64,000 nucleotides of DNA from Alphaproteobacteria bacterium (GTDB lineage Bacteria > Pseudomonadota > Alphaproteobacteria > Rhodobacterales > Rhodobacteraceae): NCBI GenBank assembly GCA_030427145.1, contig JAUHWT010000015.1, forward strand, positions 1 to 64,000, given 5' to 3'. A program made the translations under genes and the position numbers. Shown piece after piece: positions 1-64,000 of the stretch (the first letter of the stretch is position 1; the number at the start of each line of letters is the position of its first letter). The notes under the pieces were generated by a model. It ran no database searches and had not been told where the DNA came from. It worked only from the letters and a program-made list of their open reading frames with translations.

Positions 1-67
1 ATCCGTCAAATATCTCAAGAATGCGCTGATCGAAATCCTGGGCCTTTTTACGTGCCGGCTGTGTCAT
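1..67 (-). CDS. N-terminal fragment of an unidentified protein, cut by the window edge
   Basis: An ATG on the minus strand opens a frame of 22 full codons (MTQPARKKAQDFDQRILEIF, then DG) that runs off the left edge. The charged start without a signal peptide is weakly reminiscent of the N-terminus of bacterial dienelactone hydrolase-family proteins, but this is too short to identify. It would be transcribed leftwards, like the binding-protein gene upstream of it, from which a strong terminator separates it. Confidence 0.4.
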   Translation of the reverse strand, partial: MTQPARKKAQDFDQRILEIFDG

Positions 68-90
68 GGTGTTCCCTGCCTGTTGCTCCC

Positions 91-134
91 AAAAAGCCGT
101 CGGCCCGCCTTAATCCTCCATACGGGCCGACGGC
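91..134 (-). terminator. Rho-independent terminator after the binding-protein gene
   Basis: A perfect 12-bp inverted repeat (GCCGTCGGCCCG at 96-107, CGGGCCGACGGC at 123-134) has a 15-nt loop. On the minus strand the stem is followed directly by five T residues (91-95 on plus are AAAAA). It sits about 70 bp past the stop of the gene ending at 207, so it should end that transcript and isolate the fragment at 1-67. Confidence 0.85.
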
Positions 135-206
135 CCCTGGAAGCTTAGATACGGCGCGCCCGGTTTTGGGATAAATCGCGCCGTGTTGACCATATTGTGA
201 TGCGGG

Positions 207-977
207 TCAGAGACCCCACTCACCGCGCACGCCCTCGAAGAAACCCTGGGCCTGTTTGAGCTTGATCCAGTTGTTGACGTAGTTGATCCAGACCTGGTCA
301 TCCTGGGGCAGCAGCATCGCAATGGGGGTCGGTTCGCGTGGTTCGGTATTGGGAACGCGGGCGATGTCGAATTTCTCCGTCAGGGTGGCCCCTTCAATGT
401 TCGAGGTCACAAACACGTCCGCACGCCCGGCAATGACCTCCTGAAAGCCTCTGGCCGGAGCCTCCACGACCTTAAGCTCAGCATCCGGGAACCAGGCCCG
501 GGTCATGGCCTCAAACGACGTACCGAGGGTGGTGGCGACGGTGACATCCTCCTGATTGATCGAGTCCCAGCCGTCGAAATTCCCGACATTGCCGTTCATG
601 GCGAAGGGGAAAAACTCAACGGAAAGATAGCTTTCCGAGAAACCGGCGGCTTTCATGCGGGCCGGAGACACCGATGCGGACCCTGTGATGTGGTAGTTGC
701 CGGCAACGATGCCGTTCACCAGGGTTTTCCAGTCGGTCGCCACGAACTCGATCTCAACACCAAGGTCGTTTGCAAGTTCGGTCATGACGTCAATGTCAAA
801 GCCCTTGTAACTGTTGCTCGCTGGATCGCGCAGGGTCATGGGGTTCCAGTCACCGGTTGTGCCGACCTTCAGCACCCCGCCTTCCAGAATGTCGTTGAGC
901 GCGGATTGCGCGAGGGCGGAAGTGGCTAGTCCCAACGCAAGAAGTGTTGCGGCGGTATTGGCGATCAGTCGGTTCAT
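207..977 (-). CDS. Polar amino-acid ABC transporter periplasmic binding protein (family 3)
   Basis: 256 aa if started at the ATG at 977, which opens a clean signal peptide (MNRLIANTAATLLALGLATS, cleavage near ALAQS). A further nine codons upstream (to 1004) are possible but would bury it. The mature protein begins with the family-3 pattern 'VLKVGTTGDWNPM' followed by GFDIDVMTELANDLGV and a W-K-T-L-V segment, resembling amino-acid binding proteins and the cyclohexadienyl dehydratase (PheC) branch of the same fold. It should bind a small amino acid or carboxylate in the periplasm and pass it to the permease encoded divergently at 1148. No ATPase gene lies beside it. The ligand cannot be read from the sequence. 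Confidence 0.85.
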   Translation of the reverse strand: MNRLIANTAATLLALGLATSALAQSALNDILEGGVLKVGTTGDWNPMTLRDPASNSYKGFDIDVMTELANDLGVEIEFVATDWKTLVNGIVAGNYHITGSASVSPARMKAAGFSESYLSVEFFPFAMNGNVGNFDGWDSINQEDVTVATTLGTSFEAMTRAWFPDAELKVVEAPARGFQEVIAGRADVFVTSNIEGATLTEKFDIARVPNTEPREPTPIAMLLPQDDQVWINYVNNWIKLKQAQGFFEGVRGEWGL

Positions 978-1147
978 GTCGGTCTGTTTCCCGTCAGTTG
1001 TCACGGTCGAGGAGCGGAGGCGATGGCCGCCAGACCCGCCCGATGAGGCTTGAATGAGAGGTCAAAGAGACGCTAATCACAAGTAGCAATTTTGTGTTGA
1101 ATGGTTCGCCTCGGCGCACTGGTTTTTTGGCGGGAACGGGCGCACGT

Positions 1148-1975
1148 ATGGGCGGCAGCGCGGCACGGATTTCAGGGCATTGGTGCAGCGAACCGCGTCG
1201 GCGGTTGACACGCATGGCGGGGCCGGTCGCGGCCATTTTCTGCGTCCTGCTGCTCTCTGGCTGTTCGTCCTCCGGAGGCTGGGGCTGGTACGTGATCGAC
1301 CCGACCACCGAGGCGGGACGAACCAACATCCGTTTTCTGGTCGGTGGCTTTGGCGCGACCATTCTGATGTCGGCGGTTGCCGCAATGATCTCGATTGTGG
1401 TGGGCCTCATCGTGGCTTTGCCGGCTTTGTCCAGCCGGAGATGGGTGCGGATCATCAACCGGATCTACGTGGAGTTCATCCGGGCGATCCCGCTTCTGCC
1501 GATGCTGTTCTGGGTGTTCTATGGCCTGCCAATCGTGTTCCGCTCCATTGGCATTGATCTCAACATCGACCCGTTCTGGGGCGCGGTCATTACCCTCGCG
1601 GTCTCTGACAGTGCGTTCACCGCGGAGATCTACCGCTCCGGCATTCAGTCAGTAGGCCGGGGCCAGGCGGAAGCGGCGCAGTCCATTGGCCTCAACTACT
1701 ACCAGACCATGCGCCTGGTCATTCTGCCACAGGCCATCCGGCGTATCCTTCCGCCGCTGGCGAACCAGTTTATCTACATCGTCAAAATGTCGGCCTTCGC
1801 CTCGGTCATCGGGATGCAGGAGCTTACCCGGCGGGCGAATGAACTGGTGGTCACTGAGTATCGCCCGCTGGAGATCTACTCGCTCCTGATCCTGGAATAT
1901 CTGATCCTCGTCCTGATCATCAGCGCCTTCGTGCGCAAGCTGGAGCGCAAAATGGCCCCGGAAGAGCGGGCGTGA
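1148..1975 (+). CDS. Amino-acid ABC transporter permease (HisM/HisQ type)
   Basis: 275 aa from ATG 1148; a GTG at 1094 and an ATG at 1214 are alternatives, and none has a convincing ribosome binding site. After a short hydrophobic segment with a lipobox-like LLLSGCSSS and the sequence WGWYVIDP, the protein has the membrane segments of the HisM fold. The EAA-type coupling loop is at about residues 160-190 ('AEAAQSIGLNYYQTMRLVIL', then PQAIRRILPPLANQ). It is divergent from the binding protein at 207-977 with which it presumably works. A partner ATPase and a second permease are absent here. The N-terminal lipobox-like stretch is unusual for a permease, though I recall similar WGWYV proteins in other alphaproteobacteria. 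Confidence 0.83.
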   Translation: MGGSAARISGHWCSEPRRRLTRMAGPVAAIFCVLLLSGCSSSGGWGWYVIDPTTEAGRTNIRFLVGGFGATILMSAVAAMISIVVGLIVALPALSSRRWVRIINRIYVEFIRAIPLLPMLFWVFYGLPIVFRSIGIDLNIDPFWGAVITLAVSDSAFTAEIYRSGIQSVGRGQAEAAQSIGLNYYQTMRLVILPQAIRRILPPLANQFIYIVKMSAFASVIGMQELTRRANELVVTEYRPLEIYSLLILEYLILVLIISAFVRKLERKMAPEERA

Positions 1976-1995
1976 CAGCCGCGGATGCCGCCGGT

Positions 1996-3252
1996 TCAGG
2001 CCCCTGCCGCCTCGTTCATTGCTGTCAGGAAGCGGCTTACCTCGCCGGGCGAGTTGTAATGGCTGAATGACACGCGGATGCAGGTATCAATGCCGAGCGG
2101 GCCGAGCACGTTGCCGCAATAGGTGTCGTTTTTGCGGATATGGACGCGGATTTCCCGGTCCTCCAGAAACTGAACGAGGCTGGCAGCGTCCATGGTGTCG
2201 AGGGTCAGGGAGACAACACCCTCCCGGCCTGGATTGTCGAGGCCTCCCAGCACTGTCACGCCGGGGATGTCGGCAAGGCCGCGCTGGTTGTGGGTGCCCT
2301 CAATCATCGCCTGGGCGAGGATCTGTTCCTGCGCGTGGATTGCGGTTGCGGCCGCCTCGATCCGGGTCCGGGGATCCGTGCTTTCGGTGAAAAGGCCGCC
2401 AAGCCAGAGGAAGTGATCGACCACGTCCGAGAAGGTGGCATAGCTGCCCGCGTCGCGCGTTCCCTGCTCCCAGCCGGTGGGGGAGGAGCCAACAAGCGTT
2501 TCCTTGGTGCAGGCGGTCAGGCGGTCCGAGGCCCAGCCAATGCCGTATCCGTGGCGCGAAAACACCTTGTAGGGTGACACGGCATAGCCGTCGGCATTGA
2601 GCGCCTCGAGGTCGATGCCGCCATGGCTGGCGTGCTGAATTCCGTCAACGATAATGAAGCAGTCCGGAGCCTTATCGCGGATGGCTGCGACGATCCTGTT
2701 CACATCGACGCTGATGCCGGTCACGGGTGAGGTGTGGACGATGGAGGCAACACGCAGATCGGGCGTGATGTGCGGCAGCCATGCCTCCACATCGACAGTT
2801 CCCGTGGCGTCGTCATGGGCCACTAGCGTCAGTGGCCGGCCCGTCACATCGGCCCAACGGGACATGGCGCTGCGCGAAGCCGGATGTTCCAGCGTTGTGC
2901 CCAGCATCGTCCCGCCGGGCTCTGCGCCCAGGGCCGCCGTGCGGACGAGACGGAACAGAACCTCGGTGCCGCTCTCCCCCACGAACACCTGACCGTCCGG
3001 AGCATTCATCCACAGCCGCATGTCCGCGCGGCCTTTGTCGATGGCGGTCTGCAGCGCGGTGGAAGCCGCATTGATGCGTCCCTGGTTGTCGGGATAGGAG
3101 GCGTAGAGGCCGGAGGTCTCAACCACGGATTTCAGTGTCAGCGCCCCGCCGGCGTTCTCAAAGAATATGCGCGGGCCGGAAAACGGACAGGTGTCGATAT
3201 GGGCGAACCTGTCGCGGACCTGCTCCAACAGTCCTGGAACTTCAGAAATCAT
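1996..3252 (-). CDS. Class V aminotransferase-fold PLP enzyme (cysteine desulfurase-like)
   Basis: 418 aa, usual size for the aminotransferase class V/SufS fold. Visible landmarks are the N-terminal FFENAGGALT, the PLP-ring-stacking/aspartate region DGIQHASHG (D203, H207) and the Schiff-base lysine in SPYKVFSRHG (K229). The family includes cysteine desulfurases, isopenicillin epimerase-like proteins and kynureninase relatives. No active-site cysteine loop is obvious, so sulfur transfer is not assured. It converges on the amino-acid permease (20 bp between stops) and may process an amino acid, but that is inference. Confidence 0.8.
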   Translation of the reverse strand: MISEVPGLLEQVRDRFAHIDTCPFSGPRIFFENAGGALTLKSVVETSGLYASYPDNQGRINAASTALQTAIDKGRADMRLWMNAPDGQVFVGESGTEVLFRLVRTAALGAEPGGTMLGTTLEHPASRSAMSRWADVTGRPLTLVAHDDATGTVDVEAWLPHITPDLRVASIVHTSPVTGISVDVNRIVAAIRDKAPDCFIIVDGIQHASHGGIDLEALNADGYAVSPYKVFSRHGYGIGWASDRLTACTKETLVGSSPTGWEQGTRDAGSYATFSDVVDHFLWLGGLFTESTDPRTRIEAAATAIHAQEQILAQAMIEGTHNQRGLADIPGVTVLGGLDNPGREGVVSLTLDTMDAASLVQFLEDREIRVHIRKNDTYCGNVLGPLGIDTCIRVSFSHYNSPGEVSRFLTAMNEAAGA

Positions 3253-3330
3253 GTGCGCCCTCCAGCCGTACCACTTCGGTATGTGTTTGTTCCCGAATGT
3301 CTAAAGCCGGGCGCGTCGGCTTGTAACCCC

Positions 3331-3357
3331 AAAAAAAAGGCCGGGCACAACCCGGCC
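3331..3357 (-). terminator. Rho-independent terminator of the DUF1127 gene
   Basis: GGCCGGG (3339-3345), loop CACAA, CCCGGCC (3351-3357), followed on the minus strand by eight T residues (plus 3331-3338). It begins about 20 bp after the stop of the gene at 3379-3579, so it most likely terminates that short transcript and prevents read-through into the aminotransferase gene. Confidence 0.88.
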
Positions 3358-3378
3358 AGTACAGGGAAAATCGTGACT

Positions 3379-3579
3379 TCAGTCCTGCCAGAAGTATTTC
3401 GCCGCCTCGTCCCGCGCCTCCACAGGATCGAGCCCGATATCGCGAAGCAGGTTTGCGTCGAGTTTTTCAAGCGCGCGTCGTGTCCGGCGCCGGTGCGCCC
3501 AGAATGTCACCAGAGCCAGGATGTTGGAGGTAAGACGACCGGCGTTCGCGGTACGCACGGTAAGGAGTGCGTGTGACAT
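3379..3579 (-). CDS. DUF1127 domain small protein
   Basis: 66 aa from the ATG at 3579; the frame extends upstream to 3690 but the family is short and begins like this one. The second half carries the DUF1127 signature: a basic arginine-rich stretch (HRRRTRRALEKL) followed by LLRDIGLDPVEARDEAAKYF. Such proteins are abundant in Rhodobacterales. Some members are small arginine-rich regulators linked to RNA turnover and phosphate or stress responses, but this one's role is unknown. It is monocistronic, ends in a strong terminator and is divergent from the MocR gene at 3664. Confidence 0.85.
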   Translation of the reverse strand: MSHALLTVRTANAGRLTSNILALVTFWAHRRRTRRALEKLDANLLRDIGLDPVEARDEAAKYFWQD

Positions 3580-3599
3580 GGGATTGTTCCGTATTTGTA

Positions 3600-3627
3600 T
3601 TGACACAATGCAACGTAGTGTTACAAT
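3600..3627 (+). promoter_or_regulatory. Consensus-like sigma-70 promoter for the MocR gene
   Basis: TTGACA (3600-3605), a 16-bp spacer and TACAAT (3622-3627) form a near-perfect housekeeping promoter pointing at the start codon at 3664. The surrounding stretch is AT-rich, unlike its flanks, and contains repeated TACAAT/ACAATG units that may be regulator half-sites. Confidence 0.65.
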
Positions 3628-3663
3628 TATTGAGTACAATGACATTTCAAACCGGTCCACAAA

Positions 3664-5082
3664 ATGATTGTAGCGGATACAATTTGGCAAACTAATCTCC
3701 GGGCCTCGGGCCGGTCAAAATACAGGGCCATCGCCCAGACCATTCGCAACGGCATTGTATCGGGTGACCTGCGTGAGGGGGAAAAGCTGCCCCCGGTGCG
3801 GGACCTGGCCTACCGGATTGGCGTGACGCCTGGTACCGTCGCACGGGCCTATGCCCTGCTCACCGATGAGGGGCGGCTGGTCGCGGGTGTGGGCCGTGGC
3901 ACCTATGTTGCGGGTCGCGCCGGGGCGCCGGTGGAAACCCTGCCGCCGCTAATTCACGACCCGAAAACCGTCACCCGGGATCAGCTTCATCTCATGAGCC
4001 CGAAAATGCCCGAGGTGGGGCAGGGCAGGCTGATGCGCGACGCCATGTCCCATCTGTCGCAGACCATGCCGTGGGACCATCTGTTGCAGTATCCCAACCG
4101 GGACTCCGACGCGGCGGCGCGGGAGTTGTTCCGAAGTTCGGTGGTCGATACCGCTGTCGGCGCGGTCGAGCCGGAGGACGTCGTCGTCACCAATGGCGGA
4201 CAGAACGCGGTGGTCATGATCCTGCAGACCGTTCTGCACGGCTCGGCACCCGTAATCGCGGTGGACGAGTTGAGCTATGGCGGTTTCCGTTCCGCGGCCA
4301 GATTGTGCCGTGCTGCGGTGGCGGGTGTTCCCTGGGATGCGGATGGCCCGCGGCCGGACGTGTTTGAGGAACTCGTGCGGACCCAGGGCGTGCAGATTTA
4401 CTGCACCTCCTCGGAGGTCTGCAATCCGATTGTACGTGGCGTAACGCCCGCCCGTCGCCGGGAAATTGCGCGGATCGCCGACCGGTTCGGCGTTCATATC
4501 ATGGATGACGAATGTTACCGGCTGATGCGCACCGACCGGCAGGGTCCGGGATACCGGTCATACCTGCCGGAGCTGACCTGGCATGTCACCTCGCCGTCCA
4601 AATCCCTGAGTGCCGCATTGCGGATCGGGTTCGTCATAGCGCCGGTGGGGTGGGGCGGGGCGCTGGCCCGGACCTCGTCCTTCAATTTCTTCGGTGTGTC
4701 GCGCCTGATCACCGATCTCTACGCGCATGTCATGGCGCGCACGGAACTGCCCGGCATTCTTGACCGTGTGCGGGACCGGATCGGAAACGACATCCGGGCC
4801 GCGGTGAACGCGCTCGGGCGAAGCAAAATCAACTGGTCGGAGGACGTGCCGTTCCTGTGGCTGGAGCTGCCGGCCGGTTGGCGCGCTGGCGAGTTCTGCA
4901 AGGCCCTGGAGGCGGAAAACATCCTCGTAAAATCAGCCGAGGATTTCTCGCTCCGGGATGGCCGCGCCGTCCATGCCGTTCGCATTGCCGTCAACGGACA
5001 GGTTCCGCACGAGGCGTTCGTGGCTGGAATGAAGACGGTCCGGCGGCTTCTGGATACGCCGCCCGACCGGGTTTTTGCGTGA
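3664..5082 (+). CDS. MocR-type regulator: GntR winged helix fused to a PLP aminotransferase domain
   Basis: 472 aa. Residues 15-85 form a GntR winged helix (SKYRAIAQTIRNGI, then LPPVRDLAYRIGVTPGTVAR). Residues 110-470 form a fold type I aminotransferase with the PLP lysine in SPSKSLSAALR (K313). MocR proteins use the PLP domain as an effector sensor. The gene is divergent from the DUF1127 gene, and its stop lies 7 bp from that of gcvP, which converges on it. An inverted repeat ATTGTA/TACAAT inside codons 2-7 suggests autoregulation. Target genes are not evident; glycine metabolism next door is only a guess. Confidence 0.88.
   Translation: MIVADTIWQTNLRASGRSKYRAIAQTIRNGIVSGDLREGEKLPPVRDLAYRIGVTPGTVARAYALLTDEGRLVAGVGRGTYVAGRAGAPVETLPPLIHDPKTVTRDQLHLMSPKMPEVGQGRLMRDAMSHLSQTMPWDHLLQYPNRDSDAAARELFRSSVVDTAVGAVEPEDVVVTNGGQNAVVMILQTVLHGSAPVIAVDELSYGGFRSAARLCRAAVAGVPWDADGPRPDVFEELVRTQGVQIYCTSSEVCNPIVRGVTPARRREIARIADRFGVHIMDDECYRLMRTDRQGPGYRSYLPELTWHVTSPSKSLSAALRIGFVIAPVGWGGALARTSSFNFFGVSRLITDLYAHVMARTELPGILDRVRDRIGNDIRAAVNALGRSKINWSEDVPFLWLELPAGWRAGEFCKALEAENILVKSAEDFSLRDGRAVHAVRIAVNGQVPHEAFVAGMKTVRRLLDTPPDRVFA
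3667..3683. promoter_or_regulatory. Inverted repeat ATTGTA-N5-TACAAT at the MocR start
   Basis: ATTGTA (3667-3672) and TACAAT (3678-3683) are perfect inverted half-sites separated by 5 bp. They lie just inside the coding start and match the direct copies of TACAAT at 3622 and 3634. I interpret them as candidate binding sites for the adjacent MocR protein. Confidence 0.4.
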
Positions 5083-5089
5083 ACGGCCT

Positions 5090-7942
5090 TTACTCGGCCG
5101 CCTCGCTATAGGCTTCCATCGGCGGGCAGGTGCAGACGAGGTTGCGGTCGCCATAGGCGTTGTCGACGCGGTTGACCGCAGGCCAGTACTTGTCCACCCG
5201 CAGCGCCCCAGCCGGATAGCAGGCCGCCTCGCGCGAATAGGGCCGGTCCCATTCGCCCACCAGATCCGCGACCGTGTGTGGGGCGTTTTTCAGCGGGTTG
5301 TTATTGGGATCAATCCTGCCATCCTCGATGTCCTGCGCTTCCGCCCGGATCGAGAGCATCGCGTCACAGAACCGGTCGAGTTCAGCCTTGGGCTCCGACT
5401 CCGTCGGCTCCACCATCAGCGTCCCGGCCACGGGCCATGACATGGTCGGCGCGTGGAAGCCACTGTCGATCAGGCGTTTGGCGATGTCATCCACCGTGAC
5501 GCCCGCGCTGTCCGAGAGCGGCCGCGTGTCGAGAATGCATTCATGGGCAACGCAGCCGTTATTCCCGGTGTAGAGAATTTTGTACGCGCCTTCGAGACGC
5601 TTCGCGATGTAGTTGGCGTTCAGGATGGCAATCTTTGTCGCCTGGGTCAGCCCCGATCCACCGCAGAGCAGGATATAGGCCCAGCTCACCGGCAGGATGC
5701 TCGGCGAGCCAAACGGCGCCGCCGATACCGGCCCAACCGCTTGGCCATGCTCCGGATGCCCAGGCAGGAATTCGGCCAGGTGGGCCTTTACGCCAATCGG
5801 CCCCATGCCCGGTCCGCCGCCGCCATGCGGGATGCAGAAGGTCTTGTGCAGGTTCAGGTGGCTCACGTCGCCGCCAATGTCCCCGGGTCGGGACAGGCCG
5901 ACCATGGCGTTCATGTTCGCGCCGTCGATATAGACCTGGCCGCCATATTTGTGGGTGATCTCGCAGACCTCCATCACCGTGTCCTCGAACACGCCATGGG
6001 TCGAGGGATAGGTGATCATGCAGGCCGCGAGGTTGTCGCCATGCTGCTCCGCCTTGGCCCGGAAGTCGTCAAGGTCGATATTGCCATGGGCGTCGGAGCC
6101 CACCGGCACGACCTTCCACCCCACCATGCTGGCCGAGGCCGGGTTCGTGCCATGTGCGGAGGTCGGGATCAGACAGACATTGCGGTGCCCGTCCCCGTTC
6201 GCCACATGCCAGTTCCGGATGGTCAGAAGCCCGGCATACTCACCCTGCGCGCCGGAATTGGGCTGCTGCGAGATCGCGTCATAGCCGGTGATCTGACAGA
6301 GCTTGTGGTTCAGGTCGCTGATCAGTTCCGAATAGCCCTCGGCCTGATCCGCCGGAACAAACGGGTGCAGGTCGCCGAACTCCGACCACGTCACCGGGAT
6401 CATTTCCGCAGTCGCGTTGAGCTTCATTGTGCAGGAGCCAAGCGGGATCATCGCCCGGTCCAGCGCCAGGTCCCGGTCGGCGAGGCGGCGCATGTAGCGG
6501 GTCATCTCCGCTTCCGCCCGGTTCATGTGGAAAATCGGATGGGTCAGATAGGCGCTCTCGCGCAGCATGGCCTCGGGCAGGCGGTACTCGCGTTTCTTGA
6601 CGCTGTCGTAATTCAGTTCCACGCCGAACGCGGCCCAGACCGCCCGGATCGTATCGGGCCGGGTCCGTTCATCCAGCGAGATGCCGATCCGGGTGTCACC
6701 GATTTTGCGCAGATTGATGCCGTTGCGCACCGCCGCCTTCATGATGACATTCTGAAGCGCGCCAACCTCGACGGTAATCGTGTCGAAGAACTCGTTCGGC
6801 TCCACCGTGAAGCCCACGCTCTCAAGACCTTTGGCCAGCCGCACGGCCTTGCGGTGGACGGACTGAGCGATGGCCTTGATGCCGTCCGGCCCGTGATAGA
6901 CCGCGTACATGGATGCGATAACGGCCAGCAGCGCCTGCGCCGTACAGACGTTAGAATTGGCCTTGTCCCGACGGATGTGCTGCTCGCGGGTCTGCAGTGA
7001 AAGCCGGTAGGCCTTGTTGCCCCGGCTGTCGAGCGAGACACCAATGATGCGCCCCGGCATCGACCGTTTCAGCGCGTCACGGCAGGACATGTAGGCCGCG
7101 TGCGGCCCGCCATACCCAAGGGGAACGCCAAAGCGCTGGGTCGAGCCGATGGCAATATCCGCCCCCATTTCGCCCGGGCTTTTCAGCAGGGCGAGCGCCA
7201 GCGGGTCGGCGGCCACAATACCGATCGCCTTGTTTTCGTGCAGCGCCTCCATGGCACCGGAAAAATCCCGGACATGCCCGTAGGTGCCAGGATACTGGAA
7301 AATCGCTCCGAACACCTCGGTCGCGTCCAGCTCATCGGGATCGGCAACCCGCACCTCTATGCCCAAAGGTTCGGCACGGGTCTTGATGACGGCAATGTTC
7401 TGCGGGTGGCAGTTCTCGTCGACAAAGAACACGTTCGCCTTCGACTTCGCCGTGCGCTTCGCCATGGTCATGGCCTCGGCCGCGGCGGTGCTTTCGTCGA
7501 GGAGGGAGGCGTTGGCGATATCGAGACCCGTCAGGTCGGACACCATCGTCTGGAAGTTCAGCAGCGCCTCAAGCCGCCCCTGCGAAATCTCCGGCTGATA
7601 GGGCGTGTAGGCCGTGTACCAGGCCGGATTTTCCAGGATGTTCCGCAGGATCGGGGCGGGTGTCGTGGTGCCGTAATAGCCCTGTCCGATAAGCGATGTC
7701 AGAACCTGGTTTTTCTCCGCCACCTCCCGCATGTGGAACAGCGCGTCCCGCTCGCTCATTGGCTCGCCAAAATCCAGCGGATCTTTCTGGCGAATGGCAT
7801 CGGGCACCGTGGCCGAGATCAGATCATCAAGCGTTTCATACCCGATGGTCTCAAGCATCTGCGCGATCTCGGAAGGCGAGGGACCGATGTGACGACGGTT
7901 GGCAAAGTCATAAGCTTCATAGGTGGTCAGTTCGAAAACCAT
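5090..7942 (-). CDS. gcvP: Glycine dehydrogenase (decarboxylating), P protein of the glycine cleavage system
   Basis: 950 aa, the full length of single-chain bacterial P proteins. It decarboxylates glycine with PLP and transfers the aminomethyl group to lipoyl-GcvH. The N-terminal half starts with the family's [11 protein letters not shown]. The catalytic half carries HLNLHKTF with the PLP lysine at K700, followed by the glycine-rich [13 protein letters not shown]. It is the second gene after gcvT, with only 15 bp between them. The usual gcvH between gcvT and gcvP is missing, so the H protein must be encoded elsewhere. Confidence 0.97.
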
Positions 7943-7957
7943 GTCGGTATTCCCCGG

Positions 7958-9055
7958 TCAGCGCTTGTAGTTCTGTTTGACGAACGGAAGTTCAACGATT
8001 TCGGCAGGCTGTGGCTTGCCCCGGATAATCAGGTTCACCTGCGTGCCGGGTTCGGCCATATCGCTGGTGACATAGCCCATCGCAACCGGGGCCTCCACCG
8101 TGGGGCCGAAGCCACCGGATGTGACCGCGCCCGCCGGCATGCCGTCCGTTGACTGCACCTCAACACCGGCCCGCGCCGGGGCCCGGCCAACCGGTTTGAT
8201 GCCCACGAGTTTGCGGGACGTGCCCTCGGTCAGTTCCTTCTGGATGCGGTCCGCCCCGGGGAAGCCGCCTTCCTCGCGGCGTCGTTTCTGAATGGCCCAG
8301 GTCAGTGACGCCTCAACCGGGCTGGTGTCGTTGTCGATGTCATTGCCGTAAAGGCACAGCCCCGCCTCCAGCCGAAGACTGTCACGCGCGCCGAGCCCGG
8401 CGGGTTCGCAGTCCTCATGGTCCAGCAGCTTTCTGGTGATCCGGATCGCGTCCGCCCCGGGGATCGAAATCTCGTAGCCGTCCTCGCCGGTATAGCCCAG
8501 ACGCGAAATGCGGCATTCCACCCCGTCGATGTCTGCCGTGGTGGTTTCCATGAACTTCAGATCGCGCGCCGGGGGGCAGAGCCCGCCCACGACATCTTCC
8601 GCCGAGGGCCCCTGAACAGCCACCAGCGCCCGGTCGAAAATCTCCGTGACCTCAACCCCTTCAAGGTTGTTCGCCATATGCGGGATGTCCTGATGGCGCA
8701 TGGACGCGTTGACCACGACAAAAAGATGATCACCCGCGTTGGACACGATCAGGTCATCCATGATGCCGCCCTGATCATTGGTGAAAAACGTGTAGCGCGC
8801 CTTGCCCTCTTTCAGCGTCGTCAGCGCCGACGGCACAAGGGCCTCAAGCTTTTCCGCCACATTGTCACCGCGCAGGATCACCTGACCCATATGGCTCACG
8901 TCAAACAGACCGGCCTTGGCACGGGTATGTTTGTGCTCGGTCATGATGCCCTTCGGGTACTGAACCGGCATCTCCCAACCGGCGAAGTCCACCATCTTCC
9001 CCCCAAGCTCCAGGTGCAGATCATGGAGTGGCGTACGTTTGGCTGCGTCTGACAT
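7958..9055 (-). CDS. gcvT: Aminomethyltransferase, T protein of the glycine cleavage system
   Basis: 365 aa, typical for GcvT. It transfers the methylene group from aminomethyl-lipoyl-GcvH to tetrahydrofolate and releases ammonia. Recognisable segments are TPLHDLHLELGGKMVDFAGW, FDVSHMGQ, GYTGEDGYEIS and the C-terminal barrel with EAPVAMGYV. The start at 9055 is preceded by a good GGGGGAGGA ribosome binding site. It is the first gene of a two-gene unit with gcvP. I looked for a glycine riboswitch in the roughly 130-bp leader and did not recognise one. Confidence 0.96.
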   Translation of the reverse strand: MSDAAKRTPLHDLHLELGGKMVDFAGWEMPVQYPKGIMTEHKHTRAKAGLFDVSHMGQVILRGDNVAEKLEALVPSALTTLKEGKARYTFFTNDQGGIMDDLIVSNAGDHLFVVVNASMRHQDIPHMANNLEGVEVTEIFDRALVAVQGPSAEDVVGGLCPPARDLKFMETTTADIDGVECRISRLGYTGEDGYEISIPGADAIRITRKLLDHEDCEPAGLGARDSLRLEAGLCLYGNDIDNDTSPVEASLTWAIQKRRREEGGFPGADRIQKELTEGTSRKLVGIKPVGRAPARAGVEVQSTDGMPAGAVTSGGFGPTVEAPVAMGYVTSDMAEPGTQVNLIIRGKPQPAEIVELPFVKQNYKR

Positions 9056-9186
9056 GACGGATCCTCCCCCGAAAATTCTCCGGGAGAGTCATGCCACAGT
9101 CAAAGGGCGACAGAAAGGTGAGAAACGCGCCTCAGCCCGTCAGTAACGGTGCCGGACCAAAACGTGATCGAAACTCGATCCGATGC

Positions 9187-9948
9187 TCAGGCCTGATGTG
9201 GGGTGGACAGGTCCACGCCCAGCATGTCGCTCAGGCAGTCCCACAGGACCCCTGCGGCCAGTTCCGCACCTTCGGAACTCGCGTGGTAGTCATCCGCGTC
9301 ATAAACCGGATGACCGCTCTCAACCGCCGCCAGCCAGCGCGCCGGGACTGGCGCCACGGTGAAGCCATACTCCTGCGACACTTTCTCGTAGAACTCCATG
9401 GTCCGGTTCGCAAACTCGCGCGGGTTTTGCGGGGTCAGGTCAAAACCGTGATGGATGCGGGAATAGAACGGGTGTCCGGCGGCGCGGGGCCAGGGCGGGT
9501 AGAGCAGCACGCGCTCCGGCTCGGCCATGGAGGCAAGCCGGGTCATGGTCTCTCTCGACAGCCTGCGGTCATCCGTCCGGAACGGGGTCGTGGTGTGATC
9601 CTGCAGAACCAGCACGTCCCAATGCGCCCGGTCCAGCATCATGGTCAGGTGTTCGGACATGATGGTCTCGCGAAGCCGTGCACCGTCCCGGGCTGCCATG
9701 CCAATCCGGACCCGGGCGCCTGCTTTCTCCGCCAGTACCGCCACGCGCGAGGGCACGTCATGCCGGCGCGTGATCGAGTTGCCAACAAACAGAATGCGCG
9801 GTTCCTTCAGCCCGGCGTCCGGGGTCTCCGCGGGAAGGGTGTCACTCGGGGCGTGCGCGAGGGCGGGGCCACTGATTGCGGTTGCCACACCGCCAGCGAA
9901 AAGAGCCAGCAGGTCGCGTCGGGTGGTTTGGAATTTCGTCCGGGCCAT
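9187..9948 (-). CDS. Tat-exported SGNH/GDSL-hydrolase-like protein
   Basis: 253 aa. A twin-arginine signal (TTRRDLLALFAGG) is followed by a hydrophobic stretch ending in ALA. The mature part starts with RILFVGNSIT, where S58 of GNS fits the nucleophile of SGNH hydrolases and the related DUF4886 family. A D-x-x-H pair (D219, H222 in DADDYHAS) near the C-terminus fits the remaining catalytic residues. An exported esterase or acyl hydrolase is likely; the substrate is unknown. It stands alone between gcvT and an ABC operon. Confidence 0.7.
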   Translation of the reverse strand: MARTKFQTTRRDLLALFAGGVATAISGPALAHAPSDTLPAETPDAGLKEPRILFVGNSITRRHDVPSRVAVLAEKAGARVRIGMAARDGARLRETIMSEHLTMMLDRAHWDVLVLQDHTTTPFRTDDRRLSRETMTRLASMAEPERVLLYPPWPRAAGHPFYSRIHHGFDLTPQNPREFANRTMEFYEKVSQEYGFTVAPVPARWLAAVESGHPVYDADDYHASSEGAELAAGVLWDCLSDMLGVDLSTPHQA

Positions 9949-10102
9949 ACCTGTCCATCCACGATGCGTTGACGTTTTCCCTGAAACGTTTTTCCGCCAA
10001 AGGGGTTTCTGGATGGTTAACGATGCGTGCCAAACTGTCTGTGAACGGCTTCATACTGCCTGCAAAACAGGCACGTTCAGGGCTGCTCCGGGTTAACGAA
10101 AC

Positions 10103-10124
10103 CGGGTCAGTTGCGGCTGACCCG
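10103..10124 (-). terminator. Hairpin overlapping the last codons and stop of the ABC operon
   Basis: CGGGTCAG (10103-10110), 6-nt loop, CTGACCCG (10117-10124) is a perfect 8-bp inverted repeat that includes the stop codon of the last permease (10107-10109). There is no long T tract afterwards, so termination strength is uncertain. It may instead protect the mRNA 3' end. Confidence 0.45.
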
Positions 10125-10895
10125 CGAGGGAATGCGCTGCTCAAATTTACGGAAGGCAAAGGCGATGACCCCCGCAATCATCATGTAGACAAGTGCGAGC
10201 AGGAGCAGCGGCTCATATACGATAAACGTGTCCTGCCGCACCCGCGATGACACCGCGAAAATCTCAACCACGGTAATGGTGGCGACAAGCGGCGTCGCCT
10301 TGAGCTGGAGAATGGTCTCCCCGCCAAGTGTGGGGAGAACGTTGCGGATCGCCTGCGGCAGCCAGATGCGCCGGAACATTGTAAAAGGCGGCATTCCAAA
10401 CGACCGCGCCGCCTCAAGCTGCCCACGCGCGACCCCGGAAAACGCACCCCGCATGATCTCACCCTCATACCCTGCGAAGGACAGGGTCAGGGCCAGAACG
10501 GCATAGGGCCAGGCCTGGCGCAGGTAGGGCCACATCCAGGTTTCGCGAATTCCATCAATGGTTGGGAAAAGCGATCCAAGCCCATAATAAAGCAGCCAAA
10601 TCTGCAACAGAAGCGGCGTGCCACGAATGATGGTGCAAAACACCTTGGCGGGCCAGGCCAGATACCACGGCCCAATGGCCTGGGCGATCCCCAGCGGTAT
10701 GGCCAGCAGGAACCCCAACACAACGCTGGCCGCCAAAAGCCAGATCGTCCGCCACAGGGCCTCAAGCGCCAGCAGCGCATATTCCGGCAGCCAGTCCCAG
10801 CGCAGCGATACCGCCGCCCAGATCACAATGCCCACAAAAATCAGAAACAGAATAATCCGGTGCGGCACAAGGAACGGGCGAATGGCCTCCATCAT
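10107..10895 (-). CDS. Basic amino-acid ABC transporter permease, HisM type
   Basis: 262 aa with about five to six membrane segments and the coupling motif 'EAARSFGMPPFTMFRRIWLP', then QAIRNVLP. It is the last gene of an ATPase, binding protein, permease, permease operon and overlaps the preceding permease by 4 bp (ATGA). Together the two permeases form the heterodimeric channel of a polar amino-acid importer. The divergent arginine catabolic genes suggest arginine or a methylated arginine as substrate. Confidence 0.9.
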   Translation of the reverse strand: MMEAIRPFLVPHRIILFLIFVGIVIWAAVSLRWDWLPEYALLALEALWRTIWLLAASVVLGFLLAIPLGIAQAIGPWYLAWPAKVFCTIIRGTPLLLQIWLLYYGLGSLFPTIDGIRETWMWPYLRQAWPYAVLALTLSFAGYEGEIMRGAFSGVARGQLEAARSFGMPPFTMFRRIWLPQAIRNVLPTLGGETILQLKATPLVATITVVEIFAVSSRVRQDTFIVYEPLLLLALVYMMIAGVIAFAFRKFEQRIPSRVSRN

Positions 10896-11641
10896 CCTGC
10901 CCCCCGCAGCTTCGGCTGACCCTTCCGGGCCCAGTTCTCCACGTATTTAAACACCACACCGGACAGCAGCGTGACCATCAGATAGAGGAAACCCGCTGCA
11001 AGGAAGAACGTGAAATACGCCCGCGTTGAGGACGCGGCCTGGCGTGTCTCAAGCGTCAGTTCGCTAAAGCCAACCACGGCCAGCAGCGCCGTGTCCTTGG
11101 TGGCAATCAGCCACAGGTTCGCGAGACCCGGCACGGCAAAGGACATCATCGCCGGTATGGTTACCCGCCGCATGATCAGCGTGGGGGACATGCCAAAAGA
11201 CCGAGCGGCCTCGATCTGCCCTGGTGGCACGGCCTGAATCGCGCCACGCAGGATTTCCGTGGAATACGCTCCCTGAACAATGCCCAGAACCCAGATCCCG
11301 GCGGCAACGCCACTGATCTCGACGGGACCGCCCCCAAGGGCCTCGGAGGCCTTGTTGATGAGGTCGGTTCCGACAAAAAAGAGGATCAGGATAAGCACAA
11401 GCTCCGGCACGGCCCGAACCACGGTGGTGTAGATGGCCAGCAGGTCACGTGTGACCGGACCGCCATAAAGCTTGCCACAGGCCCCGAAGAGGCCAATGAC
11501 CAGCCCGAACCCGAAGGCACCCAGCGCGATCTGAAGCGAGTTGGCCAACCCCCTGAGAAGGTTGGCCCCCCAGCCAGGCTCAGACAGTGACAGAAGCTGC
11601 GCGCTTTCCGTAAGCCCGAACAGTTGCAGGAGCGTTTCCAA
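10892..11641 (-). CDS. Basic amino-acid ABC transporter permease, HisQ type
   Basis: 249 aa. Family features are the GLANSLQIALGAFGFGLVIG entry segment, a YTTVVRAVPELVLIL loop and the coupling helix 'EAARSFGMSPTLIMRRVTIP'. It is translationally coupled to the downstream permease through an ATGA overlap and begins 10 bp after the binding-protein gene. It pairs with the HisM-type subunit at 10107-10895. Confidence 0.9.
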   Translation of the reverse strand: METLLQLFGLTESAQLLSLSEPGWGANLLRGLANSLQIALGAFGFGLVIGLFGACGKLYGGPVTRDLLAIYTTVVRAVPELVLILILFFVGTDLINKASEALGGGPVEISGVAAGIWVLGIVQGAYSTEILRGAIQAVPPGQIEAARSFGMSPTLIMRRVTIPAMMSFAVPGLANLWLIATKDTALLAVVGFSELTLETRQAASSTRAYFTFFLAAGFLYLMVTLLSGVVFKYVENWARKGQPKLRGAG

Positions 11642-11651
11642 TGGCCTGGCG

Positions 11652-12422
11652 TTATCCGCTGATGTCTACCGAGAAGTATTTCGCGGTGATCTCATCATAG
11701 GTGCCGTCTTCCTTGATGGCGGCAATCCCCTTGTTGATTGCCTCACGGATATCATCGTCGCCCTTGCGGATGCCCGCACCAACGCCAGAGCCGAGAATGG
11801 CTTCGTCATGGGCGACGCTGCCCTTGATCTCGCAGCAGGCGGCGCCGGTCTCGGACTCAACGAAATCGGCCATTGCGATGCTGTCGGCCTGGGTGGCGTC
11901 AATACGTCCGGAGAACACGTCCTGGTTCGCCTCATCCTGCGTCTGGTAGACGCGGATTTCGGAATCCGTAAAGTACTGCTGAGCATAAGTCTGGTGAATG
12001 GTCGAGGCCTGAACGCCCACGATCTTGCCAGCCAGCGATTCCGGTGTGGGTTCAACATCAAGCGATTTGTCCGCCACGATCACCGCCGGGGTGTTGTAGT
12101 AGGGATCGCTGAAGTCGATGGTCTTCTGACGCTCCTCGGTGATCGACATGGAGGACATGATCACGTCGATTTGCTTGCCGGTCAGAGACGGAATGATGCC
12201 GTCCCATGCAACCGGTGTCAGCACGCAGTCCAGTTCGGCCGCCGCACAAACCGCGTCCATGATCTCAATTTCCCAGCCTTCCCACTCACCGGAGGAGTTG
12301 GGGGAGGAGAACGGCGGATAGGGCTCGGCGGCGACGCCGATCTTAAGTTCCATCGCGCCGGCGGTGCCTGCCATCAGGGCTGCGGCCGCCAGACCGGAGA
12401 CCAGTACATTTTTCAGTTTCAT
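11652..12422 (-). CDS. Periplasmic binding protein for lysine/arginine/ornithine-type amino acids
   Basis: 256 aa. Signal peptide MKLKNVLVSGLAAAALMAGT ends near AGAME. Mature landmarks are KIGVAAEPYPPFSS, GWEIEIMDAVCAAAELDC, the ligand-contact region WDGIIPSLTGKQIDVIMSSM, and SITEERQKTIDFSDPYY, the family-3 core of the HisJ/ArgT group. It captures the ligand in the periplasm for the two permeases downstream. It is the second gene of the operon, 28 bp after the ATPase gene. Confidence 0.92.
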   Translation of the reverse strand: MKLKNVLVSGLAAAALMAGTAGAMELKIGVAAEPYPPFSSPNSSGEWEGWEIEIMDAVCAAAELDCVLTPVAWDGIIPSLTGKQIDVIMSSMSITEERQKTIDFSDPYYNTPAVIVADKSLDVEPTPESLAGKIVGVQASTIHQTYAQQYFTDSEIRVYQTQDEANQDVFSGRIDATQADSIAMADFVESETGAACCEIKGSVAHDEAILGSGVGAGIRKGDDDIREAINKGIAAIKEDGTYDEITAKYFSVDISG

Positions 12423-12450
12423 CAGTATGTTTTCCCGTGTTGTTGGTTTG

Positions 12451-13251
12451 TCAGTTTATGGTTTTCAGGAACTGCCGAAGCCGTTCCGACTTTGGATTTC
12501 CAAAGACCTCCGCCGGAGGTCCCTGTTCCTCGATCCGCCCCTCATAGAGATAGACAACATGGGTTGCCACCTCCCGGGCGAAATTCATCTCGTGGGTTAC
12601 CACAAGCATTGTGCGACCCTCCGCCGCGAGATCCCGCATCACGTTCAAAACCTCACCCACCAGTTCGGGGTCGAGCGCGGAGGTCGGTTCGTCAAACAGC
12701 ATGACGCTGGGATCCACGGCCAGCGCCCGTGCAATCGCCGCGCGCTGCTGCTGTCCACCGGACATGAAGGCGGGGTAGGTGTCCTCCCGGTTGGCGAGCC
12801 CTACGCGTTCAAGCAGCTGCCGCGCGCGTTCGATGGCCTTATCCTTCGGAACCTTCAGGACATGCACCGGCACCTCAATGACATTCTCAAGCAGTGTCCG
12901 GTGGGTCCAGAGATTGAACGACTGGAACACCATCGCCAGTTTCGTGCGGATGCGCTCCAGCTGACGGCGGTTCGCGGGCGACCCGTCCGCCTTCATCTCA
13001 ACCTCCTCACCACCGATGATGATGCGCCCCGAAGAAGGCGTCTCGAGGAAGTTGATACAGCGCAGCAGGGTGGATTTGCCCGAGCCGCTGCCGCCGATGA
13101 TTGCAATCACGTCGCCACGGTTGGCCGAAAGACTGACGCCTTTGAGAACCTCCAGCTCCCCGAAAGACTTGTGAAGGTCCTCAACACGCAGCGATCCGGC
13201 CGGAGTGCTGTCGTCCACGGGGGCGGAACTTTTGGCGTGTGGTGCTGTCAA
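12451..13251 (-). CDS. Amino-acid ABC transporter ATP-binding protein, HisP type
   Basis: 266 aa. It has Walker A GGSGSGKST at about 53-61, the signature MSGGQQQRAAIARAL, Walker B VMLFDEPTSALDPE, and the HisP-specific VFQSFNLWTHRTLLENV. It powers the importer encoded by the three downstream genes and is first in the operon, which is unusual because the binding protein is often first. A perfect 18-bp palindrome lies 48 bp upstream of the start. Confidence 0.93.
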   Translation of the reverse strand: MTAPHAKSSAPVDDSTPAGSLRVEDLHKSFGELEVLKGVSLSANRGDVIAIIGGSGSGKSTLLRCINFLETPSSGRIIIGGEEVEMKADGSPANRRQLERIRTKLAMVFQSFNLWTHRTLLENVIEVPVHVLKVPKDKAIERARQLLERVGLANREDTYPAFMSGGQQQRAAIARALAVDPSVMLFDEPTSALDPELVGEVLNVMRDLAAEGRTMLVVTHEMNFAREVATHVVYLYEGRIEEQGPPAEVFGNPKSERLRQFLKTIN

Positions 13252-13632
13252 ACGGCGACTCCGGTTTTTAGGACTTGAGAATGCGTCCCGAAATGATAGT
13301 TATACAGCTGTATAACAAAATGCCAACCACGGCATGCGCATGAAACAACCGGCACCACCCGGAGCTGGGCGGATGCGGCGTGGCGGGTTGTCCGGGGATC
13401 AACTTTCAGAAGAGGGCGTAAGGATGAGTTTGGCTGTCCCGGAATGCCGGAATGCACTGCAACAAATAACTTCACGCCATCCAACCCTGTCTGCCGATAC
13501 TGCCGCGCAGGATGGCGCGAACCCGGGCGGTTGACAATACTGCAGGGCAAAATTGCCTGATGGACCCCGCATGACATCCGGACAGGGTATCCACCCAGAC
13601 CGGCTGTCCCTGACGTAAAGGAACGGAACTGA
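13252..13632. promoter_or_regulatory. 381-bp divergent control region of the arginine transporter and aruH
   Basis: No convincing gene lies here. The region holds the 18-bp palindrome at 13299-13316 near the transporter side. On the aruH side a TTGACA at 13531-13536 could be a -35 box, but no good -10 follows at the right distance. A ribosome binding site AAAGGAACGG precedes aruH. A small plus-strand frame at 13334-13534 lacks recognisable features and I do not count it. Confidence 0.6.
13299..13316. promoter_or_regulatory. Perfect 18-bp palindrome, candidate regulator operator
   Basis: GTTATACAGCTGTATAAC reads identically on both strands. Length and symmetry fit the operator of a dimeric repressor; GntR-family operators often have this A/T-rich shape with a TATAC core. 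It lies 48 bp upstream of the ATPase start, where a promoter for the transporter operon would be. The cognate regulator is not encoded in the neighbourhood. Confidence 0.6.
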
Positions 13633-14820
13633 ATGAAATTCGCCTCTATTACCGACCGTGTCGCGGACCTCGGCGGTGCCAAATGGGATGTGTACCTCCG
13701 GGCCAGGGATCTCATCGCCCAGGGTCAGGATGTCATCAGCCTCACCATCGGCGAACCCGATGTGTCCACGCCCGCCGATCTGATCGACGTGGCGAGCCGG
13801 GCCATGCGCGACGGTCGCACGACCTATTCCAACGGCAGGGGAGAGGACGGCCTTCGGGCGGCTCTCGCCACCTATTACTCCGAACTGTCCGGCCAGGACG
13901 TCGAGCCGAACCACGTGCTGTGTTTCCCCGGAACCCAGACCGCGCTCTATGCCGTAATGACCTGCCTCGCCGAATCGGGCGACGAGGTGCTGGTGGGCGA
14001 TCCCATGTACGCCACCTATGAAGGCGTGATCCGTTCAACCGGCGCGGACATGGTGCCCGTTCCCCTGCGCTGGGAAAACGGCTTCCGCATTAGTGTCGAC
14101 GACATCCGTGAACGCATCACACCGCGCAGCCGGGTCCTGCTCCTGACCACGCCGCACAACCCCACGGGTGCCGTGCTGACCCGTGAAGATCTTGCGGCCA
14201 TCGGTCGCCTCGCGAAGGAACACGACCTCTGGATCGTGTCCGACGAGGTCTATGGCGAACTGGTGTTCGACGGCACTGAATTCACCTCCGCCCTGTCCCT
14301 GCCGGAATTCGCGGAACGCACGGTCGTGGTCTCGTCGATTTCCAAATCCCACGCCGCGCCAGGCTTCCGTAGCGGCTGGTGCATCGGGCCTGAGCCTTTC
14401 GTGGAGGCGCTTCTGCCGATCTCTGAAAACATGCTGTTCGGCAACCAGCCCTTCATCGCCGATATGACCGAAGCCGCAATCCGCAACGGTTCCGGCGTCG
14501 CGGCCGGAATGCGCCAGAGGTTTGCCGCCCGCGCCGAACTGCTCCAGTCAAAGCTGGAGCCGCATACCGGTCTGCGCGTCCACCGGCCGGATGCGGGCAT
14601 GTTCGCAATGGTCAATGTCGCGGAAACGGGCATGAATGGCTACAACTACGCGCTGCACCTCCTTGAAAACGCGGGCGTTGCCGTGATGCCAGGGACGAGC
14701 TTCGGTGAGACCATCAATGACTGGGTCCGCGTTGCCCTGACGGTCGAGGACGGGCCTTTCCTCGCCGCCTGCGACCGCATCGCCGCCCATGCCACCGGCT
14801 TCCAGAGGGTTTCCGCATGA
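13633..14820 (+). CDS. aruH: Arginine:pyruvate transaminase-like class I aminotransferase
   Basis: 395 aa. The sequence follows the AruH pattern: FASITDRVADLGGAKWDVYL, SLTIGEPDVSTP, LLTTPHNPTGAVL, IVSDEVYGELVFDG and the PLP lysine K238 in SSISKSHAAPGFRSGW. In Pseudomonas aeruginosa AruH converts arginine to 2-ketoarginine with pyruvate as acceptor. The next gene, overlapping by 4 bp, is the matching decarboxylase AruI, and an arginine-type importer lies divergently, which supports the assignment. Substrate range towards methylated arginines cannot be judged. Confidence 0.85.
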   Translation: MKFASITDRVADLGGAKWDVYLRARDLIAQGQDVISLTIGEPDVSTPADLIDVASRAMRDGRTTYSNGRGEDGLRAALATYYSELSGQDVEPNHVLCFPGTQTALYAVMTCLAESGDEVLVGDPMYATYEGVIRSTGADMVPVPLRWENGFRISVDDIRERITPRSRVLLLTTPHNPTGAVLTREDLAAIGRLAKEHDLWIVSDEVYGELVFDGTEFTSALSLPEFAERTVVVSSISKSHAAPGFRSGWCIGPEPFVEALLPISENMLFGNQPFIADMTEAAIRNGSGVAAGMRQRFAARAELLQSKLEPHTGLRVHRPDAGMFAMVNVAETGMNGYNYALHLLENAGVAVMPGTSFGETINDWVRVALTVEDGPFLAACDRIAAHATGFQRVSA

Positions 14821-16430
14821 CCACAATCGGTGAGGCCCTCATCCAGGAACTGGAAAAACGCGCCGTCGACTGCGTTTTCGGCATCCCTGGCGTACACACA
14901 ATTGAAATGTATCGTGGTCTGGCGTCCTCAGGTATCCGGCACGTCACCCCCCGGCACGAGCAGGGCGCGGCCTTCATGGCGGATGGCTATGCGCGCGCCT
15001 CCAGCAAACCCGGCGTGGCCTTCGTCATCACCGGCCCTGGCTTCACAAACACCCTGACCGCAATGGCCCAGGCCCGGGCGGACAGTGTGCCCATGCTCGT
15101 GGTCTCCGGCGTCAATGCGCTGGACACGCTGGGGCGCGGTCTCGGTCACCTGCACGAACTCCCCGATCAGCTTGGCCTGTCGGGCAGCGTGGCCCTGGCC
15201 GCCGAGCGCATTTCCTGCGCCACCGACCTGATCCCCGCTCTCGACCGCGTTTTCGCGGCCATGACCTCCGCCCGGCCCGGTCCGGTTCATATCGAACTGC
15301 CACTGGATGTTGCCGGACTGCCCTTTGAAGCAACGGCACGCGAACCGGCCCCGGTCCAGCGCCGGTCGGTTGACACGGGAGCCGTCGCCCGGGCCGCTGA
15401 ACTGCTGAACACCGCGAAACAACCCGTTGTGCTCGCCGGCGGTGGCAGCATTGCCGCCGCTGAAAGGATCCGCGCCCTGGCGGAACGCCTCGACGCGCCG
15501 GTGGTGCAGACCGTCAACGCCCGCGGCGCCATGTTCGGCCATCCGCTTGGCGTTCCGGCCAGCCCCAGCCTCCGCGCGATCCGCGACATGATTGCGGCTG
15601 CGGATGTGGTTTTGGCCCTCGGCACGGAACTCGGCCCAACCGATTACGACATGTATGACGATGGCAATGCAGCCAGGATGCCAAACCTCATCCGGGTGGA
15701 TATCTGCGGGGACCAGCTTGCCCGCCATCCGGCGGAACTGCCCGTCCAGGCCGATGTGACCGCGTTTCTCGACGGCGTCCTGGACGCGGTTACGCCCCGC
15801 TCCGGCGACGGCGCGGCACGTGCCAAAACCGCCAGAACAGCCGCCCGCGCGGAAATCGGCACGGAAATGGGCGCGGCGGTGGACATGCTCGACGCGCTCC
15901 GTACCGCCTTACCCAACGCGCTTTCCATAGGCGATTCCACGCAGCCGATCTACGCGGGCAACCTCTACTACGACCATGACCGCCCCGGTGGCTGGTTCAA
16001 TTCCGCGACCGGCTACGGCGCGCTCGGCTACGGCATCCCCGCCGCCATCGGCGCGGCCATTGCACAACCCGACGTGCCCGTCACCTGCCTCGTGGGCGAT
16101 GGCGGCGCGCAGTTCAGCCTGCCGGAGGTCATGACCGCGGTGGACGAAAACCTGCCCGTCATTTTCATCATCTGGAACAGCCGCGGCTATCTCGAAATCG
16201 ACCGCTCGATGCAGGCCGCAAACATAACGGTCGTGGGCTGCGACCCGACGCCACCCGACTTTGAGTTGACCGCGAAATCATTCGGTGTTCCCTATGTCAG
16301 CTGCGCCCTCGAACCGGGTGATCTGACCGCCGCGCTGCACAGGTGCAGGGAGAAAAACGGCCCGTCAGTGATCGAGGTCCGGGCCTACGAATCCTATAAT
16401 TTCGAGCAGGAAAGCACCGTAAATGCCTGA
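14817..16430 (+). CDS. aruI: 2-ketoarginine (5-guanidino-2-oxopentanoate) decarboxylase, ThDP-dependent
   Basis: 537 aa ThDP enzyme of the acetolactate-synthase fold. The activating glutamate is E48 in TPRHEQGAAFMADGYARA, the central domain has the GG-Q/H-type sequence VVLAGGGSI, and the ThDP-Mg motif starts at GDGG (427-430) with N454. Its start FGIPGVHTIEMYRGL closely follows AruI. It decarboxylates 2-ketoarginine to 4-guanidinobutyraldehyde. ATGA overlap with aruH and an 8-bp overlap with the dimethylargininase gene imply one translationally coupled operon. The aldehyde dehydrogenase and guanidinobutyrase of the route are not in the window. Confidence 0.87.
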   Translation: MTTIGEALIQELEKRAVDCVFGIPGVHTIEMYRGLASSGIRHVTPRHEQGAAFMADGYARASSKPGVAFVITGPGFTNTLTAMAQARADSVPMLVVSGVNALDTLGRGLGHLHELPDQLGLSGSVALAAERISCATDLIPALDRVFAAMTSARPGPVHIELPLDVAGLPFEATAREPAPVQRRSVDTGAVARAAELLNTAKQPVVLAGGGSIAAAERIRALAERLDAPVVQTVNARGAMFGHPLGVPASPSLRAIRDMIAAADVVLALGTELGPTDYDMYDDGNAARMPNLIRVDICGDQLARHPAELPVQADVTAFLDGVLDAVTPRSGDGAARAKTARTAARAEIGTEMGAAVDMLDALRTALPNALSIGDSTQPIYAGNLYYDHDRPGGWFNSATGYGALGYGIPAAIGAAIAQPDVPVTCLVGDGGAQFSLPEVMTAVDENLPVIFIIWNSRGYLEIDRSMQAANITVVGCDPTPPDFELTAKSFGVPYVSCALEPGDLTAALHRCREKNGPSVIEVRAYESYNFEQESTVNA

Positions 16431-17205
16431 TCCCACGTTTGAATTCTCCCGCGCCATCACGCGCCAGCCCTCCAGCGCCATTGTCGACGGCCTGCGCGCC
16501 GTGGATACCGGTACGCCGGACCTGGATCAGATGCTGAAGGACCACGCGAGCTATGTCGAGGCCCTCAAAAGCACCGGGGCCGAGGTCGTTGTTCTGCCGG
16601 CCCTGGAGGACTTTCCCGACGCCGTTTTTGTCGAGGACACGGCACTTTGCCTGCCCCAGGGGGCGGTGCTCATGCGCCCCGGCGCCGCCACCCGCATGGG
16701 GGAGGTAGCCCACATGGCGCCAACCCTGTCAAAATTCTACGACACCATCCGCGAGATCTCCGGCCCCGGCCATGTCGAAGGCGGCGACATCCTCGTGACA
16801 TCACGCGAAATCCTCGTGGGCCGCTCCGATCGCACCGATGCCGAAGGCGTTGAGGAACTGAGGCGTCTCGTGGCCGACTGGGGACATTCCGTACGCGAAG
16901 TCTTCACACCCGGGGGCGTTCTACACTTCAAAACCGACTGCTCGCTCCTCGATGGGCAAACCATCCTCTCAACCAAACGCCTTGAGGCGTCCGGCTGTTT
17001 TGAGGGCTACCGCGTCCTCAACACTGCCGAGGGGGAGGAGGCCGCGGCCAACACGATCCGGTTTAACAACCTCGTCCTCATGCCCGCGGGCTTCCCCAAA
17101 ACGGCGGAGGTTCTGGACCGGGCGGGCTACGAAGTCGTCCAGATCAACAACACCGAATGCGCCAAGATCGACGGCGGCATGTCCTGCCTGTCCCTCCGCT
17201 TCTGA
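16423..17205 (+). CDS. ddaH: NG,NG-dimethylarginine dimethylaminohydrolase (dimethylargininase)
   Basis: 260 aa, the size of bacterial DDAH. Residues matching the guanidine-modifying fold are acidic D66/E71/D72 in DFPDAVFVEDTA, E119 in HVEGGDI, H168 in LHFKTDCSLLD and the nucleophile C255 in GGMSCLSLRF at the very C-terminus. DDAH hydrolyses methylated arginines to citrulline and methylamines. Its overlap with aruI joins methylarginine hydrolysis to the arginine transaminase route. Relatives such as arginine deiminase are longer and carry a different C-terminus. Confidence 0.88.
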   Translation: MPDPTFEFSRAITRQPSSAIVDGLRAVDTGTPDLDQMLKDHASYVEALKSTGAEVVVLPALEDFPDAVFVEDTALCLPQGAVLMRPGAATRMGEVAHMAPTLSKFYDTIREISGPGHVEGGDILVTSREILVGRSDRTDAEGVEELRRLVADWGHSVREVFTPGGVLHFKTDCSLLDGQTILSTKRLEASGCFEGYRVLNTAEGEEAAANTIRFNNLVLMPAGFPKTAEVLDRAGYEVVQINNTECAKIDGGMSCLSLRF

Positions 17206-17231
17206 CGCACCAGTGTTACGTGAAACCCGGG

Positions 17232-17984
17232 TCAGCAGGTGTAGTTCATCCCCAGGCGTCCACCATCGACATAGATGGTCTCGCCGGTGATGTAACTCGC
17301 CTTGCTGCTCGCCAGAAACGCTACGACGTCGCCGATCTCACGCGGGCTTCCGATCCGCTGCAGCGGTGTGCGCGACATGATCCGGGCCATCGCCTCCGGA
17401 TTTGCGTTCACCCCGGCGAGCATTTCCGTGTCGATGGAGCCCGGCCCCACCGCATTCACCCGGATGTTGTGGGGTGCCAGCGCGAGGGACGCGGATTTCG
17501 TGAGCTGCATCACGCCACCCTTGGAGGCGCAGTAGGCCGGGATGCTGGGGATCGAAACGACGGCATTGATCGACGACATGTTGACGATCGCGCCCTCGAT
17601 TTTGTTCGCAACCATGGCTTTCGCCGCCCGCTGGATCGCAAGGAATGTGCCGGTCAGGTTGATATCAATAACCTTTTTGAAGTCCTCAACCGGAGCTTCA
17701 AGAATGTCACCGGGTATCGCCACTCCGGCATTGTTCACCAATATCGACAGAGGCCCGTAATCGGCCTCAATCCGGTCGAACATGGCGTTGATCTGATCCA
17801 GGTCTCCCATGTCGCAGGTCATGGCTGACGCGCCCTGGCCCAGCTTTTCAGCCGCCGCCTTCACCGCCGGACCGTCAATATCCGCGAGGATCAGGGTGGC
17901 CCCGTCCTCCGCCAGCGCCTCGGCACAGGCATAGCCAATTCCGCGGGCGGCTCCGGTCACCAGAGCGAGTGGTTTGTCTGCCAT
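17232..17984 (-). CDS. Short-chain dehydrogenase/reductase (SDR)
   Basis: 250 aa from the ATG at 17984, which has the ribosome binding site GGGGGAAC; the 13 codons upstream add nothing recognisable. NAD(P)-binding TGAARGIG is near residue 10, NNAG at 84-87, catalytic S138, Y151 and K155 (YCASKGG), and a C-terminal SYITGETIYVDGG typical of classical SDRs. Substrate unknown. It is divergent from betC (199 bp between starts) and converges on ddaH. Confidence 0.87.
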   Translation of the reverse strand: MADKPLALVTGAARGIGYACAEALAEDGATLILADIDGPAVKAAAEKLGQGASAMTCDMGDLDQINAMFDRIEADYGPLSILVNNAGVAIPGDILEAPVEDFKKVIDINLTGTFLAIQRAAKAMVANKIEGAIVNMSSINAVVSIPSIPAYCASKGGVMQLTKSASLALAPHNIRVNAVGPGSIDTEMLAGVNANPEAMARIMSRTPLQRIGSPREIGDVVAFLASSKASYITGETIYVDGGRLGMNYTC

Positions 17985-18183
17985 AACTGTTCCCCCAAAT
18001 GTTGCGCGCAGAAACTGAAGCAATGGTCAGGAAGCGTCAACAAACAATCCGGCGGTTTTGCCTCGCCATGGGCCACGGCAACACGCCTCAAAGTCTGACC
18101 CGCAGACCGTCGCTTTTCGACTGGCCGACCGCAATCCGCCTGATAGGGTCTCCACGGAGCCAAACAGACAAAAGGGGGGCGGC

Positions 18184-19692
18184 ATGTCAAAACCAAACAT
18201 ACTGATTTTCATGGTGGATCAGCTGACCGGCACGCTGTTCGAGGACGGCCCGGCCGACTGGCTCCATGCCCCCAACCTGAAAAAACTCGCGGCAAAATCC
18301 ACCCGGTTTTCCAACGCCTATACCGCCTCGCCGCTCTGCGCGCCGGCCCGCGCCAGTTTCATGACCGGGCTTCTCCCGTCGCGCACCGGCGTCTACGACA
18401 ACGCGGCCGAACTGTCCGCGGCCCTGCCCACCTATGCCCACCACCTGCGCCGCGCCGGGTACCAGACCTGCCTCTCCGGCAAGATGCATTTCGTGGGCCC
18501 CGACCAGCTTCACGGTTTTGAGGAACGGCTGACCACCGACATCTACCCCGCCGATTTCGGCTGGACCCCGGATTACCGCAAGCCAGGCGAGCGCATCGAC
18601 TGGTGGTATCACAACATGGGCTCCGTCACCGGAGCCGGTGTCGCCGAGATCACGAACCAGATGGAATACGACGATGAGGTCGCCTGGAATTCCGTGCGCA
18701 AGGTCTATGATCTCGCCCGTGGCCACGACCCGCGTCCCTGGTGCCTAACGGTCAGCTTCACGCACCCGCATGATCCTTACGTTGCGCGCAAAAAATACTG
18801 GGATCTTTATGAGGACTGCGACCACCTGATGCCGGAGGTGGGTGAAATGGACTACGCCAGCCATGACAGCCATTCACGGCGCATCCTCGATGCCAACGAA
18901 CGCTCCGCTTTCGACATCTCAGAAACGGACATTCAACGGTCCCGCCGGGCCTATTTCGCAAATGTGAGCTACCTCGACGACAAAATCGGCGACATTCTGG
19001 AGGCGCTCGAAACCACCCGCCAGGACGCCACAATCCTGGTGCTTTCCGACCACGGCGACATGCTCGGCGAACGCGGCCTGTGGTTTAAAATGAGCTTCTT
19101 TGAGAACTCCTCCCGCGTGCCGCTCATGATCTCAAGCCCCGACATGACCCCGGGCCGCGTGGACGATCCGGTCAGCCTCATCGACGTCTGCCCGACGCTG
19201 GTGGAACTCGCGGGCAGGGACGTCTCCGAAATATCCCCCTGGTGCCAGGGCGAAAGCCTGGTGCATCTGGGCAATGGCGGACGGCGCGGGACACCGGTGA
19301 TGATGGAATATGCGGCCGAGGCCTCACAGGCCCCTCTGGTCGGCCTTCGCCACGGACCCTGGAAATACATCCGCTGTGACCTCGACCCGGAACTTCTCTT
19401 CAATCTTGAGGATGATCCGCACGAGCTGAACAATCTCGCGGAAAACCCGGACTTTGCCGATACCCTCGACGACATGCGCACCATGGCTGACAGCCGGTGG
19501 GATCTGTCAAAATTCGACGCTGAGGTTCGCGCCAGTCAGTCCCAGCGCTGGATCGTCTACGAGGCCCTGCGCCAGGGCAAGTACCGGCCATGGGATCATC
19601 AGCCGTATCAGGATGCATCCGAACGCTTCATGCGCAATCACATGGACCTGAACGTGGTGGAGGAAAACGCCCGCTTCCCGCGCGGGGAATAA
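18184..19692 (+). CDS. betC: Choline-sulfatase
   Basis: 502 aa from ATG 18184, which has a GGGGGG ribosome binding site just upstream. N-terminal MSKPNILIFMVDQLTGTLFE, the sulfatase signature C52-A-P-A-R-A-S-F-M-T-G (the cysteine to be oxidised to formylglycine), the BetC-specific LSGKMHFVGPDQLHGFEERL, and SDHGDMLGERGLW for metal binding are all present. It hydrolyses choline-O-sulfate to choline and sulfate for glycine betaine synthesis or as a sulfur and carbon source. No betABI genes are adjacent. No signal peptide, so cytoplasmic. Confidence 0.95.
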   Translation: MSKPNILIFMVDQLTGTLFEDGPADWLHAPNLKKLAAKSTRFSNAYTASPLCAPARASFMTGLLPSRTGVYDNAAELSAALPTYAHHLRRAGYQTCLSGKMHFVGPDQLHGFEERLTTDIYPADFGWTPDYRKPGERIDWWYHNMGSVTGAGVAEITNQMEYDDEVAWNSVRKVYDLARGHDPRPWCLTVSFTHPHDPYVARKKYWDLYEDCDHLMPEVGEMDYASHDSHSRRILDANERSAFDISETDIQRSRRAYFANVSYLDDKIGDILEALETTRQDATILVLSDHGDMLGERGLWFKMSFFENSSRVPLMISSPDMTPGRVDDPVSLIDVCPTLVELAGRDVSEISPWCQGESLVHLGNGGRRGTPVMMEYAAEASQAPLVGLRHGPWKYIRCDLDPELLFNLEDDPHELNNLAENPDFADTLDDMRTMADSRWDLSKFDAEVRASQSQRWIVYEALRQGKYRPWDHQPYQDASERFMRNHMDLNVVEENARFPRGE

Positions 19693-19702
19693 CCCGGGGC
19701 GG

Positions 19703-20479
19703 TCAGCGTTTCGGGTTCAGCTGGTGCCAGGCCACGCTGTCTTCCCGAAACCGCGTCCCCTCCGCCACCATGCGATGCACGCGGCAGCCGCCATCGACGA
19801 AATCGAGGATGGCAAAGTCGTTCTCCTGCCCCCGCCGCCGCGTGGACAGGCCCGTACCCACATGGACCTGCAAAATCCGGCCCACACCTTTTCGTTGCAC
19901 AAACGGCTCGGCCCACCAGCGATGCAAGTGACCCGACAGGATCAGGTCGGTGCCACAGTCCGCCAGGCGGCTGAGCGTTTCCTCCGCCTTCGGCATAAGC
20001 TGCTTGTGGCTTTCGGGTGACTGCGAAAACGGGTGGTGACACATCAGAACCCTGACACCGTCGAAACCCGAAAATCCGGAACAGGCACTGGTGATCTGCC
20101 GGTTGCGCAGTCTGCCTTTCTGCCATGAATACGGGTCGGAGGTGTTCAGCGTGTGAACCCTGACGTCATTGACGGTGATTGTCGGCGCCAGGTTGGCATC
20201 CACAAAACGCCGGTAGTTCAGATATGGGATCGTCCAGCGCATCAGCGGATTGTGCAGCGGAATGTCATGGTTACCCGGCACGCAGATCCACGGGGAGGGC
20301 AGGCGGTCGAGAAACGCCCGCGCCGCGCGAAACTGTGAACTGCGCGCCCGTTGGGTCAGATCACCCGACACGGCGATCAGATCGGGCTCCGCTCCGGTCA
20401 CCGCATCGAACAGCGGCTCGATCAGTTCCGCGTCATCCGCACCGAAATGCAGATCAGAGATATGTATAATACGCGTCAT
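19703..20479 (-). CDS. Metallophosphoesterase, cyclic-AMP phosphodiesterase (CpdA)-like
   Basis: 258 aa. The calcineurin-like metal motifs are complete: ISDLHFG (D9, H11), SGDLTQR (D40), PGNHDIP (N70, H71), then MCHHPF and SGHLHRW. CpdA-type enzymes hydrolyse 3',5'-cAMP, but other phosphodiester substrates are possible. The gene overlaps the upstream lipid-kinase gene by 4 bp (ATGA), so both are made from one message. Confidence 0.83.
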   Translation of the reverse strand: MTRIIHISDLHFGADDAELIEPLFDAVTGAEPDLIAVSGDLTQRARSSQFRAARAFLDRLPSPWICVPGNHDIPLHNPLMRWTIPYLNYRRFVDANLAPTITVNDVRVHTLNTSDPYSWQKGRLRNRQITSACSGFSGFDGVRVLMCHHPFSQSPESHKQLMPKAEETLSRLADCGTDLILSGHLHRWWAEPFVQRKGVGRILQVHVGTGLSTRRRGQENDFAILDFVDGGCRVHRMVAEGTRFREDSVAWHQLNPKR

Positions 20480-21372
20480 ACGGGCTTTTCGGGAGCGATC
20501 AGGCGCAGCTTTCTCTCATGGTGACTGATGCGGAGCGGCGTCCGCATCACGAATTTTTCGCCGTCACAGGCAACGAGCACACGTCTGCGCGTGAGACTGA
20601 TGTCAATATTCTGCCCCGTCATCATTTTGTAATCCGGCCCGCGCCTTGCCTGACCGCTCCAGACACGCAGAGCCGATCCAAGCAGGGACATGCGGTCCTC
20701 ATCCGGCACCACGATCACGGCGAAATCTCCGTCGCCCAGATCCTCCTGACCGGCCATGTTAAACTCCTTCAGCTGGAACGCGCTCTTGGCCACAAAGACC
20801 AGCGGAGTCCGGCTGTTCCAGACCTGGCCATCCAGCGAAATCGTCGCCTTCAGCACCCTCGGCCGGTTCACAAGTGTGGTGAAAACGGACCAGTAGGCCG
20901 CCGGTCTTGAGCGTCCGTACTTTTTGTAAACATCCTCACGGTTCTTCAGAATGCGCGGGTAAACCCCGATACTGACATTGTTCAGGAATATCCGGTCGTT
21001 GACCGTGCCGAGCCGCGTCTCACGCATTGTGCCTTCCGCGATCAGCTGAACGGCCGCCTCCGCGTCCTCCGGAATGTCATGGGCGCGGGCAAAATAGTTG
21101 AACGTGCCCTGCGGGATCACCCCCATCCGCACACCGGCCGCATGGCACGCCCCGGCCACCGCGCCGATGGTCCCGTCGCCTCCCGCGGCCACCACCGTGT
21201 CCGCGCCACCGTCAATCACGGTTTTCGCAAGATCACTGATGGTCCCGTCCGGTTGCAGCGAATGAAACCGCGCCTCAACCCCAAACTTTTTGAAAATAGA
21301 CCCGAGATGCGAGGACCGCGATTCCGCCGAAGAGGCGTCGCCTGCATTCTCGTTGACTATGACGTCGATCAT
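20476..21372 (-). CDS. Diacylglycerol kinase-family lipid kinase
   Basis: 298 aa. The catalytic domain has the GGDGT motif at 64-68 (VVAAGGDGTIGAVAG) and NENAGD at the start, as in YegS/DgkB-type lipid kinases. The C-terminal beta-domain carries FAVIVVPDEDRMSLLG. It likely phosphorylates diacylglycerol or a sphingoid-like lipid at the membrane. The downstream metallophosphoesterase gene is translationally coupled. Substrate is not deducible. Confidence 0.85.
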   Translation of the reverse strand: MIDVIVNENAGDASSAESRSSHLGSIFKKFGVEARFHSLQPDGTISDLAKTVIDGGADTVVAAGGDGTIGAVAGACHAAGVRMGVIPQGTFNYFARAHDIPEDAEAAVQLIAEGTMRETRLGTVNDRIFLNNVSIGVYPRILKNREDVYKKYGRSRPAAYWSVFTTLVNRPRVLKATISLDGQVWNSRTPLVFVAKSAFQLKEFNMAGQEDLGDGDFAVIVVPDEDRMSLLGSALRVWSGQARRGPDYKMMTGQNIDISLTRRRVLVACDGEKFVMRTPLRISHHERKLRLIAPEKPV

Positions 21373-21473
21373 TCACGGAGTCCCACAGATCATCGGCGCG
21401 GCGCGATGCTGCGCCCCGTAGAACCGATAACCCGCAAACCGTGTCTAGGTTCCGCAGCCAGGTTCCGCCGACG

Positions 21474-23360
21474 TCAAAGTTTAGGCATGCCCTTCGCGCG
21501 CATCATCCGTTTTTGCGCCGCGATCCGGAACGCCGCATTCGGCGCACCGAACCCGGTATAGTTCCCCTGCCGTTCGACGATCTCGAAGAACATGCCCCCT
21601 GCAAACGCCTGGGAGTAGAACTGGAAAAACGCCCCCTCCGGCTCCTCGTCATAGAGTATGTTTCCGGCCCTGAGCCGTTCCAGCATGTCCGTCTCAAGGT
21701 CAAACCGCGCGGCCAGATCCGCGTAGTAGTTTTCCGAGATCGCCAGCGGCTCGAAGCCCCGGTCCCTGAGCGCCGCTGAGGTGGCAAAAATGTCATCGGT
21801 CGCCAGCGCGATATGCTGCAGCGATGCCCCAAAACTGTCGGCCAGGAAATTCCCCGCCATGGTCCGGTGGGTCTCCGCACCATTGAGCGTGATGCGAAAC
21901 GTTCCGTCCAGAGTCTGCAACGCCTGGCTGCGCACCAGCCCGTCCGGGTCAATCACGTCCACAATCGGTGATTTCCGCATCCGGAACAGCGTGGTGTAAA
22001 ACAGCGACCAGCTGAGCATCTCATCGTAACTCATTGTCTGCGCCAGGTGATCCACCTTCGTCAGCCCGGCGCCCCGGCCCGGATTTTCGCTGTCGGGAAA
22101 CTCCACCGACCAAACATCGCTCAGACCGCTGGGCCGGTCGATGAAATGAAACACGCTCCCGCCAAGGCCCCGAATGGCCGGGATCTGCAACTCACCGGCA
22201 CCCACCGGCTGCTCAAACGGATCCGCGCCCAGATGTTTCGCGCGCGCCAGCGTATCGTCCGCCGACTTGACCTGAAGCCCGACATCGCAGGCCGTGGTCC
22301 CGTGCACCGTATAGGCACTCCCGGCATAGCCCGCCGTTTCCCGGTTCACCACAAGCCGGATATCCCCCTGGGTCCAGAGCGCGACCTCCTTGGCGATATG
22401 CTGCCCCGACAGCTCAAACCCGAGCGTACGCAGGATGTTCTCCAGCTCATCAGCCTCGCCATCACGGGTCGCAAACTCCACGAAGGCGACGTCCTCCACC
22501 CCGGCTCTGGGCGGTATGGGATCAAGCCCGGGGCAGGCCTCCGGCTCGGCCCGGCAGACATCGTCCATCAGCGCGATCAAGGACCGGTACCCGTCCCGCG
22601 CAATGGATTTCGGCCGGCCGCCGCGAAACTGATCGTTGAAAATCTCCAGCGACACGTGACTGGAATAGCCCGTCGCCATCACCGCCCGCATAAACTCCGT
22701 CACCGGAAGATCCCCCTCGCCGGGCATGTTGCGGTAGTGCCGGGACCAGTAGAGCAGATCCATCTCGATCCACGGCGCATCAGCCAGTTGCACGAAAAAA
22801 ATCTTATCGCCCGGAATTCTCCGTATCGTCTCAGGATCAATGCCCCGAGACAGCGTATGAAAACTGTCGAGGATCAGACCCACATTCGGATGATCAGCCC
22901 GCCGCACCACCTCCCAGGCATCGCGGTGGTCGTTGATATGCCGACCCCATGCGAGCGCCTCGAACCCGACGCGCAGCCCGCGTTTCTCCGCCCGCTCGCC
23001 CAGTTCCCGGAAATCATCAGCCGTGCGGTCAATGCCACCCAGAGCTTCGGGATGGGTGGTCGAACAGACCAGAACCAGATCCGTGCCCAGATCCTGCATC
23101 AGATCAAATTTCCGCTCCGCCCGGTCAAAGGCCTTTTCGCGAAGGGGCGAGGGCAGGGACTCAAAATCACGAAACGGCTGGAACAGCGTGATTTCCAGCC
23201 CCATCGACCGGATCATGTCCCCGACCTCACGAGAGCTGCCGTCATGGGCGATAAAATCCTGTTCGAAAATCTCGATACCGTCAAAACCGGCCGCGGCTAT
23301 GGCTTCGAGCTTCTCCGGAAAATTCCCTGAAATCGAAACGGTCGCGATCGATGTCTTCAT
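21474..23360 (-). CDS. quiC: 3-dehydroshikimate dehydratase, fused two-domain (QuiC type)
   Basis: 628 aa. Residues 1-270 are a xylose-isomerase-like barrel with metal ligands E134 (VGFEALAWG), D165 (LILDSFHTL), Q191 (FFVQLADAP) and E239 (SLEIFN). Residues 285-628 are a 4-hydroxyphenylpyruvate-dioxygenase-like domain that keeps an H438/H516/E593 facial triad. This is the architecture of the Pseudomonas QuiC1 fusion, which converts 3-dehydroshikimate to protocatechuate. The stop codon of the upstream shikimate dehydrogenase gene overlaps its start by 1 bp. Confidence 0.9.
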   Translation of the reverse strand: MKTSIATVSISGNFPEKLEAIAAAGFDGIEIFEQDFIAHDGSSREVGDMIRSMGLEITLFQPFRDFESLPSPLREKAFDRAERKFDLMQDLGTDLVLVCSTTHPEALGGIDRTADDFRELGERAEKRGLRVGFEALAWGRHINDHRDAWEVVRRADHPNVGLILDSFHTLSRGIDPETIRRIPGDKIFFVQLADAPWIEMDLLYWSRHYRNMPGEGDLPVTEFMRAVMATGYSSHVSLEIFNDQFRGGRPKSIARDGYRSLIALMDDVCRAEPEACPGLDPIPPRAGVEDVAFVEFATRDGEADELENILRTLGFELSGQHIAKEVALWTQGDIRLVVNRETAGYAGSAYTVHGTTACDVGLQVKSADDTLARAKHLGADPFEQPVGAGELQIPAIRGLGGSVFHFIDRPSGLSDVWSVEFPDSENPGRGAGLTKVDHLAQTMSYDEMLSWSLFYTTLFRMRKSPIVDVIDPDGLVRSQALQTLDGTFRITLNGAETHRTMAGNFLADSFGASLQHIALATDDIFATSAALRDRGFEPLAISENYYADLAARFDLETDMLERLRAGNILYDEEPEGAFFQFYSQAFAGGMFFEIVERQGNYTGFGAPNAAFRIAAQKRMMRAKGMPKL

Positions 23361-24208
23361 TACCCTGTACTCCGTATGGCTGCGCGCAGCTCCACCTGAT
23401 TAACGCCCGCACCCGTAAAGATGTCCCAGGCATCGACCCCCTGTCCAAAGAAAAGCTCATAACCGGTTATCACAATTAGCCCAAAATCCCTGGCATTGCG
23501 TAGAAATTCGGTCTCAACAGGGGTGTAAACCGCATCAAATGCCCAATGCGAATTCGCCAGTGCTTCTTTTTTGACGGGCGTGCCACCGATTCCCGTCATG
23601 CCCAACGGCGTGCAGTTCACGATTCCATTTGCATGTAAGGCCGCTGATTCCGCGTCCCTCGCCGTCACAATCCGCGTTTCCCCGGCGACCGGTGTCAGGG
23701 AATCGGCCAGCGCCTCCGCCCGGTCCGGGTCGAGGTCAACGCACCTGATTTCCTCAGCGCCAAGAGCCACGAGCGCAAACGCGACCGCTTTGCCAACGCC
23801 CCCCGACCCGATGAGACAGACCGTGCCCGGTTTCGCGTCCCCCTGAATGCCGCGCCAGGCGCGGATGAACCCGGAATAATCCGTGTTGAAACCTTTCGGC
23901 CCCTCCGCCTCAAAAACCACCGTATTGACCGCACCAATCGCGCGGACCAGCGGGTCATCCACCGTTACTTTCGTCGTCACCGTTTCCTTGTAGGGATAGG
24001 TCACATTGATGCCGCGAAACCCGTCCTTTCGCGCCATCTCAAAAACGCCGTCGAAATCGAGGCCCAGTTCTTTCGGCACCAGCCGGTCATAGGTCACGTT
24101 CAGACCCGCCAGCCGCCCGGCGGTACGGTGCAGGTCCGGCGCCCGCGATTTCGCGATGTTGTCACCGATCAGGCCGAGCCTGATAACGCCTGGATCACCT
24201 CTGGACAT
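23360..24208 (-). CDS. Shikimate/quinate dehydrogenase
   Basis: 282 aa. The N-terminal substrate domain begins LGLIGDNIAKSRAPDLH, has the catalytic lysine and aspartate region GINVTYPYKETV and DYSGFIRA, and the Rossmann segment IGSGGVGKAVAFAL followed by CVDLDP. An aspartate after the second strand suggests NAD preference, as in catabolic quinate/shikimate dehydrogenases. Position next to the dehydroshikimate dehydratase and a TRAP transporter supports a catabolic rather than biosynthetic role. Confidence 0.87.
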   Translation of the reverse strand: MSRGDPGVIRLGLIGDNIAKSRAPDLHRTAGRLAGLNVTYDRLVPKELGLDFDGVFEMARKDGFRGINVTYPYKETVTTKVTVDDPLVRAIGAVNTVVFEAEGPKGFNTDYSGFIRAWRGIQGDAKPGTVCLIGSGGVGKAVAFALVALGAEEIRCVDLDPDRAEALADSLTPVAGETRIVTARDAESAALHANGIVNCTPLGMTGIGGTPVKKEALANSHWAFDAVYTPVETEFLRNARDFGLIVITGYELFFGQGVDAWDIFTGAGVNQVELRAAIRSTG

Positions 24209-24242
24209 GAAATTGCCGCCTCCCGCTGGACACCCTTCAGGC

Positions 24243-24280
24243 GTCGCGCGGCGGGCGTTGCCACAGGAATCCCGCGCGAC
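24243..24280 (-). other. Intercistronic inverted repeat between dctM and the shikimate dehydrogenase gene
   Basis: GTCGCGCGG (24243-24251) and CCGCGCGAC (24272-24280) are perfect 9-bp arms 20 nt apart. It lies in the 137-bp gap between transporter and catabolic genes, with no T tract, so it could attenuate or stabilise the mRNA at the boundary. Confidence 0.45.
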
Positions 24281-24345
24281 CGGCTCAGCCTAACCGACCA
24301 GCCACGGGTTCCCAAGGTCCAGCATTCGGCGGCCCATGCGGAAGC

Positions 24346-25662
24346 CTACATCCCCGGTCCCATGACCAGATTGGGCAGCCAGAGCGCAATGCCTGGAAAA
24401 ATGCTCAGCAGAACAATCGCCACCACCATGCACAGCACAAACGGCAGCGACCCCATCAGGATGGTGCGCAGTGAAATATCCGGCGCAATCCCGTTGATCA
24501 CATAGAGGTTCAGCCCCACCGGCGGCGAAATCAGCCCAATTTCCATATTGATTGTCAGGATCACCGCAAACCAGATCGGATCAAACCCGGCCGTCGTGAT
24601 GATCGGCAGCAGAATGGGCGCCGCCATCAGGATCACCGCCACCGGCGGCAGGAAAAACCCGGCGACCAGAAGGAAAACGTTGATCGCCCCCATCAGCACC
24701 CAGCGGTTGACCTCCAGTTCCCCGATCCAGCCCGCAATCGACTGCGTAATGTAGAGCGAGGACAGCATATAGGAGAACACACCCGCCGCCGCGATGATGA
24801 ACAGGATCATCACCGATTCCCGCGTGCTGTCGCGCAGAACCACCCACAGATCACGCGGGTTCCACAGCCGGTAAATCACCATCGCAATCAAAAGGCAGAG
24901 CAGCGCACCCACCGCAGCCGTCTCCGACGGCGTCGCGATACCGCCATACATGGCATAAAGCACACCAACGATGATCACCAGAAACGGCACAACCCGTGGC
25001 AGGATCTCAAACCGCTCACCCCACGTGTAGCTCCCCGCGCTCAGCACGGACGCATCCCCCGACCGCCAGGTTGAATAAAGCGACCACAGCATAAACAGCC
25101 CAACGAGCAGCAGCCCCGGAAACACACCGGCCAGGAACAGCCGCCCGATCGAGGTCTCGGTAGCAATCCCGTAGACAATCATCGTCACGGACGGCGGGAT
25201 CAGAATCCCCAACGTGCCCCCTGCGGCAATGGACCCAGCCGCCACGCCGTCGGGATACCCGCGCTTGCGCATCTCCGGAATACCCATCTTGCCAATCGCC
25301 GCACAGGTCGCTGGGCTGGACCCCGACATCGCCGCGAACAGCGCACAGGCCCCAAGGTTTGACACCACCAGCCCACCCGGCACCCGCGTCAGCCAGCGTT
25401 CCAGGGCCTCGTAAAGATCCGCGCCCGCCCGCGTCGAGGCAATGGACGCACCCATGATGATGAACATCGGAATGGACAGAAGCGCAAAATTGTCGAGCTT
25501 TCCGAACAGGATCTCCGGCATCAGCTCCAGCGAGCGCATCCCGTCGAAAACCATCAGGAACCCGGCCGACACGATTAGCAGCCCGAGCGCCACCGAAACA
25601 CCGGAAAACAGAACCAGGATCGTCGCAACCGCAACAACCGCACCAAGGACCAGCGGATCCAC
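24346..25662 (-). CDS. TRAP transporter large permease (DctM)
   Basis: 438 aa, about 12 membrane segments. DctM-family landmarks are LFAAMSGSSPATCAAIGKMG, AAGGTLGILIPPSVTMIVYG, GIATPSETAAVGALLC and the C-terminal EIGLISPPVGLNLYVINGI. It forms the sodium-driven channel with the DctQ subunit whose gene overlaps its start by 1 bp. With shikimate catabolic genes downstream, shikimate, quinate or dehydroshikimate is the likely cargo. Confidence 0.93.
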   Translation of the reverse strand: MDPLVLGAVVAVATILVLFSGVSVALGLLIVSAGFLMVFDGMRSLELMPEILFGKLDNFALLSIPMFIIMGASIASTRAGADLYEALERWLTRVPGGLVVSNLGACALFAAMSGSSPATCAAIGKMGIPEMRKRGYPDGVAAGSIAAGGTLGILIPPSVTMIVYGIATETSIGRLFLAGVFPGLLLVGLFMLWSLYSTWRSGDASVLSAGSYTWGERFEILPRVVPFLVIIVGVLYAMYGGIATPSETAAVGALLCLLIAMVIYRLWNPRDLWVVLRDSTRESVMILFIIAAAGVFSYMLSSLYITQSIAGWIGELEVNRWVLMGAINVFLLVAGFFLPPVAVILMAAPILLPIITTAGFDPIWFAVILTINMEIGLISPPVGLNLYVINGIAPDISLRTILMGSLPFVLCMVVAIVLLSIFPGIALWLPNLVMGPGM

Positions 25663-26210
25663 TATTTTTCCTCCAGACCAAAGGGCCGGTCATCGCCGGT
25701 CAGAACGCCATAAAAATCCGCCGCCAGCTGCAACAGCAGCAGAACAAAACCGACCGGCAGGGCCAGATACGGAATCCACAGCCGCACGCCCCAGACCGTG
25801 TCCGAGCGCCAGCCCCGGTCCCAGGCAAAATGCCAGTATTCAAACCCGTACCAGAGCATGATCCCGACAATCAGGATCGACACCCCCAGGGTCAGCAGGG
25901 CCAGCGCCCGCCGCGCTCCCATGGGCAGCATCAGCGGCACGAGGTCCACATTCACATGCCCCCGCAACAGCTGCACGTAAGGCAGACCCACCAGGGTCGC
26001 GGCAATCATCAGGTAAATCACGGCCTCCGTCTGCCAGACCGTCGACCCGTTGAGAACAAACCGGATGAAGATCATCTGGCAGGTGATCGCAACCGCCGCC
26101 ACGATCATCGCGGCGGCACACCATCCGGCAAGCGTCGAGATGCCATGAACAACACGGGCAAACCCGCTGTGCGCGACGCGCCTCGATCCCGCCGGAGTGT
26201 GACCAGCCAT
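25662..26210 (-). CDS. TRAP transporter small permease (DctQ)
   Basis: 182 aa with four membrane segments, the DctQ pattern. Typical positions are FIRFVLNGSTVWQTEAVIYL, GHVNVDLVPLMLP and a last helix VGFVLLLLQLAADFY. It works with the DctM gene that follows without a gap. The upstream dctP gene ends 133 bp earlier at a premature stop, and a GC-rich hairpin sits between them. Confidence 0.88.
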   Translation of the reverse strand: MAGHTPAGSRRVAHSGFARVVHGISTLAGWCAAAMIVAAVAITCQMIFIRFVLNGSTVWQTEAVIYLMIAATLVGLPYVQLLRGHVNVDLVPLMLPMGARRALALLTLGVSILIVGIMLWYGFEYWHFAWDRGWRSDTVWGVRLWIPYLALPVGFVLLLLQLAADFYGVLTGDDRPFGLEEK

Positions 26211-26244
26211 ACGGTGCTCTCCCTGTAAAAAACCCTGAATGCGG

Positions 26245-26268
26245 GGGAGGGCGGCTCGCCACCCTCCC
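26245..26268 (-). other. Intercistronic hairpin between dctP and dctQ, possible attenuator
   Basis: On the transcribed strand GGGAGGG-U-GG, loop CGAG, CC-G-CCCUCCC folds into a 10-pair stem with one U-G wobble. Six T residues (plus 26227-26232 are A) follow 12 nt after the stem. The spacing is too long for a classic terminator, so partial termination or 3'-end protection of the dctP segment is more likely. Confidence 0.5.
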
Positions 26269-26276
26269 GGATCGGC

Positions 26277-26342
26277 CTATTCGACCGATAGCGCCAGATC
26301 GAGGAATTTCTGCCCGTCGGGAGTTTCCTCCACAAACGCCTC
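26277..26342 (-). other. In-frame remnant of the dctP C-terminus beyond a TAA stop
   Basis: Directly after the TAA at 26343-26345 the same frame stays open for 21 codons, EAFVEETPDGQKFLDLALSV then E, and ends in TAG at 26277-26279. The sequence looks like a genuine DctP C-terminal helix. A single base change of TAA to TAC or TAT (Tyr) would restore a 328-residue protein. Confidence 0.7.
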
Positions 26343-27263
26343 TTAGGAGGTGTTCTGCGCAATCTCGCGCCAGGCATCGAACTCCTCGGCGGTCATGTCG
26401 GCAATCTCAACACCGGCCTCCTCAAACACCTTGCGGCTCTCGGCGTCCTCTTTCTTGGCTTCCTCAAGATAGTAGGCCTCGGCCTTCGCGGACGCATCGA
26501 GCAAAGCCTGCTGCTGCTCGTCGCTCAGATCCTCAAACGTCCGCTTGTTCATCAAAAGCGGCTGATACATGAACCACAGCGCATATTCGCCGGCGGGCGT
26601 ATAGCACCCCACCTGTTCGTAAATGCGGTAGCTCACAAAAGACGAGGATGAGGTGTTGGCCGCATCCAGAACCCCGGTCTGCATCGCGTTGTAAATTTCG
26701 GAGGATGCCATCGAGGCAATCGACGCCCCCGCACCGGCCAGCATCTGCTCAAACGCCTTGCCCGCCGCACGGGTCTGAAGCCCCTGCATGTCATCGGGCG
26801 AGGTGATGCATGTGTCCTTGCCCGCAAAACCACCCGCGAGGTAGCCGTGCACCAGCACCATCACGTCATCCTCGGCCATGATTTCCTCAACGGCCTCCAT
26901 GAACGGGCTCTCATTGAGCCGCGCGGCATGATCATGGTTTTTCACCAGCCCCGGCATCAGCGTCAGGTTATAAACCGGCTGCTGCCCACCGGCGTAGGAC
27001 AGGGGCAGAACCGTCATGTCCAGCTGACCCCGGCTCAGCGGCGAATACTGTTCACGCGCCTTGAACAGCGACTGGGTCGGGAAGATTTTAATCTCCAGAT
27101 CAACATCGGCAGCCGCCACCTCATCGGCCACGATCTTCGCGACCTGATGGCGCACGTCGCCTTCCGACCACTGATGGGACAACCGAAGTTCCGTGGCGTT
27201 CACCGCCGTCGCCGCCGCAAACAGCGCACCGGCGGACACAAATGTCCTGATCGTATGTTTCAT
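26343..27263 (-). CDS. TRAP transporter substrate-binding protein (DctP), C-terminally truncated by an in-frame stop
   Basis: 306 aa from the ATG at 27263, which has a GGGAGGA ribosome binding site; 18 codons further upstream are excluded because they precede the signal peptide MKHTIRTFVSAGALFAAATA. The mature part shows LSHQWSEGDVRHQVAKIVAD, FPTQSLFKAREQYSPLSRGQ and LQTRAAGKAFEQML of the DctP fold. The frame stops at TAA and resumes for 21 plausible codons, so the natural protein was probably about 328 residues. Whether the shortened protein still binds ligand is unknown. First gene of the TRAP-shikimate operon, divergent from a GntR regulator. Confidence 0.85.
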   Translation of the reverse strand: MKHTIRTFVSAGALFAAATAVNATELRLSHQWSEGDVRHQVAKIVADEVAAADVDLEIKIFPTQSLFKAREQYSPLSRGQLDMTVLPLSYAGGQQPVYNLTLMPGLVKNHDHAARLNESPFMEAVEEIMAEDDVMVLVHGYLAGGFAGKDTCITSPDDMQGLQTRAAGKAFEQMLAGAGASIASMASSEIYNAMQTGVLDAANTSSSSFVSYRIYEQVGCYTPAGEYALWFMYQPLLMNKRTFEDLSDEQQQALLDASAKAEAYYLEEAKKEDAESRKVFEEAGVEIADMTAEEFDAWREIAQNTS

Positions 27264-27313
27264 GATTTCCTCCCGTTTATGTTCGAATCCGGATCCGATT
27301 TGCCAACAGGCTG

Positions 27314-27344
27314 ACATTCCTGGGAATCCAGGTCAACATTCCTG
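27314..27344. promoter_or_regulatory. Direct repeat ACATTCCTG x2 with an overlapping ATTCC/GGAAT dyad
   Basis: ACATTCCTG occurs at 27314-27322 and again at 27336-27344, a 22-bp period (two helical turns). The first copy overlaps ATTCC-TG-GGAAT (27316-27327). The repeats lie in the 135-bp gap between divergent dctP and the GntR gene, so they are candidate operators for that regulator. Confidence 0.4.
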
Positions 27345-27398
27345 CATACAAAAAGCACCAGATTGCATCCAATCCGCCCCGCGTGATATTGCGGGCGG

Positions 27399-28040
27399 AT
27401 GACACGCAAACGCGCCGACGTCATTTCCGATGAGCTTGAAAGCCTCGTTCTCGACGGCACCTTCAGCAATGGCGAACGGCTCGACGAGGTTCAGCTGGCC
27501 GCACGTTTCGACGTCTCCCGCACCCCAGTCCGCGAGGCGCTGCAAAAACTCGCCGTCTCCGGTCTGGTGGAACAGGTCCCCCGGCGCGGTGTTTTTGTCC
27601 GCCATCCAGGCCCGGTCGAACTGATCGAGATGTTCGAGGTCATGGCCGAGCTTGAGGCCGTCTGCGCCCGACTCGCCGCGACCCGCATCACGGATGAGGC
27701 CCTGACAGACCTGCACGACATCAACACCCGCTGCACCGGCGCGGTCAGCAATGGCGACACTGATGGCTACTACCGGGAAAACGAGCGTTTTCATGCGGTT
27801 CTCTACCGACAGTCAGGTAATGGTTTCCTTGAGCGCGAATGTCTGCGTCTTCAGCGCCGGCTCCAGCCCTTCCGCCGCCTGCAACTCCGCGTCCGCGGCC
27901 GGCTCAGCCAGTCCATGGCCGAACACGAGGCCATCGTCAAAGCCCTCGAAGCCGCCGACGGCGCCGCCGCCGCTGAACTGATCCGCAACCACGTTGCCGT
28001 CCAGGGCGAGAAATTCCACGTACTCATGTCGGGCATCTAA
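27399..28040 (+). CDS. GntR-family (FCD type) transcriptional regulator
   Basis: 213 aa. An N-terminal winged helix (LESLVLDGTFSNGERLDEVQ, then FDVSRTPVREALQKLAVSGL and PRRGVFV) is followed by an FCD ligand-binding domain with ENERFHAVLYRQSGN and a late SMAEHEAIVKALEAAD, which usually holds a metal and a carboxylate ligand. Divergent from the TRAP-shikimate operon, it is the likely repressor of that operon. Effector is inferred, not shown. Confidence 0.87.
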   Translation: MTRKRADVISDELESLVLDGTFSNGERLDEVQLAARFDVSRTPVREALQKLAVSGLVEQVPRRGVFVRHPGPVELIEMFEVMAELEAVCARLAATRITDEALTDLHDINTRCTGAVSNGDTDGYYRENERFHAVLYRQSGNGFLERECLRLQRRLQPFRRLQLRVRGRLSQSMAEHEAIVKALEAADGAAAAELIRNHVAVQGEKFHVLMSGI

Positions 28041-28086
28041 CGCACCTGCCCACGGAACAACGCCTGATAACCCAAAGCCCTGAAAC

Positions 28087-28117
28087 AAAAAACCGCGCCG
28101 GAGAACTCCGGCGCGGT
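28087..28117 (-). terminator. Rho-independent terminator of mmsA (possibly bidirectional)
   Basis: Stem ACCGCGCCGGAG (28092-28103) and CTCCGGCGCGGT (28106-28117) is a near-perfect 12-bp repeat with a very small loop. On the minus strand T residues follow (plus 28087-28092 are A). It is about 20 bp past the mmsA stop and also lies 47 bp past the GntR stop, so it may serve both convergent genes. Confidence 0.85.
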
Positions 28118-28140
28118 CCCTTCAATCCATCTGAACCCAA

Positions 28141-29643
<1,503 letters not shown>

Positions 29644-29750
29644 TTGCTTCTCCCTAAATATTTGATGAGCCGGATGTATAACATTCATGTTTGCATATAA
29701 ACCCCTACATTCGACTATCCGTTATGCACAAACGATGATAAGGTTACGGC

Positions 29751-30647
29751 ATGGACTGGGACGACACAAAGTATTTTCTGGCAATTGCCCGCGACGGTCA
29801 GATGCTGTCCGCCGCCAAACGCATGCAGATCAGCCAGGCCCGTTTGAGCCGCCGTCTGCAATCCCTCGAGACCTCTCTCGGCACCCGCCTGTTCGACCGT
29901 TCCACCAAAGGCTGCGAACTCACCGACGAGGGACGCCTGTTTCTTGAAACGGCCGAACGCATCGAGGCCGAAATGCTCTCGGGCCTTGCACGCCTCGGTG
30001 ACAGCGTCGCGGAAATCGCCGGCACCGTCCGCATCGGCGCGCCCGACGGCTTGGGCAGCGCCTATATTTCCCCGCGCCTCGGCCGGATCACGGAGGTATC
30101 CCCAAAGCTGCGCATCCAGCTCGTACCGCTGCCGCGCAATTTCTCGCTCTCCGAACGCGAGGCTGACATCGCCATCATGATCGGCCGCCCCACACGCGGA
30201 CGCCTGCGCTGTCAGCGCCTGGCCGACTACACCCTCGGCCTCTACGCCCACCGGTCCTATATCGACGCCCACGGCACACCGGACACGCTCGATAACCTCC
30301 ATGATCACCCGCTGATCGGCTACGTGGACGATCTGGTCTACACGGAGGAGCTGAACTACGCCGCCGAGTTTCTCAGCGACTGGTCCTCCACCTTCGAGGT
30401 TTCCACCGCCATCGGTCAGTTCGAGGCCGTCCGCTCCGGCGCGGGCATCGGCATCCTCCACGACTTCATGACCGCCGGTCACCCGGACCTCATCCGGCTG
30501 TTCCCCGAAAAAAGCGCCCTGCGCAGCTACTGGGCCGTCTGGCACGAAAACCTGCGCGGCTCCAACCGCGTCTCCGCCGTGGTCGATTTCCTCCGGAAAT
30601 CCATGCAACGCGACGCGGCCCTGTTTCGGCCGGACCTGCAAAAATAA
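29751..30647 (+). CDS. LysR-family transcriptional regulator
   Basis: 298 aa. N-terminal helix-turn-helix MDWDDTKYFLAIARDGQMLS, AAKRMQISQARLSRRLQSLE, then the effector domain with GTVRIGAPDGLGSAYISPRL. Helix content and length are normal for the family. It is divergent from mmsA with 107 bp between starts; TTAT-N12-ATAA at the LysR side could be a LysR-type site. mmsA is the natural first target. Confidence 0.88.
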   Translation: MDWDDTKYFLAIARDGQMLSAAKRMQISQARLSRRLQSLETSLGTRLFDRSTKGCELTDEGRLFLETAERIEAEMLSGLARLGDSVAEIAGTVRIGAPDGLGSAYISPRLGRITEVSPKLRIQLVPLPRNFSLSEREADIAIMIGRPTRGRLRCQRLADYTLGLYAHRSYIDAHGTPDTLDNLHDHPLIGYVDDLVYTEELNYAAEFLSDWSSTFEVSTAIGQFEAVRSGAGIGILHDFMTAGHPDLIRLFPEKSALRSYWAVWHENLRGSNRVSAVVDFLRKSMQRDAALFRPDLQK

Positions 30648-30799
30648 CATAATGCCTGATATGTGAAAAGCCTGACCGGAACCAAACCCGGCCTCACGAA
30701 GTTATTCCGCATTGCGCACAGCCCTACGCGACCAGGGCAGCGCACAAACGAAAATGGGCTCCAAATCACGTTCGGCCCAGTGAGAAACGGGAAGACACG

Positions 30800-31732
30800 A
30801 TGACGGAACGCCGCGGTTTGCAACCCACACTGAAAGAACAATCCGAAAACCCGGAGCCGCGAACGGACGTCCTGAGCGCCAGAGCCGAAGAACGTCAGAC
30901 GCGGCAGGATACCCCGTCAGCCGCCGAAAAGCCGCTTACGCGCGAGGAACGCGACCACGTCTCGAAAAACCGGCGGCTGTCCTCCCTGACCGTTTATTCC
31001 GTCGTCCTGAAAGACGGTGAGGAGGAACTCGACCGACCCAAAACATCCCTGTGGTGGTCCGGCGTGGCCGCCGGCATCGCCATTTCCTCTTCCGTCTTGG
31101 CGGAAGGCGTACTCCGGTCCGGCCTGGGTGAAGATCACCCCTATCTGCACCTGATCGAAAGCTTCGGGTACAGCCTGGGCTTCGTGCTGGTCATCATGTC
31201 CCGGCTCCAGCTTTTCACCGAAAACACCATCACCGTGGTTCTGCCCGTACTGGCCGCGCCCAGCCGTAACAATTTTTACTGTTCCCTGCGGCTTTGGGCC
31301 ATCGTCTTCCTTGCGAACATGGTGGGAACCTCACTGACCGCCGCGATCGCGGTGCATGGCGGCGTTCTGCCCCAGGAAGTGCTGGAGGCCATCGTCGGCA
31401 TCTCCCGCGAGGTGGCCGAACTCGACCCCGGGGAAACCCTCCTGCGCGGGATTCCCGCAGGGTTCCTGATCGCCGCGCTGGTCTGGATGCTGCCCTCCGC
31501 CAAAGGCACGGAGGTTTTCATAATCGTTATGGTCACCTGGCTGATCGCGGCTGGCGGGTTCACGCACGTTGTTGTCGGATCGAACGAGATATTCACCCTC
31601 GTGTTCAGCGGAGAACTAACGGTCTTCTCCGCCTTCGGCCATCACATCCTCCCGACCCTGGTCGGAAACGTCGTCGGCGGCACCGGCCTGTTCGCCATGC
31701 TGGCCTACGGTCAGATCAGTCAGGAAATGTGA
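30800..31732 (+). CDS. Formate/nitrite-transporter (FNT) family membrane protein, YfdC-like
   Basis: 310 aa with a charged N-terminal extension of about 75 residues and then six membrane segments (WWSGVAAGIAISSSVLAEGV, GYSLGFVLVIMSRLQLFTEN, LWAIVFLANMVGTSLTAAIA, and others). TENTIT and the later HVVVGSNEIF match the FNT pore loops, and the long N-terminus fits the YfdC branch, whose substrate is not established. Stands alone between a LysR gene and the LuxR-type gene. Confidence 0.85.
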   Translation: MTERRGLQPTLKEQSENPEPRTDVLSARAEERQTRQDTPSAAEKPLTREERDHVSKNRRLSSLTVYSVVLKDGEEELDRPKTSLWWSGVAAGIAISSSVLAEGVLRSGLGEDHPYLHLIESFGYSLGFVLVIMSRLQLFTENTITVVLPVLAAPSRNNFYCSLRLWAIVFLANMVGTSLTAAIAVHGGVLPQEVLEAIVGISREVAELDPGETLLRGIPAGFLIAALVWMLPSAKGTEVFIIVMVTWLIAAGGFTHVVVGSNEIFTLVFSGELTVFSAFGHHILPTLVGNVVGGTGLFAMLAYGQISQEM

Positions 31733-31975
31733 GGCGGCGGTCCGGTCGCCATTACAGTCGATTTTAATCAACTGACACCACATTAATAACACCGCTTAAG
31801 TATCGATCTTTAAACGCAATCGACTAAACGTCGACAGGGTTTTCTAACCTTGCGGTAAGCAACATCTGCCATAGGGGTTCTTTGGGCGGGCCAAGCTTGA
31901 GCCCGCCGATTACTTCCCCTCCCCAGGAGCCCGCAATTCAGGGTGCGGCCCCCGGTGGAAAACTTGAGGACTGCC

Positions 31976-32944
31976 ATGAACTGGTTCGCAGAGGTGCTTG
32001 ACGACCTTATCAACCAAAACGAGAAGATCGAACTCGACACGATTGCGGAGCTGCGCCGTGTCCGGGACCGGATCTCACAGGACGGAGGCCTCCCGTCGCG
32101 CAACCCCGAAACCGAAAACCTGGCCTCGCGCATCGGTGATGCCGAGACACTCGACCAGGTCGCGGAGGCGTTTGGCGAGATTCCGTGCGAGTTCGGCTTC
32201 GACCACATCACCCTCATCATTCTCAGTGAGGGCGGCCGTTATCTTTCGCGCCGCGTGCTCTCCAGTCTGCCGGATGAATGGTGGGCAAAATATCACTCAC
32301 TGCGTCTGTACGACCGCGACCCGCTGATCGAGGGCATCGTCGCGCGGGACCACGAACTGTTCCTCGACGAACTCGTCCCCACCGACGCGAACGCCCCCAT
32401 GCCCTACACGAATGCGGCCCATTCGCTGAACATCGGGACCAACGGCGTGATCTTCAAAATCGCCTACCCGACCGGCGTCGTCGCCGCCGTAATCCTCAAC
32501 ACGGTCAAATCGCCGCAGTTCGCGCGCAGCCAGTTCCGCAAATACCGCGAGGACCTGCTCTCGCTGGCCTTTGCCACCTGCGACGGGCTGATCCATTTCT
32601 CCCGCATCGGCGCGTCAACAATGGCCGACCTGACCTGCGAGGAAATCCACTTCCTGCGTCTCGTGGCCCTCAGCGAGGACCCCGCCCGTGCGCTGAAAAT
32701 GGACGTGCGCTACGGTTCCGCCGCGAACATCCAGATGCAGATCATCCGTAAGCTTGGCGTGAAATCCATCTTCCAGGCGGTCCTGATCGCCGCGCGCCGT
32801 GGCCTCATCGACGCCGCCATCTTCCATCCGGATGAAATCATCGGAACCCGGCCACAGATCGCCGGCTGGGACGTGCTGCAGGATTTCGACCCAAACAACA
32901 TGGCCACGCACGCCCCCGGATTTGCCGAGGATTCGGACTACTAA
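31976..32944 (+). CDS. LuxR-type autoinducer-binding regulator with a divergent DNA-binding domain (orphan)
   Basis: 322 aa from ATG 31976, preceded by GAGGA at good spacing; an ATG 11 codons upstream lacks one. Residues about 55-215 resemble the acyl-homoserine-lactone-binding domain, including WWAKYHSLRLYDRDPL (the conserved W, Y and DP). Residues 233-295 resemble a LuxR helix-turn-helix (LTCEEIHFLRLVALSEDP, NIQMQIIRKLGVKSIFQAVL) but with the usual middle helix altered. An extra N-terminal helix of about 50 residues and a C-terminal tail are present. No luxI gene is nearby, so a solo receptor is likely. Confidence 0.75.
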   Translation: MNWFAEVLDDLINQNEKIELDTIAELRRVRDRISQDGGLPSRNPETENLASRIGDAETLDQVAEAFGEIPCEFGFDHITLIILSEGGRYLSRRVLSSLPDEWWAKYHSLRLYDRDPLIEGIVARDHELFLDELVPTDANAPMPYTNAAHSLNIGTNGVIFKIAYPTGVVAAVILNTVKSPQFARSQFRKYREDLLSLAFATCDGLIHFSRIGASTMADLTCEEIHFLRLVALSEDPARALKMDVRYGSAANIQMQIIRKLGVKSIFQAVLIAARRGLIDAAIFHPDEIIGTRPQIAGWDVLQDFDPNNMATHAPGFAEDSDY

Positions 32945-32957
32945 ACCCAATACCTCG

Positions 32958-32999
32958 CACCCGGTCCCGACGCGCACTGCGCAGCCCAGGGACCGGGTG
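32958..32999. terminator. Convergent terminator-like hairpin
   Basis: CACCCGGTCCC (32958-32968) and GGGACCGGGTG (32989-32999) are perfect 11-bp arms around a 20-nt loop that itself contains GCGCACTGCGC. It fills the 70-bp gap between the convergent LuxR-type gene and the ABC ATPase gene. No T tract on either side, so it is a weaker, possibly bidirectional terminator. Confidence 0.6.
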
Positions 33000-33014
33000 T
33001 CTAGGAACCGATAC

Positions 33015-34076
33015 CTAAAGCTCCGCCGATCCCGCCGGAAAGGCGTGGGTGCGGCCCGCATCCGGCGCGAACCACACCGTGTCACCGGGTTTGGCCGACA
33101 GCCGCTCGTGCGACAGAATGGTGATGTTCTGACCCGCCTTGCGCACCACAAGCTCGGTCGACGCCCCGGTCGGTTCCACCACGACCACCTCCGCCCGCAG
33201 ATGCCCGTCCCGCGCTTCCGATCCCAGCGAGAAACTCTCGGGCCGGATCCCCACCGTTGCCGGTCCAGGCTGCGCAGGACCAGCCAGCCGCATGGTCTCG
33301 CCATCGGAAAACCGCGCCATGGTCGGATTGTCCGCCGGCACCTCCAGATCCAGCAGGTTCATCGTCGGTGACCCCAGGAAGGCGCCCACAAACGCGTTCT
33401 TCGGATTGTCATAAAGCTCCAACGGCGTACCAATCTGCTCGATCATCCCGTCGCGCAGAACCACGATCCGGTCCGCCAGCGTCATCGCCTCCACCTGATC
33501 ATGCGTCACATAGATCGTGGTAGTCTTCAGCTTCATGTGCAGCTCCTTCAGTTCCGCCCGCATCTTCACGCGCAGCTTCGCATCAAGGTTCGACAGCGGC
33601 TCGTCGAACAGAAAAACCTCCGGTTTGCGCACAATGGCCCGGCCCATCGCAACCCTCTGGCGCTGCCCACCCGACAGCTGCCGCGGCAGCCGGTCGAGAT
33701 ACGGCCCCAGCCCCAGAATATCCGCCGCCCGCTCCACCTTTCCGCGCCGTTTCTCCTCCTGCTCACCCGCAAGGCGCAGGGAAAACGACATGTTGTCGGC
33801 GCTGTTCATGTGCGGATAGAGCGCATAACTCTGAAACACCATCGAGATGCCCCGGTCGCGCGGTGGCACGTCGTTCATGGGAATGCCCCCGATATCAAGC
33901 TGCCCCGAACTGATGCTCTCCAGCCCCGCGATCATCCGCAACAGCGTGGACTTGCCACAGCCCGAAGGCCCGATCAGAACAACAAACTCCCCATCCTCGA
34001 TGTCGAGCGAAACATCCCTGATGACATCGACCTTGCCGTAACTTTTGGACAGGCCGTTCAGCCGAACATGCGCCAT
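33015..34076 (-). CDS. Carbohydrate ABC transporter ATP-binding protein (MalK/UgpC type)
   Basis: 353 aa from the ATG at 34076, one base after the preceding stop; longer upstream readings lie inside the neighbouring gene. Walker A GPSGCGKS at 36-43, signature LSGGQRQRVAMGRAI, Walker B EVFLFDEPLSNLDAKLRVKM, a TOBE-type C-terminal domain ending AFPAGSAEL. It energises the MalF/MalG-type channel of the same operon. It is the last gene, separated from the permeases by a sulfatase and a mutarotase-like gene. Confidence 0.93.
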   Translation of the reverse strand: MAHVRLNGLSKSYGKVDVIRDVSLDIEDGEFVVLIGPSGCGKSTLLRMIAGLESISSGQLDIGGIPMNDVPPRDRGISMVFQSYALYPHMNSADNMSFSLRLAGEQEEKRRGKVERAADILGLGPYLDRLPRQLSGGQRQRVAMGRAIVRKPEVFLFDEPLSNLDAKLRVKMRAELKELHMKLKTTTIYVTHDQVEAMTLADRIVVLRDGMIEQIGTPLELYDNPKNAFVGAFLGSPTMNLLDLEVPADNPTMARFSDGETMRLAGPAQPGPATVGIRPESFSLGSEARDGHLRAEVVVVEPTGASTELVVRKAGQNITILSHERLSAKPGDTVWFAPDAGRTHAFPAGSAEL

Positions 34077-34077
34077 G

Positions 34078-35004
34078 TCATTCCTCCTGATTTTGGGACG
34101 TAAACGTGTAGCTGAGCCGCGTCCTCCAGCTCTCGCCCGGCTCCAGCCATGTGCCCGGCCCGCTGGTGCCATCCGCCGCGCGGTCGCAGTTCGAGGGTTC
34201 CAGGGCCAAAATGTTTCGACGGGGCCGCGCATCGCGCCAGACCTGAAAATACGGCAGATCACTCTCCATCCTCATCCGCGCCGACGGCCAGCGGGTACAG
34301 CCCGGTCGCGTCAGGTCGACGCTCGAGCCAATCGGCGTCGGGTGACAGACCGGCGCACCATGCTCCGCCGCAATCTCCTGCCCCCCAAGTGTCAGCTCCA
34401 TGCCGTAATCCACCATCGGAAAGCCGAAATTCGTGTGGTAGAGTACCCGCATCTCCGCCCGCTCCGGGCCGATATTTTCCACCCGGTCGATCACGGTCAG
34501 CCGCGCCGCCCCAACCGGCGCCTCAATGCGTCGGAAAAGCCGAAAGCACGCCCCGCCCATATGCGCCGTGGTCACCTCACCCTCGGCATGGAGCACCGGC
34601 TCCTCCCGGTCCCAGGCCTCGCCACACCCCGTCACCCGCGCGGGCGTCAGGGGCAGCGATCCGTGCAACGGCATCCCGTCGCGCGGCTGCCTCGCATTGT
34701 CGAGACCACAGGTCACCAGAAACCCCGACATGGCGCGCTGAATCCCCGTACCGCCATCCGCCTGCGCATCGTGCAGACCCGGCGCGACAAACCCCGCCGG
34801 GTGTTGCCAGCCCACCGGCATCCCGCGAAACCCGAGCGGCCCGATATCCAGACTGCGGTCGGCCAGCACCCAGAACGCCAGCCCGCCACCGGTGTCAAAG
34901 GCCAGCGCCCGCACCCCCCGCTCCGGCCCGTCATCGAGCACGATCCGCCGCACCGAAGCCACCTGGCGCAGGTCCGCGACCCTGTCCCGCCAGTCGGGTG
35001 TCAT
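34078..35004 (-). CDS. DUF4432-family, aldose-1-epimerase-like protein
   Basis: 308 aa with the galactose-mutarotase-like beta-sandwich pattern: FDTGGGLAFWVLADRSLDIG, GFLVTCGLDNARQP (near H-containing PLHGSLPLTP), VLYHTNFGFPMVDYG and NILALEPSNCDRA. The family is thought to act on sugar anomers or related ring sugars. It overlaps the sulfatase gene by 4 bp, so a role on the same imported sugar is likely. Exact substrate unknown. Confidence 0.72.
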   Translation of the reverse strand: MTPDWRDRVADLRQVASVRRIVLDDGPERGVRALAFDTGGGLAFWVLADRSLDIGPLGFRGMPVGWQHPAGFVAPGLHDAQADGGTGIQRAMSGFLVTCGLDNARQPRDGMPLHGSLPLTPARVTGCGEAWDREEPVLHAEGEVTTAHMGGACFRLFRRIEAPVGAARLTVIDRVENIGPERAEMRVLYHTNFGFPMVDYGMELTLGGQEIAAEHGAPVCHPTPIGSSVDLTRPGCTRWPSARMRMESDLPYFQVWRDARPRRNILALEPSNCDRAADGTSGPGTWLEPGESWRTRLSYTFTSQNQEE

Positions 35005-36533
35005 GTGACTGCCGCTTCCCGCACCAGGTCGAGCCGTGCGAACGCCTCCTCCGGCGCGTTCAGCCCGCGCATCAGGTCCGCCATCCGGCCCGCCAGCCGC
35101 GCCTCCAGTTCCGCATCCCGGACCGGCGTCTCCTGCCCCGGATCGACCTCAAGATCATAAAGCCGCGTATCGCTCTCAATGATGCAGCCCGGACCATAGG
35201 TGTTGTACATCGCCGACTTCCCGCTCACCGGCACCTGCAACAGGGGCATCTCCCGGCTGAACGGCATCGGCGGCGCCAGCCGCGCCTGGGCCAGTTCCTC
35301 CTGGTGGAAGAAGTCAAAAATATGCGTTGGCATCAGCGTGTACTGATAAATCTCCTGCTCCCGCACATCCGACGGATACCGGTGATACGTGTGCCGCCCG
35401 TCCGTGAGGTTCACCGCCCCGCCAAAATAGCCGAAGATCACCGCATCATGGGGCGACCCCTCCCCGGCCAGCATGGGCCGCAGCGAGGGCGAGGCCATCT
35501 GCGACGGGCGCGGCGCATCGAACAGGTCAAGGATCGTCGCCGCCAGATCCGGCGTCTGGCTCAGCCCCGGCATCCGCGTCCCGTCCGCCAACGGATTGGC
35601 CGGGTCGTGAATGAACAGCGGGATCTGCGCGATCTCCTGATAGAGGTTCATCCGGTTCTTCGCCCAGAGATCATGCTCACCCAACAGGAACCCGTGATCC
35701 GTCGTCACGATCAGCGCCGTATCCTCCCACAGGTTGTCCCGGTCAAAGGCATCGAGCACCTGTCCCAGCAACTCGTCACACATGGCAAGCGAGGCATGGT
35801 AACTGGCGCGAAGCTCATCCTTCTCCTCCAGCGGCCGTTCGCTGTGCCCGTATTCCGGCCAGTCGAGCGCGGGGCCATCTTCGCGCGCGCCCGCAATGTC
35901 GCGGAAGCGCTTGGGCGCATAAAACGGCTCATGCGGCGCGAAGGTCTCAATCTGCAGGAACCAGTTATCCGCCGCCCTGTTCGCCTCCATGAACCCCAAC
36001 CCTGCGGCAAAGGTCTGGAAACTCGGATGCGACGCCTCATCCTCGATGAAGTCGCGGTTGACCACGTTATGCCGCGGGTAGCTGCGCGGCTTTTGGGACA
36101 CCTGGGCCCCATCAAAGCGTTTGCAGATATCCTCCCAGTCCGGCGCCACCACACCTTTCCAGCGGTCACCCTCCTGGCCCCGGAAAAACTCGTGGCTGTC
36201 ATACCGGTTGTGATACGTTGCGCCCCCGTCCTCCCAGTAATGGAAATGATCGGTGACGAAGTGGCTGTAGACCCCCTTTTCCCGGCTCAGAACCTCCGGA
36301 AAAGTCACATCATACGGCTCCACCGGACCCCAGCTGCGGTGCAGAAACGACATCCGCCCGGTCAGAAGATCGCGCCGCGCCGGCATGCAGGGCATGGACC
36401 CCACAACGTGGTTTTCGAACCGCGCACTGCGCTGCGCCAGCCGGTCAAAATTCGGGGTCGGCACCGTTTTGCCACCATAGGGCGACAGGGCGCGGCGATT
36501 GAGCGAGTCAAAAAGGACAAGAACCGTTTTCAT
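35001..36533 (-). CDS. Sulfatase (formylglycine type), cytoplasmic
   Basis: 510 aa. Starts MKTVLVLFDSLNRRALSPYG with the metal-binding D9 region, then the sulfatase signature C49-M-P-A-R-R-D-L-L-T-G, and DTALIVTTDHGFLLGEHDLW for the metal site. No signal peptide, so hydrolysis would follow import. It sits between the permease genes and the mutarotase-like gene of a sugar ABC operon (10 bp after the permease stop), implying a sulfated sugar or sulfated sugar derivative as substrate. A phosphonate monoester hydrolase-like activity is an alternative in this superfamily. Confidence 0.87.
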   Translation of the reverse strand: MKTVLVLFDSLNRRALSPYGGKTVPTPNFDRLAQRSARFENHVVGSMPCMPARRDLLTGRMSFLHRSWGPVEPYDVTFPEVLSREKGVYSHFVTDHFHYWEDGGATYHNRYDSHEFFRGQEGDRWKGVVAPDWEDICKRFDGAQVSQKPRSYPRHNVVNRDFIEDEASHPSFQTFAAGLGFMEANRAADNWFLQIETFAPHEPFYAPKRFRDIAGAREDGPALDWPEYGHSERPLEEKDELRASYHASLAMCDELLGQVLDAFDRDNLWEDTALIVTTDHGFLLGEHDLWAKNRMNLYQEIAQIPLFIHDPANPLADGTRMPGLSQTPDLAATILDLFDAPRPSQMASPSLRPMLAGEGSPHDAVIFGYFGGAVNLTDGRHTYHRYPSDVREQEIYQYTLMPTHIFDFFHQEELAQARLAPPMPFSREMPLLQVPVSGKSAMYNTYGPGCIIESDTRLYDLEVDPGQETPVRDAELEARLAGRMADLMRGLNAPEEAFARLDLVREAAVT

Positions 36534-36542
36534 AACAACCTC

Positions 36543-37424
36543 TTATTTCACCGCGCCGGAGGTCAGGCCGCGGACAATAAATCTCTGGGCAAACAACAGA
36601 AGCAGCAGCGCGGGCAAAATCGACAGGGTCGAGGCCGCCGCCATCTCCGTGAATGCGATGGTGTTTTCCTGGGCGTATTTCCCGATCCCGAGCGGCACGG
36701 TCGCCGTCTGCCGCTGGCTCAGCACAAGAACCACGGGAAACTCGTTCCAGCTGAAGATAAAGGTCAAAATCCCCGTCGCCGCCAGGCCCGGCCGTACAAT
36801 CGGCAGAACCACATGCCGCAGGATCTCTGGCACCCGCGCCCCGTCAATCTGCGCCGCCTCGACCAGCTCCTTCGGCACGTCGCGGATAAACACACCCATC
36901 ATCCACAGGGCCATCGGCAGATGCAGCGTGGTATGGGCCAGAATGATGCCGGTGTAACTGTTGTCGAGCCCCACCGACCGGAACATGGTAAACCACGCCC
37001 CCGCCAGCGTAATCGGCGGCACCATATGAAAAATCACCGACCAGCCCAGCAGCGAATGCAGCACCCAGGCCGGCCACTGAAGCCGGTAGAGAGAAAACGC
37101 CGCCAGCGTCGCAATCACCAGCACAAGGAACGTGCTGACCAGACCAATCACCATCGAGTTGGCGAAATTGCGCGCGAAATCCGACGTCTTGTCAAAGATC
37201 ACATCCAGAAACCCCTCGATCCGCGGCGTGAACAGAACCTTGCCCATCAGCAGGTCGATCTGCGTCTTGAACGCGGCCGAGACGATCCAGAAAAACGGAA
37301 ACAAAACGATCAGCGCAAACCCCAGCAGAACGATATGGCGCATCACCGCGACCTGGCGTTCCGAAACGCTAAACCGGCGGTCCGGCAGGGTCATGGTCCC
37401 CGGCGTGTCAGATACATGGCTCAT
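36543..37424 (-). CDS. Carbohydrate ABC transporter permease (MalG type)
   Basis: 293 aa, six membrane segments with a hydrophilic N-terminal stretch. EAA loop: 'ELVEAAQIDGARVPEILRHV', then VLPIVRPG. FFWIVSAAFKTQIDLLMGKV at the first loop is typical of MalG partners. ATGA overlap with the MalF-type gene upstream. Paired with it to import a carbohydrate, likely sulfated as judged from the embedded sulfatase gene. Confidence 0.92.
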   Translation of the reverse strand: MSHVSDTPGTMTLPDRRFSVSERQVAVMRHIVLLGFALIVLFPFFWIVSAAFKTQIDLLMGKVLFTPRIEGFLDVIFDKTSDFARNFANSMVIGLVSTFLVLVIATLAAFSLYRLQWPAWVLHSLLGWSVIFHMVPPITLAGAWFTMFRSVGLDNSYTGIILAHTTLHLPMALWMMGVFIRDVPKELVEAAQIDGARVPEILRHVVLPIVRPGLAATGILTFIFSWNEFPVVLVLSQRQTATVPLGIGKYAQENTIAFTEMAAASTLSILPALLLLLFAQRFIVRGLTSGAVK

Positions 37425-38296
37425 GCTTTGGCCCCTTTTCCGGCTGTGGCACGGGTGGCCGTGATGATACAGGCGGCAATCACCGCGATGACGGCAATGG
37501 ACATGGCCGCACCATAGCCCGTCTGATCCTCAGTGAAGAACCGGCGATAGATGGTGAAGCTGATCACCTCGGTCGAGGTGCCCGGGCCACCCCCGGTCAG
37601 CAGGTAAATCTCGTCAAACACCTTGAAGGCCAGGATCATGCGGAACACGAAGGTCACCGCAATCGTCGGCAGCATCAGGGGCAGCGTGATATGCCGCAGC
37701 TGCTGCCAGCGCGTGGCCCCATCGATTTTGGCCGCCTCAAAAATGTCATCCGGCAGGCTCTCAAGCCCCGCGAGCAGCAGCAGAAAACAAAACGGCGTCC
37801 AGTGCCAGACATCGACAATGATCACGGACAGAAGCGCCAGATCCGGGTTCCCCAGCCAGTCCTGCGGCGCAAGCCCCAGCCACATCAGCACGGCGTTCAG
37901 AACCCCGAAGTCATAGGAATACATCAGCTTCCAGATCGCACCGATGATGATGCCCGGCACCAGGATCGGCAGAATGAAAACCGTCCGGTAGAAAATCCGC
38001 CCGCGCACCACATGCGTCGTCAGCAGCGCCAGGATAAACCCGATCAGCATCTGCAGCGCCACGGCCACCACCGCGAAAATCAGCGTGTTGAGCGCTCCGG
38101 CGCGAAGCAGGTTGTCCTGTGGCAGGGCGGCGTAGTTGGCGAACCCGACCCAGTCCCAGATCGCTTCGCGGTCAACCCATTCCACATCGTGAAAACTCAG
38201 CGCAAGCAGCTTCAACAGCGGCAGAATGGTCAGCAGCGCAAACAGGACAAGCGCGGGCCACAGCGTCGCATGACGCCAAAAGGTATCCGATTTCAT
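37421..38296 (-). CDS. Carbohydrate ABC transporter permease (MalF type)
   Basis: 291 aa with six membrane segments. First-loop sequence LSFHDVEWVDREAIWDWVGF, GTVFILPILVPG-like segment, and EAA loop 'DIFEAAKIDGATRWQQLRHI', then TLPLMLPTI. It is preceded by a binding-protein gene 54 bp upstream across an intercistronic hairpin and overlaps the MalG-type gene by 4 bp. Confidence 0.92.
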   Translation of the reverse strand: MKSDTFWRHATLWPALVLFALLTILPLLKLLALSFHDVEWVDREAIWDWVGFANYAALPQDNLLRAGALNTLIFAVVAVALQMLIGFILALLTTHVVRGRIFYRTVFILPILVPGIIIGAIWKLMYSYDFGVLNAVLMWLGLAPQDWLGNPDLALLSVIIVDVWHWTPFCFLLLLAGLESLPDDIFEAAKIDGATRWQQLRHITLPLMLPTIAVTFVFRMILAFKVFDEIYLLTGGGPGTSTEVISFTIYRRFFTEDQTGYGAAMSIAVIAVIAACIITATRATAGKGAKA

Positions 38297-38315
38297 GGCG
38301 GGCTCCGTTGAATTC

Positions 38316-38343
38316 GGTGGCCGCGAACCAGGCCGCGACCACC
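38316..38343 (-). other. Intercistronic hairpin between sugar-binding protein and permease genes
   Basis: On the transcribed strand GGUGG-U-CGCG and CGCG-G-CCACC pair with one U-G wobble around an 8-nt loop. The stem stands directly after the binding-protein stop at 38351. It has no T tract and probably protects the binding-protein message or tunes permease expression. Confidence 0.5.
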
Positions 38344-38350
38344 AGGGAGG

Positions 38351-39673
38351 TTACTGGAGCGGTTCAGGCGCGGGCATGTCGTAGCCGGCGTCCTGCATGA
38401 CCTTGGTAATCTCGTCAGCCGCGGTGTTGAGCGCCTCCTTGAGGTCCATCTCGCCACCAATCGCCTGGTTAAACCGCAGTTCGGTGATCGCCAGAACCTG
38501 CGTGGCCTCGGGGAAGGTAAAGGTCAGCCGCGCATTGGGCAGCGCCTCCGCCATAGCCTTCATCCAGCGGTATTTCGGCTGATCCGCCATCTCCGAGGTC
38601 AGAACCGCGCGACTCACCGGCATCGATCCGGCCTCCGCATAGGCCCGCTGCGCCTCATCGGTCTGGAACCAGGTCAAGAAGGCCAGAGCCGCCTGCTTTT
38701 TGTCATCCGCAATGTTCTTAGGAACACCGGCCAGCCAGTGACCCAGCGGCGTGGCGGACGGAATTTCGGCCGTACCCGGCGGCGGTGCATATCCCACCTG
38801 GCCCACAACCATCGACTTGGTGTCATCGTCAAACAGACCCGGCGCCGGCACCGAATTGATATGCGCCGCGCGACCCGTGGCCATGTTCTGGATCACGTTG
38901 GTCTGGGTCTGACCCGCGGTCGACGGATGGCCCACATCATTTGCCAGTTTCAGATAGGTCTCCATCCCCGCCAGCGTACCCGGCGAATTGATTGTGATCT
39001 GATAGCTGCCATCCTCCTGCTGATCCACGATGCCACCACCATGGGACCAGATGTAGGGGAACACGTCATAGGTCACGTCAAACGTACCGCGCTGACCCCG
39101 TTGCGAAATGCCATAGACGCTGTTGGTGTGAAGAGCCTGCGCATTGGAGTACAGCTCGTCCCAGGTCGTCGGCACCGACAGACCCGCCTCGTCATAGAGG
39201 TCCTGCCGGTAATGCAGGATCAGCACATTCGGATTGACCGGCACCGACAGAAGATCGCCACCGTCACAGGTGATCGTTTTGGCCTCCGCATTCCAGCACG
39301 TGCTGTCGTCAAAGGTGTAGATGTCCTCGGACAGAGCAAAATCCGGATCGATGTCCGTCAGCGGCTGCATGAACCCGCCCGTGTAAAACTCAACGAAGAA
39401 CCCGGCATTCATGATCAGCAGGTCAAACGGGCTCTCATCCGCACGCACCGCGGTCCGCTGTTTCTCGAGGCTGCCCGCAAACGGGTTCACGTCCAGCTCA
39501 ACGGTGTTGCCGGTATCCTCCTCGTATTTCTCAACCACGGCCTGGAAGCCCGGGAACCAGGGCGACTGGTTGATAACGATGGTGATCGGCGCCTCCTGGG
39601 CCGCCGCAAGCGACGCCGTCATCGCAACCGAACTGGCCGCAAGCGTCGTGAACAGTTTTCTGTGGTAAGTCAT
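38351..39673 (-). CDS. Extracellular carbohydrate-binding protein (family 1)
   Basis: 440 aa from the ATG at 39673, which has a GGGAGGA ribosome binding site; the frame upstream is non-coding. Signal peptide MTYHRKLFTTLAASSVAMTA, cleavage near LAAAQE. Typical family-1 landmarks are WFPGFQAVVEKYEEDTGNTV, DLLIMNAGFFVEFY, NPNVLILHYRQDLYDEAGLS and PTTWDELYSNAQAL. It captures the substrate for the downstream MalFG-type permeases and is the first gene of the sulfatase operon. Confidence 0.92.
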   Translation of the reverse strand: MTYHRKLFTTLAASSVAMTASLAAAQEAPITIVINQSPWFPGFQAVVEKYEEDTGNTVELDVNPFAGSLEKQRTAVRADESPFDLLIMNAGFFVEFYTGGFMQPLTDIDPDFALSEDIYTFDDSTCWNAEAKTITCDGGDLLSVPVNPNVLILHYRQDLYDEAGLSVPTTWDELYSNAQALHTNSVYGISQRGQRGTFDVTYDVFPYIWSHGGGIVDQQEDGSYQITINSPGTLAGMETYLKLANDVGHPSTAGQTQTNVIQNMATGRAAHINSVPAPGLFDDDTKSMVVGQVGYAPPPGTAEIPSATPLGHWLAGVPKNIADDKKQAALAFLTWFQTDEAQRAYAEAGSMPVSRAVLTSEMADQPKYRWMKAMAEALPNARLTFTFPEATQVLAITELRFNQAIGGEMDLKEALNTAADEITKVMQDAGYDMPAPEPLQ

Positions 39674-39740
39674 GGATCCTCCCAATTGACCGTAGTGCCC
39701 CGGTGTCTCCGCGCACCGCTGTGGCGACGTTACGCGGTTG

Positions 39741-39776
39741 GGAGATATTCCGGAAATGAAAAGAATTCCGGTCTCC
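39741..39776. promoter_or_regulatory. Interrupted inverted repeat upstream of the sulfatase operon
   Basis: GGAGA (39741-39745) with TCTCC (39772-39776) outside, and CCGGAA (39750-39755) with TTCCGG (39766-39771) inside, form a nested dyad about 70-100 bp upstream of the binding-protein start. A regulator such as the adjacent LysR protein could bind here. Confidence 0.4.
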
Positions 39777-39793
39777 ATAGCCAACGGCTATGG
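39775..39793 (-). terminator. Hairpin after the LysR gene, weak terminator
   Basis: CCATAGCC (39775-39782), loop of 3, GGCTATGG (39786-39793) is a perfect 8-bp stem 13 bp past the LysR stop on the minus strand. Only a loose T-rich stretch follows, so it may terminate partly and let some read-through into the sulfatase operon. Confidence 0.45.
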
Positions 39794-39805
39794 CAGGCTC
39801 GAGCC

Positions 39806-40726
39806 TCAGTTAAAAGGATCAACCTGGCATTCCTCAATGAGGACGTCCGCCACCGCCCGCGCCGCAGGCGTCAAAAGCCCAGGCTTGCGGAAAATGATCC
39901 CCGCCTCCCGGTTCGTCACCAGCTTCGGCACGTCAATCTGCACCAGCCTGCTCCCCTCCGGCGACAGCAGCTGCGACCGGGTCGTGTAAATCAGACAGTC
40001 GGTCAGTGTCGCATGGGTCAGCAAAAACGTCGGCGAGGCCGAAACCACATTGGCAACCGGCGGCGTCAGGCCAAGGCTGATCACCCGCCCGTCGAGCTTG
40101 CGCCGCGCCAGTGTCGTCTCCGGCGGCAGAGCCCAGACCAGCCCCAGCGCCTCCTCCGCCTCCACGTTCTCCCGCCCCGCCAGCGGATGCTCCGGCCGCG
40201 CGACACAGACCAGATCATCGGTGGTCAGAAACCGGAACTCCAGGTTCGCGCTCTCCCCCTCCAGGGGACGTTCCGCCACGACGAAATCCAGCGCGCCGCT
40301 TGTCAGCGCATCAAGCAGCGAAATGTCAAAACCCGTCTGCACCTCGACACGCACATCGGGCCGCTGCACCGATATGCGGCTGATCGCCTCGGGCAGTTTC
40401 CGCCGCACCCAGGACGGCCCGGCCCCGATGGTCACCTGACCTCCCTGCCCCTCGCGCAACTGCGCAATCTCATCCGCCGCGTCCCGCACCTGCGCCATCA
40501 CCACGCCCGCATGTTCCGCCAGGCGCTGCCCAATCGGCGTCAGCGTAATTCCGTGCGCGTGCCGCTCCAGCAGCGGCGTACCAACCTGCGCCTCCAAGAG
40601 CTTCAACGCCTTTGAGAGCGTCGGCTGCGCCACATTCAGCTCACCCGCCGCGCGTGTGATGTTGCCGACCTGGGCGGTGCGAAAGAAATACCCCAGAAGC
40701 CGAAGATCAAAACTGCCACGCTCCAA
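39806..40726 (-). CDS. LysR-family transcriptional regulator of the sulfatase operon
   Basis: 306 aa starting at a TTG at 40726, chosen because AAGGAG lies 8 bp upstream and it begins close to the family start DLRLLGYFFRTAQVGNITRA; the ATG at 40789 is 21 codons further out and has no such site. Helix-turn-helix AGELNVAQPTLSKALKLLEA is followed by the effector domain with GQVTIGAGPSWVRRKLPEAI. Same strand as, and directly upstream of, the carbohydrate ABC operon, so it likely regulates it. Confidence 0.85.
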   Translation of the reverse strand: MERGSFDLRLLGYFFRTAQVGNITRAAGELNVAQPTLSKALKLLEAQVGTPLLERHAHGITLTPIGQRLAEHAGVVMAQVRDAADEIAQLREGQGGQVTIGAGPSWVRRKLPEAISRISVQRPDVRVEVQTGFDISLLDALTSGALDFVVAERPLEGESANLEFRFLTTDDLVCVARPEHPLAGRENVEAEEALGLVWALPPETTLARRKLDGRVISLGLTPPVANVVSASPTFLLTHATLTDCLIYTTRSQLLSPEGSRLVQIDVPKLVTNREAGIIFRKPGLLTPAARAVADVLIEECQVDPFN

Positions 40727-40897
40727 GCCTTGCACTCCTTCGCTCAGGGACGGCCCCAAGTCATAGGCCACGACCCCGTCCCGCGACAAGGCTGACGGAC
40801 CAACCCGCCATTATGCGATGGCGGACCGGGGGCGCGGACGCTAGAAATCGTCCCGGTCAATCTGAAACGCAAACCCTGAACGTCGGAACCCAACCAC

Positions 40898-41620
40898 ATG
40901 CCAGACATGGAAAACCTGATCACGGACCTCATCGCCGCACATCGCGCCGGCACCCGGTTTGAACCGGAGATCCGCGCCCTTGAGCGCAGCGAGGTCCTCA
41001 AAATCCAGTCCGCGGTCTGCGACACCCTCGGCGCCGTGGCCGGGTTCAAGGTCGGCGCTCAACCGGACGGACCACCGGTTCTGGCACCAATGATGAGCGT
41101 CTATTCCGTGAAGAGCGGCGGCACCCGCAAGGTTGCGGACCGGCTCGGCATCGAACTTGAGGTGGGCTTTGAACTTCTGCGCGACCTGCCCGGCGACGCC
41201 CTGCCCGACAACCCGCAGGACTATTTCCGCCCCTGCGTCATGCTCGAACTCGTCGACACCCGCCTCACCGGCCCCGCAGCGACCGACCCAGGCTACAAAT
41301 TCGCCGATTTCCAGCTCAACGCGGGCTCCGTGAAGGGCGACAGCCTCACCACCTGGGACGGCTCCGATTTCGGCGCGCTGGAGGCCCGCCTGACCGCCGG
41401 CGATGAGACCATTCTCGACGGGCCCTGCACCGTCCCCGGCGGCTCGGCGCTGGCCAATCTCGACCTGCTGCTCCGGCATCTCGGCAGCCATTGCGGCGGA
41501 CTGCAACCCGGCCGGATCGCCATCACCGGCTCCCTCTGCGGCCTGCCGTATTTTGGCCCGGGCACGGAAATCCACGGCAGCATCAACGGCATCGGCGCCG
41601 TCGCCGTCACCCTCGTGTAA
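40898..41620 (+). CDS. 2-keto-4-pentenoate hydratase-like protein (FAH superfamily)
   Basis: 240 aa; ATG 40907 is an alternative. Its pattern is that of MhpD/decarboxylase relatives: GFKVGAQPDGPPVLAPMMSV, ELEVGFELLRDLPG (metal-binding glutamate region), VMLELVDTRL, FADFQLNAGSVKGD, and ITGSLCGLPYFGPG. Such enzymes hydrate or decarboxylate 2-keto acids. It is convergent with the amidase gene (14-bp overlap at the 3' ends). No other ring-cleavage gene is close, so the substrate is open. Confidence 0.78.
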   Translation: MPDMENLITDLIAAHRAGTRFEPEIRALERSEVLKIQSAVCDTLGAVAGFKVGAQPDGPPVLAPMMSVYSVKSGGTRKVADRLGIELEVGFELLRDLPGDALPDNPQDYFRPCVMLELVDTRLTGPAATDPGYKFADFQLNAGSVKGDSLTTWDGSDFGALEARLTAGDETILDGPCTVPGGSALANLDLLLRHLGSHCGGLQPGRIAITGSLCGLPYFGPGTEIHGSINGIGAVAVTLV

Positions 41621-42956
41621 ACGCCAGATCCGGCCAACGGAACGGCGCGACGACGGGCTCAACAATGTCCATAAGCGCCCGTTCCGACCCCATCCGCCCC
41701 ACGATCTGCATTCCGATCGGCAGGCCCGACCCAACCGTCGCGGGAAAGGCCAGCGCGGGCAGACCCGCCGCATTGACCCAGCCCGTGTACACCGCATGCC
41801 CACGCGGCCCCACGGCCTGCCCGTCAATCGCCGGCGGATGGCTCTCGGCAGCCGGCCAGGGGTTCGCCGCCGATGCGGGCGTCAGAATCGCGTCATACCC
41901 CCAAAGATCCTGCGCCGCCTGCCGCAGGGCAAAAACCTCGTCCAGAATGGCGTAGAAATCCATCGCTGACACCTGCGCGCCACGCTCCGCCATGTCGCGG
42001 TATTTCGGCGCCGCCACCCCGGCCACCGCCGGATCGCGTTTGAAATAGGACGCCAGCCCAATCTCCCCAATCCGCGACCACACCGCGTTTAATGCCGACA
42101 GGTCATGGGGAAACGTCCCCAGCTCAACCTGATGCCCAGCCGAGGACAGCGCGGCAACCGTATCGGCAAATTCCGCGCGAATGGCAGGATCACAGGGCGC
42201 ACCCTCAAACGTCTCGACACAGAGAATACGCGCGGGCCGCTTCTCCGCCACACTTTCCGACACCCCGGACATGACCGCATCGAGCAGACGCAAATCGCGC
42301 AGCGACCGCGCCATCGGCCCGACAACCTCGAAATCCAGCAGAACCTGAGCGAGCCCACCGCCCCGCGGCACATGCCCGATCCCGGGCTTGAGCCCATAGA
42401 GCCCCGTATACCCCGCCGGTCGCCGGATCGATCCGCCCCCGTCCGTCCCCGCTCCCGCCACGGCCAGACCGGCCGCAATCGCGGACACCACACCGCCGGA
42501 CGACCCGCCAGGGGTCAGCTCCGGATCAAACGGATTGCGCGTGGTGCCAAAGGTCAGATTATCGGTGAACCCCTCCACCGCAAATTCCGGCGTATTGCCC
42601 TTGCCCACCACCAGCGCACCGGCCCGTCGCAGCGCCGCCACCGGCCGCTCGTCATGGGTTGGCACCCGCCGGGCCAGTTCCGCATTGCCCCAGGCGGCGG
42701 GAAGGCCCGCCGACACGAGGTTGTCCTTGATGACCAGCGGCACGCCGTCCAGCGGACCATTCGGCGCGCCCGCCGCCCATCGCCGCGTCGAGGCCTCCGC
42801 CTCCTCCAGCAACGTGTCCGACAAAGCGGAGTACGCATTCAGCTCCGGCTCCAGCGCCTCAATCCGCCCGCGCAGCGTCTCGGCCACCGCAACCGGCGTC
42901 GTCCGGCCTTCCGCAAACCCCGCCAGCAGAGCGGTACAGTCATCCTGCCAAATCAT
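41607..42956 (-). CDS. Amidase-signature family amidase
   Basis: 449 aa from the ATG at 42956, whose A is shared with the TGA of the upstream dctM gene. The Lys-cisSer-Ser triad is visible: K77 in VPLVIKDNLV, S152 in TPGGSSGGV, S176 in TDGGGSIRRP. Amidases of this family hydrolyse many C-N bonds, including allophanate, malonamidate and glutamyl-tRNA substrates. Last gene of the 12-gene hydantoinase/TRAP operon, so a small amide or ureide product of that pathway is its likely substrate. Confidence 0.87.
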   Translation of the reverse strand: MIWQDDCTALLAGFAEGRTTPVAVAETLRGRIEALEPELNAYSALSDTLLEEAEASTRRWAAGAPNGPLDGVPLVIKDNLVSAGLPAAWGNAELARRVPTHDERPVAALRRAGALVVGKGNTPEFAVEGFTDNLTFGTTRNPFDPELTPGGSSGGVVSAIAAGLAVAGAGTDGGGSIRRPAGYTGLYGLKPGIGHVPRGGGLAQVLLDFEVVGPMARSLRDLRLLDAVMSGVSESVAEKRPARILCVETFEGAPCDPAIRAEFADTVAALSSAGHQVELGTFPHDLSALNAVWSRIGEIGLASYFKRDPAVAGVAAPKYRDMAERGAQVSAMDFYAILDEVFALRQAAQDLWGYDAILTPASAANPWPAAESHPPAIDGQAVGPRGHAVYTGWVNAAGLPALAFPATVGSGLPIGMQIVGRMGSERALMDIVEPVVAPFRWPDLAFTRG

Positions 42957-44269
42957 CACATCACACTCCCGGGCAGCCATGTCGCAATCCCCGGCACGGC
43001 AATCAGCAACAGCGTAAACAGCAGCATCAGCAGGGCATAGGGCACCGCGCCCCAAACCACATCGGAAAACGGCCCGTTATCCGTCCGCACGCCCTGCACC
43101 ACATAAAGGTTCATGCCTACCGGCGGCGTGATCATGCCCAGCTCGCTCATCAAAACCACAAAGATGCCGAACCAGACCGGATCAATGCCCGCAGCCACAA
43201 CAATCGGCACCACAATCGGAATGGTCAGAACCTGCATCGACAGCACGTCCATAAACATGCCGAGGATCAGGTAAAACACCATCAGCGCCAACAACAGCCC
43301 GGTCGGCCCGAGGCCAAGCCCGGCCACCCAGTCGGAAATCACCCCGGTAATCCCGCCAAGCGCCAGCGTCACGTTGAGCGTAAACGCCGCCGCAATAATC
43401 AAGAGGATCATCCCCGTGGTCTTGGCCGTCTGGCGAAAACAGACATCGAGAAACGCAAAACTCAGCTTCCGCTCGCGCCAGACAAACCCCAGCGCGGCAA
43501 GCACCGCCAGCGCCGCGCTTTCCGTCGGCGTCGCAATCCCGAGATAAATCGACCCCATCACAATCGCAAAAACCACCGCCGCAGGCACCAGATGAACCAG
43601 CCCCCGCAACCGCTCGGCCAGCGGCAGCTTCTCCTCCACCCGCGAGGCGTCCGGCAGACCTTTCGAGCGCCGGTACAGGCTCTCCGCCACCACATAGGCC
43701 ATGAACAGAAGCGTCAGCAGGATCCCGGGCAAAATCCCCGCCATGAACAGCTGCCCCACCGAAACCGAGGCAAGCGAGCCATAGATCAGCAGATTGACCG
43801 ACGGCGGGATTAAAATCCCCAGTGTCCCACCCGCCGCGAGAGACCCCAGAGACCGCGAGGGCGCATAGCCCCGCTCCCCCAGCGCCGGCAGGGCCACCGT
43901 GCCGACCGTCGCGGCCGTCGCCACCGACGACCCGGACGTCGCCGCAAAGAGCGAACACGACCCGATATTCGTGTGCAGCAATCCCCCCGGCAACCGCCCC
44001 AGCCACTGGGCCAGAGAACCATACATCCGGTCCGCCAGCCCCGACCGCAACAACAGCTCACCGAGCAGAATAAACAGCGGGATCGCCGTCAGAACATTCT
44101 CGTTCGACACCCCCCACAAGACCGGCCCCATGGATTTCAGCAGCACCGGCCCATAGAGCATCATGCCCCCGACAACGCCCAGCACCACCATGACCACGGC
44201 CACGGGAAACCCGATCAGCAACAGGCCCATCATCGCGATGAAGCCCACCAGAATATCCGCAATACCCAT
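42956..44269 (-). CDS. TRAP transporter large permease (DctM)
   Basis: 437 aa, about 12 membrane segments. DctM landmarks are SLFAATSGSSVATAATVGTV, AAGGTLGILIPPSVNLLIYG, GIATPTESAALAVLAALGF and SELGMITPPVGMNLYVVQGV. Stop overlaps the amidase start (TGATG). With the DctQ gene 4 bp upstream and a DctP gene before that, this is a complete second importer within one operon that also encodes an ABC system. Confidence 0.93.
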   Translation of the reverse strand: MGIADILVGFIAMMGLLLIGFPVAVVMVVLGVVGGMMLYGPVLLKSMGPVLWGVSNENVLTAIPLFILLGELLLRSGLADRMYGSLAQWLGRLPGGLLHTNIGSCSLFAATSGSSVATAATVGTVALPALGERGYAPSRSLGSLAAGGTLGILIPPSVNLLIYGSLASVSVGQLFMAGILPGILLTLLFMAYVVAESLYRRSKGLPDASRVEEKLPLAERLRGLVHLVPAAVVFAIVMGSIYLGIATPTESAALAVLAALGFVWRERKLSFAFLDVCFRQTAKTTGMILLIIAAAFTLNVTLALGGITGVISDWVAGLGLGPTGLLLALMVFYLILGMFMDVLSMQVLTIPIVVPIVVAAGIDPVWFGIFVVLMSELGMITPPVGMNLYVVQGVRTDNGPFSDVVWGAVPYALLMLLFTLLLIAVPGIATWLPGSVM

Positions 44270-44273
44270 GCCT

Positions 44274-44828
44274 TTACCGCCCGCTCAGCTGGTCAAGTTC
44301 CTCGGCCAGTTCCTCCTCGGCCGAGCGCGGATTGAACTCCCGCATCACATCCCCGATGCGCCCCTCCATCACGAGGTAAAACGCCCGAAACGACAGCCAA
44401 AACGAACACAGCGCAAAGAGCGCCAGCCCCAGATACCAGGCCGACTGCGGATAAATCAGGGGCGTCGCCCAGGGCGTGGCCGCCGTCGATCCGTAGACCA
44501 GCGTGTCCTGAATGACGAACCAACCAATATAAAGAAAAAACCCGCCCAAAAGCCCAAGCGACAGCACCGCCGCAAAATCAATCCAGGCCTGAACCCGCTG
44601 CGGCAGCTTCTGGTGCAGCACGTCAATCCGCACATGCGCTCGGTCGATAAGCGCCACGACAAACGCGGCCGACGCCCCGAAGGCCAGCACATAGCCCCCA
44701 AGCTCATCCGCCCCCTGAAGCGACATGTTCAAGAGCTTCCGCAGCACCGTCTCCAGCGCAACAAAACCCGACAGGAACAGCAGCGCCGCTCCAAAACAGC
44801 GGGAAATCCATGTGGCGATTTGATCCAT
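44274..44828 (-). CDS. TRAP transporter small permease (DctQ)
   Basis: 184 aa with four membrane segments and the typical LLNMSLQGADELGGYVLAFG, RAHVRIDVLHQKLPQRVQAW. The C-terminus extends as an acidic tail ending EEELAEELDQLSGR. Lies 4 bp upstream of dctM and 61 bp downstream of dctP, across a hairpin. Confidence 0.88.
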   Translation of the reverse strand: MDQIATWISRCFGAALLFLSGFVALETVLRKLLNMSLQGADELGGYVLAFGASAAFVVALIDRAHVRIDVLHQKLPQRVQAWIDFAAVLSLGLLGGFFLYIGWFVIQDTLVYGSTAATPWATPLIYPQSAWYLGLALFALCSFWLSFRAFYLVMEGRIGDVMREFNPRSAEEELAEELDQLSGR

Positions 44829-44847
44829 TCAGGCCTCCGGTCCAAAT

Positions 44848-44875
44848 GCCACGCCCCCAAATCCAGGGGCGCGGC
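44848..44875 (-). other. Intercistronic hairpin between dctP and dctQ
   Basis: On the transcribed strand GCC-G-CGCCCC and GGGGCG-U-GGC pair over 10 positions with one G-U wobble and an 8-nt loop. It stands 14 nt past the dctP stop. No T tract. Same design as the hairpins at 26245 and 38316, suggesting unequal expression of binding protein and channel. Confidence 0.5.
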
Positions 44876-44889
44876 AGGTCAGGTTTCGA

Positions 44890-45924
44890 TCAGAATTCGT
44901 AAGCCGTCCCAACGGTTTCCAGCCATTTCGCCGAACATCCCTCGTTGACCGCGTCGCAGGTCTCCTGCCAGGCCGGAAAGGACACATCCGTCACCGCCGT
45001 CCCGATCAGGTCCACATCCGCGTCCGACGGCTCAACCAGGGTCAGGTCGTATTTCGTACCCGTCTCACAGCTCTCGCCACCGGTGTTGCAGGACACCGCA
45101 TCCACGAACAGCTCCTCGGAATAGGACCAGATATCCGCAACCAGGCTGTCAAACCCGGCCTGAAGTTTCTCCTGCTCCTCCGCCGACATCGCGTTCCACG
45201 TATCGAGGTTGATGCCATAGCCATTCATGGCCAGCTGGAACGCAATCGGCAGCATGTAGGCCGTCACTTCCGGCCAGCCTGCGGAATTGGCCGAGGACGG
45301 ACCGGTGATCGCACAGTCAACCACGCCCCGCGCCAGCGACTGCTGCACTTCAGGGAAAGACAGCGGCACCGGGGTCCCTCCCACCAGCGAAATGAAATTC
45401 GCGAGGTTCTGGTCATAGACCCGCACCTTCAGCCCCTTGAGGTCCGAGAGAGACGCAATCTCCGGCTCACAAAACAGAACCTGCGGACCAAACGGCCAGA
45501 CGCCGAGCAGCTTGGTGTTGAACTTCTCCTGCAACGCCGCATCCACCGCCGGCGCAAACTTCTCGACCGTGTCCATGCCGGTTTCGTAGTCCGGATTCAG
45601 ACCCACCAGATCGAGACCCAAAATCGTCGGCTCATCCCGCGACACCTGGCTCAGGCGCAGCGAAACAATGTCAAACAGACCACCCTTCAGAATACGAAGC
45701 TGCTCGGTATCCTTGATGCCCGTCACGTCCACCGGCTGGTAGTCCGCCGACATTTCAAGCCCGGTCTCTTCCGCGAAATTCTCAAAAAACGGCTGTTCGA
45801 TATTCGACTGGATCAGCCCGGTCGCCACCGGCTGTCCCATCACGCGCAGCGACTGCGCCGAAGCGGCACCCGCCAGAATCGTCGTTGCCGCCAGTGTCGC
45901 GGTCATTGTCCCTGTAAGTGTCAT
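44890..45924 (-). CDS. TRAP transporter substrate-binding protein (DctP)
   Basis: 344 aa from the ATG at 45924, with an AGAGGA ribosome binding site; 29 upstream codons are rejected. Signal peptide MTLTGTMTATLAATTILAGA, cleavage near ASAQS. DctP landmarks are LRVMGQPVATGLIQSNIEQP, LSDLKGLKVRVYDQNLANFI, GTPVPLSFPEVQQSLARGVV and GPSSANSAGWPEVTAY. A C-terminal CNTGGESCETG may form a disulfide. Ligand unknown; the operon suggests a substrate or product of hydantoinase or amidase chemistry. Confidence 0.9.
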   Translation of the reverse strand: MTLTGTMTATLAATTILAGAASAQSLRVMGQPVATGLIQSNIEQPFFENFAEETGLEMSADYQPVDVTGIKDTEQLRILKGGLFDIVSLRLSQVSRDEPTILGLDLVGLNPDYETGMDTVEKFAPAVDAALQEKFNTKLLGVWPFGPQVLFCEPEIASLSDLKGLKVRVYDQNLANFISLVGGTPVPLSFPEVQQSLARGVVDCAITGPSSANSAGWPEVTAYMLPIAFQLAMNGYGINLDTWNAMSAEEQEKLQAGFDSLVADIWSYSEELFVDAVSCNTGGESCETGTKYDLTLVEPSDADVDLIGTAVTDVSFPAWQETCDAVNEGCSAKWLETVGTAYEF

Positions 45925-45971
45925 TCTGTCCTCTCTGGAGTTGCGGGCACGTTTCGGCCCTGTAGTCGGTT

Positions 45972-46724
45972 TCATGGAAGGTCTGAAAAGCGCTGGAACA
46001 CCGAGCCCCAACCGGTCACGCGCGCGGGGTTAAGGCCCATCTCACGCATGCAGTGCGCCGCCGTCACGGCAATGGAATCGAGCACCGCAACGCCCGTCGC
46101 CCGCTCGATCCGTTCCGCCACTGGCGCCCCGCGGAAATTGGTGCAGACAATTGCAATGGCATCCGGTTTCGCCTCCGCCACCTGCTCGATCATCCCGCCC
46201 ACCTGTTCGGGCGGATAGGTGGCGAACGAGTAGTTGCCCCTGTCCTCAAGTCGCGCCTCGGCAACAATCTCAATGCCCTGCGCGGCGTAGTTCCCGATGA
46301 TCCGCGACTGGATCTCGCCAAGATAGGGCGTCACCAGCCCAAGCCGCCTCACCCCCATCGCCCGCAAAATCCGGTCATAGGCCAGCATGGTCGAGGTCGC
46401 GGGAACACCCGTCACCCGCTCGATTTCCGCACAAAGCGCCCGGTCCTTGTCGAGCCCCAGCCACGCGGCCGAGGTGCCGTTCCACGCGATCAGTCGCGGC
46501 TTCGCTTCCGCCAGACGCTCGGCGGCCTCCAGGATCGGCGCGTTCTGAAACTGCGTTTGCGAGGCCGCCGACATGGAAATCTCAACCACCCGGAACCGCC
46601 CGAAATGCGCCGAGGCCTCCTCGCCAAAGGGCGCAAACATCGCCGCAGTATAGGGTTCCAGCGCCGTGTTCGAGGACGGGGTCAACATCCCCACCCGCGC
46701 CCCGTCGATCAGGTCCGCGCTCAC
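45972..46724 (-). CDS. Maleate isomerase/arylmalonate decarboxylase-superfamily enzyme with a single active-site cysteine
   Basis: 250 aa. Asp/Glu-racemase fold. The N-terminal PSSNTALEP supplies the conserved asparagine seen in maleate cis-trans isomerases. The first catalytic position, cysteine in racemases and isomerases, is glycine here (G83 in AWNGTSAAW), while the second is kept (C194 in AIVCTNFRG). That Gly/Cys arrangement resembles arylmalonate decarboxylase. It overlaps the hydantoinase gene by 4 bp, so its substrate is probably a pathway dicarboxylate or malonate-type compound. An isomerase role is the alternative. Confidence 0.78.
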   Translation of the reverse strand: MSADLIDGARVGMLTPSSNTALEPYTAAMFAPFGEEASAHFGRFRVVEISMSAASQTQFQNAPILEAAERLAEAKPRLIAWNGTSAAWLGLDKDRALCAEIERVTGVPATSTMLAYDRILRAMGVRRLGLVTPYLGEIQSRIIGNYAAQGIEIVAEARLEDRGNYSFATYPPEQVGGMIEQVAEAKPDAIAIVCTNFRGAPVAERIERATGVAVLDSIAVTAAHCMREMGLNPARVTGWGSVFQRFSDLP

Positions 46725-48118
46725 AGCAAAATCTCCGGCGCACCGCGCGCGATGTGACCACCCGCCGGCGCTCCGGTCAGCGTGCCATCCGCCATCACCG
46801 TCCGCCCGCGCAGGATCGTCCGCACCGGCCAGCCCGTCACCTCAAACCCCTCCCATGGCGTGTAGTCCGACCCGTGATGCAGATCCGCCTGCTGAATGGG
46901 CCGCGTCAACTCCGGGTCCCAGAGCACAATATCCGCATCCATCCCCACCATGATCGCGCCCTTGGATTTCAGCCCATAGAGCCGCGCATGATTGGTCGCC
47001 GTAATCGCCGCAAACCGCTCCAGCGAAATCCGCCCCTTCACCACCCCTTCGGAGAACAGGATCGGCAGACGCGTCTCAACACCGGGGATGCCATTGGGAA
47101 TATTGCGGAAACTCTTTCGCGCCCCGGGCACGTCCTTGCCCGCGCTGTCGTCAAACCGGAACGGGCAGTGATCGGAGGAGAACAGCTCAAAATCCCCGCC
47201 AACGATCCCCGACCAGATATTCTCCCAGTCATCGGTGGTGCGCGGCGGCGGCGAGCAGACATATTTCGCCCCGTCAAACCCCGCCCGGTCCAGATCATCC
47301 GCGGTCAGCGTGACATATTGCGGGCAGGTCTCGGCGAACACCTTCGCCCCCCGCGCGCGCCCCCGTCGGATTTCTTCCAGCGCCTCACCGTTCGAGACGT
47401 GCACAATCGTCAGCGGCACATCCGCAACCTCGGCCAGCGTAATCGCCCGGTGCGTCGCCTCGCGCTCCACCGGCACAGGCCGGGTGCGCGCATGATAGGC
47501 TGGATCCGTGTTGCCCTCGCGTTCCGCCTTGTCCCGCAGAAACTCGATGGCATCCTCGTTTTCCGCATGCACCATCACCAGCGCGTTCTGCTCCCGCGCG
47601 ACGGCCATCACCTCCAGGATCTCCCGATCGGACAGCGCCATGCCGCGATAGGTCATGAACACCTTGAAACTCGTATGCCCGGCATGAATAAGCGCGGGCA
47701 AATCCTGGCCCAATGTCACCGGATCGGTTTTGATGACGATCAGGTGGAAGGACACGTCGCAATGACATTTGCCCTCCGCCTTCGCGTGATACGCCGCCAC
47801 CGCCTCCCGCAGGGTCTGACCCTCCTCCGGCAGGCAAAACGGCAAAACCGTCGTATTCCCACCCGCAACCGCCGACCGGGTCGCCGAGGTAAAGTCATCC
47901 GCCATCTCAACCCCAGGCCCGGAGGGCTGGGCAATGTGAACATGACTGTCGATCCCGCCCGGCATGGCAATCAGACCATCCGCCTCAATCACCTCCGCCG
48001 CGCCGTCCAACGACGCACCAAGCGCGGTAATCACACCGTTCTCAATACCGATGTCACAGACCGAAACACCGCCCGGCGCCACAACCCGCGCCCCTCTGAT
48101 AACCGTGTCAAAACTCAT
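46721..48118 (-). CDS. Dihydropyrimidinase/D-hydantoinase-type cyclic amidohydrolase
   Basis: 465 aa. Metal and catalytic residues of the hydantoinase family are complete: H59 and H61 in GIDSHVHIAQP, carboxylated lysine K152 in TSFKVFMTYRG, histidine in VMVHAENEDAI, histidine in TIVHVSNGEAL, and the aspartate in FSSDHCPF. It opens cyclic imides or ureides such as dihydropyrimidines, hydantoins or allantoin. The ligand-specific loops cannot be read reliably. It overlaps both neighbouring genes by 4 bp, so the three are translated together. Confidence 0.9.
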   Translation of the reverse strand: MSFDTVIRGARVVAPGGVSVCDIGIENGVITALGASLDGAAEVIEADGLIAMPGGIDSHVHIAQPSGPGVEMADDFTSATRSAVAGGNTTVLPFCLPEEGQTLREAVAAYHAKAEGKCHCDVSFHLIVIKTDPVTLGQDLPALIHAGHTSFKVFMTYRGMALSDREILEVMAVAREQNALVMVHAENEDAIEFLRDKAEREGNTDPAYHARTRPVPVEREATHRAITLAEVADVPLTIVHVSNGEALEEIRRGRARGAKVFAETCPQYVTLTADDLDRAGFDGAKYVCSPPPRTTDDWENIWSGIVGGDFELFSSDHCPFRFDDSAGKDVPGARKSFRNIPNGIPGVETRLPILFSEGVVKGRISLERFAAITATNHARLYGLKSKGAIMVGMDADIVLWDPELTRPIQQADLHHGSDYTPWEGFEVTGWPVRTILRGRTVMADGTLTGAPAGGHIARGAPEILL

Positions 48119-48861
48119 TGCAGCGCCTCCATGGCAATCACGCGGGACAATGCCGGCGACAGACCGGCTGACGGTTTGGGAATGGGCCGGCTCGCGCGGC
48201 CGTCAAATCGGGCATTGAGCGAGGCCAGCATCATGGCCTGCGCAACCGCCGCCTCGATCGGATCAACCACAATTGCGGGAACCTCACCGGAAATCTCAGG
48301 AGCCAGCCCGGCCAGCGGCGCACCGCCCAGAATGACAACATCCGCGCCATCCTCCCTCACCGCCCGGTTCGCGAGCGCGATCAGATCGCCGCGCATGTCC
48401 TGCGCCACACTGTCGAGCCGCACGTCATGCTCCGCCGGTGCCCGCACGCCAGTAAACCGCGAGCCAAGCCCGGTATCCGCGACGCAATCCGCATACCACC
48501 GCGTCATCACGGGCGAGAACGTCACAACCGAATACCGCTCGCCCATCATCGCGGCCGTGACCACCGCGGCCTCTGCCATGCCCACCACCGGCAGGTCAAA
48601 CAGCTCCCGCGCCCCGGCAAGGCCCGGATCACCAAAGGCCGCAATCACCACCGCATCCACGCTGTCGACGTGATCCGCGATCATCTCAAGCGTGATGCCC
48701 CCGGCAATCTGGGCCTCCGCCCGCGACGCGATATAGGGAAACCCGCGCGTGGCTGTCAGCGGCACGATCTCCGCACGGCTGCCCGCAACACGGCGGGCAA
48801 TCGCCGCCATCGTGTCGGTCATGCCCTGGGTCATGTTCGGATTAACAAGCAGAATACGCAT
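48115..48861 (-). CDS. Hydantoin/allantoin-racemase-like protein lacking both catalytic cysteines
   Basis: 248 aa from the ATG at 48861, starting with the family's MRILLVNPNMTQGMTDTMA. In hydantoin racemases the two catalytic cysteines sit in ACFSDPGL-like and GCAGM-like motifs. Here they read IAAFGDPGLAGAREL (A75) and VILGGAPLAGL (G180), and the only cysteine is C126. Fold and active-site surroundings (EAAVVTAAMMG, VVDPIEAAV) are intact. Two-base racemisation by the usual mechanism is therefore unlikely. The gene lies directly upstream of the hydantoinase with a 4-bp overlap. Confidence 0.8.
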   Translation of the reverse strand: MRILLVNPNMTQGMTDTMAAIARRVAGSRAEIVPLTATRGFPYIASRAEAQIAGGITLEMIADHVDSVDAVVIAAFGDPGLAGARELFDLPVVGMAEAAVVTAAMMGERYSVVTFSPVMTRWYADCVADTGLGSRFTGVRAPAEHDVRLDSVAQDMRGDLIALANRAVREDGADVVILGGAPLAGLAPEISGEVPAIVVDPIEAAVAQAMMLASLNARFDGRASRPIPKPSAGLSPALSRVIAMEALQ

Positions 48862-48937
48862 CAAAAAACTCTTCCCGGTTTTTGTTGGGCCGGATCGGCC
48901 AAAAGCTGTGTGACTGTGTGGAACGGCTCCGGCGCGG

Positions 48938-49828
48938 TCATGCCCCGCCTCCATGCACCTGCGCCCAGCGGGCCGCGATCTCCCGGCGCGGCGCGACCCA
49001 GACCCCGGGGCGCAGCGAAATATAGGCCAGCACATCCTCCAGCGCCTTGATCCGCCCCGGCCGTCCAATCAGCCGCAAATGCAGCCCAACCGACAGCATC
49101 CTCGCCGCCGATGCGCCCTCACGGTAAAGCCGCTCAAAAGCACCGATCACGTAGTCGCTGAAATCCCGCGCCTGCACGAACCCACCGCCGGGCGAGAACC
49201 GCATGTCATTGGTATCAAAGGCGTAAGGCAGGATGACGTGACCGCCCTGCATCCTGGGAATGTCATCGTCGTAAACGTCGCTGTCATAGAGGAAATCGCC
49301 ACGCTCAATCAGCAGATCCCGCGTATTGACCGACGCGCTCGACCGCGTGTGCCAGCCCACCGGCGCCACACTCCCCGCCGCCGCAATCGCGGCATGGGTC
49401 CGCTCGATGACGGCCGCCTCCTCGTCCCGCGTCATGTTCGCGTGCCGCTGCCAGAGCCAGCCGTGACAGGAGACCTCATGCCCCCGCGCCACAATGTCAC
49501 GCATCAGCCAGGGGCTGCGCTCCGCAACCCGGCCACAGGTCGAAAACGTGGCCCTGACCCCATGCACGTCAAACGCATCCGCAATCCGCTGGTAACCCCG
49601 CCGCGTGCCATAGGCAAAATGCGTCTCCATGCAGAGATCCGGCACGCCCGTCACCTCCTCACGGATCTCGTAAACGCTCTCGTTGCGCGCATCCCCGTCT
49701 CCGATCGACAGCTCCGCGCCCTCCTCGACATTGACCACAAACGACACCGCCAACTGCGCATCGTCAGGCCAGCAGGGTTCAGGCTCCGCCCCGAAATACC
49801 CCTTAAAATCACGCCGGTCGCTCATCAC
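48938..49828 (-). CDS. Polysaccharide-deacetylase-family protein resembling allantoinase PuuE
   Basis: 296 aa; ATG 49825 is an alternative start. It follows the PuuE pattern: LAVSFVVNVEEGAELSIGDG, ARNE, then METHFAYGTRRGYQRIADAF, FSTCGRVAERSP, EVSCHGWLWQRHANM and VGWHTRSSASVNTRDLL. PuuE enzymes are metal-light or metal-free members that hydrolyse allantoin, and the family also includes chitooligosaccharide deacetylases. Its place beside a hydantoinase and a racemase-like protein makes a cyclic ureide substrate plausible. Confidence 0.82.
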   Translation of the reverse strand: MMSDRRDFKGYFGAEPEPCWPDDAQLAVSFVVNVEEGAELSIGDGDARNESVYEIREEVTGVPDLCMETHFAYGTRRGYQRIADAFDVHGVRATFSTCGRVAERSPWLMRDIVARGHEVSCHGWLWQRHANMTRDEEAAVIERTHAAIAAAGSVAPVGWHTRSSASVNTRDLLIERGDFLYDSDVYDDDIPRMQGGHVILPYAFDTNDMRFSPGGGFVQARDFSDYVIGAFERLYREGASAARMLSVGLHLRLIGRPGRIKALEDVLAYISLRPGVWVAPRREIAARWAQVHGGGA

Positions 49829-49829
49829 C

Positions 49830-50630
49830 TCACCCCTGGATCATGCGGTTGAGGCCAACGGTCCGGGCCCCAAAGACCAGAACGACAATCGCCAGCAGAA
49901 TGAGCCCCGACGACATCGCCGCCAGCGACGGGTCCGGCTGTTCCTCCAGATACTGAAGCATCTTGATCGGCAGCGTCTTGTTGCGCGCATCCGTCAGGAA
50001 AATCGAAATCGGGTAGTTGTCCATCGACGCGAGAAACGCGAACAGCCCCGAGGTCAAATAGGCCGGCGCCAGGTTCGGCACGAGCACCTTCAAAATCGCC
50101 TTTGGGTAACTCAGCCCCAGCGTCCGCGCCGCATCAATCATCGAGAAATCAAACGCGCTCATTGAGGCCAGCAGCGTGCGCATCACAAAGGGCAGCGTGA
50201 TGACAATATGCCCCAGCAGCAGCGAGAAATACGCGTCCCTCAGCCCAATCTCACGAAAGAACTGCAACAGCGCCACGCCCACAACCAGCCCCGGCATCAT
50301 CAGCGGCGACACGGCAAAGGTCGCAACCGCCTCCCGCCCCCGGAAATTCCCCCGCGTCACCGCGATGGAGGCAAGCGTGCCAAGCACAAGCGAGATCAGC
50401 GTCGAGATAAAGGCGAGGTTCAGCGACAGAACCACCGCATCCCAAAGCCCCGACCGCCGCTCAAGCGAGGCATACCAGCGCAGCGACCATTCCGGCGGCG
50501 GCAGCGTATAGACCGGCGAGGAGGTAAAGGACGCCGCCACCGTAATCACAATCGGCAGCATCAGAAAAACCACGCAGATCAGGCCGACAATCCAGCTCAG
50601 CGCGCGGAAAATGCGATCGGTTTGGGTCAT
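49830..50630 (-). CDS. Polyamine/opine-type ABC transporter permease (PotC type)
   Basis: 266 aa with six membrane segments. YTLPPPEWSLRWYASLERRS at the first loop and the coupling helix 'MIDAARTLGLSYPKAILKVL', then VPNLAPAY are typical of PotC. 4-bp overlap with the PotB-type gene and one base between its stop and the deacetylase start. Confidence 0.9.
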   Translation of the reverse strand: MTQTDRIFRALSWIVGLICVVFLMLPIVITVAASFTSSPVYTLPPPEWSLRWYASLERRSGLWDAVVLSLNLAFISTLISLVLGTLASIAVTRGNFRGREAVATFAVSPLMMPGLVVGVALLQFFREIGLRDAYFSLLLGHIVITLPFVMRTLLASMSAFDFSMIDAARTLGLSYPKAILKVLVPNLAPAYLTSGLFAFLASMDNYPISIFLTDARNKTLPIKMLQYLEEQPDPSLAAMSSGLILLAIVVLVFGARTVGLNRMIQG

Positions 50631-51457
50631 TGACGCGCTCCCAGACGACGGGCCAGCCAGCTTGAGAACACGACCACGAAGATCGCGATGGCCAGCAGAA
50701 CGGCGGAAATGGTCGACCCCAGCGGCTCATTGCGCAGATACAGGAAACTGCGCGCGATCAGCATCGACATCGTCTGCTGACGCTCCCCCACAATCAGCGA
50801 CGGGATCACGTACATCGAAATCGCCATGGAGAAGGTGAACGCCGACCCCGCCACCACACCGGGCAGGGTCAGGGGCAGCGTCACGTTGAAAAACCTGAAC
50901 ATTGGCGACGCCCCCAGCGAGGCCGCGGCCTCCGGCAACCGGCTGTCCAGCTGGCGCACCACCGCATAAATCGGCAGCACCATAAACGGCAGGAACACGT
51001 TCGCCGCACCCACCACCAGGGCCGTCTCGGTAAACAGCATCCGCACCGGCCCATCGGTCAGCCCAATCCACTGCAACGTGCTGTTCAGAAACCCGTTCGC
51101 CCGGAACAGGATCGACCACGCGAACGCCTTGACCACCACGCCCAGCGACATGGGCAACACCATCGCCACCAGAAAAACCGTCAGCCATGGCCCCTTCGCC
51201 CGGCTCATCGCAAACGCGGTCGGATAGGCTATCACCAGCGCCAGAACGGTCGTCAGCGCCGCCACCCGCAGCGTCCGCCACAGCACCCGCATGTTGTACT
51301 CATCCGAGAAAAACGCGGCATATTCACCAAAGGAAACCCCATCCGCCGTGCGGATCGACTTCGCCAGAAGCATCAGGAGCGGCAGCGCATAAATCACCGC
51401 CAGATACGCCAGCCCCGGCACCGCCAGCAGCGCAACCCGGTCCACCCGCGCGGTCAT
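50627..51457 (-). CDS. Polyamine/opine-type ABC transporter permease (PotB type)
   Basis: 276 aa with six membrane segments: LALVIAYPTAFAMSRAKGPW, MVLPMSLGVVVKAFAWSILF and the coupling helix 'LPEAAASLGASPMFRFFNVT', then LPLTLPGVVAG. It overlaps the ATPase gene upstream and the PotC-type gene downstream by 4 bp each. It forms the channel together with the PotC-type subunit. Confidence 0.9.
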   Translation of the reverse strand: MTARVDRVALLAVPGLAYLAVIYALPLLMLLAKSIRTADGVSFGEYAAFFSDEYNMRVLWRTLRVAALTTVLALVIAYPTAFAMSRAKGPWLTVFLVAMVLPMSLGVVVKAFAWSILFRANGFLNSTLQWIGLTDGPVRMLFTETALVVGAANVFLPFMVLPIYAVVRQLDSRLPEAAASLGASPMFRFFNVTLPLTLPGVVAGSAFTFSMAISMYVIPSLIVGERQQTMSMLIARSFLYLRNEPLGSTISAVLLAIAIFVVVFSSWLARRLGARQ

Positions 51458-52542
51458 GGCGCAACCTCATAGGCCAGTGTGTCATCCACCGCCCAGCCAA
51501 GTGTCACCGCATCACCGCGTTTTAGCCCGCCACGAATACCCGGCAGTTCACACAGGATGCGGTCCCCGCCCCGCGCGGTCCCGTGCAGCACGGTCTTCGA
51601 CCCCAGAACCATCACATCGGTCAGCGGCACACCGATCGTGTTCTCGCCCGCCTCCACCGCAATGAGTTCCGGCCGCACACCCAGCAGCACATCCTTACCC
51701 ACAGTCACATCACTGCGCGCCGACAACCGCCCATAGGCCGTATCGACCGCAATCGTTCCGGCATCAGAGCTGACCACCCGACCCGAAATGCGCGTCGACA
51801 GCCCAACGAAATCCATGACGAACGGCGAGGCCGGACGGGCATAGAGCGTCGAGGGATCGGCAAACTGCTCAATCCGGCCCGCATTCATCACCGCGATCCG
51901 GTCCGAGACACCCATCGCTTCTTCCTGGTCGTGGGTCACGAACACCGCCGTAATCCCCCGGTCGAGCAGAAGCGATTTCAGCTCCACCTGCATCGTCTCG
52001 CGCAGCTTGCGGTCCAGCGCCGAAAACGGCTCATCAAGCAGCAGAAGATCCGGGCCCACCACCAGCGCCCGCGCCACCGCCACGCGCTGCTGCTGTCCAC
52101 CGGACAGGGCCGAAATCGGCCGGTCCGCAAACTCCGTCATCCGCACCAGCGACAGGGCCTCACTGACCGGCGCACCCGTGGCCGACTTCGCCATCCCCCG
52201 CGCCCGCAGCCCAAAAGCCACGTTCTCGGCCACGGTCAGATGCGGAAACAGCGCGTAGTTCTGGAACACAACCGACACGTTGCGCTTGTGCGCCGGAAAG
52301 CGGGTGATCTCCCGCCCGCCCAGCACCACAGCCCCCTCATCGGCCTCCAGAAGGCCCGCGATAATCCGCAACAGCGTCGATTTGCCACATCCGGACGGAC
52401 CGAGGAGAGACACAAGCTCCCCCCGCTCCACCCGAAAGTTCATGTCGGACATGACCCGGGTGCCCTTGAAGGATTTCGCAATGCCCCAGGCCTCAAGATA
52501 GTGACGCGGGAATTTGCCCTGTTCCAAAGTCATGTCCTTCAC
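51454..52542 (-). CDS. Polyamine/opine-type ABC transporter ATP-binding protein (PotA type)
   Basis: 362 aa. Walker A GPSGCGKST at about 48-56, VVFQNYALFPHLTVAENVAF, signature LSGGQQQRVAVARALV, Walker B LLLLDEPFSALDRKLRETM, and a TOBE-type C-terminal domain. It powers the transporter whose permease genes follow with 4-bp overlaps and whose binding-protein gene precedes it by 7 bp. Confidence 0.93.
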   Translation of the reverse strand: MKDMTLEQGKFPRHYLEAWGIAKSFKGTRVMSDMNFRVERGELVSLLGPSGCGKSTLLRIIAGLLEADEGAVVLGGREITRFPAHKRNVSVVFQNYALFPHLTVAENVAFGLRARGMAKSATGAPVSEALSLVRMTEFADRPISALSGGQQQRVAVARALVVGPDLLLLDEPFSALDRKLRETMQVELKSLLLDRGITAVFVTHDQEEAMGVSDRIAVMNAGRIEQFADPSTLYARPASPFVMDFVGLSTRISGRVVSSDAGTIAVDTAYGRLSARSDVTVGKDVLLGVRPELIAVEAGENTIGVPLTDVMVLGSKTVLHGTARGGDRILCELPGIRGGLKRGDAVTLGWAVDDTLAYEVAP

Positions 52543-52549
52543 CCGGCCC

Positions 52550-53602
52550 TTAGAGCGCCATCAGCTTGTCGAAACGCTCAATCCACGAGCGGCGGTTTTC
52601 GGCAACAAACGCCCAGTCCGGGCTGAAGATCGGCACGCCCTCAGGGATCTCGGCGCCCGCGTTAACGGTGGTGTTCGCCGGGACGGACGAGGCAAAATCC
52701 GCAATCTCCGCCTGCATCTTCGGCCCGAGCATCTCGTTGACGTAAGCCTGCGCCAGTTCCGGGTTCGGTCCGCCCTTCACGAGACAGATACCCGAGGGCA
52801 TCGCGAAAATGCCTTCCGACGGCGCGGCCAGATCAACCGGCACACCCTCGGCCTTGCGCGGAAGCGTGTAGGACGAGAAGTTGCCCGACAGCATCGAAAT
52901 CTCGCCCTGCTCCAGCAGGTTAAACGCCTGGCTCATGGTCGTATAAACCGACAGCAGGTTGGGTTTCAGTTCCTCAAGCTTCGCGAAGGCCGCCTCAATC
53001 TCGTACTGCGCTTCGGAGAACGGCTTGCCCGAGCCCAGCATCGCCGCGACGAACAATGTCCACATGCCTTCGGTGTTTTGCAGCGACGGGATGATCACCT
53101 GCCCTGCATTCGCCGGATCCCACAGCGCCTCCCAGGACGGCACGCCCTCGGAGAAATCGGTGTTGTAGGCCACGCCCGCCCAGGGCTGCACGTAGTTGCA
53201 CCACATGCCCTCCATGTGAACCGCATCGGGCCGCAGGTCGGTCATGTTGCCCACCGCATCCGGCGTGATCGGCGTCAGAAGATCCGCCTCAACCGACTGG
53301 ATCATGACCGGATCATCCATCTGCACCACGGACAGGTACGGCGCGTCGGCATTCGACGCCATTTTCTCCAGGTTCACCGAAGACTTGGTGCCCTCAAACA
53401 GAATGTCGGCCCCAATCGCCTCCTTCATGTGCGGGGTCACGATCTGCTCCATCCAGGCCGTGTGGGACCCGGCGCAGCCGATCACGATCTCGCTGGACTG
53501 GGCGCGCAAAATCGACGGGGCGGCGAGCGTTCCCGCCGCGGCAATGGTTGAGGTCTTGAGAAAATTTCGGCGGGAGGTGCCGTTGGAAAGCAAGCGTGTC
53601 AT
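52550..53602 (-). CDS. Polyamine/opine-type periplasmic binding protein, Tat-exported (PotD type)
   Basis: 350 aa. A twin-arginine signal SRRNFLKTSTIAAAGTLAAP leads to export as a folded protein. Mature landmarks are SEIVIGCAGSHTAWMEQIVT, LFEGTKSSVNLEKMAS, WAGVAYNTDFSEGVPSWEAL, QGEISMLSGNFSSYTLPRKA and CLVKGGPNPELAQAYVNEML of family-1/PotD binding proteins. First gene of the 12-gene operon; the GntR-type operator at 53672 lies 70 bp upstream. Ligand unknown. Confidence 0.9.
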   Translation of the reverse strand: MTRLLSNGTSRRNFLKTSTIAAAGTLAAPSILRAQSSEIVIGCAGSHTAWMEQIVTPHMKEAIGADILFEGTKSSVNLEKMASNADAPYLSVVQMDDPVMIQSVEADLLTPITPDAVGNMTDLRPDAVHMEGMWCNYVQPWAGVAYNTDFSEGVPSWEALWDPANAGQVIIPSLQNTEGMWTLFVAAMLGSGKPFSEAQYEIEAAFAKLEELKPNLLSVYTTMSQAFNLLEQGEISMLSGNFSSYTLPRKAEGVPVDLAAPSEGIFAMPSGICLVKGGPNPELAQAYVNEMLGPKMQAEIADFASSVPANTTVNAGAEIPEGVPIFSPDWAFVAENRRSWIERFDKLMAL

Positions 53603-53671
53603 GACGTTCCTCTTGGTCCTGTCAGGGAGTGGTTAGCGGTTGGTCCTTGGCCGATTCTAATGCCGACTTGA

Positions 53672-53687
53672 AAATGGAATGCCATTT
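53672..53687. promoter_or_regulatory. GntR operator site 1, AAATGG-AATG-CCATTT dyad
   Basis: A 16-bp dyad 70 bp upstream of the binding-protein start. It is the exact reverse complement of site 2 at 53816-53831 and matches site 3 at 55844-55859 in 15 of 16 positions. Arms AAATGG/CCATTT fit a dimeric GntR/FCD repressor, and a GntR gene of that type is present at the locus. Confidence 0.75.
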
Positions 53688-53761
53688 GAGTTAGCTCATT
53701 TTGAGCCCCGATATGCGACCCCGGACGGGCAGAATCGTCAACAAAACCGGGATAATTTTAA

Positions 53762-53796
53762 AAATGAGGCAACTGCCCAGGCCGGTTGCCTCATTT
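53762..53796 (+). promoter_or_regulatory. 12-bp perfect inverted repeat in the leader of the amidohydrolase gene
   Basis: AAATGAGGCAAC (53762-53773) and GTTGCCTCATTT (53785-53796) pair perfectly; in RNA the stem extends by U-G and G-C pairs to a 7-nt loop. It ends 21 bp before the start codon, upstream of the ribosome binding site, without a T tract. It may be an RNA control hairpin or a second operator. Confidence 0.5.
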
Positions 53797-53815
53797 CAAA
53801 GCAAAAGGAAAAACC

Positions 53816-53831
53816 AAATGGCATTCCATTT
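53816..53831. promoter_or_regulatory. GntR operator site 2 overlapping the amidohydrolase start codon
   Basis: AAATGGCATTCCATTT covers the ATG at 53818 and codes for the first five residues MAFHL. It repeats site 1 in inverse orientation 144 bp away. A repressor here would block initiation or early elongation. Confidence 0.7.
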
Positions 53832-55128
53832 GAGAGACGTCACCCTCCTCACATCCGACTCACCCGCCCAAACCTCCACGGACATCCGGATTGATGACGC
53901 GGGAACCATCACGGAAATCGGGCGCGCCCTCCCCCGCCACGATACGGACGGGGTGGTGGACGCCAAAGGTGCCCTTTGCCTGCCCGGATTTGTGAACACC
54001 CATAACCACTCCCCGCTGATGATCGTGCGCGGCATGGTCGAGGACAAAGGCTTCGCCCCCGCCTACATCCCCGGCGTCCCCCAGGGCCACTGGCTGTCCG
54101 AGGACGACACCCTCGCCCTCGCCCGTCTCGGCGTCATGGAAATGCTCTGCGCCGGCGCCACAACCATCGTCGACTACTACCGCTGCCCCGAGGCTCTCGC
54201 CCAGGCCGCCGACGAGTTCGGACTGCGCGCCATGATCGGCGGCCGCGTCATGGACATGGACACCGCCGCGCTCGCCGAAGGCCGCTTTGAACGCGACACG
54301 ACCCTCGGCGTTGAAACCCTCCGCGCCGCACTGGACGTCATCGAAAAATGGGACGGCCACGACCGCATCTCCACCATCCTCGCCCCCCACGCACCCGACA
54401 GCTGCTCCCGCGACATCTTCACTGAAATGCGCAACATCGCCGCGAAAACCGGCAAACAGGTCCACACCCATCTCAGCCAGTCCCAATGGGAAGTCGACCA
54501 GCTCATCGCCCGCGAGGGCATGACCCCCACCGAATTCCTTGATGATCTCGGCCTGCTCTCCCCCGACCTCATTGCTGCCCACTGCATCTTCATGAGCGAC
54601 AGCGACATCTCCCGCTTCGGTCAGGCCAACGCCGTGGTCGCCCACGCCCCCATCGGCAACGCCTCCTTCGGGGCCGCCGCACCCATCAAGTCCCTGAAAG
54701 AGGCCGGCGCCCGCATCACACTTTGCACCGACACAAAATCCGCCGACATGTTCGAGGCCATGCGCATGAGCCTCGCCACCGCCCGCTGGCGCGCCGGAAT
54801 GTCCTTCGATTTCAACGCCAGGGAAGTCTTCGGCTGGGCCACCACCGCCGGGGCTGAGGCCCTCAAAGGTCACGCCGCCACCGGAATGCTCCGCGTGGGC
54901 GACCCCGCCGACCTGATCCTGCTCGACCCGCTTGCCCCCAACCTCCACCCGGTCCTGGACGGCTTCGGCATCGTGGCCCATTCCGGCTCCGCCGCCAATG
55001 TCACCGACGTCATGGTCCAGGGAGAATGGCTCATCCGCGACCGCCGACCCACCCGTGTCAACATGGAGGACGTCATCACCGAAGCACACACCACCGCCCA
55101 AAAACTCTGGGCGCGGGCCGCATCCTAG
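53818..55128 (+). CDS. Amidohydrolase/deaminase of the cytosine deaminase-TrzN type
   Basis: 436 aa from ATG 53818, preceded by AAAGGAA; upstream codons fall in the operator and hairpin region. Metal ligands of the mononuclear amidohydrolase fold are H62 and H64 (NTHNHSPL), H215/H217 (QVHTHLSQ), H254 (AAHCIFM) and D304 (LCTDTKSAD). Members deaminate or dehalogenate N-heterocycles such as cytosine, S-adenosylhomocysteine or triazines. Divergent from the hydantoinase operon and sharing its operator, it probably performs an early or salvage step on the same ring compound. The stop overlaps that of the GntR gene by 4 bp. Confidence 0.82.
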   Translation: MAFHLRDVTLLTSDSPAQTSTDIRIDDAGTITEIGRALPRHDTDGVVDAKGALCLPGFVNTHNHSPLMIVRGMVEDKGFAPAYIPGVPQGHWLSEDDTLALARLGVMEMLCAGATTIVDYYRCPEALAQAADEFGLRAMIGGRVMDMDTAALAEGRFERDTTLGVETLRAALDVIEKWDGHDRISTILAPHAPDSCSRDIFTEMRNIAAKTGKQVHTHLSQSQWEVDQLIAREGMTPTEFLDDLGLLSPDLIAAHCIFMSDSDISRFGQANAVVAHAPIGNASFGAAAPIKSLKEAGARITLCTDTKSADMFEAMRMSLATARWRAGMSFDFNAREVFGWATTAGAEALKGHAATGMLRVGDPADLILLDPLAPNLHPVLDGFGIVAHSGSAANVTDVMVQGEWLIRDRRPTRVNMEDVITEAHTTAQKLWARAAS

Positions 55129-55814
55129 CCCGCCATCGCGGCATTCGCCTCTAGGAGGGAGGCCACCGTCTCCCCCGTATGCAAAAGATGCTGCCGCCAG
55201 ATGCGTGCCGCGCGTTCGGGATCGCGCGCACGCAGCGCCGCCATCATCTCCTCATGCTCCGCCACCGCCTCGGTCAGACGCGCGGGCTGCATGATCGCCA
55301 AAAACCGCCCCCGCCGCGCCCGGCCCATCAGCCGCGTATGCGTCTCCAACAAAATCGGATTGCCGCAGCTCGCTATTATATGGTCGTGGATCTCGGAATT
55401 CGTGTCGAAATAATCCGTATGGTTGCCGACCTTGTGATAGGTCAGCATCCGGTCATGCAGCTCCTCCAGCTCATCGAGAACCGCATCGCTGATCGACCCG
55501 GCCAGCCGCTCCGCCGCCAGGCTCTCAATCGCCGCGATCACATCAAACAGCTCCCGCGCCTCCTGGGGCTCGTACTGTAAAACCTGCGCCCCGCGATTGC
55601 GCGAAATCACGATCAGCCCATCCGCCTCAATCAGCTTCAAAGCCTCCCGCACCGGCGTCCGCGACACGTCAAATTCCGCCGAAATCCGCCGCTCCACGAT
55701 CCGCGACCCGGGCGGCAGGACGCCCTTCACGATACGGTCGCGCAAAATTCCCGCGACCCATTGCGCAATGGCGGTCGGCTCCCCGCCCGCCCTCTCGTCC
55801 GGATTGTCAGCCAC
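55125..55814 (-). CDS. GntR-family (FCD type) regulator of the hydantoinase/amidohydrolase locus
   Basis: 229 aa starting at a GTG at 55814, chosen because AAGGTG stands just upstream; an ATG at 55838 would abut the operator and has no ribosome binding site. Winged helix AQWVAGILRDRIVKGVLPPG, FDVSRTPVREALKLIEADGL; FCD domain with NSEIHDHIIASCGNPILLET and VAEHEEMMAALRARDPERAA. The dyad at 55844-55859 lies 30 bp upstream of its start and recurs upstream of both target units, so autoregulation and control of the locus are likely. Confidence 0.88.
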   Translation of the reverse strand: MADNPDERAGGEPTAIAQWVAGILRDRIVKGVLPPGSRIVERRISAEFDVSRTPVREALKLIEADGLIVISRNRGAQVLQYEPQEARELFDVIAAIESLAAERLAGSISDAVLDELEELHDRMLTYHKVGNHTDYFDTNSEIHDHIIASCGNPILLETHTRLMGRARRGRFLAIMQPARLTEAVAEHEEMMAALRARDPERAARIWRQHLLHTGETVASLLEANAAMAG

Positions 55815-55843
55815 TCTACACCTTAAGAAAAGACACACATGGA

Positions 55844-55859
55844 ATATGGCATTCCATTT
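55844..55859. promoter_or_regulatory. GntR operator site 3, in front of the GntR gene
   Basis: ATATGGCATTCCATTT differs from site 2 at one position. Beyond the core it continues TTCAA exactly as the reverse complement of site 1 does. It lies where the GntR promoter should be, consistent with autorepression. Confidence 0.7.
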
Positions 55860-55939
55860 TCAAGGTCTTTCAAAACAATGCAAGAGCCTCCCGGCACAAA
55901 GGCTTGAAAATCTTCACACCTGCCCGGAATTTACGCGCC

Positions 55940-57595
55940 TCAGCCGCCCCGCAGTTTCGAAATCGTCGTCCGTGTCGAGATCTGTTCCGGGTCAGTCATC
56001 AACTCCAGAACCGTCGGCCCGTCATGCTTAAACGCCGCCAGCAGGGCCGGTTTGAACTCCTCCGTTCGCGTGATGCACTGATGCGCGGCACCCAGCCCCC
56101 TGGCGATCTGCCCAAAGTCGCTGGTGACGATATCCGTACCCGAAACCCGCTCCGGATGCTCCCTCTCCTGATGCATTCGGATCGTCCCGTAAATCCGGTT
56201 ATTAAATAGCAAAATGATCGGTCGACCCCCGTGCTGAACGGCGGTGGCAATCTCCATTCCGCTCATCATGAAACCGCCATCCCCGACAAAGCCGATCGCC
56301 TGCCGTTTCGGGTCCACGAGCGACGCCGCCACGGCCGCGGGCACCGCATATCCCATTGAGCCACAGGTCGACCCGATCTGCCGCCCCGGACGTCCATAGC
56401 GCAGGAACCGCTGCGCCCAGCCTGTGTGATTGCCCGCATCGAGCGTGATGACCGCATCCTCAGGGATCATGTCCCGCACATCCGCCATGGCCTGTCCCAT
56501 ATCGAGCGGATGGTCATGGGGCGGCGGCTCACTGTCCGCCAGATATTCCTCCCGCAGGGTTTTGCACCACGCGCCATCGCGCTCCACCGGCTCCGCGTTT
56601 CGCAGGGCCTGCACCGCCGCATTGGGCCCGGACACGGCCGCAAAGGCGGGCGAATAGACCCGCCCGATCTCATTGGCATCCACATGAATATGGATCAGCG
56701 TCTGCTCCGGCGTTGGCACCGACAGGGTCGAATAGGTCTTCGTGGTAATCTCGCCCAGCCGCGCCCCAATCACCAGCAGCAGATCCGCCTCCGCAAGCCG
56801 CTTCACCAGGCTCGGCGCCACACCGGTCCCGAAATCGCCCACATAATGCCCGGACCAGTTCTCAATCAGATCCTGCCGCCGGAAACTCGTGGCAACCGGC
56901 AGGGCATTGGCCTCCGCAAAAGCCAGCAGATCCGCCGCGCCCCCGTCGCTCCAGCCCGGCCCGCCGACCAGCACCAGCGGTTTCTCCGCCTTTGCCAGGG
57001 CCTCCATCACCGAACCCGCATCCTCCGCGGTCAGCGCGGGCACATTCGGCACATAGGGCTTCGCATCCTCAACCGACACAACATCCGTCAGCATGTCCTC
57101 CGGCAGCGCCAGAACCACCGGACCGGGCCGTCCGGAGGTCGCCACCCGAAACGCCCGCGCCATGTATTCCGGCACCCGCGCCGCATCATCAATCTGCGCG
57201 GCCCATTTGGCCACGGAGCCAAACATCTGCCGGTAATCCACTTCCTGGAAGCTTTCGCGGTCCATCGTGTCCCGGCCCACCTGGCCGACCAGCAAAATCA
57301 ACGGCGTCGAATCCTGCTGTGCGATGTGCACGCCCACCGCCGCCTGACAGGCCCCCGGCCCCCGCGTCACCATGCAGATCCCCGGTTTTCCGGTCAGCTT
57401 GCCATAGGCCTCCGCCATATCCGCGGCCCCCGCCTCATGGCGCGCATTATAGAGTGTGAACCGGTCACGCACGTCATGCAGCGCGTCGAGCACCTCCAGA
57501 TAGCTCTCCCCCGGCACGCAAAATGCCCGGTCCGCCCCGTGGATCAGCAACTGATCCACCAGAACCTGACCGCCCGTACGTTTCCGAACACTCAC
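55940..57595 (-). CDS. ThDP-dependent enzyme of the acetolactate synthase/2-keto acid decarboxylase superfamily
   Basis: 551 aa from a GTG at 57595, eight bases after GGGAGG; longer starts would place that site inside the coding sequence. Activating glutamate E54 in NARHEAGAADMAEAYG, central domain VLVGGPGW, and the ThDP-Mg motif GDGGFMMSGMEI with FNNRIYGTIRM. No regulatory subunit is nearby, so catabolic decarboxylase or carboligase chemistry is more likely than branched-chain synthesis. It follows kdgD across a hairpin, suggesting a role in sugar-acid breakdown. Substrate not deducible. Confidence 0.83.
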   Translation of the reverse strand: MSVRKRTGGQVLVDQLLIHGADRAFCVPGESYLEVLDALHDVRDRFTLYNARHEAGAADMAEAYGKLTGKPGICMVTRGPGACQAAVGVHIAQQDSTPLILLVGQVGRDTMDRESFQEVDYRQMFGSVAKWAAQIDDAARVPEYMARAFRVATSGRPGPVVLALPEDMLTDVVSVEDAKPYVPNVPALTAEDAGSVMEALAKAEKPLVLVGGPGWSDGGAADLLAFAEANALPVATSFRRQDLIENWSGHYVGDFGTGVAPSLVKRLAEADLLLVIGARLGEITTKTYSTLSVPTPEQTLIHIHVDANEIGRVYSPAFAAVSGPNAAVQALRNAEPVERDGAWCKTLREEYLADSEPPPHDHPLDMGQAMADVRDMIPEDAVITLDAGNHTGWAQRFLRYGRPGRQIGSTCGSMGYAVPAAVAASLVDPKRQAIGFVGDGGFMMSGMEIATAVQHGGRPIILLFNNRIYGTIRMHQEREHPERVSGTDIVTSDFGQIARGLGAAHQCITRTEEFKPALLAAFKHDGPTVLELMTDPEQISTRTTISKLRGG

Positions 57596-57691
57596 TCTGA
57601 ATTCCTCCCTCATATGCCTCTGTCCGGGCCATCCGCGAGGCACGCCCGTTTCGCGGCCACTGTCACACCATCCGGGCAAAATTGTCGAGCG

Positions 57692-57729
57692 CCGGTCCGG
57701 CCATCTGTTTCATCTGACGACCGGACCGG
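57692..57729 (-). terminator. Hairpin after kdgD, terminator or attenuator
   Basis: CCGGTCCGG (57692-57700) and CCGGACCGG (57721-57729) form a perfect 9-bp stem beginning 7 bp past the kdgD stop. Four T residues follow about 8 nt later on the minus strand. It could separate kdgD from the ThDP-enzyme gene or attenuate read-through. Confidence 0.45.
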
Positions 57730-57735
57730 TGCAGC

Positions 57736-58641
57736 CTAGTTACGGTCCGCGATCAGGTCCCGCATCATCTCCCGTTCCTCATCGCTGAGATCGGTCAGCG
57801 GCGCGCGCACATGGCCGGTCTCAAACCCGCGCAGGGCCACGCCCGCCTTGATGGCCGACACCGCATACCCCGGACACCGGTCGCGGATTTTCGCAAACGG
57901 ATAGTAGAACTCCTGAAGCATCCGCTCGCATTTCGCGTCATCCCCGGCCAGGAACGCCCCATGAAACTCCAGCGCGGTTTCCGGCACAAAGTTGAACACC
58001 GCAGACGAATACGTCGGCATCCCCGCCCCGCGATAGGCCTGCGCGAACAGCTCATGGGTCGGCATCCCGCCAATATAGGACAGCCGGTCACCGAGCTTCA
58101 CCGTCACCCGGCGCACCGTATCAATGTCACCCGTCCCGTCCTTGAACCCGATCAGGTTCGGACACTCATCGGCCAGCTGCTCCAGCGTCTCCGCCGACAC
58201 CCGGGCCTGCCCGCGGTTATAGACAATCACCGCCATATTCGTGGCCTTACAGACGGCACGAATACGGTTCGCCACACCTTCCTGCGGCCCTTCCGTCAGG
58301 TAGTGCGGCAGCAGCAGAATACCGTCGCCACCCGCGGCCTCGATCTCCCGCGCCAGGTCACAGGCCACGCGCACGCCATAACCACAGCCCGCGATCACCG
58401 GCCCGTCCCCGGCCACCTCCCGCGCGACCTTAACAACACTCACGATCTCATCGGGGGTCAGCGAAAACATCTCGCCAGTGCCGCCCGCCACGATCAGACC
58501 CGCAACCTTATGGGGTTTCAGCCACTCCAGATGCGCCTGAAACGGCTTCGGCGCAAAACGGTCCTCGGCATCAAACGGCGTCACCGGAAAGGACAGCAGC
58601 CCGTGCCGGATAATTTCGCGCAACTCGACGGGTGCGATCAT
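57736..58641 (-). CDS. kdgD: 5-dehydro-4-deoxyglucarate dehydratase
   Basis: 301 aa, DapA-type barrel. Family-specific sequences are GLLSFPVTPFDAEDRF, VAGGTGEMFSLTPDE, GILLLPHYLTEGPQEG, active-site Y141 in VIVYNRGQ, Schiff-base lysine K167 in NLIGFKDGTGD, and TYSSAVFNFVPETA. It dehydrates and decarboxylates 5-keto-4-deoxyglucarate to 2-oxoglutarate semialdehyde, a step of glucarate/galactarate and galacturonate use. The semialdehyde dehydrogenase is not adjacent. Good GAGGAG ribosome binding site before ATG 58641. Confidence 0.93.
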   Translation of the reverse strand: MIAPVELREIIRHGLLSFPVTPFDAEDRFAPKPFQAHLEWLKPHKVAGLIVAGGTGEMFSLTPDEIVSVVKVAREVAGDGPVIAGCGYGVRVACDLAREIEAAGGDGILLLPHYLTEGPQEGVANRIRAVCKATNMAVIVYNRGQARVSAETLEQLADECPNLIGFKDGTGDIDTVRRVTVKLGDRLSYIGGMPTHELFAQAYRGAGMPTYSSAVFNFVPETALEFHGAFLAGDDAKCERMLQEFYYPFAKIRDRCPGYAVSAIKAGVALRGFETGHVRAPLTDLSDEEREMMRDLIADRN

Positions 58642-58826
58642 GTGTTGTTCTCCTCACTCTTAAGGTGTGTCCGCCAGGCGGCTGACATCACTTGATTATT
58701 TTCCGGCCGGCACCGCGCTGGCACTCCGGCCCTGCCCAACCCCGTCAACACGGGTTTTCCTTCAAACCCACGCGACAAACGTCACCCGTTAGGGCCGGCA
58801 TGGCCGCATCCCGGGCGTCGCGAGAC

Positions 58827-58855
58827 TTGTCATGCACTAATATTTTAGTTTATGA
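58827..58855 (+). promoter_or_regulatory. Promoter with a palindromic operator in its spacer
   Basis: TTGTCA (58827-58832), 17 bp, then TTATGA (58850-58855) resemble a sigma-70 promoter about 70 bp upstream of the GntR gene. The spacer contains ACTAA-TATT-TTAGT (58836-58849), a perfect dyad. The rest of the 281-bp kdgD-GntR gap shows nothing else I recognise. Confidence 0.5.
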
Positions 58856-58922
58856 GTATGGTCAACCGGACCCAAAATGCGGTTTCCTGTCAGGAACCGA
58901 CAGGACAGGTCAGGACGCAGGG

Positions 58923-59636
58923 ATGGAAAAACCGATGAACGCCGCACTCGACATGATGCGAATAGACAATCCGATGGGCCGCACGATGGCCTCATCGCGC
59001 ATCTATGACGACCTGCGTCAGCGCATCCTTTCCCTTGAGCTGCCCCCCGGCACCGCCCTGACCCGCGCCGAGCTTGCCCGCGAATATGAGGTCAGCCAAA
59101 CCCCCCTGCGCGACGCCATGCAGAAACTCGACCAGGACGGCCTGATCCGCATCTACCCCCAGTCCCGCACCCTGGTCACCCGCATCAACATGGAGCGCAT
59201 TGGCGAGGCCATGTTCCTCCGCCAGGCTCTCGAGTCGGAGGTCGGCGCAAAACTTGCCGCCGCGCCCGACCCGGAAACCCTCGCAAAACTACGCACCGTC
59301 ATCGCCCTGCAAAAGGACGTCGCCCCCCACGCGGACCAGCTGCGCCGCTTCCAGGAGCTTGACGAATATTTCCATTTCCTCATGTTCGAGGCCGTGGGCC
59401 ATCCCAACCTCCACGCGCTCCTGCGCTCGCGCACCGGCGATCTCGACCGCGTCCGCAGGCTCCAGACCCATTCCGACGGACGCCTGAACGGCATCATCGA
59501 CGGCCATGAGCGCATCGTCGCGGCCATCGAGGAAGGCGACGCCGAACTGGCCGTGCACGAGATCCGCACCCATACCCACAAACCAACCGGCTGGGCGGAC
59601 GAATTCCGCAACCGCCACAAGGACTATTTCGCCTGA
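58923..59636 (+). CDS. GntR-family (FCD type) transcriptional regulator
   Basis: 237 aa from ATG 58923 (AGGA 7 bp upstream); ATG 58935 is possible. Winged helix SRIYDDLRQRILSLELPPGT, ALTRAELAREYEVSQTPLRD, AMQKL. FCD domain MFLRQALESEVGAKLAAAP, RFQELDEYFHFLMFEAVG and IDGHERIVAAIEEGDAELAV. Divergent from kdgD and upstream of a DapA-family gene and a Tct transporter, it is the likely regulator of this sugar-acid locus. Confidence 0.87.
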   Translation: MEKPMNAALDMMRIDNPMGRTMASSRIYDDLRQRILSLELPPGTALTRAELAREYEVSQTPLRDAMQKLDQDGLIRIYPQSRTLVTRINMERIGEAMFLRQALESEVGAKLAAAPDPETLAKLRTVIALQKDVAPHADQLRRFQELDEYFHFLMFEAVGHPNLHALLRSRTGDLDRVRRLQTHSDGRLNGIIDGHERIVAAIEEGDAELAVHEIRTHTHKPTGWADEFRNRHKDYFA

Positions 59637-59708
59637 CGGGCCCCGCGCCCCCAACCAAAAACCTGACACAACAAAACCGCGACCCACCGGGCCGCGAACG
59701 GAGGACCC

Positions 59709-60605
59709 ATGCTCTCAGACACCAAAGGCCTGCACGTCGTGGCCCAAACCCCGTTCACCGATGACGGCGCCGTCGATTACGACAGCATCGAAAGCCTCTC
59801 GGACTTCTACTACCGCCACGGGGCGCAGGGCCTGACCGTCCTCGGCGTCTCCGGCGAGGCGCAAAAACTCACCGTCGATGAAACCGTCGCCGTCGCCTCC
59901 CGCTACGTAAAAGCGGCGGGCGGCCACCGCATTATCGCCGGCGTCTCCAGCCCCAACCTCGCCACCCTTGTCGAGGTCACCGGCCAGGTGATGGCCGAGG
60001 GCTGCGACGCCGTGATGATCTGCCCACCCGGCAGCGTCCGCACCGACGAGGATCTGCTGCGCTATTTCGACACCGTGTTTGAACGCACCGGCGACGTGAC
60101 CACCGTGCTTCAGGATTTCCCCGCCGCCTCCGGCGTCGTCATGTCAGTGCCCGCGATCGACCGGCTTCTAAACGCCTTCCCCCAAATCGCCGTCATAAAG
60201 GAGGAGGACTTCCCCTCCCCCACAAAAATCACCCGCCTGCGCGCCGAGCTTACAAAACCCGTGCGCATCCTGACCGGCAACAATGGCCAGTACCTGATCC
60301 AGGAAATGGAACGCGGCGCGGACGGGCCGATGGCCGGGTTCTCCTACCCCGAAATGCTCTCGGGCGTGTATGACCTGATGACCGCGGGCGACCGCGCCGG
60401 CGCCCACGACCTCTTCAACCGTTTCCTGCCCCTGCTGAAACACGAGGCCCAGGGGCAGTGGGGCATCGCCATCCGCAAGGAGATGATGCGCCGCCGCGGC
60501 GCGCTGGCCTCAAACGCCCTGCGCGCCCCCGGCCCCCGGCTGACGGAAACCGATCTCGCCGAGCTCGATTTCCTCACCGGCCGCATGGACCTGCCCGCGG
60601 ACTGA
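59709..60605 (+). CDS. Dihydrodipicolinate synthase-family aldolase/dehydratase with altered active site
   Basis: 298 aa DapA-type barrel. The Schiff-base lysine is K164 in QIAVIKEEDFPSP and the loop GVSGEAQKLTVDE replaces the usual GTTGE. The catalytic tyrosine of the LYNVP motif is missing: the position reads VLQDFPAASG (Q135, D136). That argues against dihydrodipicolinate synthase and for a 2-keto-3-deoxy sugar acid aldolase or dehydratase of unknown specificity. It follows the GntR gene by 72 bp on the same strand. Confidence 0.82.
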   Translation: MLSDTKGLHVVAQTPFTDDGAVDYDSIESLSDFYYRHGAQGLTVLGVSGEAQKLTVDETVAVASRYVKAAGGHRIIAGVSSPNLATLVEVTGQVMAEGCDAVMICPPGSVRTDEDLLRYFDTVFERTGDVTTVLQDFPAASGVVMSVPAIDRLLNAFPQIAVIKEEDFPSPTKITRLRAELTKPVRILTGNNGQYLIQEMERGADGPMAGFSYPEMLSGVYDLMTAGDRAGAHDLFNRFLPLLKHEAQGQWGIAIRKEMMRRRGALASNALRAPGPRLTETDLAELDFLTGRMDLPAD

Positions 60606-60609
60606 CGGC

Positions 60610-60933
60610 TCAGGAACCCGGTTTATAGAACGGCGTGGGCACCATGATCTGATTGACCTGGGACACCAGGTAACCGGCCTCCGCGCTCTTCGCCAGATAC
60701 GCCTTCCACTCCGGATCGGCACTGAGGGCCGCGCGTTTTTTCGCGCGGTCGGCGGCATCCTCATAGGCCCAGATATGCACATACGAGTTGACGTCACCCG
60801 TCTCGACATGGCCGTAAACAACCGGCTCCCCAAGATGCCGACGCTGCACGTCATAGCCATGCTCACCGTAAAGTTTGAAGTGCTTCTGAATCGTTCCAGG
60901 ACGGCAGGTGTAGGTCCGGTGATCGTAGATCAA
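60610..60933 (-). CDS. NIPSNAP-family protein
   Basis: 107 aa. Begins MIYDHRTYTCRPGTIQKHFK, then LGEPVVYGHVETGDVNSYVH, IWAYEDAADRAKKRAALSAD and PEWKAYLAKSAEAGYL, the dimeric alpha+beta barrel NIPSNAP pattern. Function of bacterial members is poorly defined; they often accompany sugar-acid or aromatic catabolic genes. It is on the opposite strand to its neighbours and converges on the DapA-family gene (4 bp between stops). Confidence 0.87.
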   Translation of the reverse strand: MIYDHRTYTCRPGTIQKHFKLYGEHGYDVQRRHLGEPVVYGHVETGDVNSYVHIWAYEDAADRAKKRAALSADPEWKAYLAKSAEAGYLVSQVNQIMVPTPFYKPGS

Positions 60934-60994
60934 GTCGTTTCTCCTCTGTTTTTCAACGCTTTATAAAGTTTAGGCCAACCGCCATGAAAGAGGC

Positions 60995-61037
60995 TTGCCA
61001 GCTTCATCGCAAGTCATATAGTAATGTATCAGTTACT
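60995..61037 (+). promoter_or_regulatory. Promoter and dyad upstream of tctC
   Basis: TTGCCA (60995-61000), 16 bp, TATAGT (61017-61022) is a plausible sigma-70 promoter for the Tct operon. AGTAA-N8-TTACT (61020-61037) overlaps the -10 end and could be a repressor site. A 10-bp palindrome CTTTATAAAG (60959-60968) lies nearby on the NIPSNAP side. Confidence 0.4.
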
Positions 61038-61165
61038 GGCGACGCAACAGCAACCGACATTCCGGGGCCGGTGAAAACCTCACAACCCCCCGATGACACG
61101 GGCCGGAGCGCCCGGCCACAACAGTTCAGGGCGGGACCAGCCGCCACCAGTCTTGGAGGAGACAC

Positions 61166-62140
61166 ATGATGAAACGCACCCTTATCGGCGCAGCCGCCGT
61201 GATGACCACGGCCCTCTTTCCCTGGGCCGCCCTGGCCGACTACCCGGAGCGCGACGTGCGCATGGTCGTGCCCTGGGGCGCGGGCGGCGGCACCGACGGC
61301 ATCGTCCGCAAGGTCACGTCCCTGGCCGAGGAAAACTTCGGCGGCACCATCTACGTTGAAAACATCGAGGGCGGCGTCTCCGCCACCGGCGTCGGCCAGG
61401 TGATGAGCGCCAAACCCGACGGCTACACCCTCGGCGCGCTGACCTATGACAGCGTCGTCACCGTCCCGTGGCAGGGCATGCTCCCGAGCTACAAAATGGA
61501 AAAACTCGACCTGATCGCCCGCATCACCAGCGAGGCCGACGCGATCATCGTTGACGCAAATTCCGACTACCAGACCCTAGACGACCTCGTTGAGGCGGCA
61601 AAGGCCGATCCCGGCCAGGTCCGCGTCGGCGTCCAGAACCTCGGCGGTCGCGTCCACCTGACCCTGCTTCAGCTTCAGAACATCACCGGAGCCGAGTTCA
61701 AGATCGTCTCCTACCCCGGCGGTGCCGCCCCGCAGAAAGAGGCCCTGCTCTCCGATGAGGTCGACGTGGTCCTGACCTCGCTCGGTGACTTCGCCAACCT
61801 GATCGAGGACGGAACCGCCCGCGGCATCGTCGAGTTCTCCGACGCCAAAAACCCGACCTACGACGTGCCCACCGCACCCGAGGCCGGTGTTGACCTGCTG
61901 AATGGCTCCTTCATCGTCATCGCGGCCCCCGCCGGCACGCCCGAGGACGTGGTCGCCCATATCGAGACGGCTTACGAGACCGCCTACAACTCCGACGAGT
62001 TTCAGGACTGGCTCGCCACCATCGGCGTGACCCCGAACTGGCTCGCCGGTGAGGAACTCGACACCTGGGCCGGGGAAACCGCACAGGGTCTCTTCACCGA
62101 GATGGACGCCCTGGTCGAAAGCGGCGTTCTCAGCCAGTAA
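61166..62140 (+). CDS. tctC: Tripartite tricarboxylate transporter binding protein (Bug family, TctC)
   Basis: 324 aa; ATG 61169 is equally possible. Signal peptide KRTLIGAAAVMTTALFPWAA, cleavage near LADYP. Bug landmarks are RMVVPWGAGGGTDGIVRKVT, KPDGYTLGALTYDSVVT, and GSFIVIAAPAGTPEDVVAHI. The ribosome binding site is GGAGGAG. It captures a carboxylate in the periplasm for the TctBA membrane pair that follows. The DapA-family enzyme and kdgD suggest an aldarate or related sugar acid. Confidence 0.93.
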   Translation: MMKRTLIGAAAVMTTALFPWAALADYPERDVRMVVPWGAGGGTDGIVRKVTSLAEENFGGTIYVENIEGGVSATGVGQVMSAKPDGYTLGALTYDSVVTVPWQGMLPSYKMEKLDLIARITSEADAIIVDANSDYQTLDDLVEAAKADPGQVRVGVQNLGGRVHLTLLQLQNITGAEFKIVSYPGGAAPQKEALLSDEVDVVLTSLGDFANLIEDGTARGIVEFSDAKNPTYDVPTAPEAGVDLLNGSFIVIAAPAGTPEDVVAHIETAYETAYNSDEFQDWLATIGVTPNWLAGEELDTWAGETAQGLFTEMDALVESGVLSQ

Positions 62141-62167
62141 TTCCACCCAGGTCCGAACAAACGGCGC

Positions 62168-62193
62168 GGCACCGGAGGTCATCCTCCGGTGCC
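62168..62193 (+). other. Intercistronic hairpin between tctC and tctB
   Basis: GGCACCGGAGG (62168-62178), loop TCAT, CCTCCGGTGCC (62183-62193) is a perfect 11-bp stem with a stable tetraloop-size loop and no T tract. It stands 28 bp after the tctC stop and 21 bp before tctB. It fits an mRNA stabiliser that favours binding-protein expression. Confidence 0.6.
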
Positions 62194-62213
62194 GTACCCG
62201 CAGGAGACACCCA

Positions 62214-62687
62214 ATGGCCGAACGCGCACCGCTCATCAGGACCGGCGTCCTGCTCCCCCTGTTTCTGCTGATCGTCACATCCGTCTATCTCGCGGCGGCC
62301 TTCGACATCCGCACACAGTTCGCCCAGCCCGGCGAAATGAGCCCCCGCTCCATGCCCATCCTCGTGGCGCTTCTGATGTATGTCGCCCTTGCGGTCGTGC
62401 TGTTCTCCGAGCTTCGAAACCCCACGGCGGACGGCCCGGTCCGTGAACTCATCCGGCCCGTCTTCGTGATCGTCGCCACGGCGGGCTACATCGCCCTCTT
62501 CCGCCCGCTCGGCTACACCCTGGCGACCCTCGCGTTCAGTTCCGCGCTGTTCCTGATCTTCCGCTTCCAGACCGGCAAACCCCTCCATTTTGCGGCCGCC
62601 GCCATCGGCGTCACCGCCGCCTTCTACGGCCTCTTCGCAGGCATATTCGGCGTGCGCCTGCCGTCGCTCACTGAGAGCTTCCTCTAA
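62214..62687 (+). CDS. tctB: Tripartite tricarboxylate transporter small membrane subunit (TctB)
   Basis: 157 aa from ATG 62214 (CAGGAG upstream); the frame upstream of it overlaps tctC and is non-coding. Four membrane segments: LIRTGVLLPLFLLIVTSVYL, MPILVALLMYVALAVVLFSE, PVFVIVATAGYIALFRPLGY, HFAAAAIGVTAAFYGLFAGI. It ends FGVRLPSLTESFL, as TctB proteins do. Stop and the tctA start overlap by one base (TAATG). Confidence 0.9.
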   Translation: MAERAPLIRTGVLLPLFLLIVTSVYLAAAFDIRTQFAQPGEMSPRSMPILVALLMYVALAVVLFSELRNPTADGPVRELIRPVFVIVATAGYIALFRPLGYTLATLAFSSALFLIFRFQTGKPLHFAAAAIGVTAAFYGLFAGIFGVRLPSLTESFL

Positions 62688-64000
62688 TGGATATCTTCGT
62701 TGACGTCCTCGGCGGCATGTCCGCCCTGCTCGATCCGAAGGTCATCGCCTTCATGGTCGCGGGCTTCCTGATCGGCACCTTTTTCGGCGCCATGCCGGGC
62801 CTCACATCCGTGCTCGCCATCGCCCTGCTGCTGCCCATCACCTACACGATCGACGTGGTCCCGGCGCTCGTGATGTGCGCGTCGATCTTCATGGCCGGCA
62901 TGTATTCCGGCTCCATCACCGCCACCACCATCAACATCCCCGGCGCGCCCTCATCCATGATGACAGCCGTCGAGGGTAACAAACTGATGAACAAGGGGTT
63001 TGGAGCCAACGCGCTCGGCCACGCCGCTCTTGGCTCCATCATCGGCGGCACCATCGGCGCCGTGCTTCTGATGGCCTTCATGCCGGTTGCCGCCGAGATC
63101 TCCCTGCTCATCCGCACACCGGGCAAATTCTCCCTCGTCCTCTTCGCGCTGGTCGTTATCGTGATCGTGGATAAGTCCAACATTGCCAAGGGCTTCGTCG
63201 CCACTCTTCTCGGCATAATGATCGCCACGGTCGGCATTGACGTCCTCCAGCCCATCCCCCGTTTCAACTTCGGCACCGAAACCCTGGTGGAGGGCATCGA
63301 CATCATGCCCATCGTGATCGGCGCCTTCGCCATTTCCGAGGTTCTGATGCAGTCGGAATCGTGGAAGGACAATCTCGGCTCCACCCTGGAGAAAGCCAAA
63401 AAGGTCGTCATCCGCCGCCGCGATTTCATCCCGCCCCTGTCCGAGATCCGCGAGATCGGCCTGGTCGCCTATATCCGCTCCGCCTTTATCGGCTACGGCA
63501 TCGGCATCCTGCCCGGCGCGGGCGGTTCCATGGCCGCGTTCGTCTCCTACGCCATGGCCCGCTCCTCATCCAAAAAACCGGAGGAATACGGCCACGGCAG
63601 CCGGGAGGGCATCGCCTCCGCCGAGGCCGCCAACAACTCCATGTGCGGCGGCGCCTTCGTCCCCATGCTGATGTTCGGCATCCCCGGCGACCCCACCACC
63701 GCCATCGTGCTGGGCGTTCTGGTAATCAACGGTCTTCAGCCCGGCCCCCGCCTTCTGGAAAACCAGGCGGACCTGCTCGGCCCCATGCTCGGCTCCCTCT
63801 TCTTCTCGGCGCTGATCCTGATTCCGCTGACCCTCTGGCTCTTCGGCCCTTACTTTGTGAAGATCGTCTCAATCCCCAAGGGCCTGCTGTATACTGGCAT
63901 CGCGGTCGTGGCCCTGGTGGGCAGCTACGTCGCCACCTACTCCATCTTTCAGATGTCGCTGGCGGTGGTCTTCGGCGTGCTGGCCTATTTCATGCGCAAG
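62687..64000 (+). CDS. tctA: Tripartite tricarboxylate transporter large membrane subunit (TctA), partial
   Basis: 438 codons are visible before the window ends; the family is about 500 residues, so roughly 60 are missing. ATG 62687 shares its A with the tctB stop. Landmarks are GTFFGAMPGLTSVLAIALLL, GMYSGSITATTINIPGAPSS, and YGIGILPGAGGSMAAFVSYA followed by SAEAANNSMCGGAFVPMLMFGIPGD-type segments. With TctB it forms the secondary transporter fed by TctC. Confidence 0.94.
   Translation, partial: MDIFVDVLGGMSALLDPKVIAFMVAGFLIGTFFGAMPGLTSVLAIALLLPITYTIDVVPALVMCASIFMAGMYSGSITATTINIPGAPSSMMTAVEGNKLMNKGFGANALGHAALGSIIGGTIGAVLLMAFMPVAAEISLLIRTPGKFSLVLFALVVIVIVDKSNIAKGFVATLLGIMIATVGIDVLQPIPRFNFGTETLVEGIDIMPIVIGAFAISEVLMQSESWKDNLGSTLEKAKKVVIRRRDFIPPLSEIREIGLVAYIRSAFIGYGIGILPGAGGSMAAFVSYAMARSSSKKPEEYGHGSREGIASAEAANNSMCGGAFVPMLMFGIPGDPTTAIVLGVLVINGLQPGPRLLENQADLLGPMLGSLFFSALILIPLTLWLFGPYFVKIVSIPKGLLYTGIAVVALVGSYVATYSIFQMSLAVVFGVLAYFMRK

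Follow-up and report, generated by a model that had tools for sequence, protein, structure and literature searches.

The locus studied here occupies positions 41607–55838 of the window, i.e. the whole 64,000-nucleotide stretch of Rhodobacteraceae DNA that was analysed, and comprises 14 genes: 12 packed genes on the minus strand, a divergent gene for a TRZ-type amidohydrolase and a gene for a GntR regulator. Profile searches and translations confirmed their places, and all 14 family assignments agreed with those of an earlier note on this DNA. That note had described the 12 minus-strand genes as tightly overlapping; the tight packing holds but not every pair overlaps, as spacing runs from 4-base overlaps to a largest gap of 76 bp, between the genes for a racemase-like protein (Rac) and a PuuE-like protein (PuuE2), with 47 and 61 bp on either side of dctP.

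Two transporters are encoded on the minus strand. The first is an ABC importer made up of a PotD-like solute-binding protein (52550–53602; PF13343 and PF13416, with a twin-arginine signal found by the TAT signal model, and no NCBIfam binding-protein model scoring it above 53 bits), a PotA-like ATPase with Walker A and ABC signature motifs in its translation (51454–52542), and PotB-like (50627–51457) and PotC-like (49830–50630) permeases assigned from their translations. PotA and PotB are supported by conserved neighbourhoods, and PotC is kept beside PotD and PuuE2. The second is a TRAP transporter, consisting of the solute-binding protein DctP (44890–45924, likely start 45924; PF03480, NCBIfam TRAP_S1 above its cut-off, and matches to TRAP binding proteins in the PDB), the small permease DctQ (44274–44828; PF04290) and the large permease DctM (42956–44269; PF06808, 302 bits). 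The string ends with an amidase-signature enzyme, amidase A (41607–42956, minus strand, likely start 42956; PF01425, 267 bits), whose orthologues at 51–70% identity occur in five related loci (L033, L077, L091, L095 and L101). Just beyond it, on the plus strand, lies a gene for a 240-aa protein resembling 2-keto-4-pentenoate hydratase/FAH-like proteins (40898–41620), with a weak NCBIfam match to 2-keto-4-pentenoate hydratase (18.6 bits) and no match in a Pfam search. Since this gene runs into the end of the amidase gene and has homologues in the same clusters elsewhere (L033, L095, L101 and L118, with weaker ones in L166, L188 and L192), it is probably a fifteenth member of the locus.

The regulator is of the GntR/FCD family (55125–55838, minus strand; PF07729 and PF00392). 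A 16-bp palindrome, AAATGGMATGCCATTT, stands at promoters in the window and recurs at related loci. We propose three operators: an exact match at the PotD promoter (AAATGGAATGCCATTT, 53672–53687), found in the same place in related loci; a second site (AAATGGCATTCCATTT, 53816–53831) overlapping the start codon of the amidohydrolase gene; and a third before the GntR gene (55844–55859), with one mismatch on one strand and two on the other. These sites give six strand matches in the window against 0.79 expected, a number reached in none of 100 shuffles. Of nine looser palindromes in the 4.54-Mb genome, two have the form AATGG[A/C]AT[G/T]CCATT, and both of these lie at the locus. Across 131 sources (2.49 Mb), which were picked for carrying locus genes, we found 26 matches in 20 sources, every one at or just upstream of the genes for PotD, the amidohydrolase, GntR, Rac or PuuE2. 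This conserved, locus-specific and operator-like palindrome is likely the GntR operator. Its presence at the PotD, amidohydrolase and GntR promoters, together with the conserved neighbourhoods described below, supports the proposal of a single GntR-linked catabolic locus with a ureide-type compound as its target; a check for the contrary pattern, i.e. homologues confined to unrelated contexts with no common promoter, did not overturn it.

Rac (48115–48861, minus strand, likely start 48861) belongs to the Asp/Glu/hydantoin racemase family (PF01177, 141 bits), and its profile matches the allantoin racemases 3qvj (3.3e-50) and 5lfd (4.4e-44). In the allantoin racemase KpAllR, the catalytic cysteines are Cys79 and Cys184, as given in PMC12661438. 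Both of the cysteines typical of allantoin and hydantoin racemases are absent from Rac: they are replaced by Ala75 and Gly180 in 88 of 88 sequences with at least 47% identity (some of them duplicates), and likewise in all 17 sequences of an alignment (A3) that reaches down to 41%. By contrast, other racemases have cysteine at the first position in 15 of 16 cases and at the second in 12 of 16; the solved 5lfd chain aligns a glycine with the first. The loss of the catalytic cysteines, previously noticed in the single protein, is thus borne out against solved relatives as well as close ones.

The AMDase-like protein (45972–46724, minus strand) exceeds the Pfam Amdase cut-off (PF17645, 60.5 vs 25.9 bits) but falls short of the NCBIfam AMDase equivalog cut-off (55.2 vs 225 bits). 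By alignment to AMDase structures it has counterparts of AMDase G74, T75, S76, Y126 and C188: G83, T84, Y134 and C194 are present in 53 of 53 sequences and S85 in 51, which corresponds to the dioxyanion-hole GTS motif and to Cys194 as the only catalytic cysteine, in keeping with the one-cysteine, decarboxylase-like enzyme described earlier. AMDase P15 and G189, which also belong to the published AMDase criteria, are replaced by S17 and T195 in 53/53, with the P15 equivalent placed by a shared P-x-S/P motif outside the stretch aligned to the structures. Two other identities were considered. Maleate isomerase was rejected because it needs two active-site cysteines and Gly83 stands in 53/53 where 2xec has the first; EutA, the best NCBIfam match, was rejected for scoring 63 bits against a cut-off of 318.

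The hydantoinase/dihydropyrimidinase-family protein (PRK13404; 46721–48118, minus strand) scores above both relevant cut-offs (NF009941, 704.7 vs 647 bits; TIGR02033, 497.9 vs 393) and retains H59, H61, K152, H184, H240 and D316 in 18 aligned sequences, i.e. the HxH, Lys, two His and Asp that we take to be the metal-site residues. It had no match in a viral collection, and identity with ErtD was rejected at 245 bits against a cut-off of 650. PuuE2 (48938–49828, minus strand) is the genome's second PuuE paralogue, scoring 254.9 bits on TIGR03212 (cut-off 424.6) against 537.9 for the other PuuE. Twelve of its residues, including H160, R100, N49 and W107, set it apart: each is shared by 95% or more of 40 sequences but seldom or never found in 11 canonical PuuE proteins. 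The TRZ/ATZ-type amidohydrolase (53818–55128, plus strand, likely start 53818; PF01979, 157 bits) would be expected to carry the family's metal ligands (HxH, H, H and D) and the catalytic glutamate of HxxE typical of TRZ/ATZ deaminases. Its relatives keep H62, H64, H218, H255 and D305 in 22 of 22 cases, but the glutamate, present in the five solved relatives shown, is Gln221 in all 22, so the deamination step proposed earlier is doubtful.

We investigated whether these genes travel together. All 14 occur in the same order in G292 (13 genes in L091 at 70–88%, and the GntR gene in L092 at 66%) and in Mangrovicoccus (L119). Of 394 family genomes surveyed, 21 have the AMDase-like gene (E up to 1e-40), 13 have Rac and eight have both, against 0.69 expected (hypergeometric P 1.7e-8); the two genes lie within 12 kb of each other in six of the eight and on separate contigs in the other two (G150 and G192). 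From 468 named Rac loci we took the best 80, in which a hydantoinase gene lies within 10 kb in 44, an AMDase-like gene in 37 and PuuE2 in 31; at least one of the three is present in 67, and 13 have none, some of these being cut by contig ends.

The locus also resolves into two modules, PotDABC–PuuE–amidohydrolase–racemase-like and DctPQM–amidase–AMDase-like–hydantoinase, which are found both separately and combined, the latter for instance in Salipiger (L111), where the two halves are present together. The catabolic locus stands, but this separability weakens the single linear route for one substrate proposed earlier, and since there are also two transporters, there may be two entry points, or two related substrates. 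It could even be argued that two unrelated pathways simply adjoin, given that G081 (L031) has the first set with no hydantoinase, AMDase-like gene or DctPQM nearby and G006, G423 and G411 (L077, L093 and L095) have the second without PotDABC. We consider this unlikely: 31 of the same 80 Rac loci hold both a hydantoinase and an AMDase-like gene, the Rac–hydantoinase–AMDase-like trio sits beside one MFS transporter in Paraburkholderia and in Arthrobacter (where the hydantoinase is just 30% identical), and in the window the Rac and hydantoinase genes overlap by 4 bp across the module boundary.

The genome also has a textbook urate cluster, with HIU hydrolase, OHCU decarboxylase–PuuE and PuuD together on a separate contig (C8); the only member of that pathway at the locus is the second, low-scoring PuuE. 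Some related loci carry diverged (type-2) forms of these enzymes, namely an OHCU decarboxylase in L033, L094, L118 and L163 and an HIU hydrolase in L118, L185, L186 and L198, which suggests a link to the urate family in a minority of loci. One or the other lies beside four of the 80 named Rac loci, two of them in Bradyrhizobium; both are absent from the window, and in a class-wide search at E 1e-20 the type-2 OHCU decarboxylase query had no match in the window's genome. The type-2 HIU hydrolases show a Y-to-F change and loss of the GRTD arginine in 5/5, L118 alone having been read to its last residue. The class-wide search, which covered 385 genomes, hit 44 places in 42 of them, one place being the G065 locus. 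Among 18 others taken as controls (tblastn, E 1e-8, half the query covered, 28% identity), Rac, the AMDase-like gene and the hydantoinase were found in none; 17 of the 18 OHCU decarboxylases best match the canonical query, and the remaining one (L218) best matches a type-2 query (40%) and neighbours canonical-type HIU hydrolase, PuuD and PuuE. Next to the G065 locus lie two additional HIU hydrolases that cannot be placed in either group (37–43% to canonical, 32–33% to type 2). Mere presence of the urate pathway was dropped as evidence: of 26 genomes searched, 13 having Rac matches and 13 lacking them, 23 carry OHCU decarboxylase and 24 carry HIU hydrolase. In L118 the type-2 pair accompanies a PuuD 79% identical to the canonical PuuD of the window's genome, a pairing that would suit ordinary urate.

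One explanation for these data is redundancy, i.e. that the locus is a transferred and diverged second allantoin/hydantoin set (allantoinase, racemase-like helper, hydantoinase and amidase) with the same function as the textbook cluster. PuuE2 still matches the PuuE allantoinase structure 3cl6 (E 4.6e-62), the core residues of the hydantoinase are standard, and L118 mixes type-2 enzymes with a canonical-type PuuD. Moreover, only a minority of the family's genomes have these genes, which other bacteria carry on plasmids (including a Klebsiella plasmid), as is typical of transfer. We nevertheless regard redundancy as improbable, given that Rac has lost both cysteines throughout, PuuE2 has its twelve distinctive positions, the locus coexists with the textbook cluster and allantoin use would leave the AMDase-like enzyme with no role. 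The double cysteine loss in the close relatives examined and the separate urate/allantoinase cluster likewise uphold the earlier view that this is not ordinary allantoin or hydantoin use.

The reading we prefer, tentatively and with a little less than even confidence, is that GntR controls a locus which catabolises a cyclic ureide from the urate family, neither allantoin nor a simple hydantoin, in parallel to the textbook urate-to-allantoate cluster. Judging from the gene families, PotDABC would import the ring compound, and the amidohydrolase and PuuE2 would hydrolyse ring C–N bonds. Rac, with both cysteines gone, would no longer racemise and may act on an intermediate whose C5 has no proton to abstract. 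The hydantoinase would open the cyclic ureide ring to a malonate-type acid, from which the AMDase-like enzyme, with its dioxyanion-hole motif and single cysteine, would take one carboxylate; the amidase would remove urea or ammonia. DctPQM may be a second entry, for an acidic intermediate, and GntR would keep the locus repressed through the palindromes until it binds the compound or an intermediate. Carbon may leave as glyoxylate, since a BhcA-like aminotransferase (455 bits, below its cut-off of 650) is found in L118, L101, L188 and L192 and malate synthase G in L118. The genes for a TPP enzyme, DHDPS and GntR at 55940–60605 were considered as a source of glyoxylate carboligase but set aside, since the TPP glutamate is kept. 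Several observations speak against the preferred reading: the type-2 enzymes lie beside only a minority of the loci, L118 has its canonical-type PuuD, the AMDase-like protein departs from published AMDase criteria at two residues and scores under its NCBIfam cut-off, the BhcA-like aminotransferase is likewise under its own, 13 of the 80 Rac loci have none of the three partners within 10 kb, the two modules also occur separately, and loss of one racemase cysteine is seen elsewhere (the first in 5lfd, the second in 4 of 16 racemases).

A bolder reading, which we consider distinctly unlikely, draws on the chemistry of uroxanate, spirodihydantoin and 8-oxoguanine. Here C5-carboxylated or spiro hydantoins, side products of urate or 8-oxoguanine oxidation, would be degraded: PuuE2 and the hydantoinase would open two hydantoin rings to a uroxanate-type (diureidomalonate) geminal dicarboxylate, the AMDase-like enzyme would decarboxylate it to allantoate, and Rac would handle an intermediate lacking the C5 proton. 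If true, bacteria would have a way to salvage oxidised purines, and AMDase-type enzymes would gain a natural role in ureide metabolism.

Alternatively, the substrate might be of the barbiturate type, with the hydantoinase opening a 5-substituted barbiturate, the amidase acting much like ureidomalonase and the AMDase-like enzyme decarboxylating a substituted malonate. Ureidomalonase of the oxidative pyrimidine route is itself an amidase-signature enzyme, a ring opener, such an amidase and a malonate-decarboxylase-like enzyme in one gene string fit malonurate chemistry, and TRAP transporters suit anions; PuuE2, Rac and the type-2 HIU hydrolase and OHCU decarboxylase neighbours would, however, have no role, which makes this reading very unlikely. 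Least probable of all are N-methylated urates, on whose methyl derivatives paralogous HIU hydrolase, OHCU decarboxylase and allantoinase would act. Caffeine C-8 oxidation does use urate-enzyme paralogues (tmuH, tmuD and a putative trimethylallantoinase, the last steps and a racemase being unassigned in the account of PMC4408171), but it needs no AMDase-like decarboxylase, the caffeine-cluster oxidase genes are not among the 14, and neither a caffeine dehydrogenase nor an FAD urate-type monooxygenase turned up among the proteins scanned. Creatinine (N-methylhydantoin) was considered but seems an improbable substrate, as its use would involve neither PuuE2 nor Rac nor the AMDase-like gene.

In the relatives examined, two enzyme lineages of the locus lack catalytic residues that are hallmarks of their families, yet they are retained beside a hydantoinase in both alpha- and beta-proteobacteria, in Arthrobacter and on a plasmid of Klebsiella. 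This points to chemistry so far unassigned in the Asp/Glu racemase superfamily, and the locus could supply a metabolic context for AMDase-type enzymes, about whose metabolic role little is said to be known (PMC4996985). With the operator motif and a few candidate ureides to work from, the question can be tested directly in culturable strains. We recognised no paper describing this gene set in the open-licence PMC literature, whose coverage is incomplete.

Among known systems, ergothioneine utilisation shares a hydantoinase-family ring opener (ErtD, a hydantoin-5-propionate amidohydrolase), but no other ert gene was recognised among the 14, just as the EutA match is accompanied there by no other ectoine gene. 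The caffeine C-8 oxidation cluster of Pseudomonas sp. CBB1 resembles the locus in having a second, paralogous urate-type enzyme set, and the parts of its description used here mention neither an AMDase-like gene nor a hydantoinase (PMC4408171). In hyu (hydantoin utilisation) genes, as presented in PMC3546935, a hydantoinase adjoins a hydantoin-racemase-family gene, whereas the locus lacks the racemase cysteines and has no D-carbamoylase among its 14 genes, and adds the AMDase-like gene and PuuE2. AMDase clusters share the G-T-S motif, Tyr and single Cys, and TRAP or ABC transporter genes nearby (PMC4996985); the locus departs from them in the P15 and G189 replacements and in having a hydantoinase partner rather than a mandelate-racemase gene. 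The textbook urate-to-allantoate pathway (PuuD, HIU hydrolase, OHCU decarboxylase and PuuE) is one that the locus resembles in its PuuE-family enzyme, its allantoin-racemase fold and, in some related loci, the type-2 enzymes. Set against that pathway, PuuE2 is below cut-off, Rac is cysteine-less, and the AMDase-like enzyme, TRAP importer and amidase are additional. The gene cluster recurs in many distantly related bacteria, and its route appears to be parallel to the textbook one rather than the same.

All fourteen genes that an earlier note had assigned to a GntR-controlled locus at 41607-55838 are present in the window. Those on the minus strand encode, in order of transcription, a PotD-like binding protein, an ABC ATPase, two permeases, PuuE2 (the second, low-scoring PuuE paralogue of this genome), Rac (a cysteine-less allantoin/hydantoin-racemase-like protein), a hydantoinase, AMD (an AMDase-like protein), DctP, DctQ, DctM and an amidase; a TRZ/ATZ-type amidohydrolase gene starts at 53818 on the plus strand, and a GntR/FCD regulator lies within the same interval. 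Neighbouring genes overlap by 4 bases at the tightest junctions and stand 76 bp apart at the widest. The end of the amidase gene is overlapped by a hydratase/FAH-like gene (40898-41620), which has homologues in the same cluster in four related loci (L033, L095, L101, L118). Beside the GntR gene, positions 55940-62700 carry a TPP-dependent enzyme, two DHDPS-family genes, a second GntR and then TctC- and TctA-like genes, which looks like a separate locus. On the other flank, the ABC importer genes of 34078-39784 come with a DUF4432 gene and, at 35001-36533, a member of the sulfatase family; this is probably a sulfated-sugar locus.

We found AMD (at E up to 1e-40) in 21, Rac in 13 and both in 8 of 394 genomes of the family, compared with 0.69 genomes expected to carry both (hypergeometric P = 1.7e-8, uncorrected for genome relatedness). 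The two genes lie less than 12 kb apart in six of these eight genomes (G000, G065, G219, G234, G292, G297) and on different contigs in G150 and G192. Specifically, G292 has all fourteen genes with their order kept, thirteen in one stretch (L091; 70-88% identity) and GntR in another (L092; 66%), and Mangrovicoccus (L119) likewise has all fourteen in the order of the window. Both halves of the locus occur together on the Salipiger sp. CCB-MM3 plasmid NZ_CP014599.1, where the window-type amidohydrolase was not matched within the stretch examined; a gene annotated at the border of that stretch also belongs to the amidohydrolase family. Paracoccus denitrificans PD1222 likewise has homologous genes on a plasmid.

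We also scanned a genome collection with the Rac alignment and counted neighbours within 10 kb for the best 80 of 468 relatives (contig ends leave 25 of these loci under 20 kb long, and several come from closely related Bradyrhizobium strains). Among these 80, the partners were hydantoinase (44), related GntR (44), AMD (37), PuuE2 (31), amidase (27), PotD (26, of which 24 with PuuE2) and amidohydrolase (16); at least one of hydantoinase, AMD and PuuE2 was present at 67 loci and none of the three at 13. Paraburkholderia (L113) and Arthrobacter sp. ZXY-2 (L114) each have Rac, hydantoinase and AMD grouped next to an MFS transporter, the Arthrobacter hydantoinase being just 30% identical; in Methylobacterium nodulans (L116) and on plasmid pIron_OXY of Klebsiella oxytoca (L115; NZ_MN783747.1, IncFIB) the three genes are near one another. 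The Klebsiella relatives are accompanied by a FAH-family gene and dehydrogenases. Another context for the AMDase-like family is plasmid pRL10 of Rhizobium johnstonii 3841 (L117): there such a gene sits between a pair of TRZ-type amidohydrolases, RidA and DUF3830 genes accompany it, and nothing matched the hydantoinase. DUF3830 genes lie near the AMDase-like gene at 15040-15459 of L113 and 15058-15465 of L117.

The promoters share a palindrome, AATGG-N4-CCATT, found in 13 of 16 regions compared (15 before PotD, the window's among them, and one before the window's GntR). In the window, near-matches to the 16-bp form AAATGGMATGCCATTT lie in the PotD promoter (53672-53687), over the amidohydrolase start codon (53816-53831) and in front of GntR (55844-55859), giving six strand matches at three sites (shuffle mean 0.79; none of 100 shuffles reached six). 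Across the whole genome (4.54 Mb, 40 contigs) the loose palindrome occurs 9 times, compared with 2 for a reversed control, and the form AATGG[A/C]AT[G/T]CCATT only twice, both at this locus. Among 131 scanned sources (2.49 Mb; chosen for carrying locus genes, some overlapping or repeated, e.g., L105 and L131), 20 gave 26 matches to the loose palindrome, and each match is at a gene for PotD, the amidohydrolase, GntR, Rac or PuuE2 or no more than about 320 bp upstream of one; in L105, L128, L131 and L133 the palindrome stands before Rac. We read AAATGGMATGCCATTT as a putative GntR operator.

The catalytic cysteines reported missing from the racemase are indeed absent: Ala75 and Gly180 occupy their positions in 88 of 88 Rac sequences (at least 47% identity; some duplicates) and in 17 of 17 in an alignment reaching down to 41% identity. 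Y43, F115 and W122 are likewise specific to Rac. Other racemases from the same relatives have Cys at these two positions in 15 of 16 and 12 of 16 cases, respectively. Catalysis by KpAllR is attributed to Cys79 and Cys184 in PMC12661438, and the corresponding cysteines of 3qvj align with Rac 75 and 180; the solved chain 5lfd has Gly at the first position in the alignment.

The description of AMD as a single-cysteine decarboxylase-like enzyme also holds: C194 is present in 53 of 53 sequences, as are G83, T84 and Y134 (S85 in 51 of 53); together these correspond to AMDase G74, T75, S76, Y126 and C188. The published criteria (PMC4996985) also require P15 and G189, for which AMD has S17 and T195. 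It scores above the Pfam Amdase cut-off (60.5 vs 25.9) and below the NCBIfam cut-offs for AMDase (55 vs 225) and EutA (63 vs 318).

The hydantoinase core residues are standard. Twelve positions set PuuE2 apart: their residues are kept by 95% or more of 40 sequences but are seldom or never seen in 11 canonical PuuE. They include H160 in place of Tyr and two additional arginines. The amidohydrolase retains its metal ligands; the deamination step proposed earlier is doubtful, because all 22 sequences have Gln221 where HxxE would place Glu (the Glu is present in all five solved relatives shown).

The single linear route proposed earlier is weakened, since parts of the locus also occur apart. In one genome (G081, locus L031), GntR, amidohydrolase, PotDABC, PuuE2 and Rac (73-94%) are found with another amidase and with no hydantoinase, AMD or DctPQM nearby, while PotDABC is missing from three other loci (L077, L093, L095) that do have DctPQM, AMD and hydantoinase. 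The window thus joins two modules meeting at Rac-hydantoinase-AMD, a gene arrangement that favours a pair of entry points over a strictly linear route.

Some relatives place the locus near urate enzymes. On the Defluviimonas plasmid NZ_CP156080.1 (L118) its neighbours are PuuD, HIU hydrolase, OHCU decarboxylase and malate synthase G; a BhcA-like aspartate-glyoxylate aminotransferase there scores 455 bits against a cut-off of 650 and has homologues in L101, L188 and L192. In Hoeflea (L163), a series of genes on one strand runs from OHCU decarboxylase through DctP, an unlabelled ORF where DctQ would stand, and DctM to Rac. The OHCU decarboxylases of L033, L094, L118, L163 and L209 (the last from a place in Rac-bearing G384 other than its Rac locus) are 37-52% identical to queries of a diverged type-2 group, compared with 32-37% to the canonical query. 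Similarly, the HIU hydrolases of L185, L186, L198 and L209 share 49-55% identity with the L118 enzyme; these five proteins are 30-39% identical to the canonical one and have lost both the GRTD Arg and the Tyr from the YRG near the C-terminus. Two adjoining HIU-hydrolase genes in G065 (L208, 14731-15470) fall outside both groups. As a control, we fetched 18 of 44 class-wide OHCU decarboxylase places: 17 best match the canonical query and one (L218) a type-2 query (40%) in a canonical-type setting, and Rac, AMD and hydantoinase occur at none of the 18. In the window's genome, PuuD, HIU hydrolase and OHCU decarboxylase-PuuE lie together on another contig (C8). Counting against a urate link, type-2 genes stand beside a minority of loci only (4 of the 80 named ones, the best of 468) and the window has none. 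The PuuD of Defluviimonas also belongs to the canonical kind (79%).

A parallel ureide pathway, whose reactions and compound we infer beside the observed gene content, gene order, palindrome and residue losses, is the simplest account giving every enzyme a use. PotDABC would import a ring compound; the amidohydrolase, PuuE2 and hydantoinase would carry out ring hydrolyses; AMD would decarboxylate a malonate-type acid; the amidase would hydrolyse an amide; and carbon would exit as glyoxylate. DctPQM may take in an acidic intermediate, with GntR controlling the whole locus. A specific, bold version, which we consider unlikely, is uroxanate chemistry starting from spiro or C5-carboxylated hydantoins. 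Barbiturate and methylurate versions are likewise improbable.

This is a real, conserved, GntR-linked catabolic locus: that part of the earlier note stands, given the conservation and the palindrome at the promoters, while the claim of a role beyond ordinary allantoin or hydantoin use is kept as probable. Its novelty is that of a variant among ureide catabolic loci.
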